Below are positions 1-64,000 of a DNA stretch of 64,000 bases, one piece after another. A model generated the notes under the pieces. That model was not told the origin of the DNA, did not search any database, and was given only the letters and a program-made list of their open reading frames with translations. How positions within the stretch are numbered: position 1 is the first letter of the stretch; the number at the start of each line of letters is the position of its first letter. Origin of the DNA: Clavaria fumosa (Eukaryota; Basidiomycota; Agaricomycetes; Agaricales; Clavariaceae); the NCBI GenBank assembly GCA_951802425.1, contig OX637797.1:4030001-4094000 (forward strand), in the 5' to 3' direction. The position numbers and the translations under genes were made by a program.

Positions 1-1101
1 CGGAATTTCATCTTGTAGAACATGCGTGACGTCTCCATGCATAATCTGCGTCGCGTTGGTGTATCCCATGGGGACGCAGGTGAGCCGTTTTGCTCCGAGA
101 GGGGTTTGAAACGTGGTGAGGTCTCGGCTTCGTTCGTCCAGAGACCGCTGATCGAAGGAGACGAAAAGGTCGAGTGATCCGTAACATCCGCGTCCGGCGA
201 ATGATTCCGCAAAAACCTCCATTATCGGGGGGACCGCGGAATCGCCGATAGTGATTTTGTTAAGCGGCTGGAGGTTGTGCACGAGTCGGAGAGACTTTCC
301 GTCTTTCTTTAACACGCAAAACCACTGGGACCGATAAGAAGAGTTGGATTCTTCATAAACGCCGGCTGCGATCTTTTCCCGGATTACTTTGAGAACTTCG
401 TCGTAAATACCGGGGGGAATCGGTATATTTTTGAAGATCCAAGGGATATGTTCGACTGTCGGGATAATAATCGGATCGAAGTATTTTGCGTCGAATCGTC
501 CTTTTTCGGTCTCTTTCCAAGCGAAGGCGTCTTCCTGGGCTTTAATAAGATGGTGAACGAGTTTTTCTTCCTCCGGCCATAAGAATCCGGTGGGGTTGGC
601 GTTGTGCGTGTCTTTCCGGTTTTGAGTGTATCGAAGACCGGGGGTGAAATCGGGGGGATGGGTCGGAAGAGTTGGCATATCGGCTAGGGGGTCCGGGTGT
701 CGGCGTCGGACAATCCGGAATTCTTTGGGTACTGTCGCTTTGATCGGATTGACGCGATTCGCGACTTTCTTATATTTCTTTCCCAAGTAAACTGGAAGAA
801 CGGCGTCCGTAGACAGGGAATTTATTTCGGGGGTTTTGTTGTACAAGGGGGTTGCAACATTTGGACGCGACGGTTCACGTCCGATAGCGACTGGGGAATC
901 AGCGGAATCGAGAGAAACGTCCGAGATACTGATACAGGGGAAGGGGTCGAGAGAGACTGGGTTTATAAGGGAAAACGATAAGGGAACGTGAACGGAAGTA
1001 GGAAAAATGGCTGGAGTCTCGTATCTGGGTATAGCTTCCGTGTCCGCATTGATCGGAGGTAAGTCCGTTGGTTTGCGGACATTCGAGGCTCCAGCTCTCA
1101 A
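1..1101 (-). CDS. A1 pol, N-terminal part (linker and reverse transcriptase), cut by window edge
   Basis: N-terminal part of the family A (Ty3/Gypsy) polyprotein. I read this strand codon by codon and found it open from the gag stop to the window edge. A proline-rich linker is followed by the start of the reverse transcriptase palm, with LRLVHNLQPLNKITI, GDSAVPP and the segment GSLDLFVSFDQR; the FVDD box lies beyond the edge. The frame is -1 relative to gag and begins at a TTG overlapping the gag TGA, so it is most likely made as a gag-pol fusion. The same region in copy A2 (20431-21939) is broken and CpG-depleted, whereas this copy is CpG-rich. It may be an active or recently active element; the rest of pol cannot be checked here. 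Confidence 0.85.
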   Translation of the reverse strand, partial: MRAGASNVRKPTDLPPINADTEAIPRYETPAIFPTSVHVPLSFSLINPVSLDPFPCISISDVSLDSADSPVAIGREPSRPNVATPLYNKTPEINSLSTDAVLPVYLGKKYKKVANRVNPIKATVPKEFRIVRRRHPDPLADMPTLPTHPPDFTPGLRYTQNRKDTHNANPTGFLWPEEEKLVHHLIKAQEDAFAWKETEKGRFDAKYFDPIIIPTVEHIPWIFKNIPIPPGIYDEVLKVIREKIAAGVYEESNSSYRSQWFCVLKKDGKSLRLVHNLQPLNKITIGDSAVPPIMEVFAESFAGRGCYGSLDLFVSFDQRSLDERSRDLTTFQTPLGAKRLTCVPMGYTNATQIMHGDVTHVLQDEIP

Positions 1102-1106
1102 AAATC
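1098..1106 (-). promoter_or_regulatory. candidate -1 ribosomal frameshift site at gag end (A1)
   Basis: On the minus strand gag ends GAT TTT TGA. A tRNA on TTT can slip back one base onto TTT and then read TTG, entering pol. The run of five T and the adjoining stop are identical in A2 at 21936-21944, although the flanking coding sequence differs between copies. Function is inferred from the overlap of the two frames. Confidence 0.55.
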
Positions 1107-3095
1107 CGGATGCGGTTTCTTGTTCTTCAAGGATTTGCGGATCGGGATTCGCTCCTTCGTTGGCACTATGATTCTTTCTCCGGTGTTTGGATCGTTGAGA
1201 ATAAGGTCCTGGGCCCCGTGGGGATGGTCAATCGTTTGGGAACCGGTTAACATGAAAAACGGTCGTCCGACAAGAACCTCGCAGGGCAACGTGTCTGCTA
1301 CTTGCATTTGAACATGGAATGTGCACGGACCGATCTGTAGGGGGAAATTCTTGATGAGTCCGAGGGTCGGAGCGATGGTGCCATGAGAGGATTCCATGTG
1401 AATAACGTTCTCGGAGTGTAGTGGGTTGCCGAGTTTCTCCCAAACGTCTCTTCGCATTGCCACGATTGAGCTGCCTTGGTCGAGCAGGCACTCCGCGGCG
1501 ATCCGGTTGTCCAATATCCCTTCTACGATGCGGAGCGGAGCAGCGTCGACGGCGACAACAAGATCGGAGGTGTCCGGGACCGTAATGTTTGTATAGAGCG
1601 TATCCTGTACGACGGACGCGGTGACCGGAACGCGACGAGCGGTAACCACATCCTTCATCTTTTTGCGGATGTCTCCGGAAATGGCGAGTAGTTCGCGAGG
1701 TGTGACGCGGACTGGCATGTCGAGTGCGCGATCGAATACTTGTTGAACGGTTACCGGATTTTCGATCGGAGCTTGGTAATGGTACTGGACGTCGGGTCGT
1801 TCGATTTTCTCCGGCTTTGATGGACGAGTGACCTGAGGCGGCGTAATAACAACGGCGGGTGGGGGCGGTAACCTAGATGGCTGAGGATCGGTATTCCTGG
1901 GTGTGGGTGCTTTCCTTTTGCCCTTGTCTACTTTCTTCGCGACATCGTTTGCAAAGGTGCGGACCATGTTTTCCAACACGGTATTCTCGTCATCTTCCTC
2001 GTCCGAATCGTCTTCCATGTCCGGGGGGTGAGCGGATTGTCCGATCGGCTGTGCTTCAAATACCGCGGTTGTCGCCGGTTGCGTGTTCTGGGATTGGTAT
2101 GTAGCGTAGTACTTGTCGAAGCGCTCGGATAGGTTGTTCCCTGAGATAGTGCCTGGCAAATATCGTCCGGATGGGAGACAAATCCTGCCTTCTGTGTTCC
2201 GTATACATTTGCCGGACTTAATGTATTCGAGGGCCTTCGGACAGGCACTAACAAAATGACCTATTTCCGAACAGAAATTACACGTCCGGCCTGCGGGAGA
2301 GTTCGTTGTCCGGGGAGCGGAGTGTCTTGCCGGTTCGAGAGATTGGGCTGTCAAAATCGATTCCAGGCGAGCCATTGTGGAAGCGAATGTTGCCCAGGCT
2401 GCGGACATATCAAATTCTTCCTTCTTGACTACCGGTTTCGTTTCTCTCCCGGGGGCTGAAGATGCGAGACGGACGGGTCCGGAAAGTTGATCGGTTGTCG
2501 CAGAGTGGGGGGACGTCGAGGAGAGAAGAAATTCAGCTGCACCATGTACTTCATTCATGGGGTAAGGATCCTCCGGATGGTGGTTTGGTAGTATGATAGC
2601 GAGTCGGCTTTCGATCCGACGCCTTGTATGATCCCCAAATCCGAGGATGTAAAGTCGGTTCCTGTCATTTGTGGACATACGCTGTGATGTGATCAAGTGC
2701 GAGGTGATCCGGAGAAAGTCCCGATAGTATTCTCCGTGTTCTGCGCGCGTGTAAACTCCCTTTTGGGCCGAGTCCGATATGAAACGGTCCAGGTCGGCGA
2801 CGGAAAATAAGCGACCTCCATCAGATCCTGGATAAAGTCGTCGGACGGCCGCTTTGAAGGTATCCCACGTCCATACCGGGTCCGGGTCAGGTGAAAGAGT
2901 CTCCCAGAGGAGACACGTATCGGTGTCGAGATAGTGCTTGGCGTACCGAATTAAATCGGGTTCTGGAACGTCAGGGTTGACGCCGGTGAGCACGATGTCG
3001 ATGTCCTCGAAGTACCGGTTGAGGTGTGTCGGTACTCCGTCAAAGGCAGGGGCCCCGTGGGCGCCACGGAGCGGATATCTCGGTTGGTTGGCCAT
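1098..3095 (-). CDS. A1 gag-protease polyprotein, intact (665 aa)
   Basis: Structural protein and aspartic protease of a Ty3/Gypsy element. Residues about 1-230 form the capsid-like gag region. A canonical CCHC knuckle (CNFCSEIGHFVSAC, CX2CX4HX4C) lies at residues 272-285. An acidic stretch (about 358-371) and a Lys/Pro-rich linker follow. The protease motif LLDQGSS has its catalytic Asp at residue 539; Gln sits where Thr or Ser is usual, and the same motif is seen in A2. The hydrophobic LVGRPFF near residue 608 fits the second protease motif. The start is the first ATG in frame; the frame is open further upstream without an ATG. No stop interrupts it, unlike the A2 copy. Confidence 0.9.
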   Translation of the reverse strand: MANQPRYPLRGAHGAPAFDGVPTHLNRYFEDIDIVLTGVNPDVPEPDLIRYAKHYLDTDTCLLWETLSPDPDPVWTWDTFKAAVRRLYPGSDGGRLFSVADLDRFISDSAQKGVYTRAEHGEYYRDFLRITSHLITSQRMSTNDRNRLYILGFGDHTRRRIESRLAIILPNHHPEDPYPMNEVHGAAEFLLSSTSPHSATTDQLSGPVRLASSAPGRETKPVVKKEEFDMSAAWATFASTMARLESILTAQSLEPARHSAPRTTNSPAGRTCNFCSEIGHFVSACPKALEYIKSGKCIRNTEGRICLPSGRYLPGTISGNNLSERFDKYYATYQSQNTQPATTAVFEAQPIGQSAHPPDMEDDSDEEDDENTVLENMVRTFANDVAKKVDKGKRKAPTPRNTDPQPSRLPPPPAVVITPPQVTRPSKPEKIERPDVQYHYQAPIENPVTVQQVFDRALDMPVRVTPRELLAISGDIRKKMKDVVTARRVPVTASVVQDTLYTNITVPDTSDLVVAVDAAPLRIVEGILDNRIAAECLLDQGSSIVAMRRDVWEKLGNPLHSENVIHMESSHGTIAPTLGLIKNFPLQIGPCTFHVQMQVADTLPCEVLVGRPFFMLTGSQTIDHPHGAQDLILNDPNTGERIIVPTKERIPIRKSLKNKKPHPDF

Positions 3096-3485
3096 TTGTA
3101 TTGGTGCGTGGGGCGGTGAGTGAACTTCGTCTGGTGAATTCTGAGGTGTTTCGGGCGGGAAATGAAGGATGTCTGGTTCAAGGGGAAGTGGTGTAAGCGG
3201 TGAGTGTGGTTGTTCGAAGGTCTGTGGTAGTGAGGGATCCGGAGTGGTGAAACTCGTGTGGGAGTAGACAATGGATGAGATACTGGGAATGTCCGATGGA
3301 AGAAGGTGGGAAGTTTCAATTACTTCTCCGGGGGGTTCGGAGGGCGGTGGTTCTGTGATCGGATTCGGGTTTCGACTTCTCAGGCGTTCGGAGCGTCGAG
3401 GCTGAGGAGCGGATGAGCCTCTGGGAATCCTTGAGGGTGGTAGTGAAGACGTCTTGTTGAACCCCTCGCGGTGGGCTCCAGAATT
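3096..3485 (-). other. A1 leader: tRNA-type primer-binding site and ATG-less gag-frame extension
   Basis: On the minus strand the internal region begins 5 nt after the LTR with TGGAGCCCACCGCGAGGGGT (3480-3461), which has the TGG start of a tRNA-complementary primer-binding site; I cannot name the tRNA. From there to the gag ATG at 3095 the gag frame stays open for about 130 codons without ATG. Its translation is similar to the same stretch of A2 (for example SISSIVYSHTSF in both), which suggests that it is coding, perhaps from a non-AUG start or through a spliced leader. Confidence 0.5.
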
Positions 3486-4402
3486 GTAGTGGGTATTACG
3501 GTTCTTGCTGCAACTGCTTGATTACAGTCAAGTCCTTCAGGGGTTCCTGTAAGGCGTTAGAGATTCACCAAACACCCTTGAGGATGTGGAGTATGAATTC
3601 AAAATGTGTGAGAAATAGAAATATACGGTGTCCGGGATATTCTGCTATGTGTCCGATAAAATCCGATAAGGATGGTGCGATAAGACGAAGGGCCGGCAAC
3701 GACGGAGGCCAGCGGATCGAAGGTTGCGACGACGGGTGAGCTTAGGTGAGGTTTCTAACAGAGAGAAGGGGTTCAGAAAGCTGTCTTTCAGAGAGGTCCG
3801 GAGTGTACTTAAGTACAGTTCTGTAAGTACAGCAAATTGGAATGTACGGAAATGTCCGGAAAACACATGGAACAGCGCCATGTCGCGTGAAGGGTTACAT
3901 GAAGGAGTTATATCACAAGGGAAATGAGTAGCTCGGAGGAATGAAATGTCCGATAACTAGCAAATGTCCGGACCGCTCATAAACTGAAGGAAAGTGGGGC
4001 TGGTACAGCAAAGGGGTACTAAGAACAATGGACAAGGTACTGCAAAGGGTTTGAAACGTTTAAACGATTGAATGGTTGAAAGGGATCATAATATGAAATT
4101 TACAGCATGGTATATGAAATAAAGGAATGGGAATGGAATAGTGTGTATGTCGAGCGCTGACCGTGCTGGAGAGGTGAAATAGAGAGGCGTGGGCGGTGTG
4201 TGAGAGCGGTGGGCTGTGATCGTCACGGGGGATTGAAAACCGAAGTGTCCGACATCGGACATGTATCGGATACTATCGGTGGTTATCGGACGGTGTCGGA
4301 TCGTTATCGGTTCGTATCGCACGTAATTTCTTTGGATCGCAAAACATCCGGATAGTCGGTATCTGTCATGTTTCCGTGTTTAGATCGCATATGGTCCTTA
4401 CA
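3486..4402 (-). repeat. A1 5' LTR
   Basis: Homologous to the two A2 LTRs (13774-14729 and 24298-25253). It begins TGTAGTGGGTATTAC and ends GGTCCTTACA on the plus strand, so the element's LTR reads TGTAAGG to ACA on the minus strand. It is 917 bp against 956 bp in A2 and retains more CpG. The partner LTR lies outside the window, so the target duplication cannot be checked; the outer flank begins ACGGT. Confidence 0.8.
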
Positions 4403-5260
4403 ACGGTGCATGGTCTGGCTGAGGGTACAAAATTAGGACACCACACCCATAACCCTGGAACCCTTGAGCCAAAACCCACAGATAAACCCAGACCCATGGA
4501 TTTCCCTAGTTGGAGAGCACCAGGAGCAGATCCATTTCCTGCTGGGAAAGACCCAGTCCCACATGGTGATTCTTGGGCATGACTGGTTAAAGTGACATAA
4601 CCCAGAGATCGACTGGGTCAAGGCTGAAGTAAAGCTTACTCACTGCCCCAGCCCCAGCTCCTCCCCACCCCACTGCCACCCAACCCCTGCGAAAGCCCCT
4701 GCCCCCCCAAAGGTGAGTACCCTGGCCTCAGCCAGTATTCCAGACACTCACTTCTCCAACTCTGGCCCCACCCCCAATTGGTCCCACCTCTACCCCACTG
4801 TCTTTAGTCAAGTGAAGTGGGATGAGCTCCCCCATGCTGGCCTGGACTTTGATATTAAAATTGAGTTCAAAAAGGACCCTGGGCACCTCTTCTCCAAGCT
4901 GTACTCACTAACCTGGAGAGAGATGGTGGAGATGAACCACTGGGTGGATGAGCAGTTGGCCTCTGGACATATCCAACCTTTGAAGTCCCCATATGCCAGC
5001 CCCTTCTTCTTCAAACATGAGAAGGACAAGCTGTGACCAATCAACAACTACTCAGGGTTGAATGCTTACTTGATCAAGGACAAATACCCCTCCCCCTCAT
5101 CTGGGACACAGTGGATGTGCTTAAGGGAGCATCTATCTATTCCAAGATAGATGCAAAGGGAGGTTTCCCCTTGATGCAGGTTTGGCCAGAGCACCAACAC
5201 TGCTGTGCTTTCTTGACACCTTGCAGACTCTTCGAACCAGCAGTTAGCTGAATGACAGTG
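4403..5260 (+). pseudogene. family D Ty3/Gypsy protease-RT fragment, degenerate
   Basis: Remnant of a different Gypsy family into which A1 inserted. The sequence encodes ILGHDWLK and NPEIDW (the usual end of the protease and start of the linker), a Pro-rich linker, an RT entry region with LYSLTWREMVEMNHWVDEQL and SPYASPFFF, then LPLIWDTVDVLKGASIYSKIDAKGGF, the RT motif that carries the first catalytic Asp. Stops and frame changes break it (for example TGA at 5035), and it ends near 5260 before the YXDD box. No LTR was found for it. Confidence 0.6.
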
Positions 5261-5289
5261 AAGCATGTGGCTTTCATCAGAATTATGAA

Positions 5290-6946
5290 TCACATGTGGG
5301 ATTGCCAATTGTCAGTTCAGAGGGATCATCAGGTGGCAGAATTGAGTTGGGAGCACTCATTGAGTGTGAGAATGTGTCAGGTGGCCCATAACTGAGTGTG
5401 TTGGGTCATGACAACAACTCAGCTCACTGAGAATTTTGGTCCCTATGATGCAGTCCAAGAGGCAGAGTTCAAACTCAATGCCTCTGGATGTGTGAGGACC
5501 AGAAGTTGATGAAATACATGATTTGGTTCAATAGATTTGCTGCTATGGTCCATTGGGATGAGTATGCATTGCAGCAGCAGTTCTACAAAGGACTGGCAAG
5601 CTGCATCAAAGATGAATTGGCATGCATAAACCACATGGATATGCTCTGGACTCTGTGAGTAGGCTAGCATGATTGATGGTCATTATTGGGCTGCAGCAGG
5701 AGATCTCTCAGGACTCTGCCAAGGCTCTGACTCCCAATCACAATAAAAAAGAGGCTTTGGATAATACCAAGCCTTCTAACCCACCTGACACTAATACAAA
5801 GTCTGGTAAACCATCAGATAAGCATCTGGCAAACTCCAGTTCAAACCCTGGGATCTAAAACTGCCAGAAACCCCAGCAGCTCTGGTAACTCTGGTGATTC
5901 CAAAAGGCCCCATCTTGAGGGCAAACTGGGTGCAGATGGAAAACTGACCCCAGAGGAACACCAAAGGCATTTTGACAACAACCTCTCCCTCTTCTGTGGC
6001 ACAGCAGGCCATAAGGCCAATGAGTGCCAGAAACAGACCTGGCAGGCCAATGCCAATGCTGCCTGAGTCACCTCTGACAGAGATGACTCTACCCCAAACA
6101 ATGACTAAGCAGCCTGTGGAGCACAGCATGACTCTTCAGCTGCTCCAACTCTGATCATGCTAAATTATACCCAATACCCTTTCTTTTCATCACTCTCTCT
6201 ATACCTGTTTCCTCTCCATCTCTTTTGTCTCCTTTTTGAGTGCTATTAGACTCCAGCACTGAACTCTGTTTCATTGATACCAAGTTTGTCTCTTGACTCC
6301 ATCTCCAAACAAAAAACTCCAGTGACCCCCCAGGAGGTCATTTTTATAAATGAGACCACCTCTGTCTGGGTCACTGAACCACCACTGTCTGGGTCACTGA
6401 ACCACCTCTGTCTGGGTCACTGAGGCAGTCCAGCTCTCCATTCAACTCTCTGCCATGGGTCCAACTGATGTCTTGCTTGTTGTTACCAATCTTGACCCCT
6501 CTTGTGATGTGATCTTGGGAATGTCCCACACAATCTGCTGGTTGATTGGACTACAGGTCACATAACACCCAGACCATCTACTAATGAGGAAAAAACTCTG
6601 AAATCTGTTCCAAAGGGCACACTGGCCAGCACCTTTCACCCTGTCCCTCCATCTATCTCTGATCCATGTGTCTCAGTTTTATCATCATCTGCAGCAATTC
6701 TGAACCAAGCCCAGACTCTGACTCTGACTCCAACTCCAATGTTGATGATTCTCTCAGCCTCTGTCCTTACTGGGGAACCAAAAGTTTCCTTTGTGAATGC
6801 TGCTGTGTTCACCAGGGCTTGTAGACTTTGTGGGTCTCAAACCTTTGGTATGACATTGTCAAGTGAATTGGCCTTGGCAGCCTCTGCTTTGTTCAACATT
6901 TGGGAATGGCCAGGAAAGGATAGATATGGTGGGCATCCAGATGACA
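5290..6946 (+). pseudogene. B0: degenerate B-type gag-protease fragment
   Basis: Old plus-strand relative of family B. About 5430-6110 matches gag, including a knuckle NLSLFCGTAGHKANEC whose first Cys is Ser. About 6240-6480 matches the protease (DSSTELCFIDTKF, where intact copies have DSGAELCFIDAKF). 6530-6900 matches the protease-RT linker up to ALFNI, where similarity stops. There are many stops, and a short tandem repetition of the phrase SVWVTEP at about 6361-6425. B1 is inserted immediately after it at 6951. Confidence 0.65.
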
Positions 6947-6951
6947 GGTGT

Positions 6952-7688
6952 TGTCACGGTCCTAACAAGGTTAATGGTGAAGGGGTTAACAGAGCAGAAT
7001 GGAGATGTATTATTGGAGTCCAATCAGAGTCCAATATCGGAGAAACAGAGTAGTAAGTAGAGAAGAAGGAGACTTATGGGACTGCAGCCTCAACATATGT
7101 GTTGTGCCACCACATATATACCTTGTCCCTATTTATCAAACAGAAAACAATGCCAGAAAGAAATCAAACAGAGAAGTCAAACTCCAAGAATATCAGAGTC
7201 AGCCGGAATTGATTGGAGTTGGTCGGAGTTAGTCAGATGATGTGGAGGACATCGAGGACAATGAGGATGAAAGCTCAGAGATGTTTTTAGGATCAAGAGA
7301 TGTTAATATTCAAACTGAGGAGCAGGGAGATACAGGTGGAAGCTTATACTGCAAGGACAGAGTAAAGGAGTAATGTGAAACAATGTACATATCAAATTAC
7401 TAGGAGAGTTTCACCACATGTGCCTGTGCAATTTTTATGGAACAAAGGAACAACAACAAAAAAGCAACTCCCATGGGTCAAGGGTATCCTCTCAATGGTA
7501 AACAGGATGAGGGGATGGAGGGAGAAGGTTCTAGAATGAAGTCTGAACAGTCCGAAGGCTGGCAGAGTAAAGTCCGATGGAGGTGTGGAATGGAGCACAC
7601 AGAGTTACAGTGGAGCAGATTGGAGTTGGTACGGAGCTCGGAGTCCAGGGCGGGGATCATGCTTATGCAAGCGGATGGGGTCGTAACA
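6952..7688 (-). repeat. B1 3' LTR
   Basis: 737 bp, with ends TGTCACGG and GTAACA on the plus strand (TGTTACGACC to GTGACA in element orientation). It aligns with 25809-26525, 47037-47737 and 57859-58584. Read on the minus strand it has TATAAG about 30 bp before GTTTGAATATT, the predicted RNA start that can pair with the primer site. The internal side carries the purine-rich AAGAGGAGGATAC (7689-7701), a suitable plus-strand primer. Confidence 0.85.
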
Positions 7689-7918
7689 GTATCCTCCTCT
7701 TAGGGTCGAACCCCTGAGACCCTGTGGCTCAACTCTGCGTGAACATGTGTTGTCCATAACGAGTTAGCATCGGAGTTTTGTGGCACTTTGATCGGAGTCC
7801 GAAATTTTTTTTGGGGGTTAAAACAACCATGCGCAACGCACTCCGCTTTTCTCTTCCTTAACTCATCACTATCACCACTTGCCCCTAACACGGGCAATCT
7901 TTCTTTTAAAAACTTATC

Positions 7919-8880
7919 ATGTCCAACGCACAATTGACGCCCGGAGCTGGGCCCAGCCGCCCCTCCCGCCCTTGTCCACGACCCGTAGTCGCCGTCCCCA
8001 CGCAACCTCGCATGGAGGACGAGGACCCCGAGATCACAGCCCTCACAAAAAGGATCAATGCGTTGAGGGAGAAAAAGGCAAGGGAGGAAGAGGAGTGGCA
8101 GAGGCAGGAGGAAGAGGAGCAGAAAGCAAGGGAGGTGGCAGATAAGGTGTGGCGGGAGGAGCTGGAGAGGGCAAAGGCGGTGGAGGCAAAGTGGAGGGCA
8201 GCAGAGGTGGCACAGGAGCAAGGGGTAGGGAGGAAGCAATCTCCGACACCGGAGATGGAGGCAGATCATGCGGAGTGTGCGCAATGTCATAGGTTGGGGG
8301 TGGCCTGTGTGTGGCCGAGTGGGGGGCAGGGGACGGCCTGCAATGCCTGTGCAGGGGCGAAGCAGAAGTGCAGAGGTGGAGAGGTGGAGAGGCCGGAGTG
8401 GAAAAAGGCAAAGGGGACGCAGACCAAGCGGTCCACAGAGTCAGAGGAGGATAGGGTGGAGATGTGGGTGCTGCGGGGCCGGCGGGCGGAGGAGGAGGAG
8501 TTAAATTTGATGCGGGCCACGCATAACGTGGTCCTGAGGGGGGTGGTCACGATAGAGAAGTGGAGGATGGAGGCGGCAGCAGAGCGGAAGGCCATGGCAG
8601 AGGATCGGAAGATCCTCTGTGGGATTTTGGAGAAGTGGGGGAGGAGGATGGAGGTGGTGGAGAAGGCGGAGGCAGCAGAGGAGGTGAGGAAGAAGAAGGC
8701 AGAGAAGGTGGAGGTGGAGGACATGGTGGTGGAGGTGATGGGGAAGGAGAAGGGAAAGGCGAAGGAAGAGGTGGAGGTGGAGAAAGAGGCGGAGGAAGAG
8801 GCAGAGGCGGTAGTGGAGTCTGGGCTTAAGAGCCTGAAGGAGTTTTACAAGCATTGCCCGGCTTGCCCCCCTCCACCTAA
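7919..8880 (+). CDS. B1 antisense passenger gene: coiled-coil protein with swapped Zn2Cys6-like cluster
   Basis: Encoded opposite to B1, starting 230 bp inside the 3' LTR and running toward the end of pol. About 320 aa in one exon from ATG 7919. Residues about 32-105 are a highly charged helical region (coiled-coil type). Cys 120, 123, 130, 141, 144 and 151 form CX2CX6CX10CX2CX6C; the first half resembles the second half of a GAL4-type cluster (CxxCxRLGVxC) and the second half resembles the first (CxxCxxxKQKC). A second acidic/basic helical region follows (about 205-300). The frame runs on to 8968 through AT-rich sequence, but the B2 copy suggests that the true stop is TAA 8878-8880 and that a C-run indel shifted the end. 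A regulatory or structural role is inferred only. The identity of the family is unknown to me. Confidence 0.65.
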
Positions 8881-9302
8881 AAAAATAAAAATATATATCT
8901 ATGTTGTATTTATTGTTTTTCTTTTTATTGTTTTCTTTTTTATAATTTTTATTGTTTTTTATCCTTGAACTTGAGTGAAAAGTAAGCAGAGTGAAAGAAA
9001 AATAAGTAAGACAAGATGGAGAAGATGAAGAGAGATTCAGAGTCAGACTTGGGAGAAAATAAAAAGTTCAGAGTTTTCAGAGAAAAGGAATAAGAAGAAA
9101 GGAGGTTTTTCAGAGTTTTTGGAGTTTTTGGAGAAAGGAACAGAGAGAGAGACAGAGAGACAGAGAGATGGAAATACAGATTTATTTTTTTTTAATGATT
9201 CAGAGAAGACGGAGAAAAGAGACGGAGTTGTATAGAATGGAAAATGTACGTAAATAGAAGCATAAGAGAAATTTTGGGGTATTGGAGTGAATGGAGAAAA
9301 GT
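8881..9302. other. convergent 3' region between passenger gene and B1 pol
   Basis: AT-rich, T-rich and GA-rich simple sequence (for example GAGAGACAGAGAGACAGAG near 9145-9175). The equivalent region of B2 (48911-49330) is recognisably the same. It would be the shared 3' UTR of two convergent transcripts. No gene is seen. Confidence 0.5.
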
Positions 9303-12300
9303 CTAGAGGGTATTGAGAGGTCCGGGCTTGTTCGGATAAGCTTGGTGGAAATCTGAAATGGCCTTGGAGGCATGAACAAGTTTGGTAGCGGGGAGCCAGG
9401 ATGTTTCCTCATCAGTTCCTTCATATCTGGACCACCGCACCAGGTATAGGAGTTTGCAGGTGTGGCGTTTGTCAATCTTGGAGTTGAGCACTTCAGAGAT
9501 TTTGTGCTCTAGGTCTCCGTCAATCTCTACCAGAGGAGGCGGGGAGATGGTACAATTTGGAATTGTATTCGGAGTGACTGGCTCCAGCATGGAAATGTGA
9601 AAGATGGGGTGGACAGCTTGCATGGCCTCGGGGAGTCGGAGTACAAAGGAGTATGAACTGGCCTCTCCGATGATTTCGAAGGGTCCAAGGAACTTGTCAG
9701 AGAGTTTTTTGGAGGGTCTGGTTGTACGGAAAAACTTCGCCTTAATGTAGACTTGGTTTCCAACCTTAAACTCCAGTGCCGGAGTCTGACAGTTGTCCGC
9801 TGGGCCCTGATAGCGACTCTGCACTTCAGTGATTTGGGTATGGAGTTCTTGGTGCAGCTGATCCAAGTCTACAGTGAGTTCTCAGGCATGGACCGAAGTT
9901 ACTTCACATTCGGGGAATACCAACATATTCAGGTGGTAGCCCTTGTTCGTGAAGAATGGAGAAACCCCAGTGGTGGCACTCAGGGCATTGTTGTAGGCAA
10001 ACTCGGCCAGGGGAAGGAGCTGTGACCAGTTGTCCTGCTGGTAATTGCAGTAACAACAGAGGTACTGTTCCAATGTCTGGTTAGTCCACTCCATCTGTCT
10101 GTCGCCCTCCAGATGATATCTGGAGGTGAAGTGTAAAGTCATGTCCAGGACTTTACCCAATGAGCAAAAAAAAGGGAAATGAACTTGGAGCCATGATCGG
10201 AGGTGACATGTGACAGAACTCCATGTTTCAAGAAGACGTGGAATATGAATAGACAGGCCAACTCTGCGGAGTTCACTTCGTTGGTCGTCGGGATGAAGAT
10301 CCCCTGCTTTGTAAACCTATCAACAACCACCAATATTGCAGTAAAACCGGAGCTCTCAGGGAGTTGCTTGATGAAATCCATTGAAATGGAATTCCATGGT
10401 TTCTTGGGTATGGGCAGCTGCTTGAGCATTCCATATGGCTTATGCCAAGGGGCTTTCGCCCTACCACAAGTCGTACAAGATTTGCAAAAGTCCGATACAA
10501 ATCCTTGGAGTTTCGGCCAGGTATAATCCCTGAAGACCAAGGCCATAGTCTTGGTCTGACTGAAATGTCCGGCAAGTGGGTGATCATGTCTCACACATAA
10601 AACATGGAGTCAGAGGTCATTGATGTCCAGTACATAAATCCATCCATGCTCGCAGAGAAGTCCGTCGTCATCCATGGACCACTTAGGGTCTGCAGAGTTC
10701 GAGCGGAGGTCTTCTAGGATCAGGACAATCACAGGATCGAGCAAGAGTCCAGACCAGATGTCCTCTCGGAGTTGATGATCATCAATCACAAATGACGTGC
10801 AGAGTGCAGGTATGTAAAGTGACAAAGCTCGGAGAGACAATATCAATTGTTCACTGGAGAACATCGGCCGGAGGTTTTGCAGATTGATGCGGGCATAGTC
10901 GCTATCCCCCTCTTTGGGATAGACATCCCAACATCTAGTCAATGCATTGGGTTTCATTCTGAGGTGCCCAGGGCAGAATCGGATCATGAAATTGAACTGG
11001 GAAAGGAACTCCGACCACCTGGCTTGATGCCGGGTGAGCAGGTGGACCGTGGAGAAGTACTAGAGGTTCTTATGGTCAGTAACAATGTCGACCAGAGTTT
11101 CAGAACCTTCGAGATAGTGCCTCCAAGCAGTAAACACCTCAAATATAACGAGGAGTTCCTTATCGTGGGTGTCATAGTTCAGTTTGGAGATGCCTAGGGT
11201 GTGGGAATGAAAAGCGATAGGATGGACTTCACCGTCGGAGGTGACCATAGAGAGTATCACAGCGACAGCGTAGTCTGAGGCGTCCGTTTCGACTATCAGC
11301 GGAGCTCCAGGAATGAAGTGCGAGAGGATTGGAGCTGTGGAGAATGTGGTTTTCAGATAGTCAAATGCAGACTGGCAATTGCTGGACCAATGCCACTCGA
11401 TGTTTTTATGCGTCAAGCAGTTCATCGGAGTGACGATCTTGGAATAGCCATGGATGAAATGGTGGTAGAAATTGGCAAACCTGAGGAAGGACTGGACATC
11501 CTTGACCTTCCACAGGATCAGCCAATCCTGTATAGTTTTCACTTTAGCTGTGTCCATAGAAAGTCCGGACGGAGATAAAACAAATCCAAGATACTCCATG
11601 GTTTCAGCATGAAATCCACACTTAGCTGGGTTCAAGAAGAGACTGTTCTTCCGGAGCCTTTGGAGTACCTCTTGGACATGCTCAACATGTTGTTTCAGAT
11701 CCTCAGAGTAAATAAGGATGTCGTCAAGATAGACAACCATGAATGTGTCGAGGAGGTCGGAGAATATGTCATTCATAAAGTGCTGGAATGTGGCAGGCGC
11801 GTTTGTGAGCCCAAAGGGCATCACACACCATTCAAAGGATCCATATCAGGTGCAGAATGCGGTCTTCCATCCATCACCTTCAGCAATACAGACCAGGTGA
11901 TATGCATGTCAGAGGTCAAGTTTTGAGTAGATTCGGGCTTTTCCTGGAACATCAAGAAGATCTTTAGTCAGTGGAAGCAGATATCAGTCTTTTTTGGTCA
12001 ATTTATTGAGACCACGGAAATCAATGCATAATCAGAGGGTTCCATTCTTCTTCCAGACAAAGAGCACAGGTGCTCCATGTGGAGAATGGCTTGGATGGAT
12101 AAATCCAATATGGAGGTGCTCATTCAGAAACTTGCAGAGTTCGCTGAGTTCAGACTGTGACAGAGAGTAGACTGCACCTGGTGGAGGGGATTGGCCATCC
12201 AGCAGGTTGATCTTTAGATCATACAGTCGATGTGGAGCAAGGGTGTCTGCCTTCGTTTTACTGAAGACATCTGGAAAGTCCCTGTACTCCTCTGGAACAG

Positions 12301-13117
12301 AGAGGAGATCCTGGGGGGTGGTGTTGGGAATGTTGAACAAAGTGGAGGCTGTGCACACGGACTTGCTCGACAATGTCATGCCAAAGACTTGGGACCCATG
12401 AAGTCCACAAGCTGTGACGAATGTGGCAGCATTCACAAAAGAAACCTTGGGTGTCTCCTGGAGAGACAGAGTAGACAGAAAGGTCAGAGACAGAGTCAAA
12501 GACAGAGACAGAAGCAGAGATGGAGATGGAGTCTGGGTCTGGTTCGGAGTCACTGCAGACGACATTTGAACTGGAGTGCACAGAGTGGAGACAGACAGAG
12601 GGACAGAGGTGGACAGAGGGACAGAGTGGAGAGTGCTGGCTGGTGCACCCTCTGGATCAGATTTCAGAGTTTTTCCTCTTTCATAGATGGTCTGGGCTTT
12701 ATCTGGCCAGTAGTCCAGTCAACCAGCAGGTTGTTTTGGAACAGCCAATTCATTCCCAAGATCACATCACTAGAGCAGTAACTACACACAAGACATTGGT
12801 CAGATTCATGGCGGAGAGCCGAATGGATAACCAGACCGCTTCAGTAACCCATACAGAGGTGGCCCCATTAATAAAAACGACCTCCTGAGGGGTCACCAGA
12901 GTTTTTGGAAGACGGAAACAAGAAGCAAACTTGGCATCAATGAAACAAAGTTCAGCACCAGAGTCTATCATTGCTTTGAACGGAAAAGGAATAGAAGGAG
13001 AGGAGGCAAAAAGGGAAAGAGAACGATGAAAGGAAAGGGTATTGAGTATAGGTTTAGTATGATCAGAGTCAGAGCAGCTGGAGAGTCGTACTGTGCTCTC
13101 TGGGCTGCTCAATCTTT
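9303..13117 (-). pseudogene. B1 pol: protease, RT, RNase H, integrase, chromodomain (broken)
   Basis: In element order: protease (MIDSGAELCFIDAKFA near 12980; active-site DSG intact), linker with FNIPNTTPQDLLSVPEEYRDFPDVFSKTK (about 12270-12330), RT with [16 protein letters not shown] and an intact catalytic [13 protein letters not shown] (about 11710-11760), RNase H with TDASDYAVA and the DKELLVIFE segment, integrase zinc region (HPLAGHF...CKSCTTCG near 10440-10580), integrase core (SMDFIKQLPES, SDHGSKFI, then a Glu in the DRQMEWTNQTLEQY region), and a chromodomain near the end (ISEVLNSKIDK, LLYLVRWSRYEGTDEETSWLP). Stops split it into several open pieces. Its RT box is intact, unlike that of B3. 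Confidence 0.85.
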
Positions 13118-13773
13118 TTTTGGCATGGAGTCATCTCCATTGGAGGTGATTCATGCAGCGCTGGCACTGGCCCACAAGGTCCGCTTATGACAATCATTGG
13201 CTTTGTGGCCTGCTATTCCACAGAAGAGGCACAGATTATTATCAAAACACCATTGGCATTCCTCTGGAGTCAGTTTTCCATCCTGACCCAGATGGGCCTT
13301 CTTTGTATCACTGGAGCTACCGGAGTTAGTGGAGCCCTCAGCGGCCTTTGGAATGGAGTTCCCAGAAGTCGAACCAGAGTTCACTGGACGCTTTTCCAAG
13401 GGTTTCTCAGACTTGGTATTAACGCTGGAAGTGTTCAGGGACTTGGGACTATCTGAAGTCTCTTTTTTGATGGTGTTGTTAGGCATCAGAGCCTTAACAG
13501 AGTCCCAAGAGATCTCCTGCTGCTGAGCCCAATAATGGCCATCGATCACACTGGCTTGCTTGTGGAGTCTGCAGAGTGTGTCCACGCAGTTAATGTGGGC
13601 CAGTTTGTCCTTGATGTGGCTGGCAAGTCCTTTGTAGAACTGCTGCTGCAATGTGTACTCATCCCAATGGACAATGGATGCGAATCTGTTGAACGAAATG
13701 GTGCATTTCATCAACTTCTGGTCCTCGCGCATCCGGAGGTGTTCGAGTTCGAACTCTGCCTTGCAGATTGCAT
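13118..13773 (-). pseudogene. B1 gag, C-terminal part (cut off by A2)
   Basis: Encodes the second half of the family B gag: KLMKCTISFNRFASIVHWDEY, then a Ser/Thr/Pro-rich stretch and the CCHC knuckle NLCLFCGIAGHKANDCHK (CX2CX4HX4C). It ends at the A7 slippery run before pol, as in B2 and B3. The upstream half lies at 25254-25768; the two join exactly at the A2 target site within QTNFGP...AICKAEFELE. Confidence 0.8.
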
Positions 13774-14729
13774 TGTAGTAGGTATTACGTGTATTTGCTG
13801 CAACTGCTTGATTACAGTCAAGTTCTTCAGGGGGGGTCTGACCCAACACCTAAAACAGTGAGTGCAACCTTGGAGGATGTGGAGGATGAGTTAAATGAGT
13901 TGATAGGACGAGAGTACACGATGTCCAAAGTGTCTGATAGACTCTGATATCAGTCCAATATTGGATCTGATGTTGAGCAAGAGAGTAGTCGAAGATATGA
14001 AGGGCTGGCAATGATGAAGGCCAGCGGAACGATGTGTACAACGGAGGATGAGCCTAACAGAGGTCACACAAGATGTGGGCAATGAGAATAAGCTGCTTTT
14101 TGTAGAGTCCAATATGTTCTTAAGTACATTTTTGTAATTACAAATGCTCCGGATTGTACCAGATGATCTGGAGGTCATGGGGAATGAGGGAAGGTCATAG
14201 GTAAGATCATGTGGAGTTCATAGGTCATAGAAGAAACGGCATAGTATGTAGAAATGAAGAGTCCGAATTAATTGGTCATTGGGAATGCTGGTAGGAAAGA
14301 AGAGAAGGCATAATCGAGTATAGTACATACACAGATCAGCGTAGATAAAACACTTTTGAGTGTAGAAATGTTTACAAATTCAGAGGAACACATGATATGA
14401 AATTTACAGCATTTAAGGATAAAACAGGGGAGAGTACATGAAACATCGGTCACAAGGAGCACTAAGCAGAGTAAAGTAATGAAATTGGAGTATATGGGCG
14501 CCATGGATCACCTGTGTAATGTGGCAGCAGCGAGGAATTTGATTTAACGAGGGTCTGATATCGGATAGTTATCGGATGAGTATTGGGCTTTACAGACAGT
14601 CATCGGAGGGCATTGGATGGTGTCAGATGGTGGTCGGTTCGCGTCAGATACAAGGCGGGTGTGTGCTGAGTTCTTCGGATGGTAGGTATCCATCATGTTT
14701 CTGTGCTGGAGCTGTATGTTATCCTTACA
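13774..14729 (-). repeat. A2 3' LTR
   Basis: 956 bp, same length as its partner at 24298-25253. In the roughly 370 bp at the low-coordinate end that I compared by eye, the differences are almost all C/T or G/A at CpG sites (for example ACGTG/ACATG, GATGAAGG/GACGAAGG, ACAACG/ACGACG), with no indel. The element-side flank reads CAGGAGAA before the LTR on the minus strand, a short purine tract. Confidence 0.9.
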
Positions 14730-15443
14730 TTCTCCTGGGGGCTGAAAATGCGACTGTCCTCACACTGCAAGACCAGAACCTGGTGAAAATCACCATATGA
14801 AACACCCTGAGAAGTGGTGAATAGCAATGGTTTCCTAGGTGAAAATCACCAGGACTTGTTGATAATCACATCTTTATTGGGTACATGAAATGGGTGATTT
14901 TCACCACTTATATGACCGAATTCACCCACTGTTCTCTGGGTGAATAATACTACAATTCAAGTGTATTTTAAACTCATCTATAATAGGTGAATTTCACTCT
15001 ATCACAAGTGCCTTTTAAACTGATCTAATAGGTGAATTTCATGTTGGTTTTTATGTCATCTTAGCCATAATCTTAGTTGTTTTTCACTCTCTTTCTCTGC
15101 AAGAAATTGCACAAAATTAATTTGTTGATGATATCTTGAAACTGTATTGGTTGATAATCAGGTACATCAAATGGGTTATTTTTCAGCACATATATGACCA
15201 AATTCACCTGCTTCTCTCCAGGTAAATGTCACTGCTATCAAGCACATTTTAACCTGATATTTGAGGTGGCTTCTACATACTTTTAGTGATTTTAACTATG
15301 TCTCCAGGTATTTTTTTAGCCTCTAAATTATGCACTCAATGGGAGTTGAACTCAAGTGCTCATGGAATTGGACTTAACCCATAACTGCTATGTTACCCAT
15401 TACACTACAGTCCCCATCTAGACAATAAGATTTTGTGGCTTAA
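14730..15443. other. A2 AT-rich segment next to 3' LTR
   Basis: Not coding. It contains repeated GGTGAAAATCACC-type palindromic phrases (14782, 14857) and GGGTGATTTTCACC (14889), plus the tRNA-like sequence listed separately. It could be a later insertion into A2; no clean ends or target duplication were found. Confidence 0.4.
15332..15415 (-). repeat. tRNA-like sequence with A and B boxes (SINE head or tRNA relic)
   Basis: On the minus strand it starts GGGGACTGTAGTGTAATGGG, like the acceptor and D arm of a tRNA, with an A-box match (TAGTGTAATGG). About 60 nt later comes GAGTTCAACTCCC, a B-box match. The 3' acceptor strand does not pair with GGGGACT, so it is not an intact tRNA. A tRNA-derived SINE head is the likely reading. 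Confidence 0.45.
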
Positions 15444-16135
15444 TGTCACTCACATTGAGAGATGTATCACTCAATATCCTCCAGTTTAATATCACTTAGA
15501 TTGAGGGGTGTATTGTATCACTCAAAGTCCTCCAGTTTAATCACTCAAATTAAAAGGTGTATTATATCACTGAGTATCCTTCAGTTTAATATCACTCAAA
15601 TTCATGGGGTGTATTGTATCACTCAATATCCTCCAGCTTAATATCACTCAAATTGAAGGTGTTTTGTATCACTCAATATCCTTCAGTTTAATATCACCCA
15701 AATCAAGGGGTGTATTGTATCACTCAATATCCTCCAACTTAATATCACTCAAATTAAGGGGGCCTATTGTATCACTCAATATTCTCCAGTTTAATATCAC
15801 TCAGATTGATGGATGTGTTGTACCACTCAATATCCTCCAGCTTAATGTCACCCAAATCAAGGAGGTGTATTGTATCACTCATTGTCCTTTACTTCAATAT
15901 CACTCAATATCCTCCAGCTTAATATCACTCAAATTGAAGGTGTTTTGTATCACTCAATATCCTTCAGTTTAATATCACCCAAATCAAGGGGTGTATTGTA
16001 TCACTCAATATCCTCCAGCTTAATATCACTCAAATTAAGGGGGCTATTGTATCACTCAATATTCCCCAGTTTAATATCACTCAAATTGATGGGTGTGTTG
16101 TATCACTCAATATCCTCCAGCTCAATATCCCTTAA
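15444..16135. repeat. about 50-bp minisatellite inside A2
   Basis: About 13 imperfect units of roughly 50 bp around TATCACTCAATATCCTCCAG, TTTAATATCACTCAAATT and a G-rich spacer. A larger block (about 15620-15840) recurs almost unchanged at 15905-16130, so a multi-unit segment was duplicated as a whole. Open frames through it are by-products of the repeat. Confidence 0.85.
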
Positions 16136-16342
16136 TTCCAAATCACCCATCACCTGTTTTTTGGGTGAAAGTCTTAAATCATCTGTCCAGATGGTGATAT
16201 TAACCTGCTATTGGGTCCATAGTGTGATCAGTTGCAACCAAATGAGGCCAAACATCGCTTGTTGATTGTGTGGCATGTTGCATGAGTTGCCTAAGTCCAA
16301 ACACACTTGTTTTCTAACCACCACAATGACCAAACCATCAAC

Positions 16343-17958
16343 ATGAATGACTTCGACACTACAATTTTGCAAAACGCAGTGCAGGCGATGGTGGAGGCAT
16401 GAACTATGGTGCCAGGAGATTCACTGCCAGAACAGGGGCAGGATGCGGAGTACGTGGAGTGGGTGGAGATGTATGGGGGTGATGCAGTGTGTAACCGGGT
16501 TTCTTATTTATCATGTTTTACTGACACAGTTTTTCAGGATGATTTCCTCACCAGTTACGTGGCCACAATTGAGGAGGATGTGGATATCGACGAGGGGTTA
16601 GTCCCCATTGCGCATAGGTTAAAAAAATGGCACAAGTTATGTGGCGAGGAGTGGGCCGCAGAGCAGGCCAAACGTCATGAGGAGGCCAAGGCTGCAAGAC
16701 GCATGGAGGAGGAGAGGGTTGCCATGGAGAGGGCGACAGCAGAAGCGGAGGTGGCGGAGAGGCGGACCGAGGAGGCTAGGGCGGCAGAGAAGAGGGCGCG
16801 AGTTGCCCATGTGCGCCGGATCATCGACAGCGAAGATGAGGAGGGTGATGAGGTGACAGTGGTGGGGGTAGCAGCAGCAGCAACAACAGCAGCAGCAGCG
16901 ATGACAGCAGCAGAGCCGGTGGAAGAGGAACCGATGGGTGCGGATGAATTGTCCATGCCAGACATCGTCGAGATCAAGGTGGACGGGATGGTCAAGAATG
17001 CGAAATCGGCCGTGGATGCGGAGGAAGCATCGGGGAATGGTCATCGGACCGTTTGGGGGACCAACAGGGTAACTCCCATTGGTACAATTGAGGCGGGGTC
17101 CGTGAATGCGGCGGCTGGGGGGCGCGGTGTGGTCGTTGAAGTGCCCGTGCTGGAGGCTCGGGTCAGGGGGCAGATGATGGCGACACCGGTGTGGGTGAAG
17201 ATCGCGAGGTGGAAGGACGCAGAACGGGGGTGAGGCAGGAGGACCGGAGTGGGAGCAGCGGTGAGGTCTCGGGCTGTGCATCAGCCCGATGATAAGGTAA
17301 GTTGTTAATTTATCTGATCAATTCTTAGCTGATTTATCCATAGGAGCATGAGCCAGGATGTGACGCTTGCATTTGGAAGGGACGTGAGTGTTACGGGTTG
17401 GAGGGGGTGGCCTGCTGGTGGTGCAGGGTGTATAAGGTTTCGTGCAGCATATCGGCTGCTCAAGGTAAGTGGAAAATTCCTTGTTTCTGTGAACAAGAGA
17501 AAAACTGAAGGTTGGAATTTTTTTAGGTGTGAAACCAGAGAAAGGAGTGGGGTCCGGAGACAAGGGTGAGTCGGATGAACTGTCGGTCATGTATCGGCTA
17601 ATGGCGCGTAGCAGGTGCGGGGGTGGCGGAGGCACCGGGCAGTAAGCGGCCGCGATGGGTGGTGGTGCACGTGCCAGTGCACAACCAAACAACTACAGAT
17701 GAGGAAGGGGAGGACAAACTCGAGGCTGAGGAGAGCGTGGAGGTGGTAGAAGAGCCACTGGCGAAGCGGAGGAGGTCGGAGATGGGGCTGGGGCCAAGTC
17801 AGAAGGGGAAGGAGAGGGAACTGGCATCAGGGTCCAAGGGCAGGGAGGCTCTTGGACGGGCATTAACAATGATGGAGCAAGGCTCCGACCAAGTGAAGGT
17901 GGGAGCAGAGCTGGTGAGGGTGGGTGTGGAGCTGCTCTGGGTGCTGCTCCTCGAGTAG
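16343..17958 (+). pseudogene. A2 antisense passenger gene: four exons, coiled coil and Zn2Cys6-like cluster, two TGA stops
   Basis: Encoded opposite to A2. Proposed exons are 16343-17296, 17344-17464, 17527-17565 and 17615-17958, separated by GT-AG introns of 47, 62 and 49 nt with donors GTAAGT, GTAAGT and GTGAGT; the third holds a CTAATG branch-point match. Phases agree and give 485 codons plus stop. Two in-frame TGA (16400-16402 and 17231-17233) fit CGA decay. Exon 1 has a long charged helix (about residues 105-155), an acidic SEDEEGDE and an Ala/Thr run. Exon 2 carries Cys 324, 327, 334, 342, 345 and 352 (CX2CX6CX7CX2CX6C). Exon 4 has a basic KRPR segment and AKRRR. The layout matches the B1 passenger protein although the sequences differ. 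Function unknown. Confidence 0.7.
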
Positions 17959-18174
17959 CTGTCCACTCCTGTAAATATATATATATATATTGTATATGTT
18001 TGAATATGTGTCAGAAATGTGGCGGACAGTGAACGAAAAGTAAGGGAACTCAAGAATTGGAGATTGAAAACGCTGTGTGGAAGATTTGGACTTGTCCGAT
18101 TTTTTTTTTTTTTTGGGCGAAGTTAGAATCGGCGAATGAAGGATGGATAATAAGTTAGAATAGGTAAAAGGCAT

Positions 18175-21100
18175 TCAATTGTTTGTCTGTAGCTTTCGGA
18201 CTATTCCAGGATGTTGCAAAGGTGTGTCGGATGTATCAGATTCGTTGGCAGTGTGGTTGGAATTGTCAGATTGTGCATCAAAGTGAACGGAGTGTTCTGA
18301 GTGTGTGATGAATTTGTCATTAACTTGTTCAGCATTGGGGTCATTATTGGATACTTCGTGGTGAAGTTCGGGTGGGGTGTCGTCTGTATGCTCATCCATA
18401 GGTTCGATAATTACAGTGACCGGAATTGATGTATGTGTTCAAGGATAGTAGGGAATAATTCAAAAAGCGGCATATCTGATTTTTGAAACCGATCCATCCA
18501 GTTCTGATAAAATATATGTGCCATGCGAAGATCGGCAGACAACGATCATCGGTCTGAAAAATCAAGGCTTGGTCTTCTGGTTCAGTTCCATTTTGACAGC
18601 TGAATTTCGAATAAGAACAAGTGATCTGGGTTTGAAGTCAAAGTCGAAGATGGCATTCTGGTGGGCATCAATAAATTGCTTAACGGATTGCTTTTGGGCA
18701 TGGAGAACCTTGTCAGAGATCAGTGCGAGGTCTTCCTCTCGTTTCTGCAGTTGATGGGTGCGAAGTGCGATAAGTTCCGGCGTTGTCATCGGGGCATTGG
18801 CAGTGGGAATCATGTATGTAGTCTCAGCTATATCAAATGGGAGAAGAGGCTCAACTCCATGAGCAATGTAGAAGGGGGAGAAACTGGTGGAACATTGGAT
18901 GGTGACTCGTTCGGCCCATATTATGGATGGAAGAACATCGGGCCATTTCGATTTGTCACCATTTGCCGATTTGATGAGTGATTCATGGACGGAGCAGTGA
19001 GTGCATTCGATGACACCATTGGCACGAGAGTTGTATCCGGATATGCGAATGTTGTGTATTCCATACTGTTCTTGCAGTAGGTCGAGGGCTTTGACAAACA
19101 GTGCCCTGTTGTCAGTGATAATTTCTTCAATGGCTCCCCATCGGCAGAGGATATCTTCGAATATGAATGATCTGATGAGTCGGGCAGTTTTGTTTCGGAG
19201 CGGTCTGGCTTCTGGGTAAGCAGAAAGTGAGCATTGGGTGTGAACGAGGAGTCGGAATCTGCAGGCTCTGGGTAAAAACATGGTGTCAATATGGACACAT
19301 CGAAAAAGCGCAGCGGGGGTGGCAACTGTCGGAGGGATGAATATTTTGCAAATTTGTTGCATTTGGCACTGGTGGCATGTTCGTACAAACCACTTCACAT
19401 CCTGGTCTAGCATCGGCCACCAGAATCAGGTCAGAAGGCATGAGCAAATAACATAAACTCCCTTATGTCCCAGTGAATCATGCACTTCCGTTATAAGAGC
19501 GAGTCGTTTGTCATCCGGAGGAACGATTTGATGATGTCCATTGGGTTGGTGGCGCCAGAGTTTGTTGTTGAGTATAAAGAAATCGGATGCAGATCGGACC
19601 AAGCGTTGGAATTCTGTAGTGTCCATGTCCGATGATTGAATAGGGTTGCGGAGGAATGCTTCGGTGTTGTGGAGGCGCTGCTGGTGTTTGATGGCCGCAT
19701 CGGATTGGGGAATAGTCATGATGGTGGGCTTGTTAGAAGGGGATTCATTCAATTCCATCGAATTGAGTAGCATCGATCCTGTGTAAATGTTGAAGCAGGG
19801 GTAGGCGACTTGGGGTTGATTGGTGTCGGATAAATGGTGCGATTCCAATTTGCAGTTGATGAGCTCCGTGATGAATATGTAGCTCCAATCAATCCAATCT
19901 TCATGGTCATTGGCTTCTGTATCAATTTCATTATCTGCGGCTTGTCAGTGGGACAATCTGTCAGCTCCAGTGTGCTTATCTGTGGGGATGTGAGTCAAAT
20001 CGAAGTTGAAAAGTAGGATGCCGGCAATCCATCTGTTCATCGCAGCATTTGGTTGAATGTTGGGATTGTTGAGCATTCCTTTGATAAATTTTGCGTCCAT
20101 TTTGACGTTGAATTTTGGGAGTCTGATGAGGTAAATGCAGTATGATCGGAGTGCTCGAAACAGTCCATATAATTCGATTTTAGCTTGCAAATATCGGGTT
20201 TCACGTTCATTCCAGGTGATCGATCTGAATCTTGAGGGGTATCGAATCCCATCTTTGCTGATTTGGAATAATGTGAAGCTGACAGCGATGTTGGAGGAAT
20301 CGACAGCCATAATCACAGGATGTCCGGAACAATAGTTGATAGGTCGGATTGTGGAACAGTTGAGAATGGCATGTTTCAGTCAGTCCATCGAGTTTTGTTC
20401 TTCTTCTCCAAAGTTAAATGGCACATCTTTTCAAGTTAGGTTGACAAGTGGACAGGCAAGTAGAGTGTAATTCTTGATGAAGTGCCCAAGGAGTCCGCAA
20501 ACACCTAGAAATGATTGGATGTCGGTCAATGATTCACATGACGGCCAGTGATGGATCCGTTGGACATTTGATGAATTGGGTATATGGCCTTCGTAGGTAC
20601 AGGTGTGTCCAGTGACGATCGCTTCCAGTGTGCAGATCATTGTCTTCTTTCTGTTAAACGTTCCTCCGACTTTCTTGACTTGTTGAAGTACCTGGTTGAT
20701 GTTGTTTATGTGTTCCCACACAAATTGGCGAATCTGTGGATTTTCTGGGATCGTTTCGTAGGTGCCATCGGGTAGTTCATATCGGGTCTCAGGGCCCTTG
20801 ATGGCTACATCATCGACGAAGGGGATGGTGACATGTGGAATTTCATCCTGTAAAATATGAGTGACGTCCCCATGCATTATCTGAGTCACGTTAGTGTATC
20901 CCATCAGCACACAAGTCAACTGCTTTGCTCTGAAGGGGGTTTGAAATGTAGTAAGGTCTTGGCTTCGTTCGTTGAGGGAGCGTTGATCAAAGGAAACAAA
21001 AAGGTCGAGGGATCCATAACAACCACGTCTAGCGAATGATTCTGCAAAAACTTCCATGATTGGAGGGACGGCAGAGTCTCTGATCGTGACTTTGTTGAGA

Positions 21101-21939
21101 GGCTGAAGGTTGTGGACAAGCCAGAGCGACTTTCCGTCTTTCTTCAGAATGCAAAACCATTGAGATTGGTATGAGGAGTTTGATTCTTCATAGACTCCAG
21201 CGGCAATCTTTTCTCGGATAACTTTTAAAACATCGTTGTAGATGCCAGGTGGGATCGGAATATTTTTGAAGACCCAAGGGATGTGTTTGACCATCAGGAT
21301 TATTATCGGATCGAAATATTTCGCATCGAAACGTCCTTTTTCAGTCTCTTTCCAGGCAAAAGCATCCTCTTGGATCTTAATAAGATGGTGTACGAGTTTT
21401 TCTTCCTCTGGCCACAAGAATCCTGTTCGGTTGGCGCTATGTTCGTCCTTTCGATCCTGTGTGTACCTGGGGCCGGGAACAAACTCAGGCAGATGCTTTG
21501 GCAGGATAGGAATGTCGGCGAGGGGGTCCGGGTGTCAGCATCGGACGATCCGAAATTCTTCGGGAATGGTTGCTTTAATCGGGTTGATGCAGTTGGCAAC
21601 TTTCTTGTATTTCTTCCCAACATATACAGGTATAATTGCTTCTGTTGGTGATATTTCGATGGACTGGATGTTGGAATATAAGGTAGGCTGAGGTGGTACT
21701 GGTGTCTCTGATGCTTTGTTAATGATTTTCGGAGGTCTGGATGGCTCGAGAGAGATATCCCAAGAATTGGTGAATGGCAAGGGGTCAAGAGTCATTGATG
21801 GTACAGATTGAGATGCGTGAAACGAATGAGTAGGAGATAATTGGATGGCTGGAGTATCGGATGTGGGTATAGCTTTGATTTTGGTGACCATTGGGTAGTT
21901 GTCCGAAGATTTGGTCAGGTCCAATACTCCAGCTATCAA
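18175..21939 (-). pseudogene. A2 pol: RT, RNase H, integrase (broken)
   Basis: Starts in the -1 frame at the gag stop. Linker 21535-21939. RT 20431-21417 with LVHNLQPLNKVTI, RDSAVPP, SLDLFVSFDQR and the catalytic FVDDVAIKG. RNase H about 19945-20316 (MAVDSSNIAVSF, YLQAKIELYGLFRALR). Integrase zinc region 19426-19848. Core 18562-19413 with VHIDTMFLP, ITDNRALF and NGVIECTH giving the D, D and E positions, then a C-terminal LVLIRNSAV module and an acidic tail to 18175. No chromodomain was recognised. Several in-frame stops and substitutions such as ITDNR (ITDNG is usual in my recollection of this family) indicate a dead copy. Confidence 0.8.
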
Positions 21940-24161
21940 AAATCCGGATTGTTAGTTTTTGCTTTTAAAACTTTCCGGAGTGAGATTCTCTCCCTAGTCA
22001 GCATGATGATTCTCTCTCCAGTGTTCGGATTGTTTAGAATCAAGTCTTGGGCTCTGTGTGGGTGATCTATCATTTGCGATCCGGTTAGCATAAAGAATGG
22101 TTGTCTGATAAGTACCTCACATGGTAGGGTGTTGGCAACCTGCATTTGGACGTGGAAGGTGCATGGTCCGATTTGTAATGGAAAGTTCTTGATCTGTCCA
22201 AGCATCGGTGCAATGGTGCCGTGTGAGGATTCCATGTGTAGTATATGTTCGGAGTATAGGGGATTGCTGAGCCACTCCCAAATGTCACATCTCATTGCGA
22301 TGATTGAGCTTCCTTGGTCTAGGAGACATTCCGCTGTGATCCGACCATCGAGGGTTCCTTCCACAATTCGGAGTGGTGTGGCGTCAACTGCTACGACGAG
22401 ATCAGAGGTGTCCAGTGCTGCAGCATCCGTAAATAACGTGTTCTGCAAGATACCAGTAGTGACAGGAACTCGTTTAGCTGTTACCATGTCCTTCATCTTC
22501 TTTTGAACTTCTCCGGAAATCACTAATAGTTCACGCTGTGTCATCTGGACTGGGACATCGAGTGCCCATTCGAAAACTTGTTGAATGGTTTTCGGGTCTT
22601 CGACTGGTGCTTGGTAATGGTATTGAACATCAGGCCGGTCGATCTTCGCAGGTTTTATTGGTTGGGTGGTTGATGGTGGGGTTATAACCACTGCAGGTGG
22701 AGGGGGCAGTCGAGATGGTTGCGGATTGTTGTTCCTGGTGGTGGGCATTCGCTTTTTTCCTTTGTCTACCTTCTTTGCAACTTCGTTAGCAAAAATGCGA
22801 GCCATGTCTTCCAGTTCAGCATCTGGTTGTTCTTCATCATTGGATGTGTCATCCATGTTGGCATTGTCATTGGACACCATCATCGGCTTGACTTCGAACA
22901 CAGCTGTCATTGTCGGTTGTACATTCTGGGACTGATATGTTGCATAGTACTTGTCGAAGTGTTTGGAAAGGTTCTTTCCAACGATAGAACCTGGTAGGTA
23001 GCGTCCGGAGGGTAAACAAATCCTATTTTCGCTATTCCAGACACATTTCCCTGTTGCAATATACTCGAGGGCCTTCGGGCAGGCACTGATGAAGTGACCA
23101 GTTTCCGAGCAGAAATTACATGTTCAGTTTATCAGTCCGTTGGTCGTCCTTGGTGCCAGTCGTTTGGCTGTGTCTTGGGATGATGCTGATAAAATAGATT
23201 CGAGCTGAGCCATGCTGGATGCAAAGGTCACAAGGGCAGCTGATATGTTGAATTCTTCTTTCTTGATCTTGGGTTGTGCTTCTTTCCCGGGGGCTGCGGA
23301 TGCGAAGCAGATGGGTCCGGAAGAATAGTTGGTGGATGCAGAAAGAGGGGATGTTGATGACAATAAAAATTCGGCAGCGGCATGTACTTCATTCATCAGG
23401 TATGGATCCTCAGGATGGTGGTCGGGAAGCTTGATTGCGAGCCTACTTTCAATCCGGCATCTTGTGTGATCACCAAATCCAAGAATGTATAGGCAGTTTC
23501 TGTCATTAGTGGTCATCTGCTGCGAATCTATGAGGTGTGAGGTAATGTGGAGGAAGTCCCTGTAATATTCTCCATGTTCGGCACGCGTATATATGCCCTT
23601 CTGTGCTGAGTCCAATATGAAACGATCAAGATTGGCAATGGAGAATAACCTTCCACCATCGGCACCTGGATATAGTCATTGGACTGCTGCTTTAAACGTG
23701 TCCCAGGTCCAGGCTTCATCTGGTGGTGGTGGTGTTAAGGTTTCCCATAAGAGGCAGGTATTGGTGTCGAGGTAGTGCTTTGCGTAGCGGATTAGGTCAG
23801 CTTCAGGAGCGTTGGGATTCACACCGGTGAGGACAATATGTATGTCTTCAAAGTATCTGTTGAGATGTGTTGGTACTCCGTCGAATACTGGTGCACCATG
23901 TGTGCCTCGGAGTGGATATCTCACTTGATTGGCCATTTGCTGTTTGATGTCCAGTGGAAACTGTAAAATGTTCGGGTCAAGTGGTAATGGTGTGAGCAGT
24001 GACGGGGATGATTGCGGTTCGTCAGGTAGTAGCTGCAGTAAAGCGATAACTGGTGTATTAAAACTGGTGTGTGAGTATACAATGGAAGAGATGCTGGGGA
24101 TATTTGATGGGTGAAGGTGAGAAGATTCGATAACTTCTCCAGATGGTTTGGATTGCAGCAA
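21936..24161 (-). pseudogene. A2 gag-protease (broken)
   Basis: Same order as A1 gag-protease: gag core (NQVRYPLRGTHGAPVFDGVPTHL region in 23676-24161), knuckle TCNFCSETGHF near 23105, acidic linker and protease LLDQGSSIIAM near 22300. Two stops fall where A1 has Arg: after KAAVQ at about 23676 and just before TCNFC at about 23124, both expected from CGA to TGA. The N-terminal extension upstream of MANQ is similar to A1. Confidence 0.85.
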
Positions 24162-24275
24162 GTCCGATGTTGGTAGCTGAATCCGGGCTCTCAGGCATTC
24201 GGAATGTCGAGGGTTGGATGCTGATGATCCTCTTGGGATCCTTGAAGGTGGTTGTGAAGACTTTTTTGTGGCCCC

Positions 24276-24293
24276 CCCTCACGGTGGGCTCCA
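24276..24293 (-). other. A2 primer-binding site, tRNA type
   Basis: Minus strand TGGAGCCCACCGTGAGGG, 4 nt after the 5' LTR. It matches A1 except for CG to TG. The TGG start indicates priming by a tRNA CCA end, unlike families B, F and G. Confidence 0.6.
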
Positions 24294-24297
24294 GAAT

Positions 24298-25253
24298 TGT
24301 AGTAGGTATTACATGTATTTGCTGCAACTGCTTGATTACAGTCAAGTTCTTCAGGGGGGGTCTGACCCAACACCTAAAACAGTGAGTGCAACCTTGGAGG
24401 ATGTGGAGGATGAGTTAAATGAGTTGATAGGACGAGAGTACACGATGTCCAAAGTGTCCAATAGACTCCGATATCAGTCCGATATCAGATCTGATGTTGA
24501 GCAAGAGAGTAGTTGAAGATACGAAGGGCTGGCAATGACGAAGGCCAGCAGAACGATGTGTACGACGGAGGATGAGCCTAATGGAAGTCACACAAGATGT
24601 GGGCGATGAGAATAAGCTGCTTTTTGTAGAGTCTGATACGTTCTTAAGTACATTTTTGTAATTACAAATGCTCCGGATTGTACCAGATGATCTGGAGGTC
24701 ATGGGGAATGAGGGAAGGTCATAGGTAAGATCATGTGGAGGTCATAGGTCATAGAAGAAATGGCATAGTATGTAGAAATGAAGAGTCCGAATTAATCGGT
24801 CATCGGGAACGCTGGTAGGAAAGAAGAGAAGGCATAATCGAGTATAGTACATACATGGATCAGCGTAGATAAAACACTTTTGAGTGTAGAAATGTTTACA
24901 AATTCAGAGGAACACATGATATGAAATTTACAGCATTTAAGGATGAAACAGGGGAGAGTACATGAAACATCAGTCACAAGGAGTGCTAAGCAGAGTAAAG
25001 TAATGAAATTGGAGTATATGGGCGCCATGGATCACCTGTGTAATGTGGCAGCGGCGAGGAATTTGATTTAACGAGGGTCCGATATCGGATAGTTATTGGA
25101 TGAGTATCAGGCTTTACGGATGGTCATCGGAGGGCATTGGATGGTGTCGGATGGTGGTCGGTTCGCGTTGGATACAAGGTGGGTGTGTGCTGAGTTCTTC
25201 AGATGGTAGGTATCCATCATGTTTCCATGCTGGAGCTGTATGTTATCCTTACA
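24298..25253 (-). repeat. A2 5' LTR
   Basis: 956 bp. It begins TGTAGTAGG and ends CCTTACA on the plus strand; it joins B1 gag at GCAT. See the 3' LTR entry for the CpG-only differences. Confidence 0.9.
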
Positions 25254-25768
25254 GCATTGTGAGGACCAAAGTTCTCTGTAAGTTGAGCAATGAACATTTT
25301 ATAGTTTGAAAGGACTGGATGGTCTTCACCATCCAAGATCATCAGTTCAAACCATTCCAGGGCAAAGCCCCAGAGAAAAGAAAGGATGTAGCATACCTTA
25401 TGAGAATCAGACTTGAATGCTCTTGGGTGATCAAGGAAGTTTAACTGGCATTGGACCAAGAAGCTTTTCAACTTCTTAGCATCCAGGCCATCAAATGTGT
25501 CAGGGTCACACAGTTTTACCATCTCTGGGCACTTGTTGGCATTAATAATCTGCTGAAGGAGACATGCTGGAGTTGGTTTGCACTCAGCTCAAGGTGTCGG
25601 AGGTTCATTTAGCTTGTTGTCATTGTCAGTGACTGAGGGATCTGACTCTTCATTGTGGTCTGGTGGTCCAGACACACTCAGAGTCAGAGTATTGTTGGCT
25701 GGTTCTGGAATGTCGACGTCATCGGCAACAGTAGGTGGAAGTCGAGCACTGGATCGTGTAGTAGGCAT
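25254..25768 (-). pseudogene. B1 gag, N-terminal part
   Basis: Begins at the ATG of MPTTRSSARLPP (25768), followed by a Ser/Glu/Asp-rich leader and the gag core (DAKKLKSFLVQCQLNFLDHP, LSFLWGFALEWFELM). One in-frame TGA stands where B2 and B3 have Arg in the PRAK segment. It ends at the A2 insertion; the rest of gag is at 13118-13773. Confidence 0.8.
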
Positions 25769-25808
25769 TGTTGAGTTGGTATATATGAGGTTTGAAGTTT
25801 GAATATAC

Positions 25809-26525
25809 TGTCACAGTCCTAACAAGGTTAACAGCGAAGGGGTTAACAGAGCGGAATGGAGATGTATTATCGGAGTCCAATTGGAGTCCGATATCGGAGA
25901 AATGGAGTAGTACGTAGAGAAGAAGGAGTCTTATGGGACTGCGGCCTCAACGTATGTGTTGTGCCACCACATATATACCTTGTCCCTATTTATCAAACAG
26001 AAAACAATGCCAGAAAGAAATCAAACAGAGTAGTCAAACTCTGAGAATATCGGAGTCTGCCAGAGTTGATCAGAGTTGGCTGGAGTTAGTTGGATGATGA
26101 TGAGGACGAAAGCTCAGAGATGTTTTAGGTCAAGAGACATTAATATTCGAACTGAGGAGCAGGGAGATACAGGTGGAAACTTATACTGCAAGGACAGAGT
26201 ATAGGAGTAATGTGAAACAATGTACATATCAAATTACTAGGAGAGTTTCACCACATGTGCCTGTGCAATTTTCATGGAACAAAGAAACAACAACAAAAAA
26301 GTGACTCCCATGGGTCAAGGGTATCCTCTCGATGGTAAACAGGATGAGGGGATGGAGGGAGAAGGTTCTGGAATGAAGTCCAAATGGTCCGAAGGCTGGC
26401 AGAGTAAAGTCCGATGGAGGTGTGGAACGGAGTGCACAGAGTTACAGTGGAGCAGATCGGAGTTGGTATGGAGCTTGGAGTCTGGGGCAGGGATCATGCT
26501 TATGCAAGCGGATGGGGTCATAACA
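25809..26525 (-). repeat. B1 5' LTR
   Basis: 717 bp; partner of 6952-7688. Immediately inside it, on the minus strand, lies G then TATATTCAAAC (25807-25797), the self-priming site. The outer flank is GGTGT, the target duplication. In this LTR the pairing partner reads GTTCGAATATT. Confidence 0.85.
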
Positions 26526-26530
26526 GGTGT

Positions 26531-27417
26531 CAAAGACCAACAGTGGTGATGGCATCCCACATTGATGGACCATCACACAAATGGGCTATACTGTCAGTCC
26601 TGGAACATGACTGGTTAGTCAGTGACTCTGTGACCATGGCACTAAAGGTTGTGGTTTTGAGTATTAGTAGGGTCATGTGATGTTACCACAACACCTTGCT
26701 GAGATAACCGTGCTACTTCAGCAGCCACAGGCCTTGCCAAGATAACAGGGTATTAATCTAGACTAGTCACAGGACCTTAGTCTAGACTAATTAGCTAATA
26801 GCTCTGAAAGAGCAATGCTGGCTTCTTAGCCTAACACTTAGTCACACAATATATTGGGTCAGGGGGCATGCTGAACATGCTTTCCAGCTGCCTATTTATA
26901 TTGTTTCAAAGGTAACTACTATTTACAGTAATTCTTAGAGAGGTCAAGAAATAATGCATAAATGGAAGGGAAAATAGATTCATTCCATAGAATTGACTAA
27001 CAGCCACTCTCCAATATGTGCTTCATATTTATAGAGCTTATATAATAAATGATATACTGATTTATGACATAATTTCATTTAATAGCATTATGATGAGTTA
27101 CTGTGAGTCATGTGCACTGCAGTACCATCTGGATATGTGGGGGCAATGCCCACAGCATTGAAGCAAGGTTTCAGGCTTGGTTGAGACAGGCTCTTTGGAG
27201 TGCTTGTGGTTGTTGTTGTTTGGTCCATATCACATGACTTTGTCATAGCGAATCGTTTCGGCCGCAGAATGACTGCAGTTGGGGCCGGAAAGTCCTCAAC
27301 TGTACCCATCCTCGCTATCAGCACATTGTGACACAACACAGGGAGTGCCACATATACGCGATAGAGCTCAGGCTTTGCACGCACTCGAAGGCGATTGGAA
27401 TTTTGTTGCTTGGGGAA
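26531..27417. other. no gene recognised (26531-27417)
   Basis: First about 130 bp continue the target of B1. The rest is AT-rich, with no convincing frame, LTR ends or RNA gene. The final part (from about 27250) is the upstream region of the integrase-like gene. Confidence 0.4.
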
Positions 27418-29243
27418 ATGGACCCACTCGAAGCTTATCGCGAGGCTTACCATGGCTTAGCAGGTCGTGTGGGAGCCGGGCTTCAGTCGCTTGTGCTTGA
27501 TGTGAGTACCCTTGAAAGACTTCAGGGTGAAGTTTCAGAGCTTCGAATCGCCGCTGAAAGGGTATGTGGACGCTATTTTTCACAACGACTACCGGATAAA
27601 TCCCGTTTCAGAATAGTGGTGTCTTTCCAGCTGGGGAGTACAGGACTCTATGTCACAGCCTCAATGCGATGCTGCATCACTTGGATGATGCTCGCCAACG
27701 TGCCTTGGATCCGCCAGACGAGCCGCTGTGCTCGTCGTGAGGAGTCATCAGCAAAGTAGTCGGCCTGGGCGTCCTCGCATCGAATTTGATCCACACTTTC
27801 TAGAATCCGCTTTACAGCTGTGTGGTCCTGCTGCTATTGCCAACGTCTTTGGGTGTAGCTCCCGAACCGTGAGGAGGAGAGCTTTAGAATGCGGTTTTCT
27901 CCCCGCTGGTGAATCGCCATTTCAGACCATCGAACGCCAGGACGGAACTACGTATCAGTATCACGTCCGCACACCCAGACACACTCGGATGTCTCTCATA
28001 TCGGATGAAGATCTTGACAAGCTTGTTGGGGACATCCTCAGAGATTTTCCCTCTTTTGGACGTCGATTGATTGACGGCCATTTGAAGAGTTTGCGCATTC
28101 ATGTTCCAAGAAGTAGGGTTACAGCTGCATACCTTCGCGTCAACGGACCTCCACCTATCTTTGGCCAGCGACGGATACAGCGAAGAGTTTACAATGTTGT
28201 AGGCATCAATTCTCTTTGGCATCATGCTGGCCAACATGGTCTGTATTTTTCTTTCCATCTATGCTTGTCTCACTGTCAATGTTAGGGCTGATCCGATATA
28301 AATTGATCATACATGCCTTCATTGATGGAAGATCACGGGCAGTAACTGGGGCTGGAGTGCATAACAATAATCGTGCATCCACAGTGTTGTGTCTGTTCCT
28401 GGAGGCGACACGACGATATGGAATTCCAAGGCGGATTAGAGGTGATCATGGCACAGAAAATATTGAGGTTGCCAAATGGATTGATGAATATCATGGCGGA
28501 GCTGCCTATATCTGGGGACCGTGAGTGCACACTTACAAACTGGTTTCAAGTCTTATGAGGTCTGTAGAAGCGTCCATAATACCCGTGCCGAGAGGCTATG
28601 GTATGATGTCACCCAAAGGATGGGAGCGAAGTGGAAGGATTTTTTCATGAGCTTGGAAGCTAATGAGGATCTGGATCCAGACTGTTCCGCCCACATCTGG
28701 CTTCTGCATTGGCTATTCCTTGATGCGATCAACCAAGACCTTGAGGAATGGGTGGAAGCATGGAACCACCATATTATCTCCCTCAAAGATGAGCCCAACA
28801 GGAGCCCCATGGACCTTTTCACATTTGGGATTCTAGAAGATGGTCCTCGGGGGATACACCATCTTCTTGCTCATGATGGGAATGATTGGGTTGGTGGTCC
28901 TTCTGATGAGGGAAACCCTGGCATCATAGAATATGGTATTGATTGGGAGGTCATGGATGATCCTATCCTCATGCGTCATTTCCATGAAAACAATCCAGGG
29001 GATTGGGATAATGATGAAGAAGAGGTGGACATGACCTTTGATTCAGATCGGTTCCCAGCCCATGTTACACATATCGAGTGTGAGGTAGAGGAAGATGTGG
29101 TTTCAGCAGACTTTAAAGCAGCATTGCAGCAACTATTGGAAGGTGACCCCCAACTTGACCTTGGTTCCAGGGAGATGACAGCTCGTCATTTTGTCTGGCA
29201 GAGGGCATTGCAACATTGTCGAGATTTGGCTCAACAAGAATAA
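27418..29243 (+). pseudogene. DDE integrase-like gene with introns, first catalytic Asp replaced
   Basis: Starts at ATG 27418 (MDPLEAYREAYHGLAGRV). A helical N-terminal region is followed by a helix-turn-helix-like segment (RPGRPRIEFDP, VFGCSSRTVRRRALECGFLP) and an integrase core. GT-AG introns at 28239-28285 and 28521-28567 (47 nt each) restore the core GQHGLIRYKLIIHAFIDGRSR and IWGPSVHNTRAERLW. Core motifs seen: HHAGQHG, FIDGRSR, GDHGTEN and AERLWYDV. From memory of this Agaricomycete family the first motif is HHDGQHG, so the first catalytic Asp is Ala here. A further intron ending about 27637 and an unexplained frame change near 27720-27757 make the 5' half uncertain. It ends YGIDWEVMDDPILMRHFHENNP and an acidic tail. 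It may be a dead transposase relative or a repurposed gene. Confidence 0.65.
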
Positions 29244-29913
29244 ATTGCCTTCAGATAGCCATGTAGTTTAGGCCATGACCATGTATTGTCAAATTTTCTG
29301 TCAGTCTGTCAATCCTGCTGAAGTGATAGTGTTTCAAAAAGTGCCAGAAAAGGATTTTCAAAGGAGTCAATTTTTTCCATGCATTTGTTGCTGAGACAAA
29401 TTCAAACCATAATAATACTACCCAAAAAATTAGAAGAAAAATTTAAAATATTATAACCCTACAACTTTTGTATTTTCTGACCAACTTGGATATGTGAAAT
29501 AATCTTTTCTAAAAAAATTCAAAAATTTTCCCAATATGTGAAACCAGTTTTGAGGCCTACAAATTTTAACTTTTTTTGCATCCTTTATCATAATTCTATA
29601 AGTCTGCCATGAATGCTGTGCAAAGCAGAGGAGGTTGATTGGATTAGTCTTTTCCCATGCTGAAAAGAGGCAGAGGAAAATACTCTATTGGCAATGTGTC
29701 ATGTCAGATAGTCAGGCAGAGCCAGAGCAAAGTCCTGTTGTGGTGAACCCAACTGTAGGGGCAAGGGTGTAAGACAGTTGTACAGGTAGAGTGAAGAATG
29801 AATGAATTCCAAAGTCTGGAGAATCAAGGGAAAGATGGGCTACTTATATACTGAGGGTATGAATATTGGCAAGGGGACTACAATGTCACTAAGATATTAA
29901 AGTAACAGGATGA
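29244..29913. other. no gene recognised (29244-29913)
   Basis: AT-rich 3' flank of the integrase-like gene. I see no terminal inverted repeat that would pair with its 5' side. The last 5 bp (GATGA) are the target duplication of the next LTR. Confidence 0.4.
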
Positions 29914-30660
29914 TGTCAAGGTCCAGTCAAGGTCCAAGGGGCAAGAAGGTCAGAAGTATGTCAGTAACAAAGTCCAGTCAGAGTCTGATGTCAAGGAGGC
30001 AATATAGAGGTGAGAGGGTTTGGAGGGAGTGGGACTGTGGCCTCAACTTATGTGTTGTGCCACCACATATATACAAGTCCCTATTTGACAGATTGACAGT
30101 TGCAGACAAGAGGATGCAGAGACAGAAGATAACTCTGGAGTCCATCAGAGTTAAGCAGATAAGCATTGAGAGCATTGAGGGTGATGAGGAAGAAGCACAA
30201 GGAGGAAGAGGACAAGAGATATTAATATTCAAACTGGGGGGTATAGAGGTACATGTGAAGATCTTATACTATGAGGACAGGAGCTTAGTAATACTTATGA
30301 AACATTGTATGCTACAGATTTCATAGTATGTTTTGTAGTAAGCATCAAGTATAGTTTGGACCATGCATGTGATAGATGATGTTCCCATGGATGTAGGACA
30401 GTGTCCTTATGTCTCTAACCAAGGTGATGTTCCCATGGATGTAGGACAGTGTCCTTATGTCTCCAACCAAGGACTAATGCCAGGAAGTTGTCCAATGTGA
30501 AGTCCATGAAGTCCAAAGTGACAAGGGAATGGAGTCCAGGTAAGGAGTGGAGCAGAGTATGCAGACATGATATGGAGCAGATTGGAGTTCATCAGAGTTG
30601 TCATAGGGTGTGGAGTCTGGAGTGGGGGCAATGGTCATGTGATTGAAATGGATCATAACA
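29914..30660 (-). mobile_element. solo LTR, family B' (minus)
   Basis: 747 bp, TGTCAAGG to CATAACA on the plus strand, flanked by the perfect repeat GATGA (29909-29913 and 30661-30665). It resembles the LTR of element E (34394-34989). It contains a 51-bp tandem duplication around GATGTTCCCATGGATGTAGG (about 30378-30480). No internal sequence remains, as after LTR-LTR recombination. The about 200 bp to the next element hold nothing recognisable. Confidence 0.85.
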
Positions 30661-30869
30661 GATGATACCAATAGTGTAGGTCAGGGAAATGGAGCAGATG
30701 ATGAGGGTGATGAAAGATGAGCAGTATGGCTGACACCCTACACTCTGGTGATCACCATGTTGCACTTTGAATTATTCTTCTGGTGCCCAGCAAGGCAGTC
30801 CTGTTTTTGTGCTTACCAAGATTCATATTACTGTATCTGGAAGTTCATGTCATGTGAACTCCAGGTCCC

Positions 30870-31095
30870 TGTTAGGATGGCTTACATAAGCCACCTGGGT
30901 GATGTAATTGGAAAATCACATGACTTCCATATCAGGATGGTCATGTGATGCAGTGGGTCTGAGCATGGGAATTTCAGCAAGTCCCAAAGCACTTGCTATA
31001 TATACTTTCACTTTTCACTATTTGTACTCTTTTCCCCTTATGTTAGTATTGTTGTCATGACCTTACAATTAAGTTGTGTGAGACCCAGTCTGATA
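30870..31095 (+). repeat. G1 5' LTR
   Basis: 226 bp, TGTTAGGATGG to GTCTGATA, a shortened relative of the 290-bp G2 LTRs. It has TATATATA (about 30998-31005) and, about 40 bp on, ATGTTAGTATT (31040-31050). The 11 nt at 31097-31107, just inside the element, are its exact reverse complement. Confidence 0.8.
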
Positions 31096-31107
31096 TAATA
31101 CTAACAT

Positions 31108-31508
31108 CCACCCATCCACCCTAGCCTGTCCTAACCTGGCTAGCCTGGACCCTTAATTTCAAACTGTGACACATTGTCACAGTTAAGCCCCTACCATCCT
31201 CTTTTCCTTTACCCTGCCTTGCCCACAGTGTGTAACAGAACTGCACAATAATTTTACTGTGTGTAGATACACTAGCCCCATGTCCTAACCCACTAGCCTG
31301 GACCCTTAATTTCAAACTGTGACACATTGTCACAGCTCAGCCCCTATCATCCCCTTCTCCTTTACCTTGCCCACAGTGTGTAACAGAACCATGTGACATT
31401 TTTACTGTGTGTAGATACACATGACCAGACCTGGAGGACAACCACTGTGACCCTCCCCAAGTGATACTGAGTGCCCAAGGCCTGGAACCTTATTTTTCAG
31501 TGCCATAG
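31108..31508 (+). repeat. G1 leader with about 165-bp tandem duplication
   Basis: The segment from GTCCTAACCTGGCTAGCC through ACTGTGTGTAGATACAC (about 31128-31271) recurs at about 31288-31425. G2 has one copy of it (31827-31975). It is non-coding leader upstream of gag. Confidence 0.7.
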
Positions 31509-31798
31509 TGTTAGGATCACTTACATAAGCATTGAAAAAGAGCAGTTGTGGAGAAACTGGGAAGGGTTGTTGGAAGGTCACATGACCTGTGGCTGTGTCC
31601 AAAATTATGTAATCGGAAGGTCACATGACCTGGGCCTGGGCGCATCACGTGATCCGAGGGTCCAAGCGTGGGAAAGTCGGCAAGTGCCGGGGTTCCCGCT
31701 ATATATACTTCGTCTTTTCCATTTTTGTACTCTTTTCCCCTTATCTTAGTATTGTCGTCATGACCTTATGCTTAAGTTGTGTGAGACCCAGTCTGATA
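31509..31798 (+). repeat. G2 5' LTR with promoter and self-priming sequence
   Basis: TATATATA at 31700-31707. About 36 bp after it comes ATCTTAGTATT (31743-31753), the predicted RNA 5' end. The site just inside the LTR (AATACTAAGAT, 31800-31810) is its perfect reverse complement. It has several TCACATGACC and CACGTGATC palindromic motifs upstream (31577-31655). Confidence 0.85.
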
Positions 31799-32370
31799 TA
31801 ATACTAAGATCAACCCTGTCCGCCCTAGCCCCGTGTCCTAACCTGGCTAGCCTGGACCCTTAATTTCAAACTGTGACACAGTTGTCACAGCTCAGCCCCT
31901 ATCATCCTCTTCTCCTTTACCCTGCCTGCGGTGTGTAACAGAACCGCATGAAATTTTTACTGTGTGTAGATACACGTGACCAGACCCGGAGGAAGTCTAC
32001 TGTGACCCTCCCCAAGTGATACTGAGTGCCCGAGGCCCAGAACTTTGTTTTACAGCTACGTACCAGTGAATCGTGTAGTGTACAGGGCACGGAAAGGCCC
32101 TCTACGTAGTTTTTCTGTAGTTTCCTGGTCCAGTGGACAGGGCCCTTGCTCTGTGACCATTGTCAGAAGGGCACACGGGCAACTCATTAGGAGTTGTGGA
32201 GTGACCACCTGGGACACCATCTGGGCCCCACGTTAACAAAAGTTTCATAGAATAAGAGTTCTATAGAAAAAATAAGTACATAGAGGAGCAGCCTAAGAGG
32301 ACAGGACTGCTAAGAGATCGAAGAAGTCCTGAGTGCCCAAGGCCTGGAACTTTATTTTACAGTGCCTTAA
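31799..32370 (+). other. G2 leader
   Basis: Non-coding stretch between primer site and gag. About 280 bp (32057-32330) lies between two similar phrases (GCCCGAGGCCCAGAACTTTG and GCCCAAGGCCTGGAACTTTA, each followed by TTTTACAG), so part of the leader has been duplicated or inserted. G1 lacks this segment. TTTTACAG before gag also resembles a 3' splice site. Confidence 0.5.
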
Positions 32371-33652
32371 AATGATGCTGGACCTAGCTATTGCCCCCTT
32401 CGATGGGCAGAAAAGGAACTTCCGCACGTTCCTCCGGTCAATTCGCCTCCTGTTTATGGCGAATCTGACAGTCTATGCCACGGACCTGGCAAAGGTCCTT
32501 TTTGCTCTAAGCAAAATTACTGGAGATGGATTTGCTGCTGAATGGGCAAATGTGAGGGTGGAAGAGATCCTGGGTAATGGTGCAACCGGAACCTGGGTGG
32601 AGTTTATGGAGGAGATGAAGCAGGTGTTTGGCGACCCGAACGACCGAGCAACAGCCCTTGCGGATATCGCAGGGTTGAAACAGGGCTCCATGACAGCCCC
32701 GGAATTCTTTACAAGGTTCGAAATGCTGTTCCGCCGGGTGGGAATGACTGAGGTGGCCAATTCGGATGTTCTGGTCCATTGGCTGGAGTCAAACCTGAGT
32801 AGGAGGTTGGTGGAGAGGATCTATGGTGTCTCCCCAATGCCAGAGATGTACGGAGAATGGAAGGTGCTGGCTGAGAGGCTTGATGCCCAGCAAAGGCGAC
32901 TGGATGGGATACTTGCGGAACGGACACTGCGACCTGCCACAACCCCCGCACAGCCTTTCATGACCCTGGCCCGACCTATTGTGACCCTACTGCAACCTGC
33001 TGTGACCGTTTCGCAACCTCTTGCGACCCCTCTGCTGTGTACCCTGGATGTGGTCAGTCTTGGTGCTGGTGCTGGTGCTGGTATTGGTGCTGGTGGGAGC
33101 AGGGATGGTCCCCGTGCATTGGGGCATGTGGCAAGTGGTGGTAGTTCTGCTGCTGCTGTTGTTGTTGTTGCTCCTGTTGTTGCTGAGCAGGAGGAGGAGG
33201 ATGTGGATATGCCATTTGCATTTGTGTTGCCGAGGGAGGCAGGGGGCATGCCTGTTGGGGGTGTGTCTCCTGTGTCTGTGCCGGTGCAGGAGGACGAAAG
33301 CGAGGAGGAGCAGGAGGAGCAGAAGGAGCAGGAGACTTTGGATGTGTTGGCTTTGGAGGGGGAGGATGAGCACATGGCGGCAGCGGTGGCAGTGCACCAC
33401 TCCCCATCAGCAATCCTGTGCCCAGTCACGTGCAACTTGCTGTCATGGTCATCTGGCTGTGTGTGTGTGGTTAGTGGTACTGGTGCTGGTGCTGGTGTTG
33501 GTGTGGTGAGTGCTGGTGGGAGCAGGGATGGTCCCTGTGCATTGGGGCATGTGGAGTGGAATTTGTGGGACTGGTTTGGGCGGCGGCCTTACCATCCTGA
33601 GGGGTGGCGCAGGGTGCTGCCAGGCCTGGCAGTCATCAGGGGTGTGGGGTGA
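32371..33652 (+). CDS. G2 gag, intact (about 427 aa)
   Basis: Gag-like protein from ATG 32371. Residues 1 to about 175 are a typical retrotransposon gag core: APFDGQKRNFRTFLRSIRLLF, EEWANV-type WANVRVEEILGN, TWVEFMEEMKQVFGD, AGLKQGSMTAPEFFTRFEMLFRRVGM. The rest is low complexity: repeated Pro/Thr phrases, Gly-Ala runs (GAGAGAGIGAGG) repeated twice with the phrase GGSRDGP, and an acidic Glu/Gln stretch (EDESEEEQEEQKEQE). No zinc knuckle is seen. The frame is open for about 1.3 kb in a copy whose LTRs are nearly identical, so it is probably still functional. A short DFFLSHPDKAKLAGRD-like phrase after the stop may be a pol relic. Confidence 0.8.
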
Positions 33653-33731
33653 AGTACTTGGACTTCTTCCTCTCCCACCCCGACAAAGCCAAGCTAGCTG
33701 GTCGGGACGCCCAGCCTTAAGAGGGGGGTGA

Positions 33732-34021
33732 TGTTAGGATCGCTTACATAAGCATTGAAAAAGAGCAGTTGTGGAGAAACTGGGAAGGGTTGTTGGAAGG
33801 TCACATGACCTGTGGCTGTGTCCAAAATTATGTAATCGGAAGGTCACATGACCTGGGCCTGGGCGCATCACGTGATCCGAGGGTCCAAGCGTGGGAAAGT
33901 CGGCAAGTGCCGGGGTTCCCGCTATATATACTTCGTCTTTTCCATTTTTGTACTCTTTTCCCCTTATCTTAGTATTGTCGTCATGACCTTACGCTTAAGT
34001 TGTGTGAGACCCAGTCTGATA
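33732..34021 (+). repeat. G2 3' LTR
   Basis: 290 bp, preceded by the purine tract AAGAGGGGGGTGA (33719-33731). It ends GTCTGATA, directly followed by CATAG. Confidence 0.9.
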
Positions 34022-34295
34022 CATAGACTGATGCTGGACCTAGCTGTTGCCCCCTTTGACAGGCAGAAAAGGAACTTTCATACATTCCTCCAATCACTTT
34101 GCTTCCTGTTTATGGCGAACCCAACTGTTTATGCTACAGACCTGGTGAAGGTCCTCTTTGCTCTGAGCAAAATCACTGAAGATGGATTTGCCTTGGAATG
34201 GGCAAATATGAAAGCAGAAAAGATCCTGGGTGGTGGCAAGGCTGGAACCTGGGTAGAGTTTGTGGAGGAAATGAAACAGGCATTTGACTGAATGA

Positions 34296-34391
34296 CCAAT
34301 CAACTACTCTCACAGACTATCAGACTTAGTCTCACACACTTAATTGTAAGGTCAATGATGATGATACTAACATAAGGGGGAAAGGGTACAA
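34296..34391 (-). repeat. inverted family G LTR fragment
   Basis: Reverse complement of the LTR part that includes CCCCCTTATGTTAGTAT and GTGTGAGACTAAGTCTGATA. It lies head-on against the truncated G1 gag, so the 3' end of G1 was rearranged before or with the arrival of element E. Confidence 0.6.
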
Positions 34392-34393
34392 GG

Positions 34394-34989
34394 GTTATGA
34401 TCTGTTCCAATCACATGACCATCATCCCCACTCCAGACTCTGCACCCTATGCCAACTCCAATAAACTCTGATCTGCTCTGTGTTATGTCCACATACTCTG
34501 CTCCACTCTTTACTCAGACTCTGTTCCCTTGTTACTTCAGACTTCATGGACTTTGCATTAAATGACCTCCTGGCATCAGTCCTTGGTTGGAGACATAAGG
34601 ACACTGTCCTACATCCATGGGAACATTGTCTATCACATGCATGGGAACATTGTCTATCACATGCATGGGAACATCATCTATCACATGCATGGTCCAAACT
34701 ATACTTGATGCTTACTACAAAACATACAACTCTCAATGCTTATCCACTTAACTCTGATGGACTCTGGAGTTACCTTCTGTCTCTTGCATCCTCTCATCTG
34801 CAACTGTCAACCTGTCAAATAGGGATGTATATATATGTGGTGGCACAACACATAAGTTGAGGCCACAATCCCACCCTCTCTTAACCCTCTCACCTCTTCA
34901 TTGCTTATTCAACATTGGACTCCAACCAGACTTTGATACCCATTATACCTCTGACCCTCTCACCCCTGAACCTTGACTGGACCTTGACA
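34394..34989 (+). repeat. E 5' LTR, internally deleted
   Basis: Starts TTATGATCTGTTCCAATCAC and ends CTGGACCTTGACA, followed by G plus TATATTCAAAC, the B-type primer site. Compared with 29914-30660 it lacks the segment with GTTTGAATATT, so the RNA start/primer partner is gone. It contains three near-identical 26-bp units (ATGGGAACATTGTCTATCACATGC, about 34617-34695). Confidence 0.75.
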
Positions 34990-35034
34990 GTATATTCAAA
35001 CTTCACACCTCATATATACAACAATCAACAATGC

Positions 35035-35750
35035 TGTCAAGGTCCTATCACAGAGGGTGCAAAAGGTTAAGCAGAAATGGAGATAATGTCAGAGTCTGCT
35101 CAGAGTCTGAGAGGGTAAGCAAGCAGAGTCAGAGGTGTAATTAGCAGAATGAGAATGGGACTGCAGCCTCAACATACATGTTGTGCCCCTGCATGTATAC
35201 CTGTCCTGTATTTACCTAAGAGCACAATGCCCAAGACAAGACTAGAATTTGGAGTCAGATATCAGAGTCTGTCACAGTTGATCAGAGTCAATCAGAGGAT
35301 GTTCAGGATGTTGAGGATGATGAGGACGAAGCTCTGAGACTTATAGGAACAAGAGATGATAATATTTGAACTAAGGAACAGAGAGATACAAGTGGGATCT
35401 TATACTGCAAGGACAGGAGTATAGGAGTACTCTGAAACATAGTATATCAAATATTCAGGAGAGTTTCACCACTAGTGCCTGTGCAATTTTCATGGGACAA
35501 AGAAATGATAACAATAATGACTCCCATGGGTCATGGGCATCCTCCCATTGGTTACCAGATGAGAGGGATGCTTGAAGAAGATTCTGTAACAAAGTCCACA
35601 GGGTCTGAAGAATGAAGAACAGAGTCTGAGGGAGTGTTGGAGCAGAGTACATGGAGTTACAGCAGAGTGGAATGGAGGAAGCCAGAGTTGGTTCAGAGTC
35701 CAAGGCCCAGAGTGAAGATAATGTTTATGTTATCAGACAGGGTCATTACA
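35035..35750 (-). mobile_element. solo LTR (B-related) inserted at the E gag start codon
   Basis: 716 bp, TGTCAAGG to GTCATTACA on the plus strand, flanked by the perfect repeat AATGC (35030-35034 and 35751-35755). AATGC contains the gag ATG, so the duplication recreates the start codon next to gag while separating it from the E promoter. Confidence 0.85.
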
Positions 35751-35751
35751 A

Positions 35752-36920
35752 ATGCCGACTACATGTGCTGGTACATGTGTTCCCCCTCAAACACCTGAAA
35801 TCCCCAATATCTCTGAACCTACTGAGGTCGCCCTGAGTGTTTCAACACTGACAGAATGCAATGACAAATCAGAACCCTTGGTAATTGACAATGACATGGA
35901 CAACCATGACCTTCTGACACCCCATACTGATTGTGATGTCACTCCCACTCGTCTCCTGAAGGTGATGATTCAAGTGATGAGACATCCAGAAATGGTCAAA
36001 CTGCATGATCCAGACATGTTCAATGGGCAGGACCCCAAGAAGCTGAAAAGCTTTCTGGTCCAGTGCCAACTCAGCTTCATCAATTGCCCTCATGCATTTG
36101 ACTCCAACTCACAAAAGGTAAATTATGTTCTCTCCTATCTCTGGGGCTCTGCCCTGGAATGGTTTGAACCAATGATCCTGGATGAGGAAGCTCATCTGGT
36201 TCTCTTGAACTATCAGCTGTTCTCTAAACAGCTTATGGGGAATTTTGGTCTGTACAATGCAATCTGAGAGGCAGAGTTTGAACTTGAACAACTCTGGATG
36301 TGCAAGGACCCCAAGTTGATGAAATACACATTTTGTTCAACCCATTGGGCAGCAGTCATCAATTGGGATGAGTACACTTTGCAGCGGCAGTTCTACAAAG
36401 GACTTGCCAGCTGCATCAAGGATGAGATCACTTGTATTGAGTGTGTGGATACACTCTGTGGACTCCACTACTGGGCCCAGCAACTGGAGATCTCTCAAGA
36501 CTCCATTAAGGTGCCCACACCTAATACAAAGAGTAAAGGTTCCATGGACATTAAGAAGTCCCCAAGCATGTCCAATGCTGCAAAGAAGTCTGACAAACAT
36601 CCAGACCAGCATCTGACAAACTCCTCTTCCAATTCTGGACCCTCAGGGTCTAAGTCCATTGGTCACTCTGGTAATGCCAGTAGTACCAAGAAGCCCAATC
36701 TTGAGGGCAAACTGGGTCAGGATGGCAAACTGACACCAGAGGAACACCAAAGGCATTTTGACAATAACCTGTGTCTTTTCTGTGGCACAGCAGGCCATAA
36801 GGCCAATGAGTGCTGCAAATGGACCTCACAGGCCAAAGGCAACTCTGCTCAAGTCACCTCTGAAGGGGATGGTTCAGCATCAAAAAATGATTACTGTAAG
36901 CAACCTATGGAGTACAGCAC
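35752..36920 (+). pseudogene. E gag (broken)
   Basis: Starts MPTTCAGTCVPP, like MPTTRSGARLPP of B. Gag core with KKLKSFLVQCQLSFINCP and LSYLWGSALEWFEPM. A TGA at about 36265 replaces the Arg of AIREAEFELE (CGA to TGA). The knuckle is NLCLFCGTAGHKANECCK (CX2CX4HX4C). The slippery A7 run of the B copies is altered here. Confidence 0.75.
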
Positions 36921-39900
36921 AACTCTCTGGCTGCTCCAACACCAATCATGCTAAAAAGATACCTGACACCCTTTCCTTCCATTGTTCTCTCTGTCTCTCT
37001 GTTTCTTCTCCTTCCATCTCTTCTCTGATCTGTGCTCTTGTCAACTCTGGCACTGAGCTTTGTTTCATTGATACCAAGTTTGCTTCTCATCTCTGTCTTC
37101 TGAAAGTTCCAGTAACCCCCAGAGAGGTCATTTTTATAAACAGTACCACCTCTGTCTGGGTTACCAAGGTGGTCTGGCTCTCCATTCAGCTTCCTGCCAT
37201 GGATCCAACTGATGTTTTGTTTGTTATCACTGACCTTGACCCTTCCTGTGATGTAGTCTTGGGGGTGAATTGGGTGTACCAACACAACCCACTGGTTGAC
37301 TGGAATACAGGCCAGATAACACCCTGTCTCTGACCCTGACTCTTGTCCTGAAAGGTGCATTGGCCAGCACTTGGACATCCATCACTCCAAAACCTTCTGC
37401 TCCACACACTCTGATTCCATCATCATCTGCAGTGATTCTGAATCGAGCACAGACTCTGAAACTGTTGTTGACTCTGTTGACCTCTGTCCTTTCTGGGGAA
37501 CCAAAGATTGCATTCATCAGTGCTCCAGCCTTTGCCAGGGCTTGTAGATCTCGAGGATCTCAAACATTCGGCTTGAAGTTGACTAGCAATTCGGCCCAAG
37601 TGGCCTCTGCTTCATTCAACATTCCAGACACTACCCAGCAGGACATCTTGTCTGTCCCAGAGCTTTACAGGGATTTTCCTGACATCTTTAGTAAGACTAA
37701 GGCAGACACCCTTGCTCCACATAGACCATACAATCTTAAGATCAACCTCATGGATGGAGCATCTTCTCCACATGGTATGGTTTATTCCCTGTCACAGTCC
37801 AAACTCCATGAACTCCATGAACTCTGTGAGTTCCTGGACAAGCATCTCTGTATCAGATTTATCTGCCCGAGTTGCTCTCTGCATGGAGCCCCAGTGCTCT
37901 TCATCTAGAAAAAGAGCAGACTCCTCCATCTCTTTGTAGACTTCTGGGGCCTGGATAAGGTCACCAAGAAAGATCACTATCCATTACCTTTAACAAAAGA
38001 TCTGTTGGATGTCCCAGGCAAAGCCCGGATATACACAAAACTTGATCTCCACCATGCATATCACCTGGTCCACATAGCAGAGGGTGACGAATGGAAGACT
38101 GCCTTCTGCACCTGCTATGGATCCTTTGAATGGTGTGTGATGCCCTTTGGGCTCACAAATGCACTGGCAACATTCCAGCATTTCATGAATGATATATTCT
38201 CTGACCTTGTTGATATGTTCATGGTCATCTACCTTGATGACATTCTCATTTACTCAAGGACCTGGATCAACATGTTAAACATGTCTGGGAAGTACTCTGT
38301 AGACTCTGCAAACACAGACTTTACCTAAACCCAGCTAAGTGTCAATGGCACACAGAAACCATGGAGTACTTTGGATTCATCCTTTCTGTGAAAGGTCTGT
38401 CAATGGACATGGTGAGAGTAAAAGTCATTCAGGAATGGCCTATACCATGAAAGGTTAAGGATATACAATCCTTCCTTGGCTTTGCCAGCTTTTATCACTG
38501 CTTTGTCCATGAATATTCTGACATCATTGCTCCCATGACTCGACTTACTTGGAAAAATATCCAATGGGTCTGGTCCAATGATTGTCAGTCCGCTTTCGAC
38601 TCCCTGAAATCAGCATTTACCTCTGCTCTGATCCTCCAACATTTTATTCCTGGAGCTCTGCTGATCATCAAAACTGATGCTTCCAACTATGCCATTGCAG
38701 TGATACTATCAACGGTCACTTCTGACAGTGAAGTCCACCCCATTGCATTCCATTCTCACATGTTGGGCACTTCCAAGCTCAATTATGACACACATGATAA
38801 GGAACTCCTGGTGATCTTTGAGGCCTTCACTGTTTGGAGACATTACCTCAAGGGTTCCAAAACTCTGGTCAATGTTGTCACTGACCATAAGAACTGAGAG
38901 TACTTCTCAACAGTCTGCCTCCTCACCCAGCATCAAGCCCGGTGGTCAGAGTTCCTCTTGCAGTTTAACCTTGTCATCCATTTCCACCCTGGTCAGCTGG
39001 GAACAAAGCCTGATGTGTTGACATGATGTTGGGACATCTACCCTAAAGAGGGAGATAGCAACTATGCCCATGTCAATCCACAAAACCTCTGACTGGTCTT
39101 CACCAACAAACAACTGATTTCGTCTCTCCAAGCATCCATGCTATATGAGCCCACACTCTGTGCCTCATTTGTGATTGGCAATCATCAGCTTCATGAGGAT
39201 ATCCAGTCTGGACTTCTGCTTGATCCTGTCACAGCTCCAATCCTGGAGAAACTCTGTTCGAACTCCACTGAGGATAAATGGTCCTTGGATGATGATGGAC
39301 TACTCTGCAAATGTGGTAAGATCTATGTCCCAGACATCAATGATCTTAGACTCCACATACTATGTGCTAGACATGACCACCCACTTGCTGGACATTTCAG
39401 TCAGACCAAGACTATGGCCTTGGTCTTCATGGATTATACCTGGCCAAAACTCCAAGGATTCATATCAGACTTCTGCAAATCTTGCACTACTTGTGGTAGG
39501 GTGAAAGCCCCTTGGCACAAACCCTACAGATTGCTTAAACAGCTTCCAATCCCTGAAAAACTGTGGAATTCCATATCAATGGATTTCATAGAGCAACTCC
39601 CTGATAGCTCTGGTTTTACTGCCATCTTAGTTGTCATTGGCAGGTTTATGAAGCAAGGGATACTCATCCCAATGACCAACGAAGTGAATTCTGTGGAGTT
39701 GGCATGTCTCTTTGTACTCCATGTCTTTTCCAAGCACAGAGTCCCATCGCATGTCACCTCTGACTGTGGCTCCAAGTTCATATCCTGTTTCTTCTGTTCA
39801 TTGGGCAAAGTCCTTGATATGACATTGCACTTTACCTCTGGATATCACCTGGACCAACCAAATGTTAGAACAGTACATCCATTGTTACTGCAACTATCAG

Positions 39901-39953
39901 CAGCACAACTGGTCCAAACTCCTGCCCCTCACAGAGTTTGCCTACAACAATGC
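36921..39953 (+). pseudogene. E pol: protease, RT, RNase H, integrase (truncated, broken)
   Basis: Protease LVNSGTELCFIDTKFA: catalytic Asp is Asn (intact B copies have IDSGAELCFIDAKFA). RT with [15 protein letters not shown] and [11 protein letters not shown] (catalytic pair intact), broken by stops about 37906 and 38326. RNase H with KTDASNYAIAVILS and HDKELLVIFEAF. Integrase zinc region HPLAGHF...CKSCTTCG (39380-39500), core SMDFIEQLPDS and SDCGSKFI; the final Glu segment is disrupted ([11 protein letters not shown]), and it ends at YNNA. Confidence 0.75.
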
Positions 39954-41595
39954 TCCAAGAGAATAGTTGATGAAGTTCATCAATGCACCACAATCGACTA
40001 CCAAGCAGGAAAGTTAGGCACAAAGCCAGACGCTCTTATGCAACAACTGGACATCTACCTGAAGAAGTCCGAGCAACCTGTGACCAATGCAATAAACAAC
40101 AAGGTCACAATACCACCCGAACTCCTTTGAGCAACCATCATCCTCAATGAAGAAGCCCTGATTTCACAAATTTGGCATGCTCTCCATGACACCTACTTCT
40201 CCAAGAAATCCCAGGACACTTCACAAGGTCGCAACAAGACTCTCTCACTCTCACCTGATGGATTACTACTGCTTCAAAATGGAAGAATATATGTTACTGA
40301 CCATGACTCCCTCCAACTTGACATCCTATGCTCCAACCATGACCACAAATTATGTGGACATCCAGGTATAAGAAAGACAACCCAACTAATAAACAGATTG
40401 TTTTTCTGGCCAGGACTCTGAAAAGACATAACCATCTATGTCTGTAGTTGTCACACCTGTGCAAAGGCAAAACCCATCTGACACAAACCTTACAGACTCC
40501 TCAAACCCTTGCCCATAGGTGAGTGACCTTTGTCTTCGATCTCAATGGACCATATCGAAGCCCTCCCTCTCTCTGCAACCTTTGACTCGATTCTTGTCAT
40601 CATCTGCCAACTAATAAAGCAAGCAATCTTCATCCCCACCAACACTAATGATACTGTGAAGGACCTAGCCCAACATTTCATCACCCATGTCTTCTCAAAA
40701 CATGGGTTACCCGCAGACATAGTATTGGATTGAGGAAGGTTATTTGATTCCAAGTTTTGGTCTTCATTATGTCAGGCTTTGGATATCACCTCCAATCTCT
40801 CCACAGCCTACCATCCCAAGACCGACGGCCAAACAGAACAAGTCAACCAAATTCTAGAACAGTACCTGTGGATCCATACAAACTACCTCCAGGACAATTG
40901 GACCTCCAAACTTCCCTTCACCAAGTTCATATATAACAATACTCCCCACAGCACCACCAGTGTCTCTCCCTTCTTCACAAACAAGGGATACCACCCAAGA
41001 CTCACGATTTCCCTTGAAGGGATACCTGCACATGAGGCCCACATGGTTGTGACCGATCTCAAGATGCTGCATCAGCACTTACAAGACCAACTCAAGGTTG
41101 TGAATGAGGCCTACTCATGCTTTGCAGACAAGAAGAGAGAAATTACACCAGATTGGAAGGAAGGAAGGAAAGTATGGTTAGACTTACAGAATGTGAAGAT
41201 GAAAAGGCTGACAAAGAAACTGGATTCGAAACGAGCTGGACCTTTCCCTATACTCATGAAAGTCTCAACTCATGCGTATTGCCTCCAGTTACCAAAATCT
41301 ATGTGAGGAATTCACAATGTCTTCCATGTTTCCTTACTCAAGAAGGTCCATGAAGATACTTTTCCTCAATGACAACAACCACCTCCACCCCCTATCAAGA
41401 TCGATGGTGAACAGGTCTATGAAGTTGCAGATATATTGGATTCTCAAAGGAGGGGTAGGAAAGTGCTATACCTTGTATGTTGGGAAGGTTACAGACTGAC
41501 GACACTTGGGAACCCATCAAATCACTTTCCAGATTGAAGGAACTCCTTGAGGACTTTCACACAGTGTATCCGGACAAGCCTCGCCCCCATTAACT
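39954..41595 (+). pseudogene. F1: family F RNase H end, integrase and chromodomain
   Basis: A different Gypsy family fused to E. It begins with DYQAGKLGTKPDAL (end of RNase H), then IPPELL, a zinc region (HKLCGHPGIRKTTQLINRLFFWPG, CSCHTCAKAK), integrase core (SMDHIEALPLS, ADIVLD with a stop after it, TDGQTEQVNQILEQYL), a KVWLDLQNVKMKR module, and a chromodomain ([24 protein letters not shown]) ending LAPIN at about 41592. Several stops. The same family appears at 45210-45565 and 55630-56470. Confidence 0.75.
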
Positions 41596-41692
41596 CAACT
41601 TTTCACTTCATTCACACTTTGCTCACATTTGCGCTTTAGGATTCAAATATCATATACAAAAATAATATTCAAATAAAAGAAAAAACCATCTA

Positions 41693-42301
41693 CTAGTCGC
41701 AGGCTACTTCCTTCCCCTTCCATGACCCTCCCACGACTTTTTCCACCACCCTCTCTACCTCCGTACTTATCTCTTTATCCTCCTCCTCCAGATCCTCCAA
41801 CAACGCACCAAATTGATCTACCTATGGGAATTCCAACAACTCCACCCGCAACCGATTCTGTTCTTGCGTCGCCCACTTCCCCACCCATGACATCATCACC
41901 CCTTGCGCGAGTTTCTCCAGAAGACCTTCATACCCGAAATAGGCCACTTCCAGGCCACGATGACCTCACATGCACAACAAGTTGCGTTCTCCTACCACAG
42001 CACCCAGATGGCCATGCAACTCTAAGAAGAAAACAATCAATCACTTTATTATTGAATACTTGAACCATTTACCCCGCTCTCTCTTCATCCTATTCTCGAA
42101 TGCCTCCTTCATCTCCACTAACTTGCGTCGTGACTCCCCCAACTCGTGTCGCACCTCCCGAAGGTTGGTTTCTTGTACTTAGAATGAAAAAACAAAAACA
42201 ATTCATACATGCACGGAGTTAAAATGATATTTACCTTGCCAATCTCCTTGAAGAGCTTCGAAATCCTTCTCCACCACCTCCGCCTGCTCCTTCAGTTCCA
42301 T
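41693..42301 (-). pseudogene. family F antisense passenger gene, 5'-truncated, three exons left
   Basis: Encoded opposite to F1, between its chromodomain and the LTR. Proposed exons on the minus strand: 42301-42235, 42177-42073 and 42021-41693, with GT-AG introns of 57 nt (42234-42178) and 51 nt (42072-42022), both phase 1. Exons 1-2 are charged helix (MELKEQAEVVEKDFEALQ, LVEMKEAFENRMKRER). Exon 3 stays in frame to TAG at 41693 but contains one TGA and one TAG. No Cys cluster remains. The LTR starts only 13 bp upstream of the first codon, so the 5' end has probably been lost. I rely on splice phase and position for this call. Confidence 0.5.
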
Positions 42302-42314
42302 CACCTTGATATCA

Positions 42315-43788
42315 TGTCAGGACCCATTCATTTTTCCCATACCCAAACCGACCTTACCAACACTTCTGAACCTCCTGATGACCCTCTACAACCTCATGAG
42401 CCCCTCTACATGCTTCCAAAACCCGCTGTCCCTTTCCGGAAGCCTCTCCAACCTTTCCCGCACTCACACAACACTCATGACTACCATGCCATACTTGCGA
42501 CGCCTCCCATTATCTCATTCCACATGCATACCTCGCCTGGACCCACCAATCCCACGCACGACACATCATTGCACATCTTCTTCTGCCAGCATGTGACTTG
42601 CCATGCAGCACCCCCGGTGCTACCACTACCAGTGCCAATATGATAACAGTGTTATGGCCATTACCCACGTTACATGCATTACCCACATGACTTCCTGCCC
42701 AAAGCCAGTGCCAATATGATAACAGTGTTATGGCCATTACCCACGTTACATGCATTACCCACATGACTTCCTGCCCAAAGTCACTTGCATCACCTGCGTC
42801 ACTAGCATCACCCATGTGACCGCTCTTATGACCTTGCAACCTTAACACTCAAATGCGCCACCAACAGTCAGCTGTATTATTACTTCAAATATGCGTCCCT
42901 TCTCCTCAGTCATCTATAATTATGTTACTTATGATCTGAGAATCCCTCCATAGTTATAGCTACATATATACTTATTTAACTAGGTCATGACCTTACCTAT
43001 GTCTTCTTTACCCCTCACAACCTTAGTAGAACACGTGCCTAGTCACTTTATGACTAAACATACCCTGTACTACTATAGCCTCGTCGCCTGGTGACCTCTG
43101 TACTTTTCCTTTTCTGTTTTACTCTCTGTATGCACATACATAAGTCTTGCATGTACTTCTCATATGGTAGACTTGATATTGACACACATTGGTTCAAGCT
43201 TGAGGCTATTATGCCCTTTGAGCTTGGAACCACCATGATTGATATGTCTTGTCCCACTTGGTGACCTCAAGATTGCCAAGACACTCCTGCTTCACTCTGA
43301 TTCATCCTCTGTGCTCATATAAACTCACATGCCTAAGTATTCTCTTCATTTTGTCTTGGTACTGATCTTTTGAACCCTACAGGTTCTCCCGTTGGTTGGC
43401 AAAGTCATCGCCTTCATCGACACACTTCCTAATCTTGTCGCAACTATCCATGACCCTCCCAACATCATCCTTTTTCCTTCACTTTGTCTTTTCCTTTCTT
43501 ACGCTTCGTCAGTCGACCTTGCAACCTTCTCAGCATCATCTATTTCTCCCACCTTGTCAATTCCCTCTTTTATGTTTCGTCTACTGACTTTGCGACCTTC
43601 CCAGCAATGTCTTCTCTTTCTATACTTGTCTTTCTTCACTCTTACATCTTCTCAGACGTCTTCGCAACCTTCCGGGACCAAGCATTCTTAACTGTGCTCA
43701 ACAGTTGATTGGTCCTAGCGAGTTTCCAGCATAGGTCACCAACAAGTCGATCTCTGGCACTACTATTGAGATGGGACAGGCCCTAACA
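42315..43788 (+). repeat. family F LTR
   Basis: 1474 bp, TGTCAGGACCC to CCCTAACA. It matches 57165-57858 in its first half. GACTTGATATT (43170-43180) is the exact reverse complement of AATATCAAGTC (43790-43800) just inside the following gag-bearing element, and TACATAAG lies about 30 bp upstream. It contains direct duplications (for example CCAATATGATAACAGTGTTATGG at about 42631 and 42711). Confidence 0.75.
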
Positions 43789-43843
43789 TAATATCAAGTC
43801 TCCCCCTCACCCCACCACTCAACACCTGGATAAACACCCTATT

Positions 43844-45180
43844 ATGTCTTCCAGTCACACTCCTCCCCAACCAACCACTCATCACTTCCAGACATGCACA
43901 GGTAGCCGCATGATCACTCCAATGGTTTTGGAGACTACTTGCAAGCTGCCCACCACTGTTCAAGAGCGACCCGCATCCGTCATTCAAATACAGCCTGAAG
44001 AACCTGCCCAAATCACACCTAGTCATGCCTCATCCCTGCGTGAAGAAGCCCAGTCCCTTGTGGAGCAGCTCGGCCACCTGTGCTTCGACTGCCCTCGCCA
44101 TTGCACCTACCAAATCCTTAACAATACTCACCACCAATATGAAACTGGAACTCTTGATGAAGAACTAGCATATCTCATTGAGACAACGAATCTCTACGAG
44201 GCATTGGTATGATTGATGGATGGATTCCAAGCTAACCCACAGAACCAGTTATATGAGAGTCAGCAACAGTATCCAGGGATGACCAACCATGGAGTTCCCA
44301 CTCCTCCTGACCTGGATACCCCCTTGTGACCTCTGAGACAGGTTCAACCTGCTAGAGGACCCTGAGACATGGCCCCACTTTTCCAAGTTGTGGCCCAATC
44401 TCTTCAGAATTTTGCCAATCCTGCCATGCCTGACAAGCGACCCGCCATTGTCTCTAGGATCCCTAGGTATACCGCCCCTCGCAGCAGCTGGCCTACGTGG
44501 ACGCAGCCAGCCACTACTCCAAGTAGGGCACTCCCTTGCGACCCTATAGGGACTGAAGCAATGCTTCAACCTGCCCCCTGCCTTGAGATTCCAGTCGAGC
44601 CCTTCTGCATTCCACAACCGGAAGCGCGACCAATACCCCCAATAGAGATGTGACCAGCATCTTGCCCCCCATCTCAGGCTGAAGCCCCACAGGTCCCTCC
44701 AGTCCCCCCTATGCCTCCACACCCCGCTGCTGCGCTTTGAGATGAGGCCCCTGGTACCCACCACCACCATTACTATTATCAGGCTCCTCCCTCCGAAGGA
44801 CCATCGACCCAAGATGCCTTCGCTCGAGAATCCAAGCTCGACACCAGGTGCCCCGAGCCATTCAATGGTCGCAATTGGCGCAGATGGAAACCCTTTGTCA
44901 CGGAATGTCTTATGACTTTCTTTGCAAAGCCGGTAACCTTCCAAGGTGACCACGAGAAGGTTACTTTTGTGGCTTCTTACCTTACGGACACCACGCAGAG
45001 CCACTACACCTCCCTCCCTCCTTCAATTCAATCCTGACCACCCAGCCCTACACTCTTGGGAAGGGTTTATTTGCAAGTTTGGAGGAATGTTTAGGGTAGT
45101 GAACACACAGATTGAGGCAGACCAGAACCTTTGCTTGTTGCAGATGGGTGAAAACAAATGTTTCTTGAACCACATCATTT
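43844..45180 (+). pseudogene. family F gag (broken)
   Basis: Starts ATG 43844 (MSSSHTPPQPTTHHFQ). A Pro-rich N-terminal half carries stops; the gag core is ESKLDTRCPEPFNGRNWRRWKPF, FFAKPVTFQGDHEKVTFVASYLTDTTQSHY, then after a frame shift near 45000 FNPDHPALHSWEGFICKFGGMF. It ends near 45180, where an inverted F pol piece begins. With the preceding LTR and F1 it forms integrase-LTR-gag, the arrangement left by tandem copies that share an LTR. Confidence 0.65.
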
Positions 45181-45209
45181 GTTTCGAGTCATTCACTTTC
45201 GAATCCAAC

Positions 45210-45565
45210 TGGAACTCAGTTGGCAGACAATGACAAGAATTGAGTCAAAGGTTGTGGAGAGGGGGAGGGCTTCAATATGGTCCATCGAAATCAAAGACCA
45301 AGGTCACTTGCCGATAGGCAAGGGTTTGAGGAGTCCATAAGGTTTGTGCCAGATGGGTTTTGCTCTTGCACAAGTGTGACAACCTCAGACATAGGCAGTT
45401 ACATCTTTTCGCAGCCCTGGCCAGAAAAACAACCTGTTTATTAGTTGGGTTGTCTTTCTTATACCTGGATGTCCACATAATTTGTGGTCATGGTTAGAGT
45501 GCAGGATGTCAAGTTGGAGGGAGTCATGGTCAGGGACATATATTTTACCATTTTGAGGTAGTAGT
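45210..45565 (-). pseudogene. F2: inverted family F pol fragment
   Basis: Minus-strand copy of the integrase N-terminal region found in F1: DHDSLQLDILHSNHDHKLCGHPGIRKTTQLINRLFFWPG, CHTCARAK, KPLPIGK, SMDHIEALPLS, ending within the core. It is broken by stops and inverted relative to the adjoining gag. Confidence 0.65.
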
Positions 45566-47036
45566 AAGTGTTAGGGTGTCATATGCTTACCTTACTATGT
45601 TTAGCCTTCCTCCTTGTCTGGGGCCCTGCAGATATGCATCTCATTAGCCTGACAAGCCTACTGCTTTATCTACATATGCCTATGTACCAATAGCCATCAA
45701 AACCACTGATTTTGATTTGGTGTCTAAAGTAAAAGAGTACAGGAAATCTACACTCAGGGGAAGATGAGGCTCCACAGCAAGAACTAAGAATCGCACGGAG
45801 ATGCAATTAATACCATTCGATTTTCACTCATCGATAACCCTTATTCCCAGAGTCACAAGAGGAAACAATGGTTTTCATTTCTTAAACAAAGTAACATCAC
45901 TCTAGGAGCCTCAGCTGAGTAGATATTGAAATAGCACCAAAGGCAATGGGAAGTGGGAAAGTCTGAGTAGGCAGGAATGTTGGAAAGGTCTGTAGGGTTA
46001 TACCTGCGAGTTTACAAGAGGAGCGGAGCGTTTGCGGCAGAGCTACAAGGTTGCAAAACTCGCAAATGCGAGTCTGACACCACTCTGACATCATGGGGTA
46101 GCCCTGATTGTGATCGGACCTCGATCGAGCGATTGAGGACTGACAAGCCAGCTCAATTCTCACTAAGGCAGAGGTAGCGATTGGCGCTGATGGCCGATGC
46201 TACTGTGTTGTCAAACTAGGAATGCTTGCTCTCACAGGCAGACTACGCACCCACAACCTTTGCATGCAGTCCCTCAGCCCTCCCCTCATCTCCCTTTGTA
46301 TTAGAGTGTTACTAGTGTATATGTTGAAACACATGCTAAATAAGGCTAGTGCGCTTAATTATGACTAAATCTGGGAGAGATAAGAGGAAGCAGAAGAGGT
46401 ATAGATGAGAGAATGACATGATCAAGACTGGGAAAGTTGCAGAACGTCGCAGAAGTGATCGGAGGGGATCGTGGGGGCCTTCCCCACAATCCCCGGCATT
46501 TGAACCCTTAGAGACGAGTCAGTATGACTCACTATGATTATTTTTGGAACAGCTAGAATGTTCGAGACAATATATCTCAATGAGGAGATAAGATAAAATT
46601 ATGATCTTACCTGATATGTAAAGCCACTGAATTCTTCCTAATTTAAAGTCCTTAAATGGGATGTTAGAATTACTAGTTAAGGAGCTATGCTGAATCGTTC
46701 CAAATATAGTAGACACACGATTTGCAGTATAAATAGCTGATGGAACTTAACGTTCCAGGCATCATTATGTACCCATACAACTGTCGCACCATCCTCTAAG
46801 AGGACTAAGCCTGAGTCTAGCACCCCACAGAGCTAAGAACATATTTAGCTAAACTAAGGACAGGGTCTAGTTAAGCTAAATGTAGTATCTGCTGACTAAG
46901 GACTTGGTTTGGTCAAGTGATCTGGGTACCCAAAGGTATCCAGGCTTCGGATGAGCCGCCCTGTGCCGGCTCCCCTCGGCGCGGTAAGTATTGATCGAGT
47001 TATGAATATTTGGGTATAAGGTACAAAGTGTTCTAC
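45566..47036. other. no gene recognised (45566-47036)
   Basis: No coding frame with recognisable motifs, no tRNA fold and no LTR pair. 46660-46900 has LTR-like character (TGTTAGAATTACTAG start, CAGTATAAATAG TATA motif at about 46725) and could be a solo LTR of another superfamily, but I cannot find its other end or a duplication. Confidence 0.35.
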
Positions 47037-47737
47037 TGTCACAGTCCTAACAAGGTTAGCAGCAAAGGGATTAACATAATGGAGTGGAGATGTATTATCA
47101 GAGGAATGGATAAATAAACAAGAGGAAGAAGACTTATGGGACTGCGGCCTCAATGTATGTGTTGTGCCACCATGTATATATGTGTCCCTATTTATCAAAC
47201 AAGAACAATACCCAAGAGAGGATCAGAATGTAAGTCAAAACTCCAAAGTTGATCAGAGTCCGTCGGAGTTGGTTGGAGTTGGTCGGCTGATGTGGAGAAC
47301 ATCGAGGACGATGAGGATGAAAGCTCAGAGATGTTTTTAGGATCAAGAGATGTTAATATTCGAACTGAGGAGCAGGGAGATACAGGTGGAAACTTATACT
47401 GCAAGGACAGAGTATAGGAGTAATGTGAAACAATGTACATATCAAATTACTAGGAGAGTTTCACCACATGTGCCTGTGCAATTTTCATGGAACAAAGAAA
47501 CAACAACAAAAAGCAACTCCCATGGGTCAAGGGTATCCTCTCAATGGTAAAGAGAATGAGGGGATGGAGGGAGAAGGTTCTAGAACGAAGTCCAAATGGT
47601 CTGAAGGCCAGCAGAGTGAAGTCCGATGAAGGTGCAGAGCGGAGCATACGGAGTTACAGTGGAGCGGATCGGAGTTGTTACAGAGCTCGGAGTCTGGGGC
47701 AGGGATCGTGCTTATGCAAGCAGATGGGGTCGTAACA
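47037..47737 (-). repeat. B2 3' LTR
   Basis: 701 bp, TGTCACAGTCC to GTCGTAACA (plus strand). The internal side reads GTATCCCCCGCTTAGGG, giving the purine tract AAGCGGGGGATAC on the minus strand. Confidence 0.85.
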
Positions 47738-47971
47738 GTATCCCCCGCTTAGGGTCAAACCCCTGAGACCCTGTGGCCAAAGTCCATGTGAACACATGGC
47801 TCCCATAACAAGTTAGCATCGGAGTTTCACAGCGTGTCGAGCAGAGTCCAAAATTTTTTTGAGGGTCAAAAGGCTGCACACGTCATACACCACTTTTTCT
47901 CTTCTTTAACCTGCTACCATCATCACTAGCCCCTAGCATGGGCAATCCCTTCTATTTTCTTTAAAACCTCG

Positions 47972-48910
47972 ATGTCCCACAACCCGAGCACACCCGGAGC
48001 AGGGCCTAGCCAGCCTCCCCAGCCTCGACCACACCATGCAGTCACGCGTGGAGGACAAGGACCCTGAGATTGCAGTCCTCATGCGCCAGATCAAGGCGCT
48101 GAAGGACAAGAAGGTGCAGGAGGAGGAGGAGTGGAGGAAGAGGGAGGCCACAGACAAGATGCGGCAGGAGGAGATGGAGAGGGCGAGGGTGGTGGAGGTG
48201 AAGCGGAGGGCGGAGGAAATTGCGAAGGCGCAGGGGATGGGGAGGAAGCAGACGCTGGCCACGGAGTTGGACATGGAGCATGCGGACTGCATGCGATGTG
48301 TCCGGCTCGGGATAGGGTGTGTGTGGCCAAGCGGAGGGCGGGGCACCGCATGTATCACATGTGCGGGGGCAGAGAGGCAGAGCAGCCGGAGCAGAAGAAA
48401 TTCCGCTCCGCATGGTCGAAGAAGACTGTGGTGGAGTTGGAGGAGGAGGTGCTGCAGGTGGAGGTGGACAGGGCGGAGGTGGAGCGGACTGGGGTGGTGA
48501 AAACCATCTATGAGTTGGTGGTCCACAGGATGTTCGAGTTGGAGGAGTGGCAGAGGGAGGTGAAGGCAGAGTGGAAGGAGTTGAGGGCAGAGCGAAAGGT
48601 GGCGGCAGAGGATCGAAAGATCCTCCGGGAATTTCTGATGGGGAAGCGGGGAGCGGGGGAGGAGAAGGAGGAGGAGAAGATGGTGGTGGAGGTGGTGGGC
48701 TCGGAAAAGGGGGTGGAGACAGAGGCGGAGAAGAAGGCGGCGGAGGCAGCGGGAGCAGAGAAGGAGACAGAGGAAGTGGGAGCAGAGAAGGAGATGGAGA
48801 AGGGTGCAGAGGCAGAGAAAAAGGCAGAGGCAGAGGAGGGAGAAGTGGGAGTGGAGTCCAGGCTGGAGAAGCCTGAGGGAATTTTGCAGGCATCGCCCCC
48901 CTCCACCTAA
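47972..48910 (+). pseudogene. B2 antisense passenger gene, decayed
   Basis: Same position and orientation as in B1 (ATG 47972, 234 bp from the LTR; start MSHNPSTPGAGPSQP). A frame shift near 48030 separates this start from the body (from 48036, VEDKDPEIAVLMRQIKAL). The cluster CMRCVRLGIGCVWPSGGRGTACIT keeps five Cys, but the sixth is Ser (AGC), and another shift near 48380 follows. The C-terminal Glu/Lys-rich region runs to TAA at 48908-48910. Retention of most of the protein shows that the gene was part of the family before these copies diverged. Confidence 0.65.
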
Positions 48911-49329
48911 AAAAAATTAAAAAATAATCTACATAGTTATTTATTGTTTTCTTTTGCTTTCTTTTTTATCAATTTTTTGTTTTTTATCTTTGAGCTTGAG
49001 TGAAAAGTAAGTGGAGTGAAAGGAAAATAAAGTAAGACAAGATGGAGAGGATGAAGAGAGTTTTGGAGTTGGACTTGGGAGGAAAATAAAAAGTTCAGAG
49101 TTTTCAGAGAAAAGGAATAAGAAGAAAGGAGTTTTTTTTATATAGAGTTTTTGGAGTTTTCAGAGAAAGGAACAGAGAGGGAGAGAGGGAGACAGAGAGA
49201 CAGAGAAACAGAAATCCTTTTTTTTTTTTTTTTGGGTTTCGGAGAAGACAGAGAAAAGAGACAGAGTTGTATGGAATGGAAAATGTACATAAGTAGAAGC
49301 ATAAGAGAAATTTCGGGGTATTGGAGTGA

Positions 49330-52300
49330 ATGGAGAAAGGTCCAGAGGGTATTGAGAGGTCTGGGCTTGTTCGGATAAGCTTGGTGGAAATCCAAAACAG
49401 CCTCGGAGGCATGAACAAGTTCTGTAGCGGGGAGCCAGGATGTTTCCTCATCGGTTCCTTCATATCCAGACCACCACACCAGGTATAGGAGTTTGCAGGT
49501 GCAGTGTTTGTCGATCTTGGAGTTGAGCACTTCGGAAATCTCATGCTCTAGGTCTCCGTTGATCTCTACTGGGGGAGGCGGGGAGATGGTGCGATTCAGA
49601 ATTGTATTTGGAGTGACTGGCTCCAGCATGGAAATGTGGAAGATGGGGTGGACGGCTCGCATGGCCTCAGGGAGTCGGAGTATGAAGGAGTGTGAACCAG
49701 CCTCTCCGATGATTTTGAAAGGTCCAAGGAACTTGTCGGAGAGTTTTTTGGAGGGTCTGGTCATACAGAAAAACTTCACCTTAACGTAGACTTGGTTTCT
49801 GACCTTAAACTCTGGTGCCAGAGTCCAACAGTTGTCCGCTGGACCCTGATAGCGACTCTGTGCTTCGGCAATTTGGTTATGGAGTTCTTGGTGCAGCTGA
49901 TCCAAGTCTACAGCAAGCTCTCAGGCATGGACCGAAGTTACTTCACATTTGGGGAATACCAAGATATTTGGGTGATAGCCCTTGTTTGTGAAGAACAGAG
50001 AAACCCCAGTGGTGGCGCTCAGGGCATTGTTGTAGGCAAACTTGGCCAGGGGCAGGAGCTGTGACCAAATGTCCTGCTGGTAATTGCAGTAACAATGGAG
50101 GTACTGTTCCAGCATCTGGTTAGTCCGCTCTGTCTGTCTGTCACCCTCTGGATGATATCCAGAGGTGAAGTGTAAAGTCATGTCCAGGACTTTACCCAAC
50201 GAGTGGAAAAAATGGGAAACAAACTCAGAGCCACAGTTGGAGGTGACATGCGATGGAACTCCATGTTTCAAGAAGATGTGGAATATGAATAGACAGGCCA
50301 ACTCCATGGAGTTCACTTCATTGGTCATTGGGATGAAGATCCCCTGCTTCATAAACCTATCAACAACCACCAATATTGTGGTGAAACTGGAGCTCTCAGG
50401 GAGTTGCTTGATGAAATCCATTGAAATGGAATTCCATGGTTTCTCGGGTATGGGCAGCTGCTTGAGCATTCCATATGGCTTATGCTGAGGGGCTTTTGCC
50501 CTACCTCAAGTCATGCAAGATTTGCAAAAGTCCAATACAAATCCTCAGGGTTTCGGCCAGGTATAATCCCTGAAGACCAAGGCTGTAGCCTTGGTCTGAC
50601 TGAAATGTCTGGCAAGCAGGTGATCATGTCTCACATGTAAAATGCAGAGTCGGAGGTCATTGATGTCTGGTACATAAATCTGTCCATGCTCGTGGAGAAG
50701 TCCATCATCATCCATGGACCACTTAGGGTCCGCGGAGTTCGAGCAGAGGTCTTCTAGGATCGGGATGACCACAGGATCAAGCAAGAGTCCAGAACAGATG
50801 TCCTCTCAGAGTTGATGATCGTTAATCACAAACAACGTGTGGAGTGTGGGTACATAAAGCAATGAAGCTTGGAGAGACGATATCAATTGTTCACTGGAGA
50901 ACATTGGCCAGAGGTTTTGCAGATTGATGCGGGCATAGTCACTATCCCCCTCTTTGGGATAGACATCCCATCATCTAATCAATGCATTGGGTTTCATTCC
51001 GAGGTGCCCAGGGCAGAATCGAACTGGGAAAGGAACTCCGACCACCTGGCTTGATGCCAGGTGAGCAGGTGGACCATGGAGAAGTACTTGAGGTTCTTGT
51101 GGTCGGTAACAATGTTGACCGGAATTTCAGAACCTTTGAGATAGTGTCTCCAGGCAGTAAATGCCTCAAATATAGCAAGGAGTTCTTTATCGTGGGTGTC
51201 ATAGTTCAGTTCGGAGATGCCTAGGGTGCAGGAATGAAAGGCGATAGGATGGACTTCACCATCAGAGGCGACTGTAGAGAGTATTGCAGCAACAGCGTAG
51301 TCCGAGGCATCCATTTCGACTATCAGCGGAGCTCCAGGAATGAAGTGCAAGAGGATCAGAGCTGTGGAGAATGCAGTTTTTAGATAGTCAAATGCAGACT
51401 GGCAATCACCAGACCAATGCCACTCGATGTTTTTATGCATCAAGCAGTTCATCGGAGTGACAATCTCAGAATAGCCATGGATGAAGTGGTGGTAGAAATT
51501 GGCAAACCTAAGGAAGGACTGGACATCCTTGACCTTCCATGGAGTCGGCCAATCCTGTATAGTTTTCACTTTAGCCATGTCCATAGAAAGTCTGGACAGA
51601 GATAAAACAAATCTGAGATACTCCATGGTTTCAGTGTGAAATTCACACTTAGCCAGGTTCAGGAAGAAACCATTCTTCCGGAGCCTTCAGAGTACCTCTC
51701 AGACATGCTCAATGTGTTGCTTCAGATCCTCGGAGTAAATGAGGATGTCATCAAGGTAGACAACCATGAACATGTCAAGGAGGTCAGAGAATATGTCATT
51801 CATAAAGTGCTGGAATGTGGCGGGTGTGTTTGTGAGCCCAAAGGGCATCACACACCATTCAAAGGATCCATATCGGGTGCAGAATGCGGTCTACCATTTG
51901 TCACCTTCAGCAATACGGACCAGGTGATACATGTGTCGGAGGTCAAGTTGTGTATAGATTTGGGCTTTTCCTGGAACATCAAGAAGATCTTTAGTCAGTG
52001 GAAGTGGATATTGGTCTTTTTTGGTCAATTTATTGAGACCATGGAAATCAACACATAATCAGAGCATTCCATTCTTCTTCTGGACAAAGAGCACAGGTGC
52101 TCTGTGTGGAGAATGGCTCAGATGGATAAATCCGATGCGGAGGTGCTTGTCCAGAAACTCGCAGAGTTTGCTGAGTTCAGACTGCAACAGAGAATAGACC
52201 GCACCTGGTGGAGGGGATTGGCCATCCAGCAGGTTGATTTTTAGATCATACGGTCGGTGTGGAGCAAGGGTATCTGCCTTCTTTTTACTGAAGACATCCA

Positions 52301-53858
52301 GAAAGTCCCTGTACTCCTCCAGAATGGAGAGGAGATCCTGGGGGGTGGTGTCAGGAATGTTGAACGAAGCAGAGGCCACACATGCAGACTTGCTCAACAA
52401 CATCATGCCAAAGACTTGGGACCTGTGAAGTACACAAGCTGTGACGAATGTGGCAGCATTCACAAAAGAAACCTTGGGTGTCTCCTGGAGAGACAGAGTC
52501 AAAGACAGAGACAGAAGCAGAGATGGAGACAGAGTCTGGGTCTGGTTCGGAGTCACTGCGGATGACATTTGAACTGGAGTGCACAGAGCAGAGACAGACA
52601 GAGGGACAGAGTGGAGAGTGCTGGCCGGTGCACCCTCCGGATCAGATTTCAGAGTTTTTTGCTCTTTCATAGATGGTCTGGGCTTTATCTGGCCAGTAGT
52701 CCAGTCAACCCGTGGGTTGTTTTGGAACAGCCAATTCATTCCCAAGATCACATCACTAGAGGGATCAAGATTGGTAACTACACACAAGACATTGGTCAGA
52801 TCCATGGCGGAGAGCCGAATGGATAACCAGACCACTTTGGTAACCCATACGGAGGTGGTCCCATTATTGTGTTTTGCATGTGACCTTGCCAAACACAAAA
52901 CATGCATTATTGAAAATGTAAAAATTAAATATCTCATTTCTCACCCAATTCTGCACAGAATGGCCTCAAATTTTAAATGTGATATTTTTGATATATTGAC
53001 TTGGTGTTGGTGGCATCACAAAGCCCTAATCCTTCAATATAAAATTCTCCATTTTGACCTAAAATTAGTGGTTTTCAGTGTTGAACAGTACTGGTGGGTG
53101 CAATACTTCATAAAATGTGCTGGAAATGTGCATGCACCTCTTCAGATATGTTGTCTAGGTGCTCCCAAAGTTTCATCAAGTTCCATGAAGAACTACAGGT
53201 TCAGGAGCCAACTGACTGTTGTTGTGTCACATTGTGACCATTGTGACACTATCACAATTGGCTGGCTCCTGAACCTGTAGTTCTTCATGAAACTTGATGA
53301 AGCTTTTGGAGCACCTAGGCCACATATCTGTGGAGGTGCATGCACATTTCCAGCACATTTTATGAAGTATTACACCCACCAGTACTGTTCAACACTGAAA
53401 ACCACTAATTTTAGGTCAAAATGGACAATTTTATATTGAAGGATTAGGGCTTTGTGATGCCACCAACACCAAGTTAATATATCAAAGATATCACATTTAA
53501 ATTTCGAGGCCATTCTGTGCAGAATTGAGTGAGAAATGAGAGATTTAATTTTACATTTTCAATAATGCATGTTTTGTGTTTGGCAAGGTCATGTGCAAAA
53601 CACAATAATAAAAACGACCTCCCAAGGGGTCACCAGAGTTTTCAGAAGATGGAGATGAGAAGCAAATTTGGCATCAATGAAACAGAGTTCAGTGCCAGAG
53701 TCTATCATTGCTTTGAATGGAAAAGGAATAGAAGGAGAGGAGGCAAGAAGAGAAAGAGAATGATGAAAGGAAAGGGTATCGAGTATCAGTTTAGTACGAT
53801 CGGAGTCAGAGCAGCTGGAGAGTCATACTGTGCTCTCTGGGCTGCTCAATCTTTTTTT
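49330..53858 (-). pseudogene. B2 pol (broken, interrupted by foldback element)
   Basis: Element order from high to low coordinates: protease (SGTELCFIDAKFA-type near 53680), split at GTTSVWVTKV by the foldback element, linker with FNIPDTTPQDLL and FLDVFSKKKADTLAPHRPYDLKINLLDG, RT, RNase H with EMDASDYAVAAILSTVASDGEVHPIAF, integrase zinc region and core ([40 protein letters not shown]) and chromodomain (ISEVLNSKIDKHCTCKLLYLVWWSGYEGTDEETSWLP, in 49360-49560). Stops and frame changes split it. Confidence 0.8.
52867..53605. mobile_element. 739-bp foldback MITE with TA target duplication
   Basis: Two arms of about 350 bp are near-perfect inverted repeats meeting near 53236; terminal repeats TTGTGTTTTGCA/TGCAAAACACAA. 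Comparison with B1 (CCATTAATAAAAACG at 12866-12880) shows that the target TA is present on both sides (52865-52866 and 53606-53607). TA duplication and no coding capacity fit a non-autonomous Tc1/mariner-type element. The central about 40 nt contain TGTCACATTGTGACCATTG. Confidence 0.85.
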
Positions 53859-55021
53859 GGCATGGAGTCATCTCCATTGGAGGTGATTTGTGCAGCACTG
53901 GCACTGGCCCATGAGGTCCGCTTATGACACTCGTTGGCTTTGTGGCCTGCTATTCCACAGAATAGGCACAGATTATTATCAAAATGCCATTGGTGTTCCT
54001 CTGGAGTCAGTTTTCCATCCTGACCCAGATGAGCCTTCTTTGTGTTGCTGGAGCTACTGGAGTTAGCAGAGCCCTCAGTGGCCTTTGGAACGGAGTTTTC
54101 GGAAGTCAAACCAGAGTTCACCAGACGCTTTTCTGATGGTTTCTCAGACTTGGTATTAGCACCGGAAGTGTTCAGGGACTTGGAACTATCCAAAGTCTCC
54201 TTTTTAATGGTGTTGTTAGGTGTCAGAGCTGTAATGGAGTCCCGAGAGATCTCCTGCTGTCAAGCCCAATAACAGCCATCAATCTCACTGGCTTGCTTGC
54301 GGAGTCCACGGAGTGTGTCCGCACAGTTAATGTGGTCCAGTTCATCCTTGATGCAGCTGGCAAGTCCTTTGTAGAACTGCCACTGCAACGCGTACTCATC
54401 CCAATGGACAATGGACACGAATCTGTTGAATGAAATGGTGTATTTCATCAACTTCTGGTCCTCATGCATCTGGAGGCATTCGAGTTCGAACTCCGCCTTG
54501 CAGATTGCATCGTAAGGACCAAAGTTCTCTGTAAGTTGAGCAATGAACATTTTATAGTTCAAAAGGACTGGATGGTCTTCACCTTCCAGGATCATCAGTT
54601 CGAACCATTCCAGGGTGAAGCCCCAGAGAAAAGAAAGGATGTAGTGTACCTTATGAGAATCAGACTTGAATGCTCTTGGGCAATCAAGGAAATTTAACTG
54701 ACATTGGACCAAAAAGCTTTTCAACTTCTTAGCATCTGAGCCATTGAATGTGTTGGGGTCACATGGTTTTAACATCTCTGGGTGCTTGTTGGCATTAATA
54801 ATCTGCTGAAGGAGATGTGCCGGAGTTGGTTTGCACTTGGCTCGAGGTGTCAGAGGTTCATTTAGCTCGTCATCATCATCAGTAACTGAGGGTTCTGACT
54901 CTTTGTCATGGTCCGGTGGTCCAGACACACTCAGAGTCAGAGTATTGTTGGCCGGTACTGGAATGTTGATGTCATCGGCAACAGGAGGTGGAAGTCGAGC
55001 ACCAGATCGTGTAGTAGGCAT
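53855..55021 (-). pseudogene. B2 gag
   Basis: Begins MPTTRSGARLPPPVADDIN at 55021. The core (KKLKSFLVQCQLNFLDCP, LSFLWGFTLEWFELM, NFGPYDAICKAEFELE, HWDEYALQWQFYKGLAS) is open to about 54260, where a stop replaces the start of QQQEIS. The rest, with the knuckle NLCLFCGIAGHKANECHK, continues to the A7 slippery run near 53852-53858. It is the best preserved gag N terminus in the window: Arg 5 and Arg 9 are intact, where B3 has stops. Confidence 0.8.
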
Positions 55022-55061
55022 TGTTAAGTTTGTACATACGAGGTTTGAAGTTTGAATATAA

Positions 55062-55190
55062 TGTCATGGTCCTAACAAGGTTAGCGGCAAGGTGATTAAC
55101 ATAATGGAGCAGAGATGTATTATCAGAGGAATGGAGAAATAAACAAGAGGAAGAAGACTTATGGGACTGCAGCCTCAATGTATGTGTTGT
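55062..55190 (-). repeat. B2 5' LTR remnant
   Basis: TGTCATGGTCCTAACAAGG up to CAATGTATGTGTTG matches the first 129 bp of the plus-strand B LTRs and then stops. The primer site TATATTCAAAC is just inside. Confidence 0.75.
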
Positions 55191-55193
55191 AAG

Positions 55194-55322
55194 TAGTGAA
55201 TAGCTAACCAAGTACTGAGAATTAGGTGGAGGTTTGTAGAGGTAGAATGGTATACAAGACCAGGAGAATCTCCAGAACCTTTCAGCTTGAGCCTCTCATC
55301 TGTGGTTAGCTAGTTATTCACT
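55194..55322. repeat. short inverted-repeat element (hairpin)
   Basis: AGTGAATAGCTAACCA at the left and TGGTTAGCTAGTTATTCACT at the right pair except for a 4-nt insertion; about 129 bp in all. It sits exactly where the B2 LTR is cut. It may be a small MITE; no target duplication is clear. 55323-55629 holds nothing recognisable. Confidence 0.5.
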
Positions 55323-55629
55323 GATCCATCTACATTGATATGGCTTAAGTATACAATACCCATGGAGTGGTCAGTCATTGAGCCATGGCATCAATCTGTG
55401 GAGTGATACCAGGTTGAGGTAGGCCATGGGGGTCAATGGCTAAGCCCATGGGATGTTGTCACTTAGGTTACTAACTAATAATAATATCTAGCCCGAAGCA
55501 ATGCCTTGCTAGCTGTGTTGGCTTCAATGCTGTTAGCAGGAAGGTATGGAACTGGAGGATCTACTAGTCCTGTAGGCCCACTGCATAGGGAGTTGATGAG
55601 TTGTCTGAGTCAGTTTGACTCTCAGTGAC

Positions 55630-56470
55630 TCATTTCTGTCTGCACCAGTACCAGATCCATAACAGTAAGCTGTCAGGTGAAAGTGAAATAGCCTTGTTGT
55701 GACCTTGTGAAGCATCCTGAGATTTTTTGGAGAAGTAGGTGTCATGAGGAGCATGTCGAATTTGTGAAATCAGGGCTTCTTCATTGAGGATAACAGCTGC
55801 TCGAAGGAGTTCTGGGGGAATCATGACCTTGTTATTTTGTGCATTGGTCGCAGGTTGGTTGGATTTCTTTGGGTAGATGTCGGGTCATCATGTGAGGGCA
55901 TCTGGCTTCACACCTAACTTTCCTGCTTGATAATGAATAACATAATCGAAACTAGAAAGATACTCTGCCCAGTGGGCTTGGTGGTGGCTGAGTTGCTTCA
56001 TAGTGGTGAAATATTGTAAGTTGTTGTGATTGGAGAACACTTGGATTTGGTATCACATGCCTTTGAGGTATGCTCTCCATTGCTTGAAGGCATCATGTAT
56101 CGCAAGGAGCTCTTTGTCATAGATGTTGTAGTTGAGCTCTGCGGCGATCATTGTATGTGCATGGAAAGTGATGGGATGTAACTCATTAGTCACAGGATCA
56201 GTTTGCAAGAGAATAGCCACTATGGCATAATTGGAGGCATCACATTCGAGAGTAATGGGGTGGTCAGGGTCATAATGTCAAAGGACAGGAGCTTCAGTAA
56301 AGGTTTGCTTGAGCATGTTGAAGATTTCTTGACATCACAGGCTCCACTTCCAAGGTGTATCTTTGTGGAGGAGGTGGGTAAGTGGGATAATGATGCCTGA
56401 GTAATTATCTATGAATCTTTGATAGAATTTAGTGAAACCTAAAAAACTCTGAAGGTTGTGGATCTTCATA
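55630..56470 (-). pseudogene. F3a: family F RT-RNase H fragment
   Basis: Minus strand: IHNLQSFLGFTKFYQRFIDNYSG, DASNYAIVAILLQTDP, HPITFHAHTMIAAELNYNIYDKELLAI, YFTTMKQLSHHQAHWAEYLSSFDYVIHYQAGKL, then IPPELLRAAVILNEEALISQIRH, the join used in F1 (EEALISQIWH). Several stops. Confidence 0.7.
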
Positions 56471-56655
56471 CTCTGCCTGTACTCCCTAGAGTCACTACAC
56501 CTGCTATTGAACCTTTCTCACACCTCAGCACATCATCGGTGATCATGTTGCTCCATCCAAATTCTGTCTTAACACACCATCAATGAAATTCTTGGACCCA
56601 TGAACATTTTGCATGGTCCTCTGCACATTGACAACACTTCCTGGAAGTGCCATGC

Positions 56656-57036
56656 TCACAGTTCCAGTTCTTTGCAACACAGTTGTTGCAATTCTAGGAA
56701 GCATTCAATATGAGAAAAGGAATGGATGAGTAAAAAATTGCCATGCACTTCTTGCTCCATTTCATTGCATTCCCTGTTCTCCTTCACACCCCCTATCTTT
56801 TTCCAGGCCTTCGAGAACTCCTGGGGCAAAGGATTACCACTCATGGAACAGCCTATTGCTTTGCCTGACCCTGTGACCTCACCTTGTAACCATGCACATC
56901 ACACTCATTCTGTGGCCTGTGCAGCCAAGGCCTGGGCCAGAACAGCCTTGTTGTTGGCTGATTTGGTCATATTGAAAATGTGTGTTTTGCACTTGAGCTT
57001 GGTTTCATGGTGTACAGGGGTGTTTGCTGTTGCCAT
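56656..57036 (-). pseudogene. possible family F antisense gene remnant
   Basis: Minus strand from ATG 57036, 128 bp from the LTR that starts at 57165: MATANTPVHHETKLKCKTH..., interrupted by TGA, then MSGNPLPQEFSKAWKKIGG to a stop at 56656. Its position and orientation relative to a plus-strand 3' LTR equal those of the A and B passenger genes, but I see no Cys cluster and no clear similarity to 41693-42301. Weak evidence. Confidence 0.3.
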
Positions 57037-57152
57037 GATGGTTGGACTTAGGAGAATCTCATGTCACAATCAACAAAGGTGCAACTAACCAGGATGACAA
57101 ATCAAACATGTGACCATCATCCTCACATGTGATCACCACTCTCATAGGGCTC

Positions 57153-57858
57153 AAGGGGGGGTAATGTCATGACCCTCTTCATTTTTCCTGAGCCTATCCT
57201 ATCTAACACCATCTACTGGCCTCCCAACACCCTCTTGTGACCCTACACATCCACCCTTGAACCCTATAAACCCTCCTGAACCATCTACAAGCTCTCATGA
57301 CCCTCTATCACCACTTATACATTACTAGGATCCCATCATGCCTCATGCATCACCTTGGCATATGGTCCTATCACCTCCTCAAACACTAGTCCACCCTACC
57401 AATGCACCAGACCCCCACACTTGTCAAATTACACTCAGCATGCCCATACTTCTGATGCATGTGACTTGCCAACTAACAACACCTGCATCACTCATGTGAC
57501 CTTCCTCATGATGCTGTGACCTTAACACTCAGATGCACCACCACAAGTCAGCTGTGTACTCCCTTTCAAATATGCATATCCTTTCCCTTTGTAGTGTGTA
57601 GTTACCCTATCTATGATCCAAACATCCCCCCATAGTTATAACTATGCATATGATTATTTACTAGGTCACAACCCATGACTGGTCAGCTTCACAACCTTAC
57701 CTATGCTTCTTTGACCCCTTGCAACCTTAGTAGAACACACAGATAGTTACTTTATGACTAAACATCCCACACACTACTATAGTGTTGTCACTAGGCAACC
57801 TTTGTACTTTCCCAAAGTTATTTATACTTACAACATACATATATAAAGTCTCACATGT
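57153..57858 (+). repeat. family F 3' LTR fragment with polypurine tract
   Basis: AAGGGGGGGTAA (57153-57164) is followed by TGTCATGACCC (57165), the F LTR start. It runs parallel to 42315-43150 and is cut at 57858 by the insertion of B3. Confidence 0.75.
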
Positions 57859-58584
57859 TGTTATGACCCCATCCGCTTGCATAAGCATGATCCCTGCCCC
57901 AGACTCCAAGCTCCATACCAACTCTGATCCACTCCGCTGTAACTCCATGTGCTCTGTTCTGCACCTCCATCGGACTTTACTCTGCCAGCCTTCAGACTGT
58001 TCGGACTTCATTCTAGAACCTTCTCCCTCCATCCCCTCATCCTGTTTACCATTGAGAGGATACCCTTGACCCATGGGAGTTGCTTTTTTGTTGTTGTTTC
58101 TTTGTTCCATGAAAATTGCACAGGCACATGTGGTGAAACTCTCCTAGTAATTTGATATGTACATTGTTTCACATTACTCCTATACTCTGTCCTTGCAGTA
58201 TAAGTTTCCACGTGTATCTCCCTGCTCCTCAGTTTGAATATTAACATCTCTTGATCCTAAAAACATCTCTGAGCTTTCATCCTCATTGTCCTTGACATCC
58301 TCCACATCATCCAACTAACTCCAACCAACTCCAATCAACTCCGGCGGACTCCGATATTCTCGGAGTTTGACTTCTCTGTTTGATTTCTTTCTGGCATTGT
58401 TTTCTGTTTGATAAATAGGGACAAGGTATATACATGGTGGCACAACACATACGTTGAGGCCGCAGTCCCATAAGTCTCCTTCTTCTCTACTTACTACTAC
58501 ATTTCTCTGATATTGGACTCCAATAATACATCTCCATTCTGCTCTGTTAACCCCTTTGCCGTTAACCTTGTTAGGACTGTGACA
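57859..58584 (+). repeat. B3 5' LTR with TATA and RNA start
   Basis: 726 bp, TGTTATGACCCC to GGACTGTGACA. TATAAG (58199-58204) lies about 30 bp before GTTTGAATATT (58232-58242). The site TATATTCAAAC (58586-58596), one base inside the LTR, pairs with it over 10 of 11 bases. Confidence 0.85.
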
Positions 58585-58624
58585 GTATATTCAAACTTCA
58601 AACCTTGTATATACCAACTCAACA

Positions 58625-59800
58625 ATGCCTACTACATGATCCAGTGCTTGACTTCCACCTACTGTTGCTGATGATGTTGACATTCCAGAACTGGCTGACA
58701 ATACTCTGACTCTGAGTGTGTCCAGACCACCAGACCATGACGAAGAGTCAGATCCCTTGGTCACTGACAATGACGACAAGCTAAATGAACCTCTGACACC
58801 TCGAGCCAAGCGCGAACCAACTCTGGCACATCTCCTTCAGCAGATTATTAATGCCAACAAGCGCCCAGAGATGGTAAAACTGCGCGACCCCGACACATTC
58901 AATGGCTTGGATGCTAAGAAGTTGAAAAGCTTCTTGGTCCAATGCCAGTTAAACTTCCTTGATTGCCCAAGAGTGTTCAAGTCCGATTCTCATCAGGTAC
59001 GCTATGTCCTTTCTTTTCTCCAGGGCTTCGCCCTGGAATGGTTCGAACCAATGATCTTGGATGGTGAAGACCATCTGGTCCTTTCAAACTATAAAATGTT
59101 CGTCGCTCAACTTACAGGGAACTTTGGTCCTTACAACGCGATCCGTGAGGCAGAGTTCGAACTTGAACACCTCCAGATGCATGAGGACCAGAAGTTGATG
59201 AAATACACCATTTCGTTCAACAGATTTGCATCCATTGTCCATTGGGACGAGTACGGGTTGCAGTGGCAGTTCTACAAAGGACTTGCCAGCCACATCAAGG
59301 ATGAACTGGCCTGCGTTAACTGCGTGGACACGCTCCGCAGACTCCGCAAGCAAGCCAGTGCGATCGATGGCCGTTATTGGGCTCAGCAGCAGGAGATCTC
59401 TCGGGACTCCATTAAGGCTCTGACACCTAACAACACCATCAAAAAGGAGACTTTGGATAGTCCCAAGTCCCTGAACACTTCCGGTGCTAATACCAAGTCT
59501 GAGAAACCCTTGGAAAAGTGTCCAGTGAACTCCGGTTTGACTTCTGGGAACTCCGTTCCAAAGGCCACTGAGGGCTCCGCTAACTCCAGTAGCTCCAGCG
59601 ATACAAAGAAGGCCCATCTGGGTCAGGATGGAAAACTGACTCCAGAGGAATGCCAACGGCATTTCAATAATAATCTGTGCCTCTTCTGTGAAATAGCAGG
59701 CCACAAAGCCAACAATTGTCATAAGTGGACCTTGCAGGCCAGTGCCAGCACCGCACGAATCACCTCCGACAGAGATGACTCCATGCCAAAAAAAGATTGA
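58625..59800 (+). pseudogene. B3 gag, two CGA-to-TGA stops
   Basis: Starts ATG 58625. Codons 5 and 9 are TGA where B2 encodes Arg (MPTTRSGAR); after that it is open to the normal stop at 59798. Core motifs as in B2, with knuckle NLCLFCEIAGHKANNCHK (CX2CX4HX4C) near residue 350. The Ser/Thr-rich segment before the knuckle contains tandem-like SSSSDTKK phrases. Confidence 0.85.
59788..59800 (+). promoter_or_regulatory. candidate -1 frameshift site between B gag and pol
   Basis: Gag frame CCA AAA AAA GAT TGA contains the heptamer A AAA AAA (59788-59794), followed by the stop. A -1 slip enters the pol frame, which is open and overlaps gag by a few bases. The same A7 run is kept in B1 (near 13114) and B2 (near 53855), although other positions differ. 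Confidence 0.6.
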
Positions 59801-62800
59801 GCAGCCCAGAGAGCACAGTACGACTCTCCGGCTGCTCCAACTCCAATCGTACTAAACCTATACTCGATACCCTTTCCTTTCATGGTTCTCTTTCCCTTCT
59901 TGCCTCCTCTCCTTCTATTCCTTTTCTGTTCAAAGCAATGATAGACTCTGGTGCTGAACTTTGTTTCATTGATGCCAAGTTTGCTTCTCGTTTCCGTCTT
60001 CCAAAAACTCCGGTGACCCCTCAGGAGGTCGTTTTGATTAACAGGACCACCTCTGTATGGGTTACTGAAGCGGTCTGGTTATCCATTCAGCTCTCTGCCA
60101 TGGATCTGACCAATGTCTTGTGTGTAGTTACCGATCTTGATCCCTCTAGTGATGTGATCTTGGGAATGAATTGGCTGTTCCAAAACAACCCGCTGGTTGA
60201 CTGGACTACTGGCCAGATAAAGCCCAGACCATCTACAAAAGAGGAAAAAACTCCGAAATCTGATCCGGAGGGTGCACCGGCCAGCACTCTCCACTCTGTC
60301 CCTCTGTCTGTCTCCACTCCATGCACTCCAGTTCAAATGTTGTCTGCAGCAACTCCGAACCAGACCCGGACTCCATCTCCATCTCTGCTTCTGTCTCTGT
60401 CTTTGACTCTGTCTCTGACCTTTCTGTCTACTCCGTCTCTCCAGGAGACACCCAAGGTTTCTTTTGTGAATGCTGCTACATTCATCATGGTTTGTGGACT
60501 TCACGGGTCCCAACTCTTTGGCATGACGTTGTCAAGTGAGTCCATGTGCATGGCCTCCACTTCATTCAATGTTCCCAACACCACCCCCCAGGATCTCCTC
60601 TCAGTTCTGGAGGAGTACAGGGACTTTCCAGATGTCTTCAGTAAAACGAAGGCAGACACCCTTGCTCCACATTGACTGTATGATCTGAAGATCAACCTGC
60701 TGGATGGCCAATCCCCTCCACCAGGTGTGGTCTATTCTCTGTCGCAGTCCGAACTCAGCGAACTCCATGAGTTTCTGGATGAGCACCTCTGCATTGGATT
60801 TATCTGTCCGAGCCATTCTCTGCACAGAGCACCTGTGCTCTTTGTCTGGAAGAAGAATGGAATGCTCCAATTATGCATTGATTTCCGTGGTCTCAATAAA
60901 TTGACCAAACAAGACCAATATCTGCTTCCGCTGACTAAAGATCTTCTTGATGTTCCAGGAAAAGCCCGAATCTATACAAAACTTGACCTCTGACATGTGT
61001 ATCACCTGGTCTGTATCGCTGAGGGTGACGAATGGAAGACCGCATTCCACACCCGATACAGATCCTTTGAATGGTGTGTGATGCCCTTCGGGCTCACAAA
61101 CGTGCCCGCCACATTCCAGCACTTTATGAATGACATATTCTCTGACCTCCTCAACACGTTCATGGTCGTCTACCTCAACAACATCCTTATTTTCTCTGAG
61201 GATCTGAAACAACATGTTGAGCATGTCTGAGAGGTACTCCAAAGGCTCCGGAAGAACAGTCTCTTCCTGAACCTGGCTAAGTGTGAATTTCATGCTGAAA
61301 CCATGGAGTATCTTGGATTTGTTTTATCTCTGTCCAGACTTTCTATGGACACAGCTAAAGTGAAAACTATACAGAATTGGCTGATCCTGTGGAAGGTCAA
61401 GGATGTCCAGTCCTTCCTTAGGTTTGCCAATTTCTACTGCCGTTTCATCCATGGCTATTCCAAGATCGTCACTCCGATGAACTGCTTGACACATAAAAAC
61501 ATCGAGTGGCATTGGTCCGGCAATTGCCAGTCTGCGTTTGACTATCTGAAAACCACATTCTCCACAGCTCCAATCCTCTCGCACTTCATTCCTGGAGCTC
61601 TGCTGATAGTCGAAACAGACACCTCGGACTATGCTGTTGCCACGATACTCTCTACAGTTGCCTCCGACAGTGAAGTCCACCCTATCGCTTTTCATTCCCA
61701 CACCCTAGGCATCTCTGAACTGAACTATGACACCCACGAGAAGGAACTCCTTGCTATATTTGAGGTATTTACTGCTTGGAGGCACTATCTCGAAGGTTCT
61801 GAAACTCTGGTCGACATTGTTACTGACCATAAGAACCTCGAGTACTTCTCCACAGTCTGCCTGCTCACCTGGTGTCAAGCCAGGTGGTCAGAGTTCCTTT
61901 CCCAGTTCGATTTCGTGATCCGATTCTGCCCCAGGCACCTCAGAATGAAACCCGATGTGTTGACTAGACATTGGGACGTCTATCCCAAAGAGGGGGATAG
62001 CGACTATGCCCGCATCAATCTGCAAAATTTCTGGCCGATGTTCTCCAGTGAACAATTGATATCATCTCTCCAAGCTTCATCGCTTTATGTACCTGCACTC
62101 CATGCATCATTTGTGATTGACGATCATCAACTCCGAGAGGACATCTGGTCTGGACTCTTGCTTGATCCTGTGATCATCCCGATCCTAGAAGACCTCTGCT
62201 CAAACTCCATGGACACTAAGTGGTCCATGGACGACGACGGACTTCTCTGCGAGCACGGACGAATTTATGTACCGGACGTCAATGACCTCCAACTCTGCGT
62301 TTTACACATGAGACATGATCACCCACTCGCCAGACATTTCAGTCGGACCAAGACTATGGCCTTGGTCTTCAGGGATTATACCTGGCCGAAACTCCGAGGA
62401 TTTGTATTGGACTTTTGCAAATCTTGCACGACTTGTGGTAGGGTGAAAGCCCCTTGGCATAAGCCATATGGAATGCTCAAGCAGCTACCCATACCCGAGA
62501 AACCATGGAATTCCATTTCAATGGATTTCATCAAGCAACTCCCTGAGAGCTTCGGTTTTACTGCAATATTAGTGGTTGTTGATAGGTTTATGAAGCAGGG
62601 GATCTTCATCCTGATGACTGACAAAGTGAACTCTGCGGAGTTGGCCTGTCTATTCATATTCCACATCTTCTCAAAACATGGAGTTCCATCGCATGTCACC
62701 TCTGATCGCAGCTCCAAGTTCATTTTCCGTTTTTTTTGCTCGTTGGGTAAAGTCCTGGACATGACTTTACACTTCACCTCTGGATATCATCCGGAGGGCG

Positions 62801-63600
62801 ATGGACAGACAGAGCGGACTAACCAGACGTTGGAACAGTACCTCCGTTGTTACTGCAATTACCAGCAGGACAACTGGTCACATCTCCTGCCCCTGGCTGA
62901 GTTTGCCTACAACAACACCCTGAGTGCCACCACTGGGGTTTCTCCATTCTTCGTGAACAAGGGCTATCACCTGAATATCTCAGTATTCCCTGAATGTGAA
63001 GTAACTTTGGTCCGTGCCCGAGAGCTCACTGTAGACTTGGATCAGCTGCACCAAGAACTCCATAACCAAATCACCAAAGCGCAGAGTCACTATCAGGGTC
63101 CGGCAGACAACCGTCAGACTCTGGCACCGGAGTTTAAGGTCGGAAACCAAGTCTATGTTAAAGCGAAGTTTTTCTGTATGACCAGGCCCTCCAAAAAACT
63201 CTCCGACAAGTTCCTCAGACCTTTCGAAATCATTGGAGAGGCCGGGTCGCACTCCTTTGTACTCCGACTCCCCGAGGCCATGTGAGCTGTCCACCCTGTC
63301 TTCAACATTTCCATGCTGGAGCCAGTCACTCTGAATACAATTCCAAATCGTACCATCTCCCCGCCTCCTCTGGTAGAGATCAACGGAGACTTAGAGCATG
63401 AAATCTCCGAAGTGCTTGACTCCAAGATCGACAAACACCACACCTGCAAACTCCTATACCTGGTGCGGTGGTCCGGATACAAAGGAACTGATGAGGAAAC
63501 ATCCTGGCTTCCCACTACTGAACTTGTTCATGCCTCTGAGGCCGTTTTGGATTTCTACCAAGCTTATCCGAACAAGCCCAGACCTCTCAATACCCTCTAG
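59797..63600 (+). pseudogene. B3 pol: protease to chromodomain, four CGA-to-TGA stops, RT DD to NN
   Basis: Protease IDSGAELCFIDAKFA (DSG intact). Linker with FNVPNTTPQDLLSVLEEYRDFPDVFSKTK. RT with [24 protein letters not shown] and YLNNILIF at 61171-61188: both catalytic Asp are Asn. RNase H: ETDTSDYAVA, HEKELLAIFE. Integrase zinc region HPLARHF...CKSCTTCG, core SMDFIKQLPES, SDRSSKFI and GQTERTNQTLEQYL. Chromodomain 63390-63580 (EISEVLDSKIDK, LLYLVRWSGYKGTDEETSWLP, YPNKPRP). Stops at 60673, 60991, 61228 and 63283 are all TGA, and each aligns with Arg in related copies or the expected motif. Confidence 0.9.
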
Positions 63601-63671
63601 ACCTTTCTCTGTTCACTCCGATACCCCGAAATTTCTCTTATGCTTCTATTTATGTACATTTTCCATTCAAT

Positions 63672-64000
63672 ACACAGGCACATGTGGTGAAACTCTCCTA
63701 GTGATTTGATATGTACATTGTTTCACATTACTCCTATACTCTGTCCTTGCAGTATAAGTTTCCACCTGTATCTCCCTGCTCCTCAGTTTGAATATTAATG
63801 TCTCTTGATCCTAAAAACATCTCTGAGCTTTCGTCCTCATCGTCCTCGACATTCTCCACATCATCCGACCAACTCCGACCAACTCCAATGGACTCTGATC
63901 AACTTTGGAGTTTCTTGACTTGTGTTCTGATCCTCTCTTAGGTATTGTTCTTGTTTGATAAATAGGGACAAGTATATACGTGGTGGCACAACACATATGT
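63672..64000 (+). repeat. B3 3' LTR, 5'-truncated and cut by window edge
   Basis: Starts at CACAGGCACATGTGGTG, which corresponds to about 58116 in the 5' LTR; the first about 250 bp are missing. It contains the TATAAG and GTTTGAATATT region (about 63752-63797) and continues past the edge. Confidence 0.8.

Follow-up and report, generated by a model that had tools for sequence, protein, structure and literature searches.

LTR retrotransposons have long been known to carry antisense extra genes that lack an established function. The window, the whole stretch of 64,000 nucleotides analysed here, raises the question of whether its Ty3/Gypsy-type elements carry a true gene antisense to pol, between the end of pol and the 3′ LTR, and what the product of such a gene may do. 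An earlier note on this DNA had placed antisense genes (hereafter passengers) in copies of three element families (A, B, and F).

Antisense genes in the window

Comparison of the LTR pairs indicates that element A2 is nested inside element B1 (Table 1). In both elements pol is encoded on the minus strand, with the extra gene on the plus strand in the interval from pol to the 3′ LTR; for these two elements, the LTR pairs, strands, and frames bear out the arrangement described in the earlier note. Of the other two cases, the B2 gene matches the B passenger but is broken, with the last Cys of its cluster out of frame, whereas the F candidate (41693-42301) was rejected, as the region 41.3-44.3 kb has no match to A or B and its minus-strand open frames do not exceed 112 codons. 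Of 852 candidates, 40 were scored, and among these the interval 41300-42314 is spanned by matches only in three segmental copies that are nearly identical; no conserved frame was found, leaving two families with a passenger instead of three. The passenger copies within the window are decayed, and uninterrupted A and B copies were found elsewhere by searches of the 48.8-Mb genome, which is fungal by inference.

Table 1. Positions in the window of the LTRs, pol parts, and antisense genes of elements B1, A2, and B2.
Feature	Position	Strand	Remarks
B1 3′ LTR	6952-7689		Element on minus strand; 90.1% match to LTR 25809-26526
B1 antisense passenger	7919-8968	+	ATG 7919, open frame to 8968
B1 six-Cys cluster	8276-8371	+	C-x2-C-x6-C-x10-C-x2-C-x6-C
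B1 pol C-terminal part	9303-9881	-	Tf2-1-like SH3 and chromodomain (Pfam; BLAST in other loci)
A2 3′ LTR	13772-14729		95.3% match to partner LTR 24296-25253
A2 first coding exon	16343-16486	+	In-frame stop just before end of first open stretch
A2 intron 0	16487-16537	+	51 nt, GTGTGT...TCAG
A2 second exon	16538-17296	+	Charged helix-rich region; in-frame stop near end in A2 copy
A2 intron 1	17297-17343	+	47 nt
A2 third exon	17344-17464	+	Six-Cys cluster at 17359-17445, C-x2-C-x6-C-x7-C-x2-C-x6-C
A2 intron 2	17465-17526	+	62 nt
A2 fourth exon	17527-17565	+	
A2 intron 3	17566-17614	+	49 nt
A2 fifth exon and stop	17615-17958	+	
A2 integrase part of pol	18562-19425	-	Antisense to passenger (Pfam)
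B2 LTR	47034-47738		Adjoins B2 passenger
B2 passenger, broken copy	47972-48910	+	Pieces match in different frames

The A2 passenger keeps the limits given to it earlier (ATG at 16343, stop at 17958), but it consists of five exons instead of a single frame, and exon 1 is interrupted by in-frame stops in this copy. Introns 0 to 3 were detected in 28, 31, 28, and 27 of 32 A loci, respectively; as these loci include near-identical sets (L039-L042, L044-L045, and L083-L084), they do not represent 32 independent cases. Intron 0 is 55 nt long with a change of frame in L083 and L084. The splice sites are conserved, while the length differences between copies are not divisible by three, a combination that is expected only of a gene spliced from the antisense RNA of the element. 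The B passenger has no intron, and its putative antisense transcription is supported only by its coding frame. In B1, the C-terminus of the passenger is in a different frame from that of other B copies. The start codon is about 145 bases from the 3′ LTR in A and about 230 bases in B.

Zinc-cluster-like products and their putative role

The family spacing rule of Zn(2)-Cys(6) clusters is C-x2-C-x6-C-x5..12-C-x2-C-x6..8-C, and the six-Cys clusters of A and B both fit it. The pattern is present in 28 of 30 A loci without a frame filter and in all 33 filtered B copies, although the copy filter itself demanded the pattern, and thus the B count and the A counts arise partly by construction. Naming the proteins by Pfam was rejected, since two B proteins scored 14.4 and 16.5 against the cut-off of 21 bits for Zn_clus (PF00172) and neither a third B protein nor A gave a match; the genome has 16 Zn_clus matches, none of them at a passenger. 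An AlphaFold model of the B protein (mean pLDDT 66.9, pTM 0.23) predicts long helices at residues 37-102 and 186-289 and short helices after each CxxC (121-126 and 142-146), with pLDDT below 60 in the cluster.

As the earlier note had noticed, A and B are distinct elements (their pol pieces are about 21-26% identical) that share the cluster. Treating their passengers as one gene family was nevertheless rejected, as the hhalign profile alignment is confined to 38 columns at the cluster (probability 2%, P 0.024), with no significant profile-profile match beyond it, and given this alignment and the low pol identity, descent of the two genes from one ancestor is not demonstrable. Eleven database relatives were found for the B protein. 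The spliced A protein had no relative among 7992 candidates scored, probably because low-complexity words filled the candidate list; its N-terminal 110 residues as query gave one match (P0012) among 108 candidates.

We favour, with a probability of roughly 0.6, the explanation that two distant Ty3/Gypsy-type lineages carry a true antisense accessory gene with a promoter on the LTR side and a product that serves as a nuclear regulator of the element. The passenger promoter would lie within the 3′ LTR or next to it, with one LTR of the pair driving gag-pol and the opposite one driving the accessory gene. The A introns would survive reverse transcription because the genomic RNA is the opposite strand, in which they stay unspliced. 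The product, with its long charged helices and Zn(2)-Cys(6)-spaced cluster, would most likely enter the nucleus and act on DNA or chromatin, regulating either LTR transcription or the way in which the new copy is handled and placed. Regulation of the element is the most likely role of the passenger, which may act in the manner of HBZ in HTLV-1 or in that proposed for maize Grande gene 23.

The protein could instead take part in assembly, RNA binding, or transport, or shield the element from host silencing. Its long charged helices and small Cys cluster would also be in keeping with a protein that binds Gag or RNA, and one option given for the plant antisense genes is import of the pre-integration complex into the nucleus (PMC7264820). 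In its Cys spacing, however, the cluster resembles the DNA-binding zinc clusters of fungi, and we regard a role other than regulation of transcription as rather unlikely.

Selection on the frames and presence across the families

The dN/dS comparison suggested in the earlier note gave omega values well below 1 (about 0.285 for the A passenger and about 0.235 for the B passenger), as estimated from chosen intact copies with biased composition and CpG decay. A model with omega = 1 fits worse by 168.6 (A) and 221.6 (B) lnL units, and pN/pS is lowest in the true frame of the six in every distance class. The A set comprised 14 of 30 loci with a spliced protein of at least 360 aa, in which intron 0 was retained and read through in frame (17 codons); the set used for the Cys count was smaller by one near-duplicate. 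For B, 5 of 44 copies without a single uninterrupted frame were dropped, followed by copies at least 98% alike, leaving 33. The B passenger also shows a trait of antisense ORFs, conservation about as good as that of other element proteins, with a summed dN/dS of 0.38 versus 0.27 for the pol C-terminus of the same copies (20 loci; 182 of 190 pairs, after exclusion of pairs with dS below 0.02). Judging from these substitution patterns, both passenger frames are under purifying selection.

Such frame-specific selection, together with splice sites that are kept despite diverged introns, is what a protein-coding gene would display, and it makes it improbable that the antisense RNA itself is the working product, for example as a self-limiting or silencing RNA. 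Double-stranded RNA can arise from the antisense transcripts of retroelements (PMC7264820), and the antisense RNA and the protein may act together.

The antisense passenger is a family trait in A and B. Among the matches listed, 117 of the 135 A passengers left after merging and 77 of the 111 in B have an antisense pol downstream, none has a same-strand pol there, and the sense arrangement, with a same-strand pol upstream, occurs once in A and twice in B. An LTR lies upstream of the passenger in 24 of 30 A loci and 29 of 30 B loci. Counted from the pols listed, 117 of 135 in A and 77 of 110 in B have a passenger, while 18 and 33, respectively, have no passenger match, some of these absences being false. 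The pairing used 142 of 149 A and 113 of 127 B passenger rows, after second pieces and weak rows were dropped, and 135 of 137 A and 110 of 150 B pol rows, the dropped B rows being mostly 56-62% identical; the passenger of B2 itself is absent among the B matches listed. The earlier note had considered that intact copies might lack the gene, but it accompanies 38 of the 41 A pols whose open frame reaches 1240 aa or more. Some B pols without a passenger do sit in long open frames, and the gene may thus be dispensable in some lineages.

That the passengers are a host gene taken up a single time and carried without use is very improbable given the selection, the presence of passengers in most copies of several subfamilies that are only about 50% identical in protein, and the position of every genomic Zn_clus match away from the passengers. 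In favour of this reading, 18 of 135 A and 34 of 111 B passenger matches listed have no adjacent pol match, and a host gene may have been the source of the passengers. Chance open frames, for which the purine-rich passenger strand, a composition that alone gives long frames in several frames, and the few database relatives (11 for B and 1 for A) could be cited, are refuted as far as sequence can do so, since in the four stretches tested (B1, a second B copy, exon 1 of A2, and exon 1 of one other A copy) the longest stop-free frame exceeded all 300 dinucleotide shuffles made of each, in addition to the selection and splice-site conservation.

Comparison with known antisense genes

Two distant lineages in one compact genome offer many copies, clear selection, and, in A, a spliced gene. 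The A introns are a direct mark of antisense expression, which makes the antisense mRNA, its promoter, the location of the protein, and its effect on the LTR testable, and the antisense placement is a way for an intron-bearing gene to be maintained in an element with an RNA stage in its replication.

The plant Gypsy antisense additional ORFs (aORF-3R), described for maize Grande (gene 23), rice RIRE2, Silene and other Retand elements (TRP28), and PvRetro13, resemble A and B in being extra antisense genes of the pol-3′ LTR interval in most family copies (PMC7264820, PMC11963269). Both A and B occupy this slot, antisense to pol before the 3′ LTR, and occur in most copies. The proteins differ, as those of plants have TRP28 or SMC domains instead of a six-Cys cluster. 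A nuclear or DNA-binding role has been proposed for the plant proteins too (PMC7264820, PMC11963269), and Grande gene 23 is described as nuclear with its own promoter (PMC7264820). In the main text of one of these papers, the word “intron” is absent and “splic” occurs twice (PMC11963269). The four conserved antisense introns are a feature of A.

HBZ of HTLV-1 is likewise an antisense gene at the 3′ end, and its spliced transcript is described as beginning in the 3′ LTR. HBZ is a nuclear, helix-rich regulator of the DNA-binding type. It belongs to a human retrovirus and has a bZIP instead of a Cys cluster, and it serves here as a working analogy with no sequence relation claimed. We tentatively suggest, as a possible rather than a probable generalization, that distant fungal Gypsy lineages have independently used the interval from pol to the 3′ LTR as a niche for LTR-driven antisense zinc-cluster regulators of their own transcription, in which HBZ-like control would have evolved in parallel and the antisense orientation would let the A introns pass the RNA cycle unchanged.

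The brtn gene of Boty-like elements was reportedly described by Zhao et al. in 2011. The Boty-like elements of Botrytis carry brtn in antisense orientation as an extra gene, and their pol has a chromodomain (PMC8365987, PMC4227169). They resemble A and B as fungal LTR retrotransposons with an antisense gene, and B also in the chromodomain, a comparison made from the description of brtn only. Antisense extra genes of LTR retrotransposons are a known class, with members in plants, Botrytis (brtn), and HTLV-1 (HBZ), and what is new here is an intron-bearing antisense gene and a zinc-cluster-like protein in two distant lineages.

Elements of the window and their relationships

Comparison of the window with itself found A2, a copy of the LTR retrotransposon family A, nested inside B1, a copy of family B, and identified further B-type copies B2 and B3. 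The earlier note had placed an antisense extra gene (passenger) in A2, B1 and B2; all three do occupy the slot between pol and the 3' LTR, but all are decayed, with in-frame stops in exon 1 of A2, a frame change near the C-terminus in B1, and the B2 gene broken into pieces. Uninterrupted copies are present elsewhere in the genome. In B3, the self-comparison shows the pol end (63674) running straight into the middle of an LTR, so its passenger has been deleted. The copy A1, at the left window edge, appears to belong to the A group carrying the passenger, with its own passenger just outside the window (C4:4025742-4026431; C numbers denote contigs of this genome).

Element features of the window; LTRs and B3 are from the self-comparison
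Feature	Position	Strand	Remark
B1 LTRs	6952-7689 and 25809-26526		90.1% alike
B1 pol		minus	
B1 passenger	ATG 7919	plus	between pol and 3' LTR
A2 LTRs	13772-14729 and 24296-25253		95.3% alike
A2 pol		minus	
A2 passenger	ATG 16343 to stop 17958	plus	between pol and 3' LTR
B2 LTR	47034-47738		
B2 passenger	from 47972	plus	
B3	57859 to window end (64000)		third B-type element

The A2-in-B1 nest (6952-26526) was found three more times (C2, C3 and C7). The passengers of these copies are 99-100% identical, suggesting that the nest was duplicated as a segment and not inserted anew each time; an element of family F is co-duplicated with it. Within A2, about 1.46 kb of extra DNA (14765-16228) lies between the LTR-adjoining tract and the passenger start and is not present at the same place in the other A spacers inspected. 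It begins with CACTG, ends with AGTG(TGA), has a possible 3-base duplication and contains a tandem array (about 15415-16146); as a guess, it is perhaps a CACTA-type non-autonomous transposon.

Profile models matched reverse transcriptase (RT), RNase H and integrase zinc-binding pieces in the B1 pol, and a chromodomain barely above the cut-off. The A2 pol is decayed, with an RT match under the cut-off (19.5 vs 29.6 bits) and an integrase zinc-binding match; because RT precedes integrase, A2 is probably of the Gypsy type. The A2 and B pol pieces share only ~21% (RT-RNase H) and ~26% (integrase) identity. Judged by sequence, the F pol is a relative of B, with 82% identity to B1 over 152 residues, 58% to B3 over 366 residues, and 33-41% near the C-terminus. 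A further element group (C1:126952, C4:4468018, C5:75589 and others) shares ~62% identity with B1 over the pol C-terminus, and several members have 1241-aa open frames.

Presence, orientation and selection across families

Within its own genome, the B1 passenger protein has at least 127 matches; for A2 exon 1 there are at least 149. Many of these extend over most of the query, with identity of just 45-55%. After match pieces were merged and pol was sought within 4 kb, an antisense pol lay downstream of 117/135 A and 77/111 B passengers among the matches listed, a same-strand pol downstream of none (0/135 and 0/111), and a same-strand pol upstream, the sense arrangement, at one A and two B passengers. 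Counted from pol, 117/135 A and 77/110 B pols in the same listed and trimmed sets of matches have a passenger. At 60 loci with flanks, an LTR lay upstream in 29/30 B and 24/30 A, and an antisense pol downstream in 29/30 B and 25/30 A; of the six A loci lacking an LTR match, four are nested segmental copies with the LTR displaced by an insertion. Other intact copies also carry the gene: a passenger lies beside 38 of the 41 A pols among the matches listed with frames of at least 1240 aa, which were counted as open although a few contain a stop within the match.

The only clear departure from the antisense rule is the B passenger at C8:2729904-2730587, which shares the strand of its adjoining pol and has no antisense pol; it may reflect a rearrangement. 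Roughly twelve B passenger matches that are nearly identical to one another (C1:196069, C4:147093, C5:145201, C7:52045, C10:3286015 and others) show 45-46% identity to B1. Most of them have an A passenger within ~10 kb, as would be seen if one block recurred on many contigs.

A single uninterrupted frame with the six-Cys cluster and the C-terminal motif was read in 39/44 fetched B copies. Subject to CpG decay, biased composition, shared ancestry and the choice of intact copies only, and with intron 0 still included in the A proteins, median NG86 dN/dS was 0.37-0.46 for the B passenger (five distance classes) and 0.27-0.40 for A, and codon-model omega was about 0.235 (33 copies) and 0.285 (14 copies), respectively. 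With omega set to 1 and the tree unchanged, the fit was far worse even at the best of three kappa values (lnL in B, -7411.6 to -7633.2; in A, -7091.5 to -7260.1), and the purifying selection for which dN/dS had been proposed as a check is borne out. The true frame had the lowest of the six pN/pS values in every distance class (B, 0.44-0.53; A, 0.40-0.44), with reverse frame -1 as runner-up (0.55-0.69 and 0.48-0.52). For the 20 B loci that retain a full pol C-terminus (182 pairs), summed dN/dS was 0.38 for the passenger vs 0.27 for pol, a somewhat weaker constraint on the passenger. Constraint in B is strongest in the cluster (pN/pS 0.33 vs 0.53-0.54 elsewhere), and in A pN/pS rises from the C-terminal part (0.32) through the cluster (0.39) to the N-terminal part (0.45). 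We consider the passenger a genuine antisense gene, borne by the element and kept under selection in each of two distant lineages (probability about 0.95), and its product is very likely a protein rather than an RNA.

Passenger proteins and introns of the A gene

The B protein (~335 aa) opens with a stretch rich in proline and arginine. Two long helices, the first charged (37-102) and the second at 186-289, flank the cluster C-x2-C-x6-C-x10-C-x2-C-x6-C, and the protein finishes in an acidic tail whose end is conserved. The A protein (~470-485 aa in copies whose frame reads from a start codon through the last exon) begins with a conserved stretch, followed by a charged region rich in alanine and glutamate and then by the cluster C-x2-C-x6-C-x7-C-x2-C-x6-C; its C-terminal part is conserved too. 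Both spacings match that of the fungal binuclear zinc cluster, and in the B structure model each CxxC is followed by a short helix, but with pLDDT <60 there. The Pfam model Zn_clus (PF00172) fell under the cut-off in two B proteins and had no match in a third B protein or in A, and none of its 16 matches in the genome is at a passenger. In a profile comparison of A with B, the cluster alone aligned (38 columns, P 0.024, probability 2%). The layout described in the earlier note, a charged region and a six-Cys cluster in both proteins, therefore holds as a likeness of arrangement, with homology not demonstrated. Database relatives number 11 unnamed proteins for B and one for A.

The B passenger needs no intron. 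A copies have an open frame up to a GT[AG]AGT donor, a short Cys-cluster exon and two further exons, and introns located by pattern over 32 A loci comprise intron 0, which interrupts the first open stretch (28/32; 51 or 55 nt), intron 1 (31/32; 47, 51, 54 or 55 nt), intron 2 (28/32; 54, 55, 61, 62 nt) and intron 3 (27/32; 48, 49 nt). Lengths vary by non-multiples of three with the exons still in frame, and donor and acceptor are conserved while the interior has diverged, which argues strongly for splicing. Two loci, L083 and L084, settle the case of intron 0: there it measures 55 nt and the frame shifts across it, and the pols beside these loci are open over 1275 and 1287 aa. Since donors and acceptors are read on the strand opposite to pol, the genomic RNA should keep the introns, which would explain their persistence through many rounds of transposition. 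We infer either that the A gene did not enter the element by copying of its spliced mRNA, or that the introns were gained later.

Relation to known antisense genes

An antisense promoter probably lies at or beside the 3' LTR, and on balance the passenger may well be a nuclear regulator of the element. A review of plant elements covers extra ORFs that lie in antisense orientation in the slot after pol and before the 3' LTR, with Boty of Botrytis as a non-plant case; their function is given as unknown, a role like that of retroviral accessory proteins being proposed (PMC7264820). Retand has antisense ORFs in all clusters, 97% with a TRP28 domain that is probably DNA-binding, according to PMC11963269, and brtn, the additional antisense gene of Boty-like elements, is mentioned in PMC8365987 and PMC4227169. 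A further known antisense gene is HBZ of HTLV-1. Among the titles and abstract openings listed from open-licence papers, none showed an antisense zinc-cluster or intron-bearing gene like this in a fungal LTR element. Antisense extra genes are a known class; what is new is a zinc-cluster-like form with introns, from two distant lineages of fungal elements.
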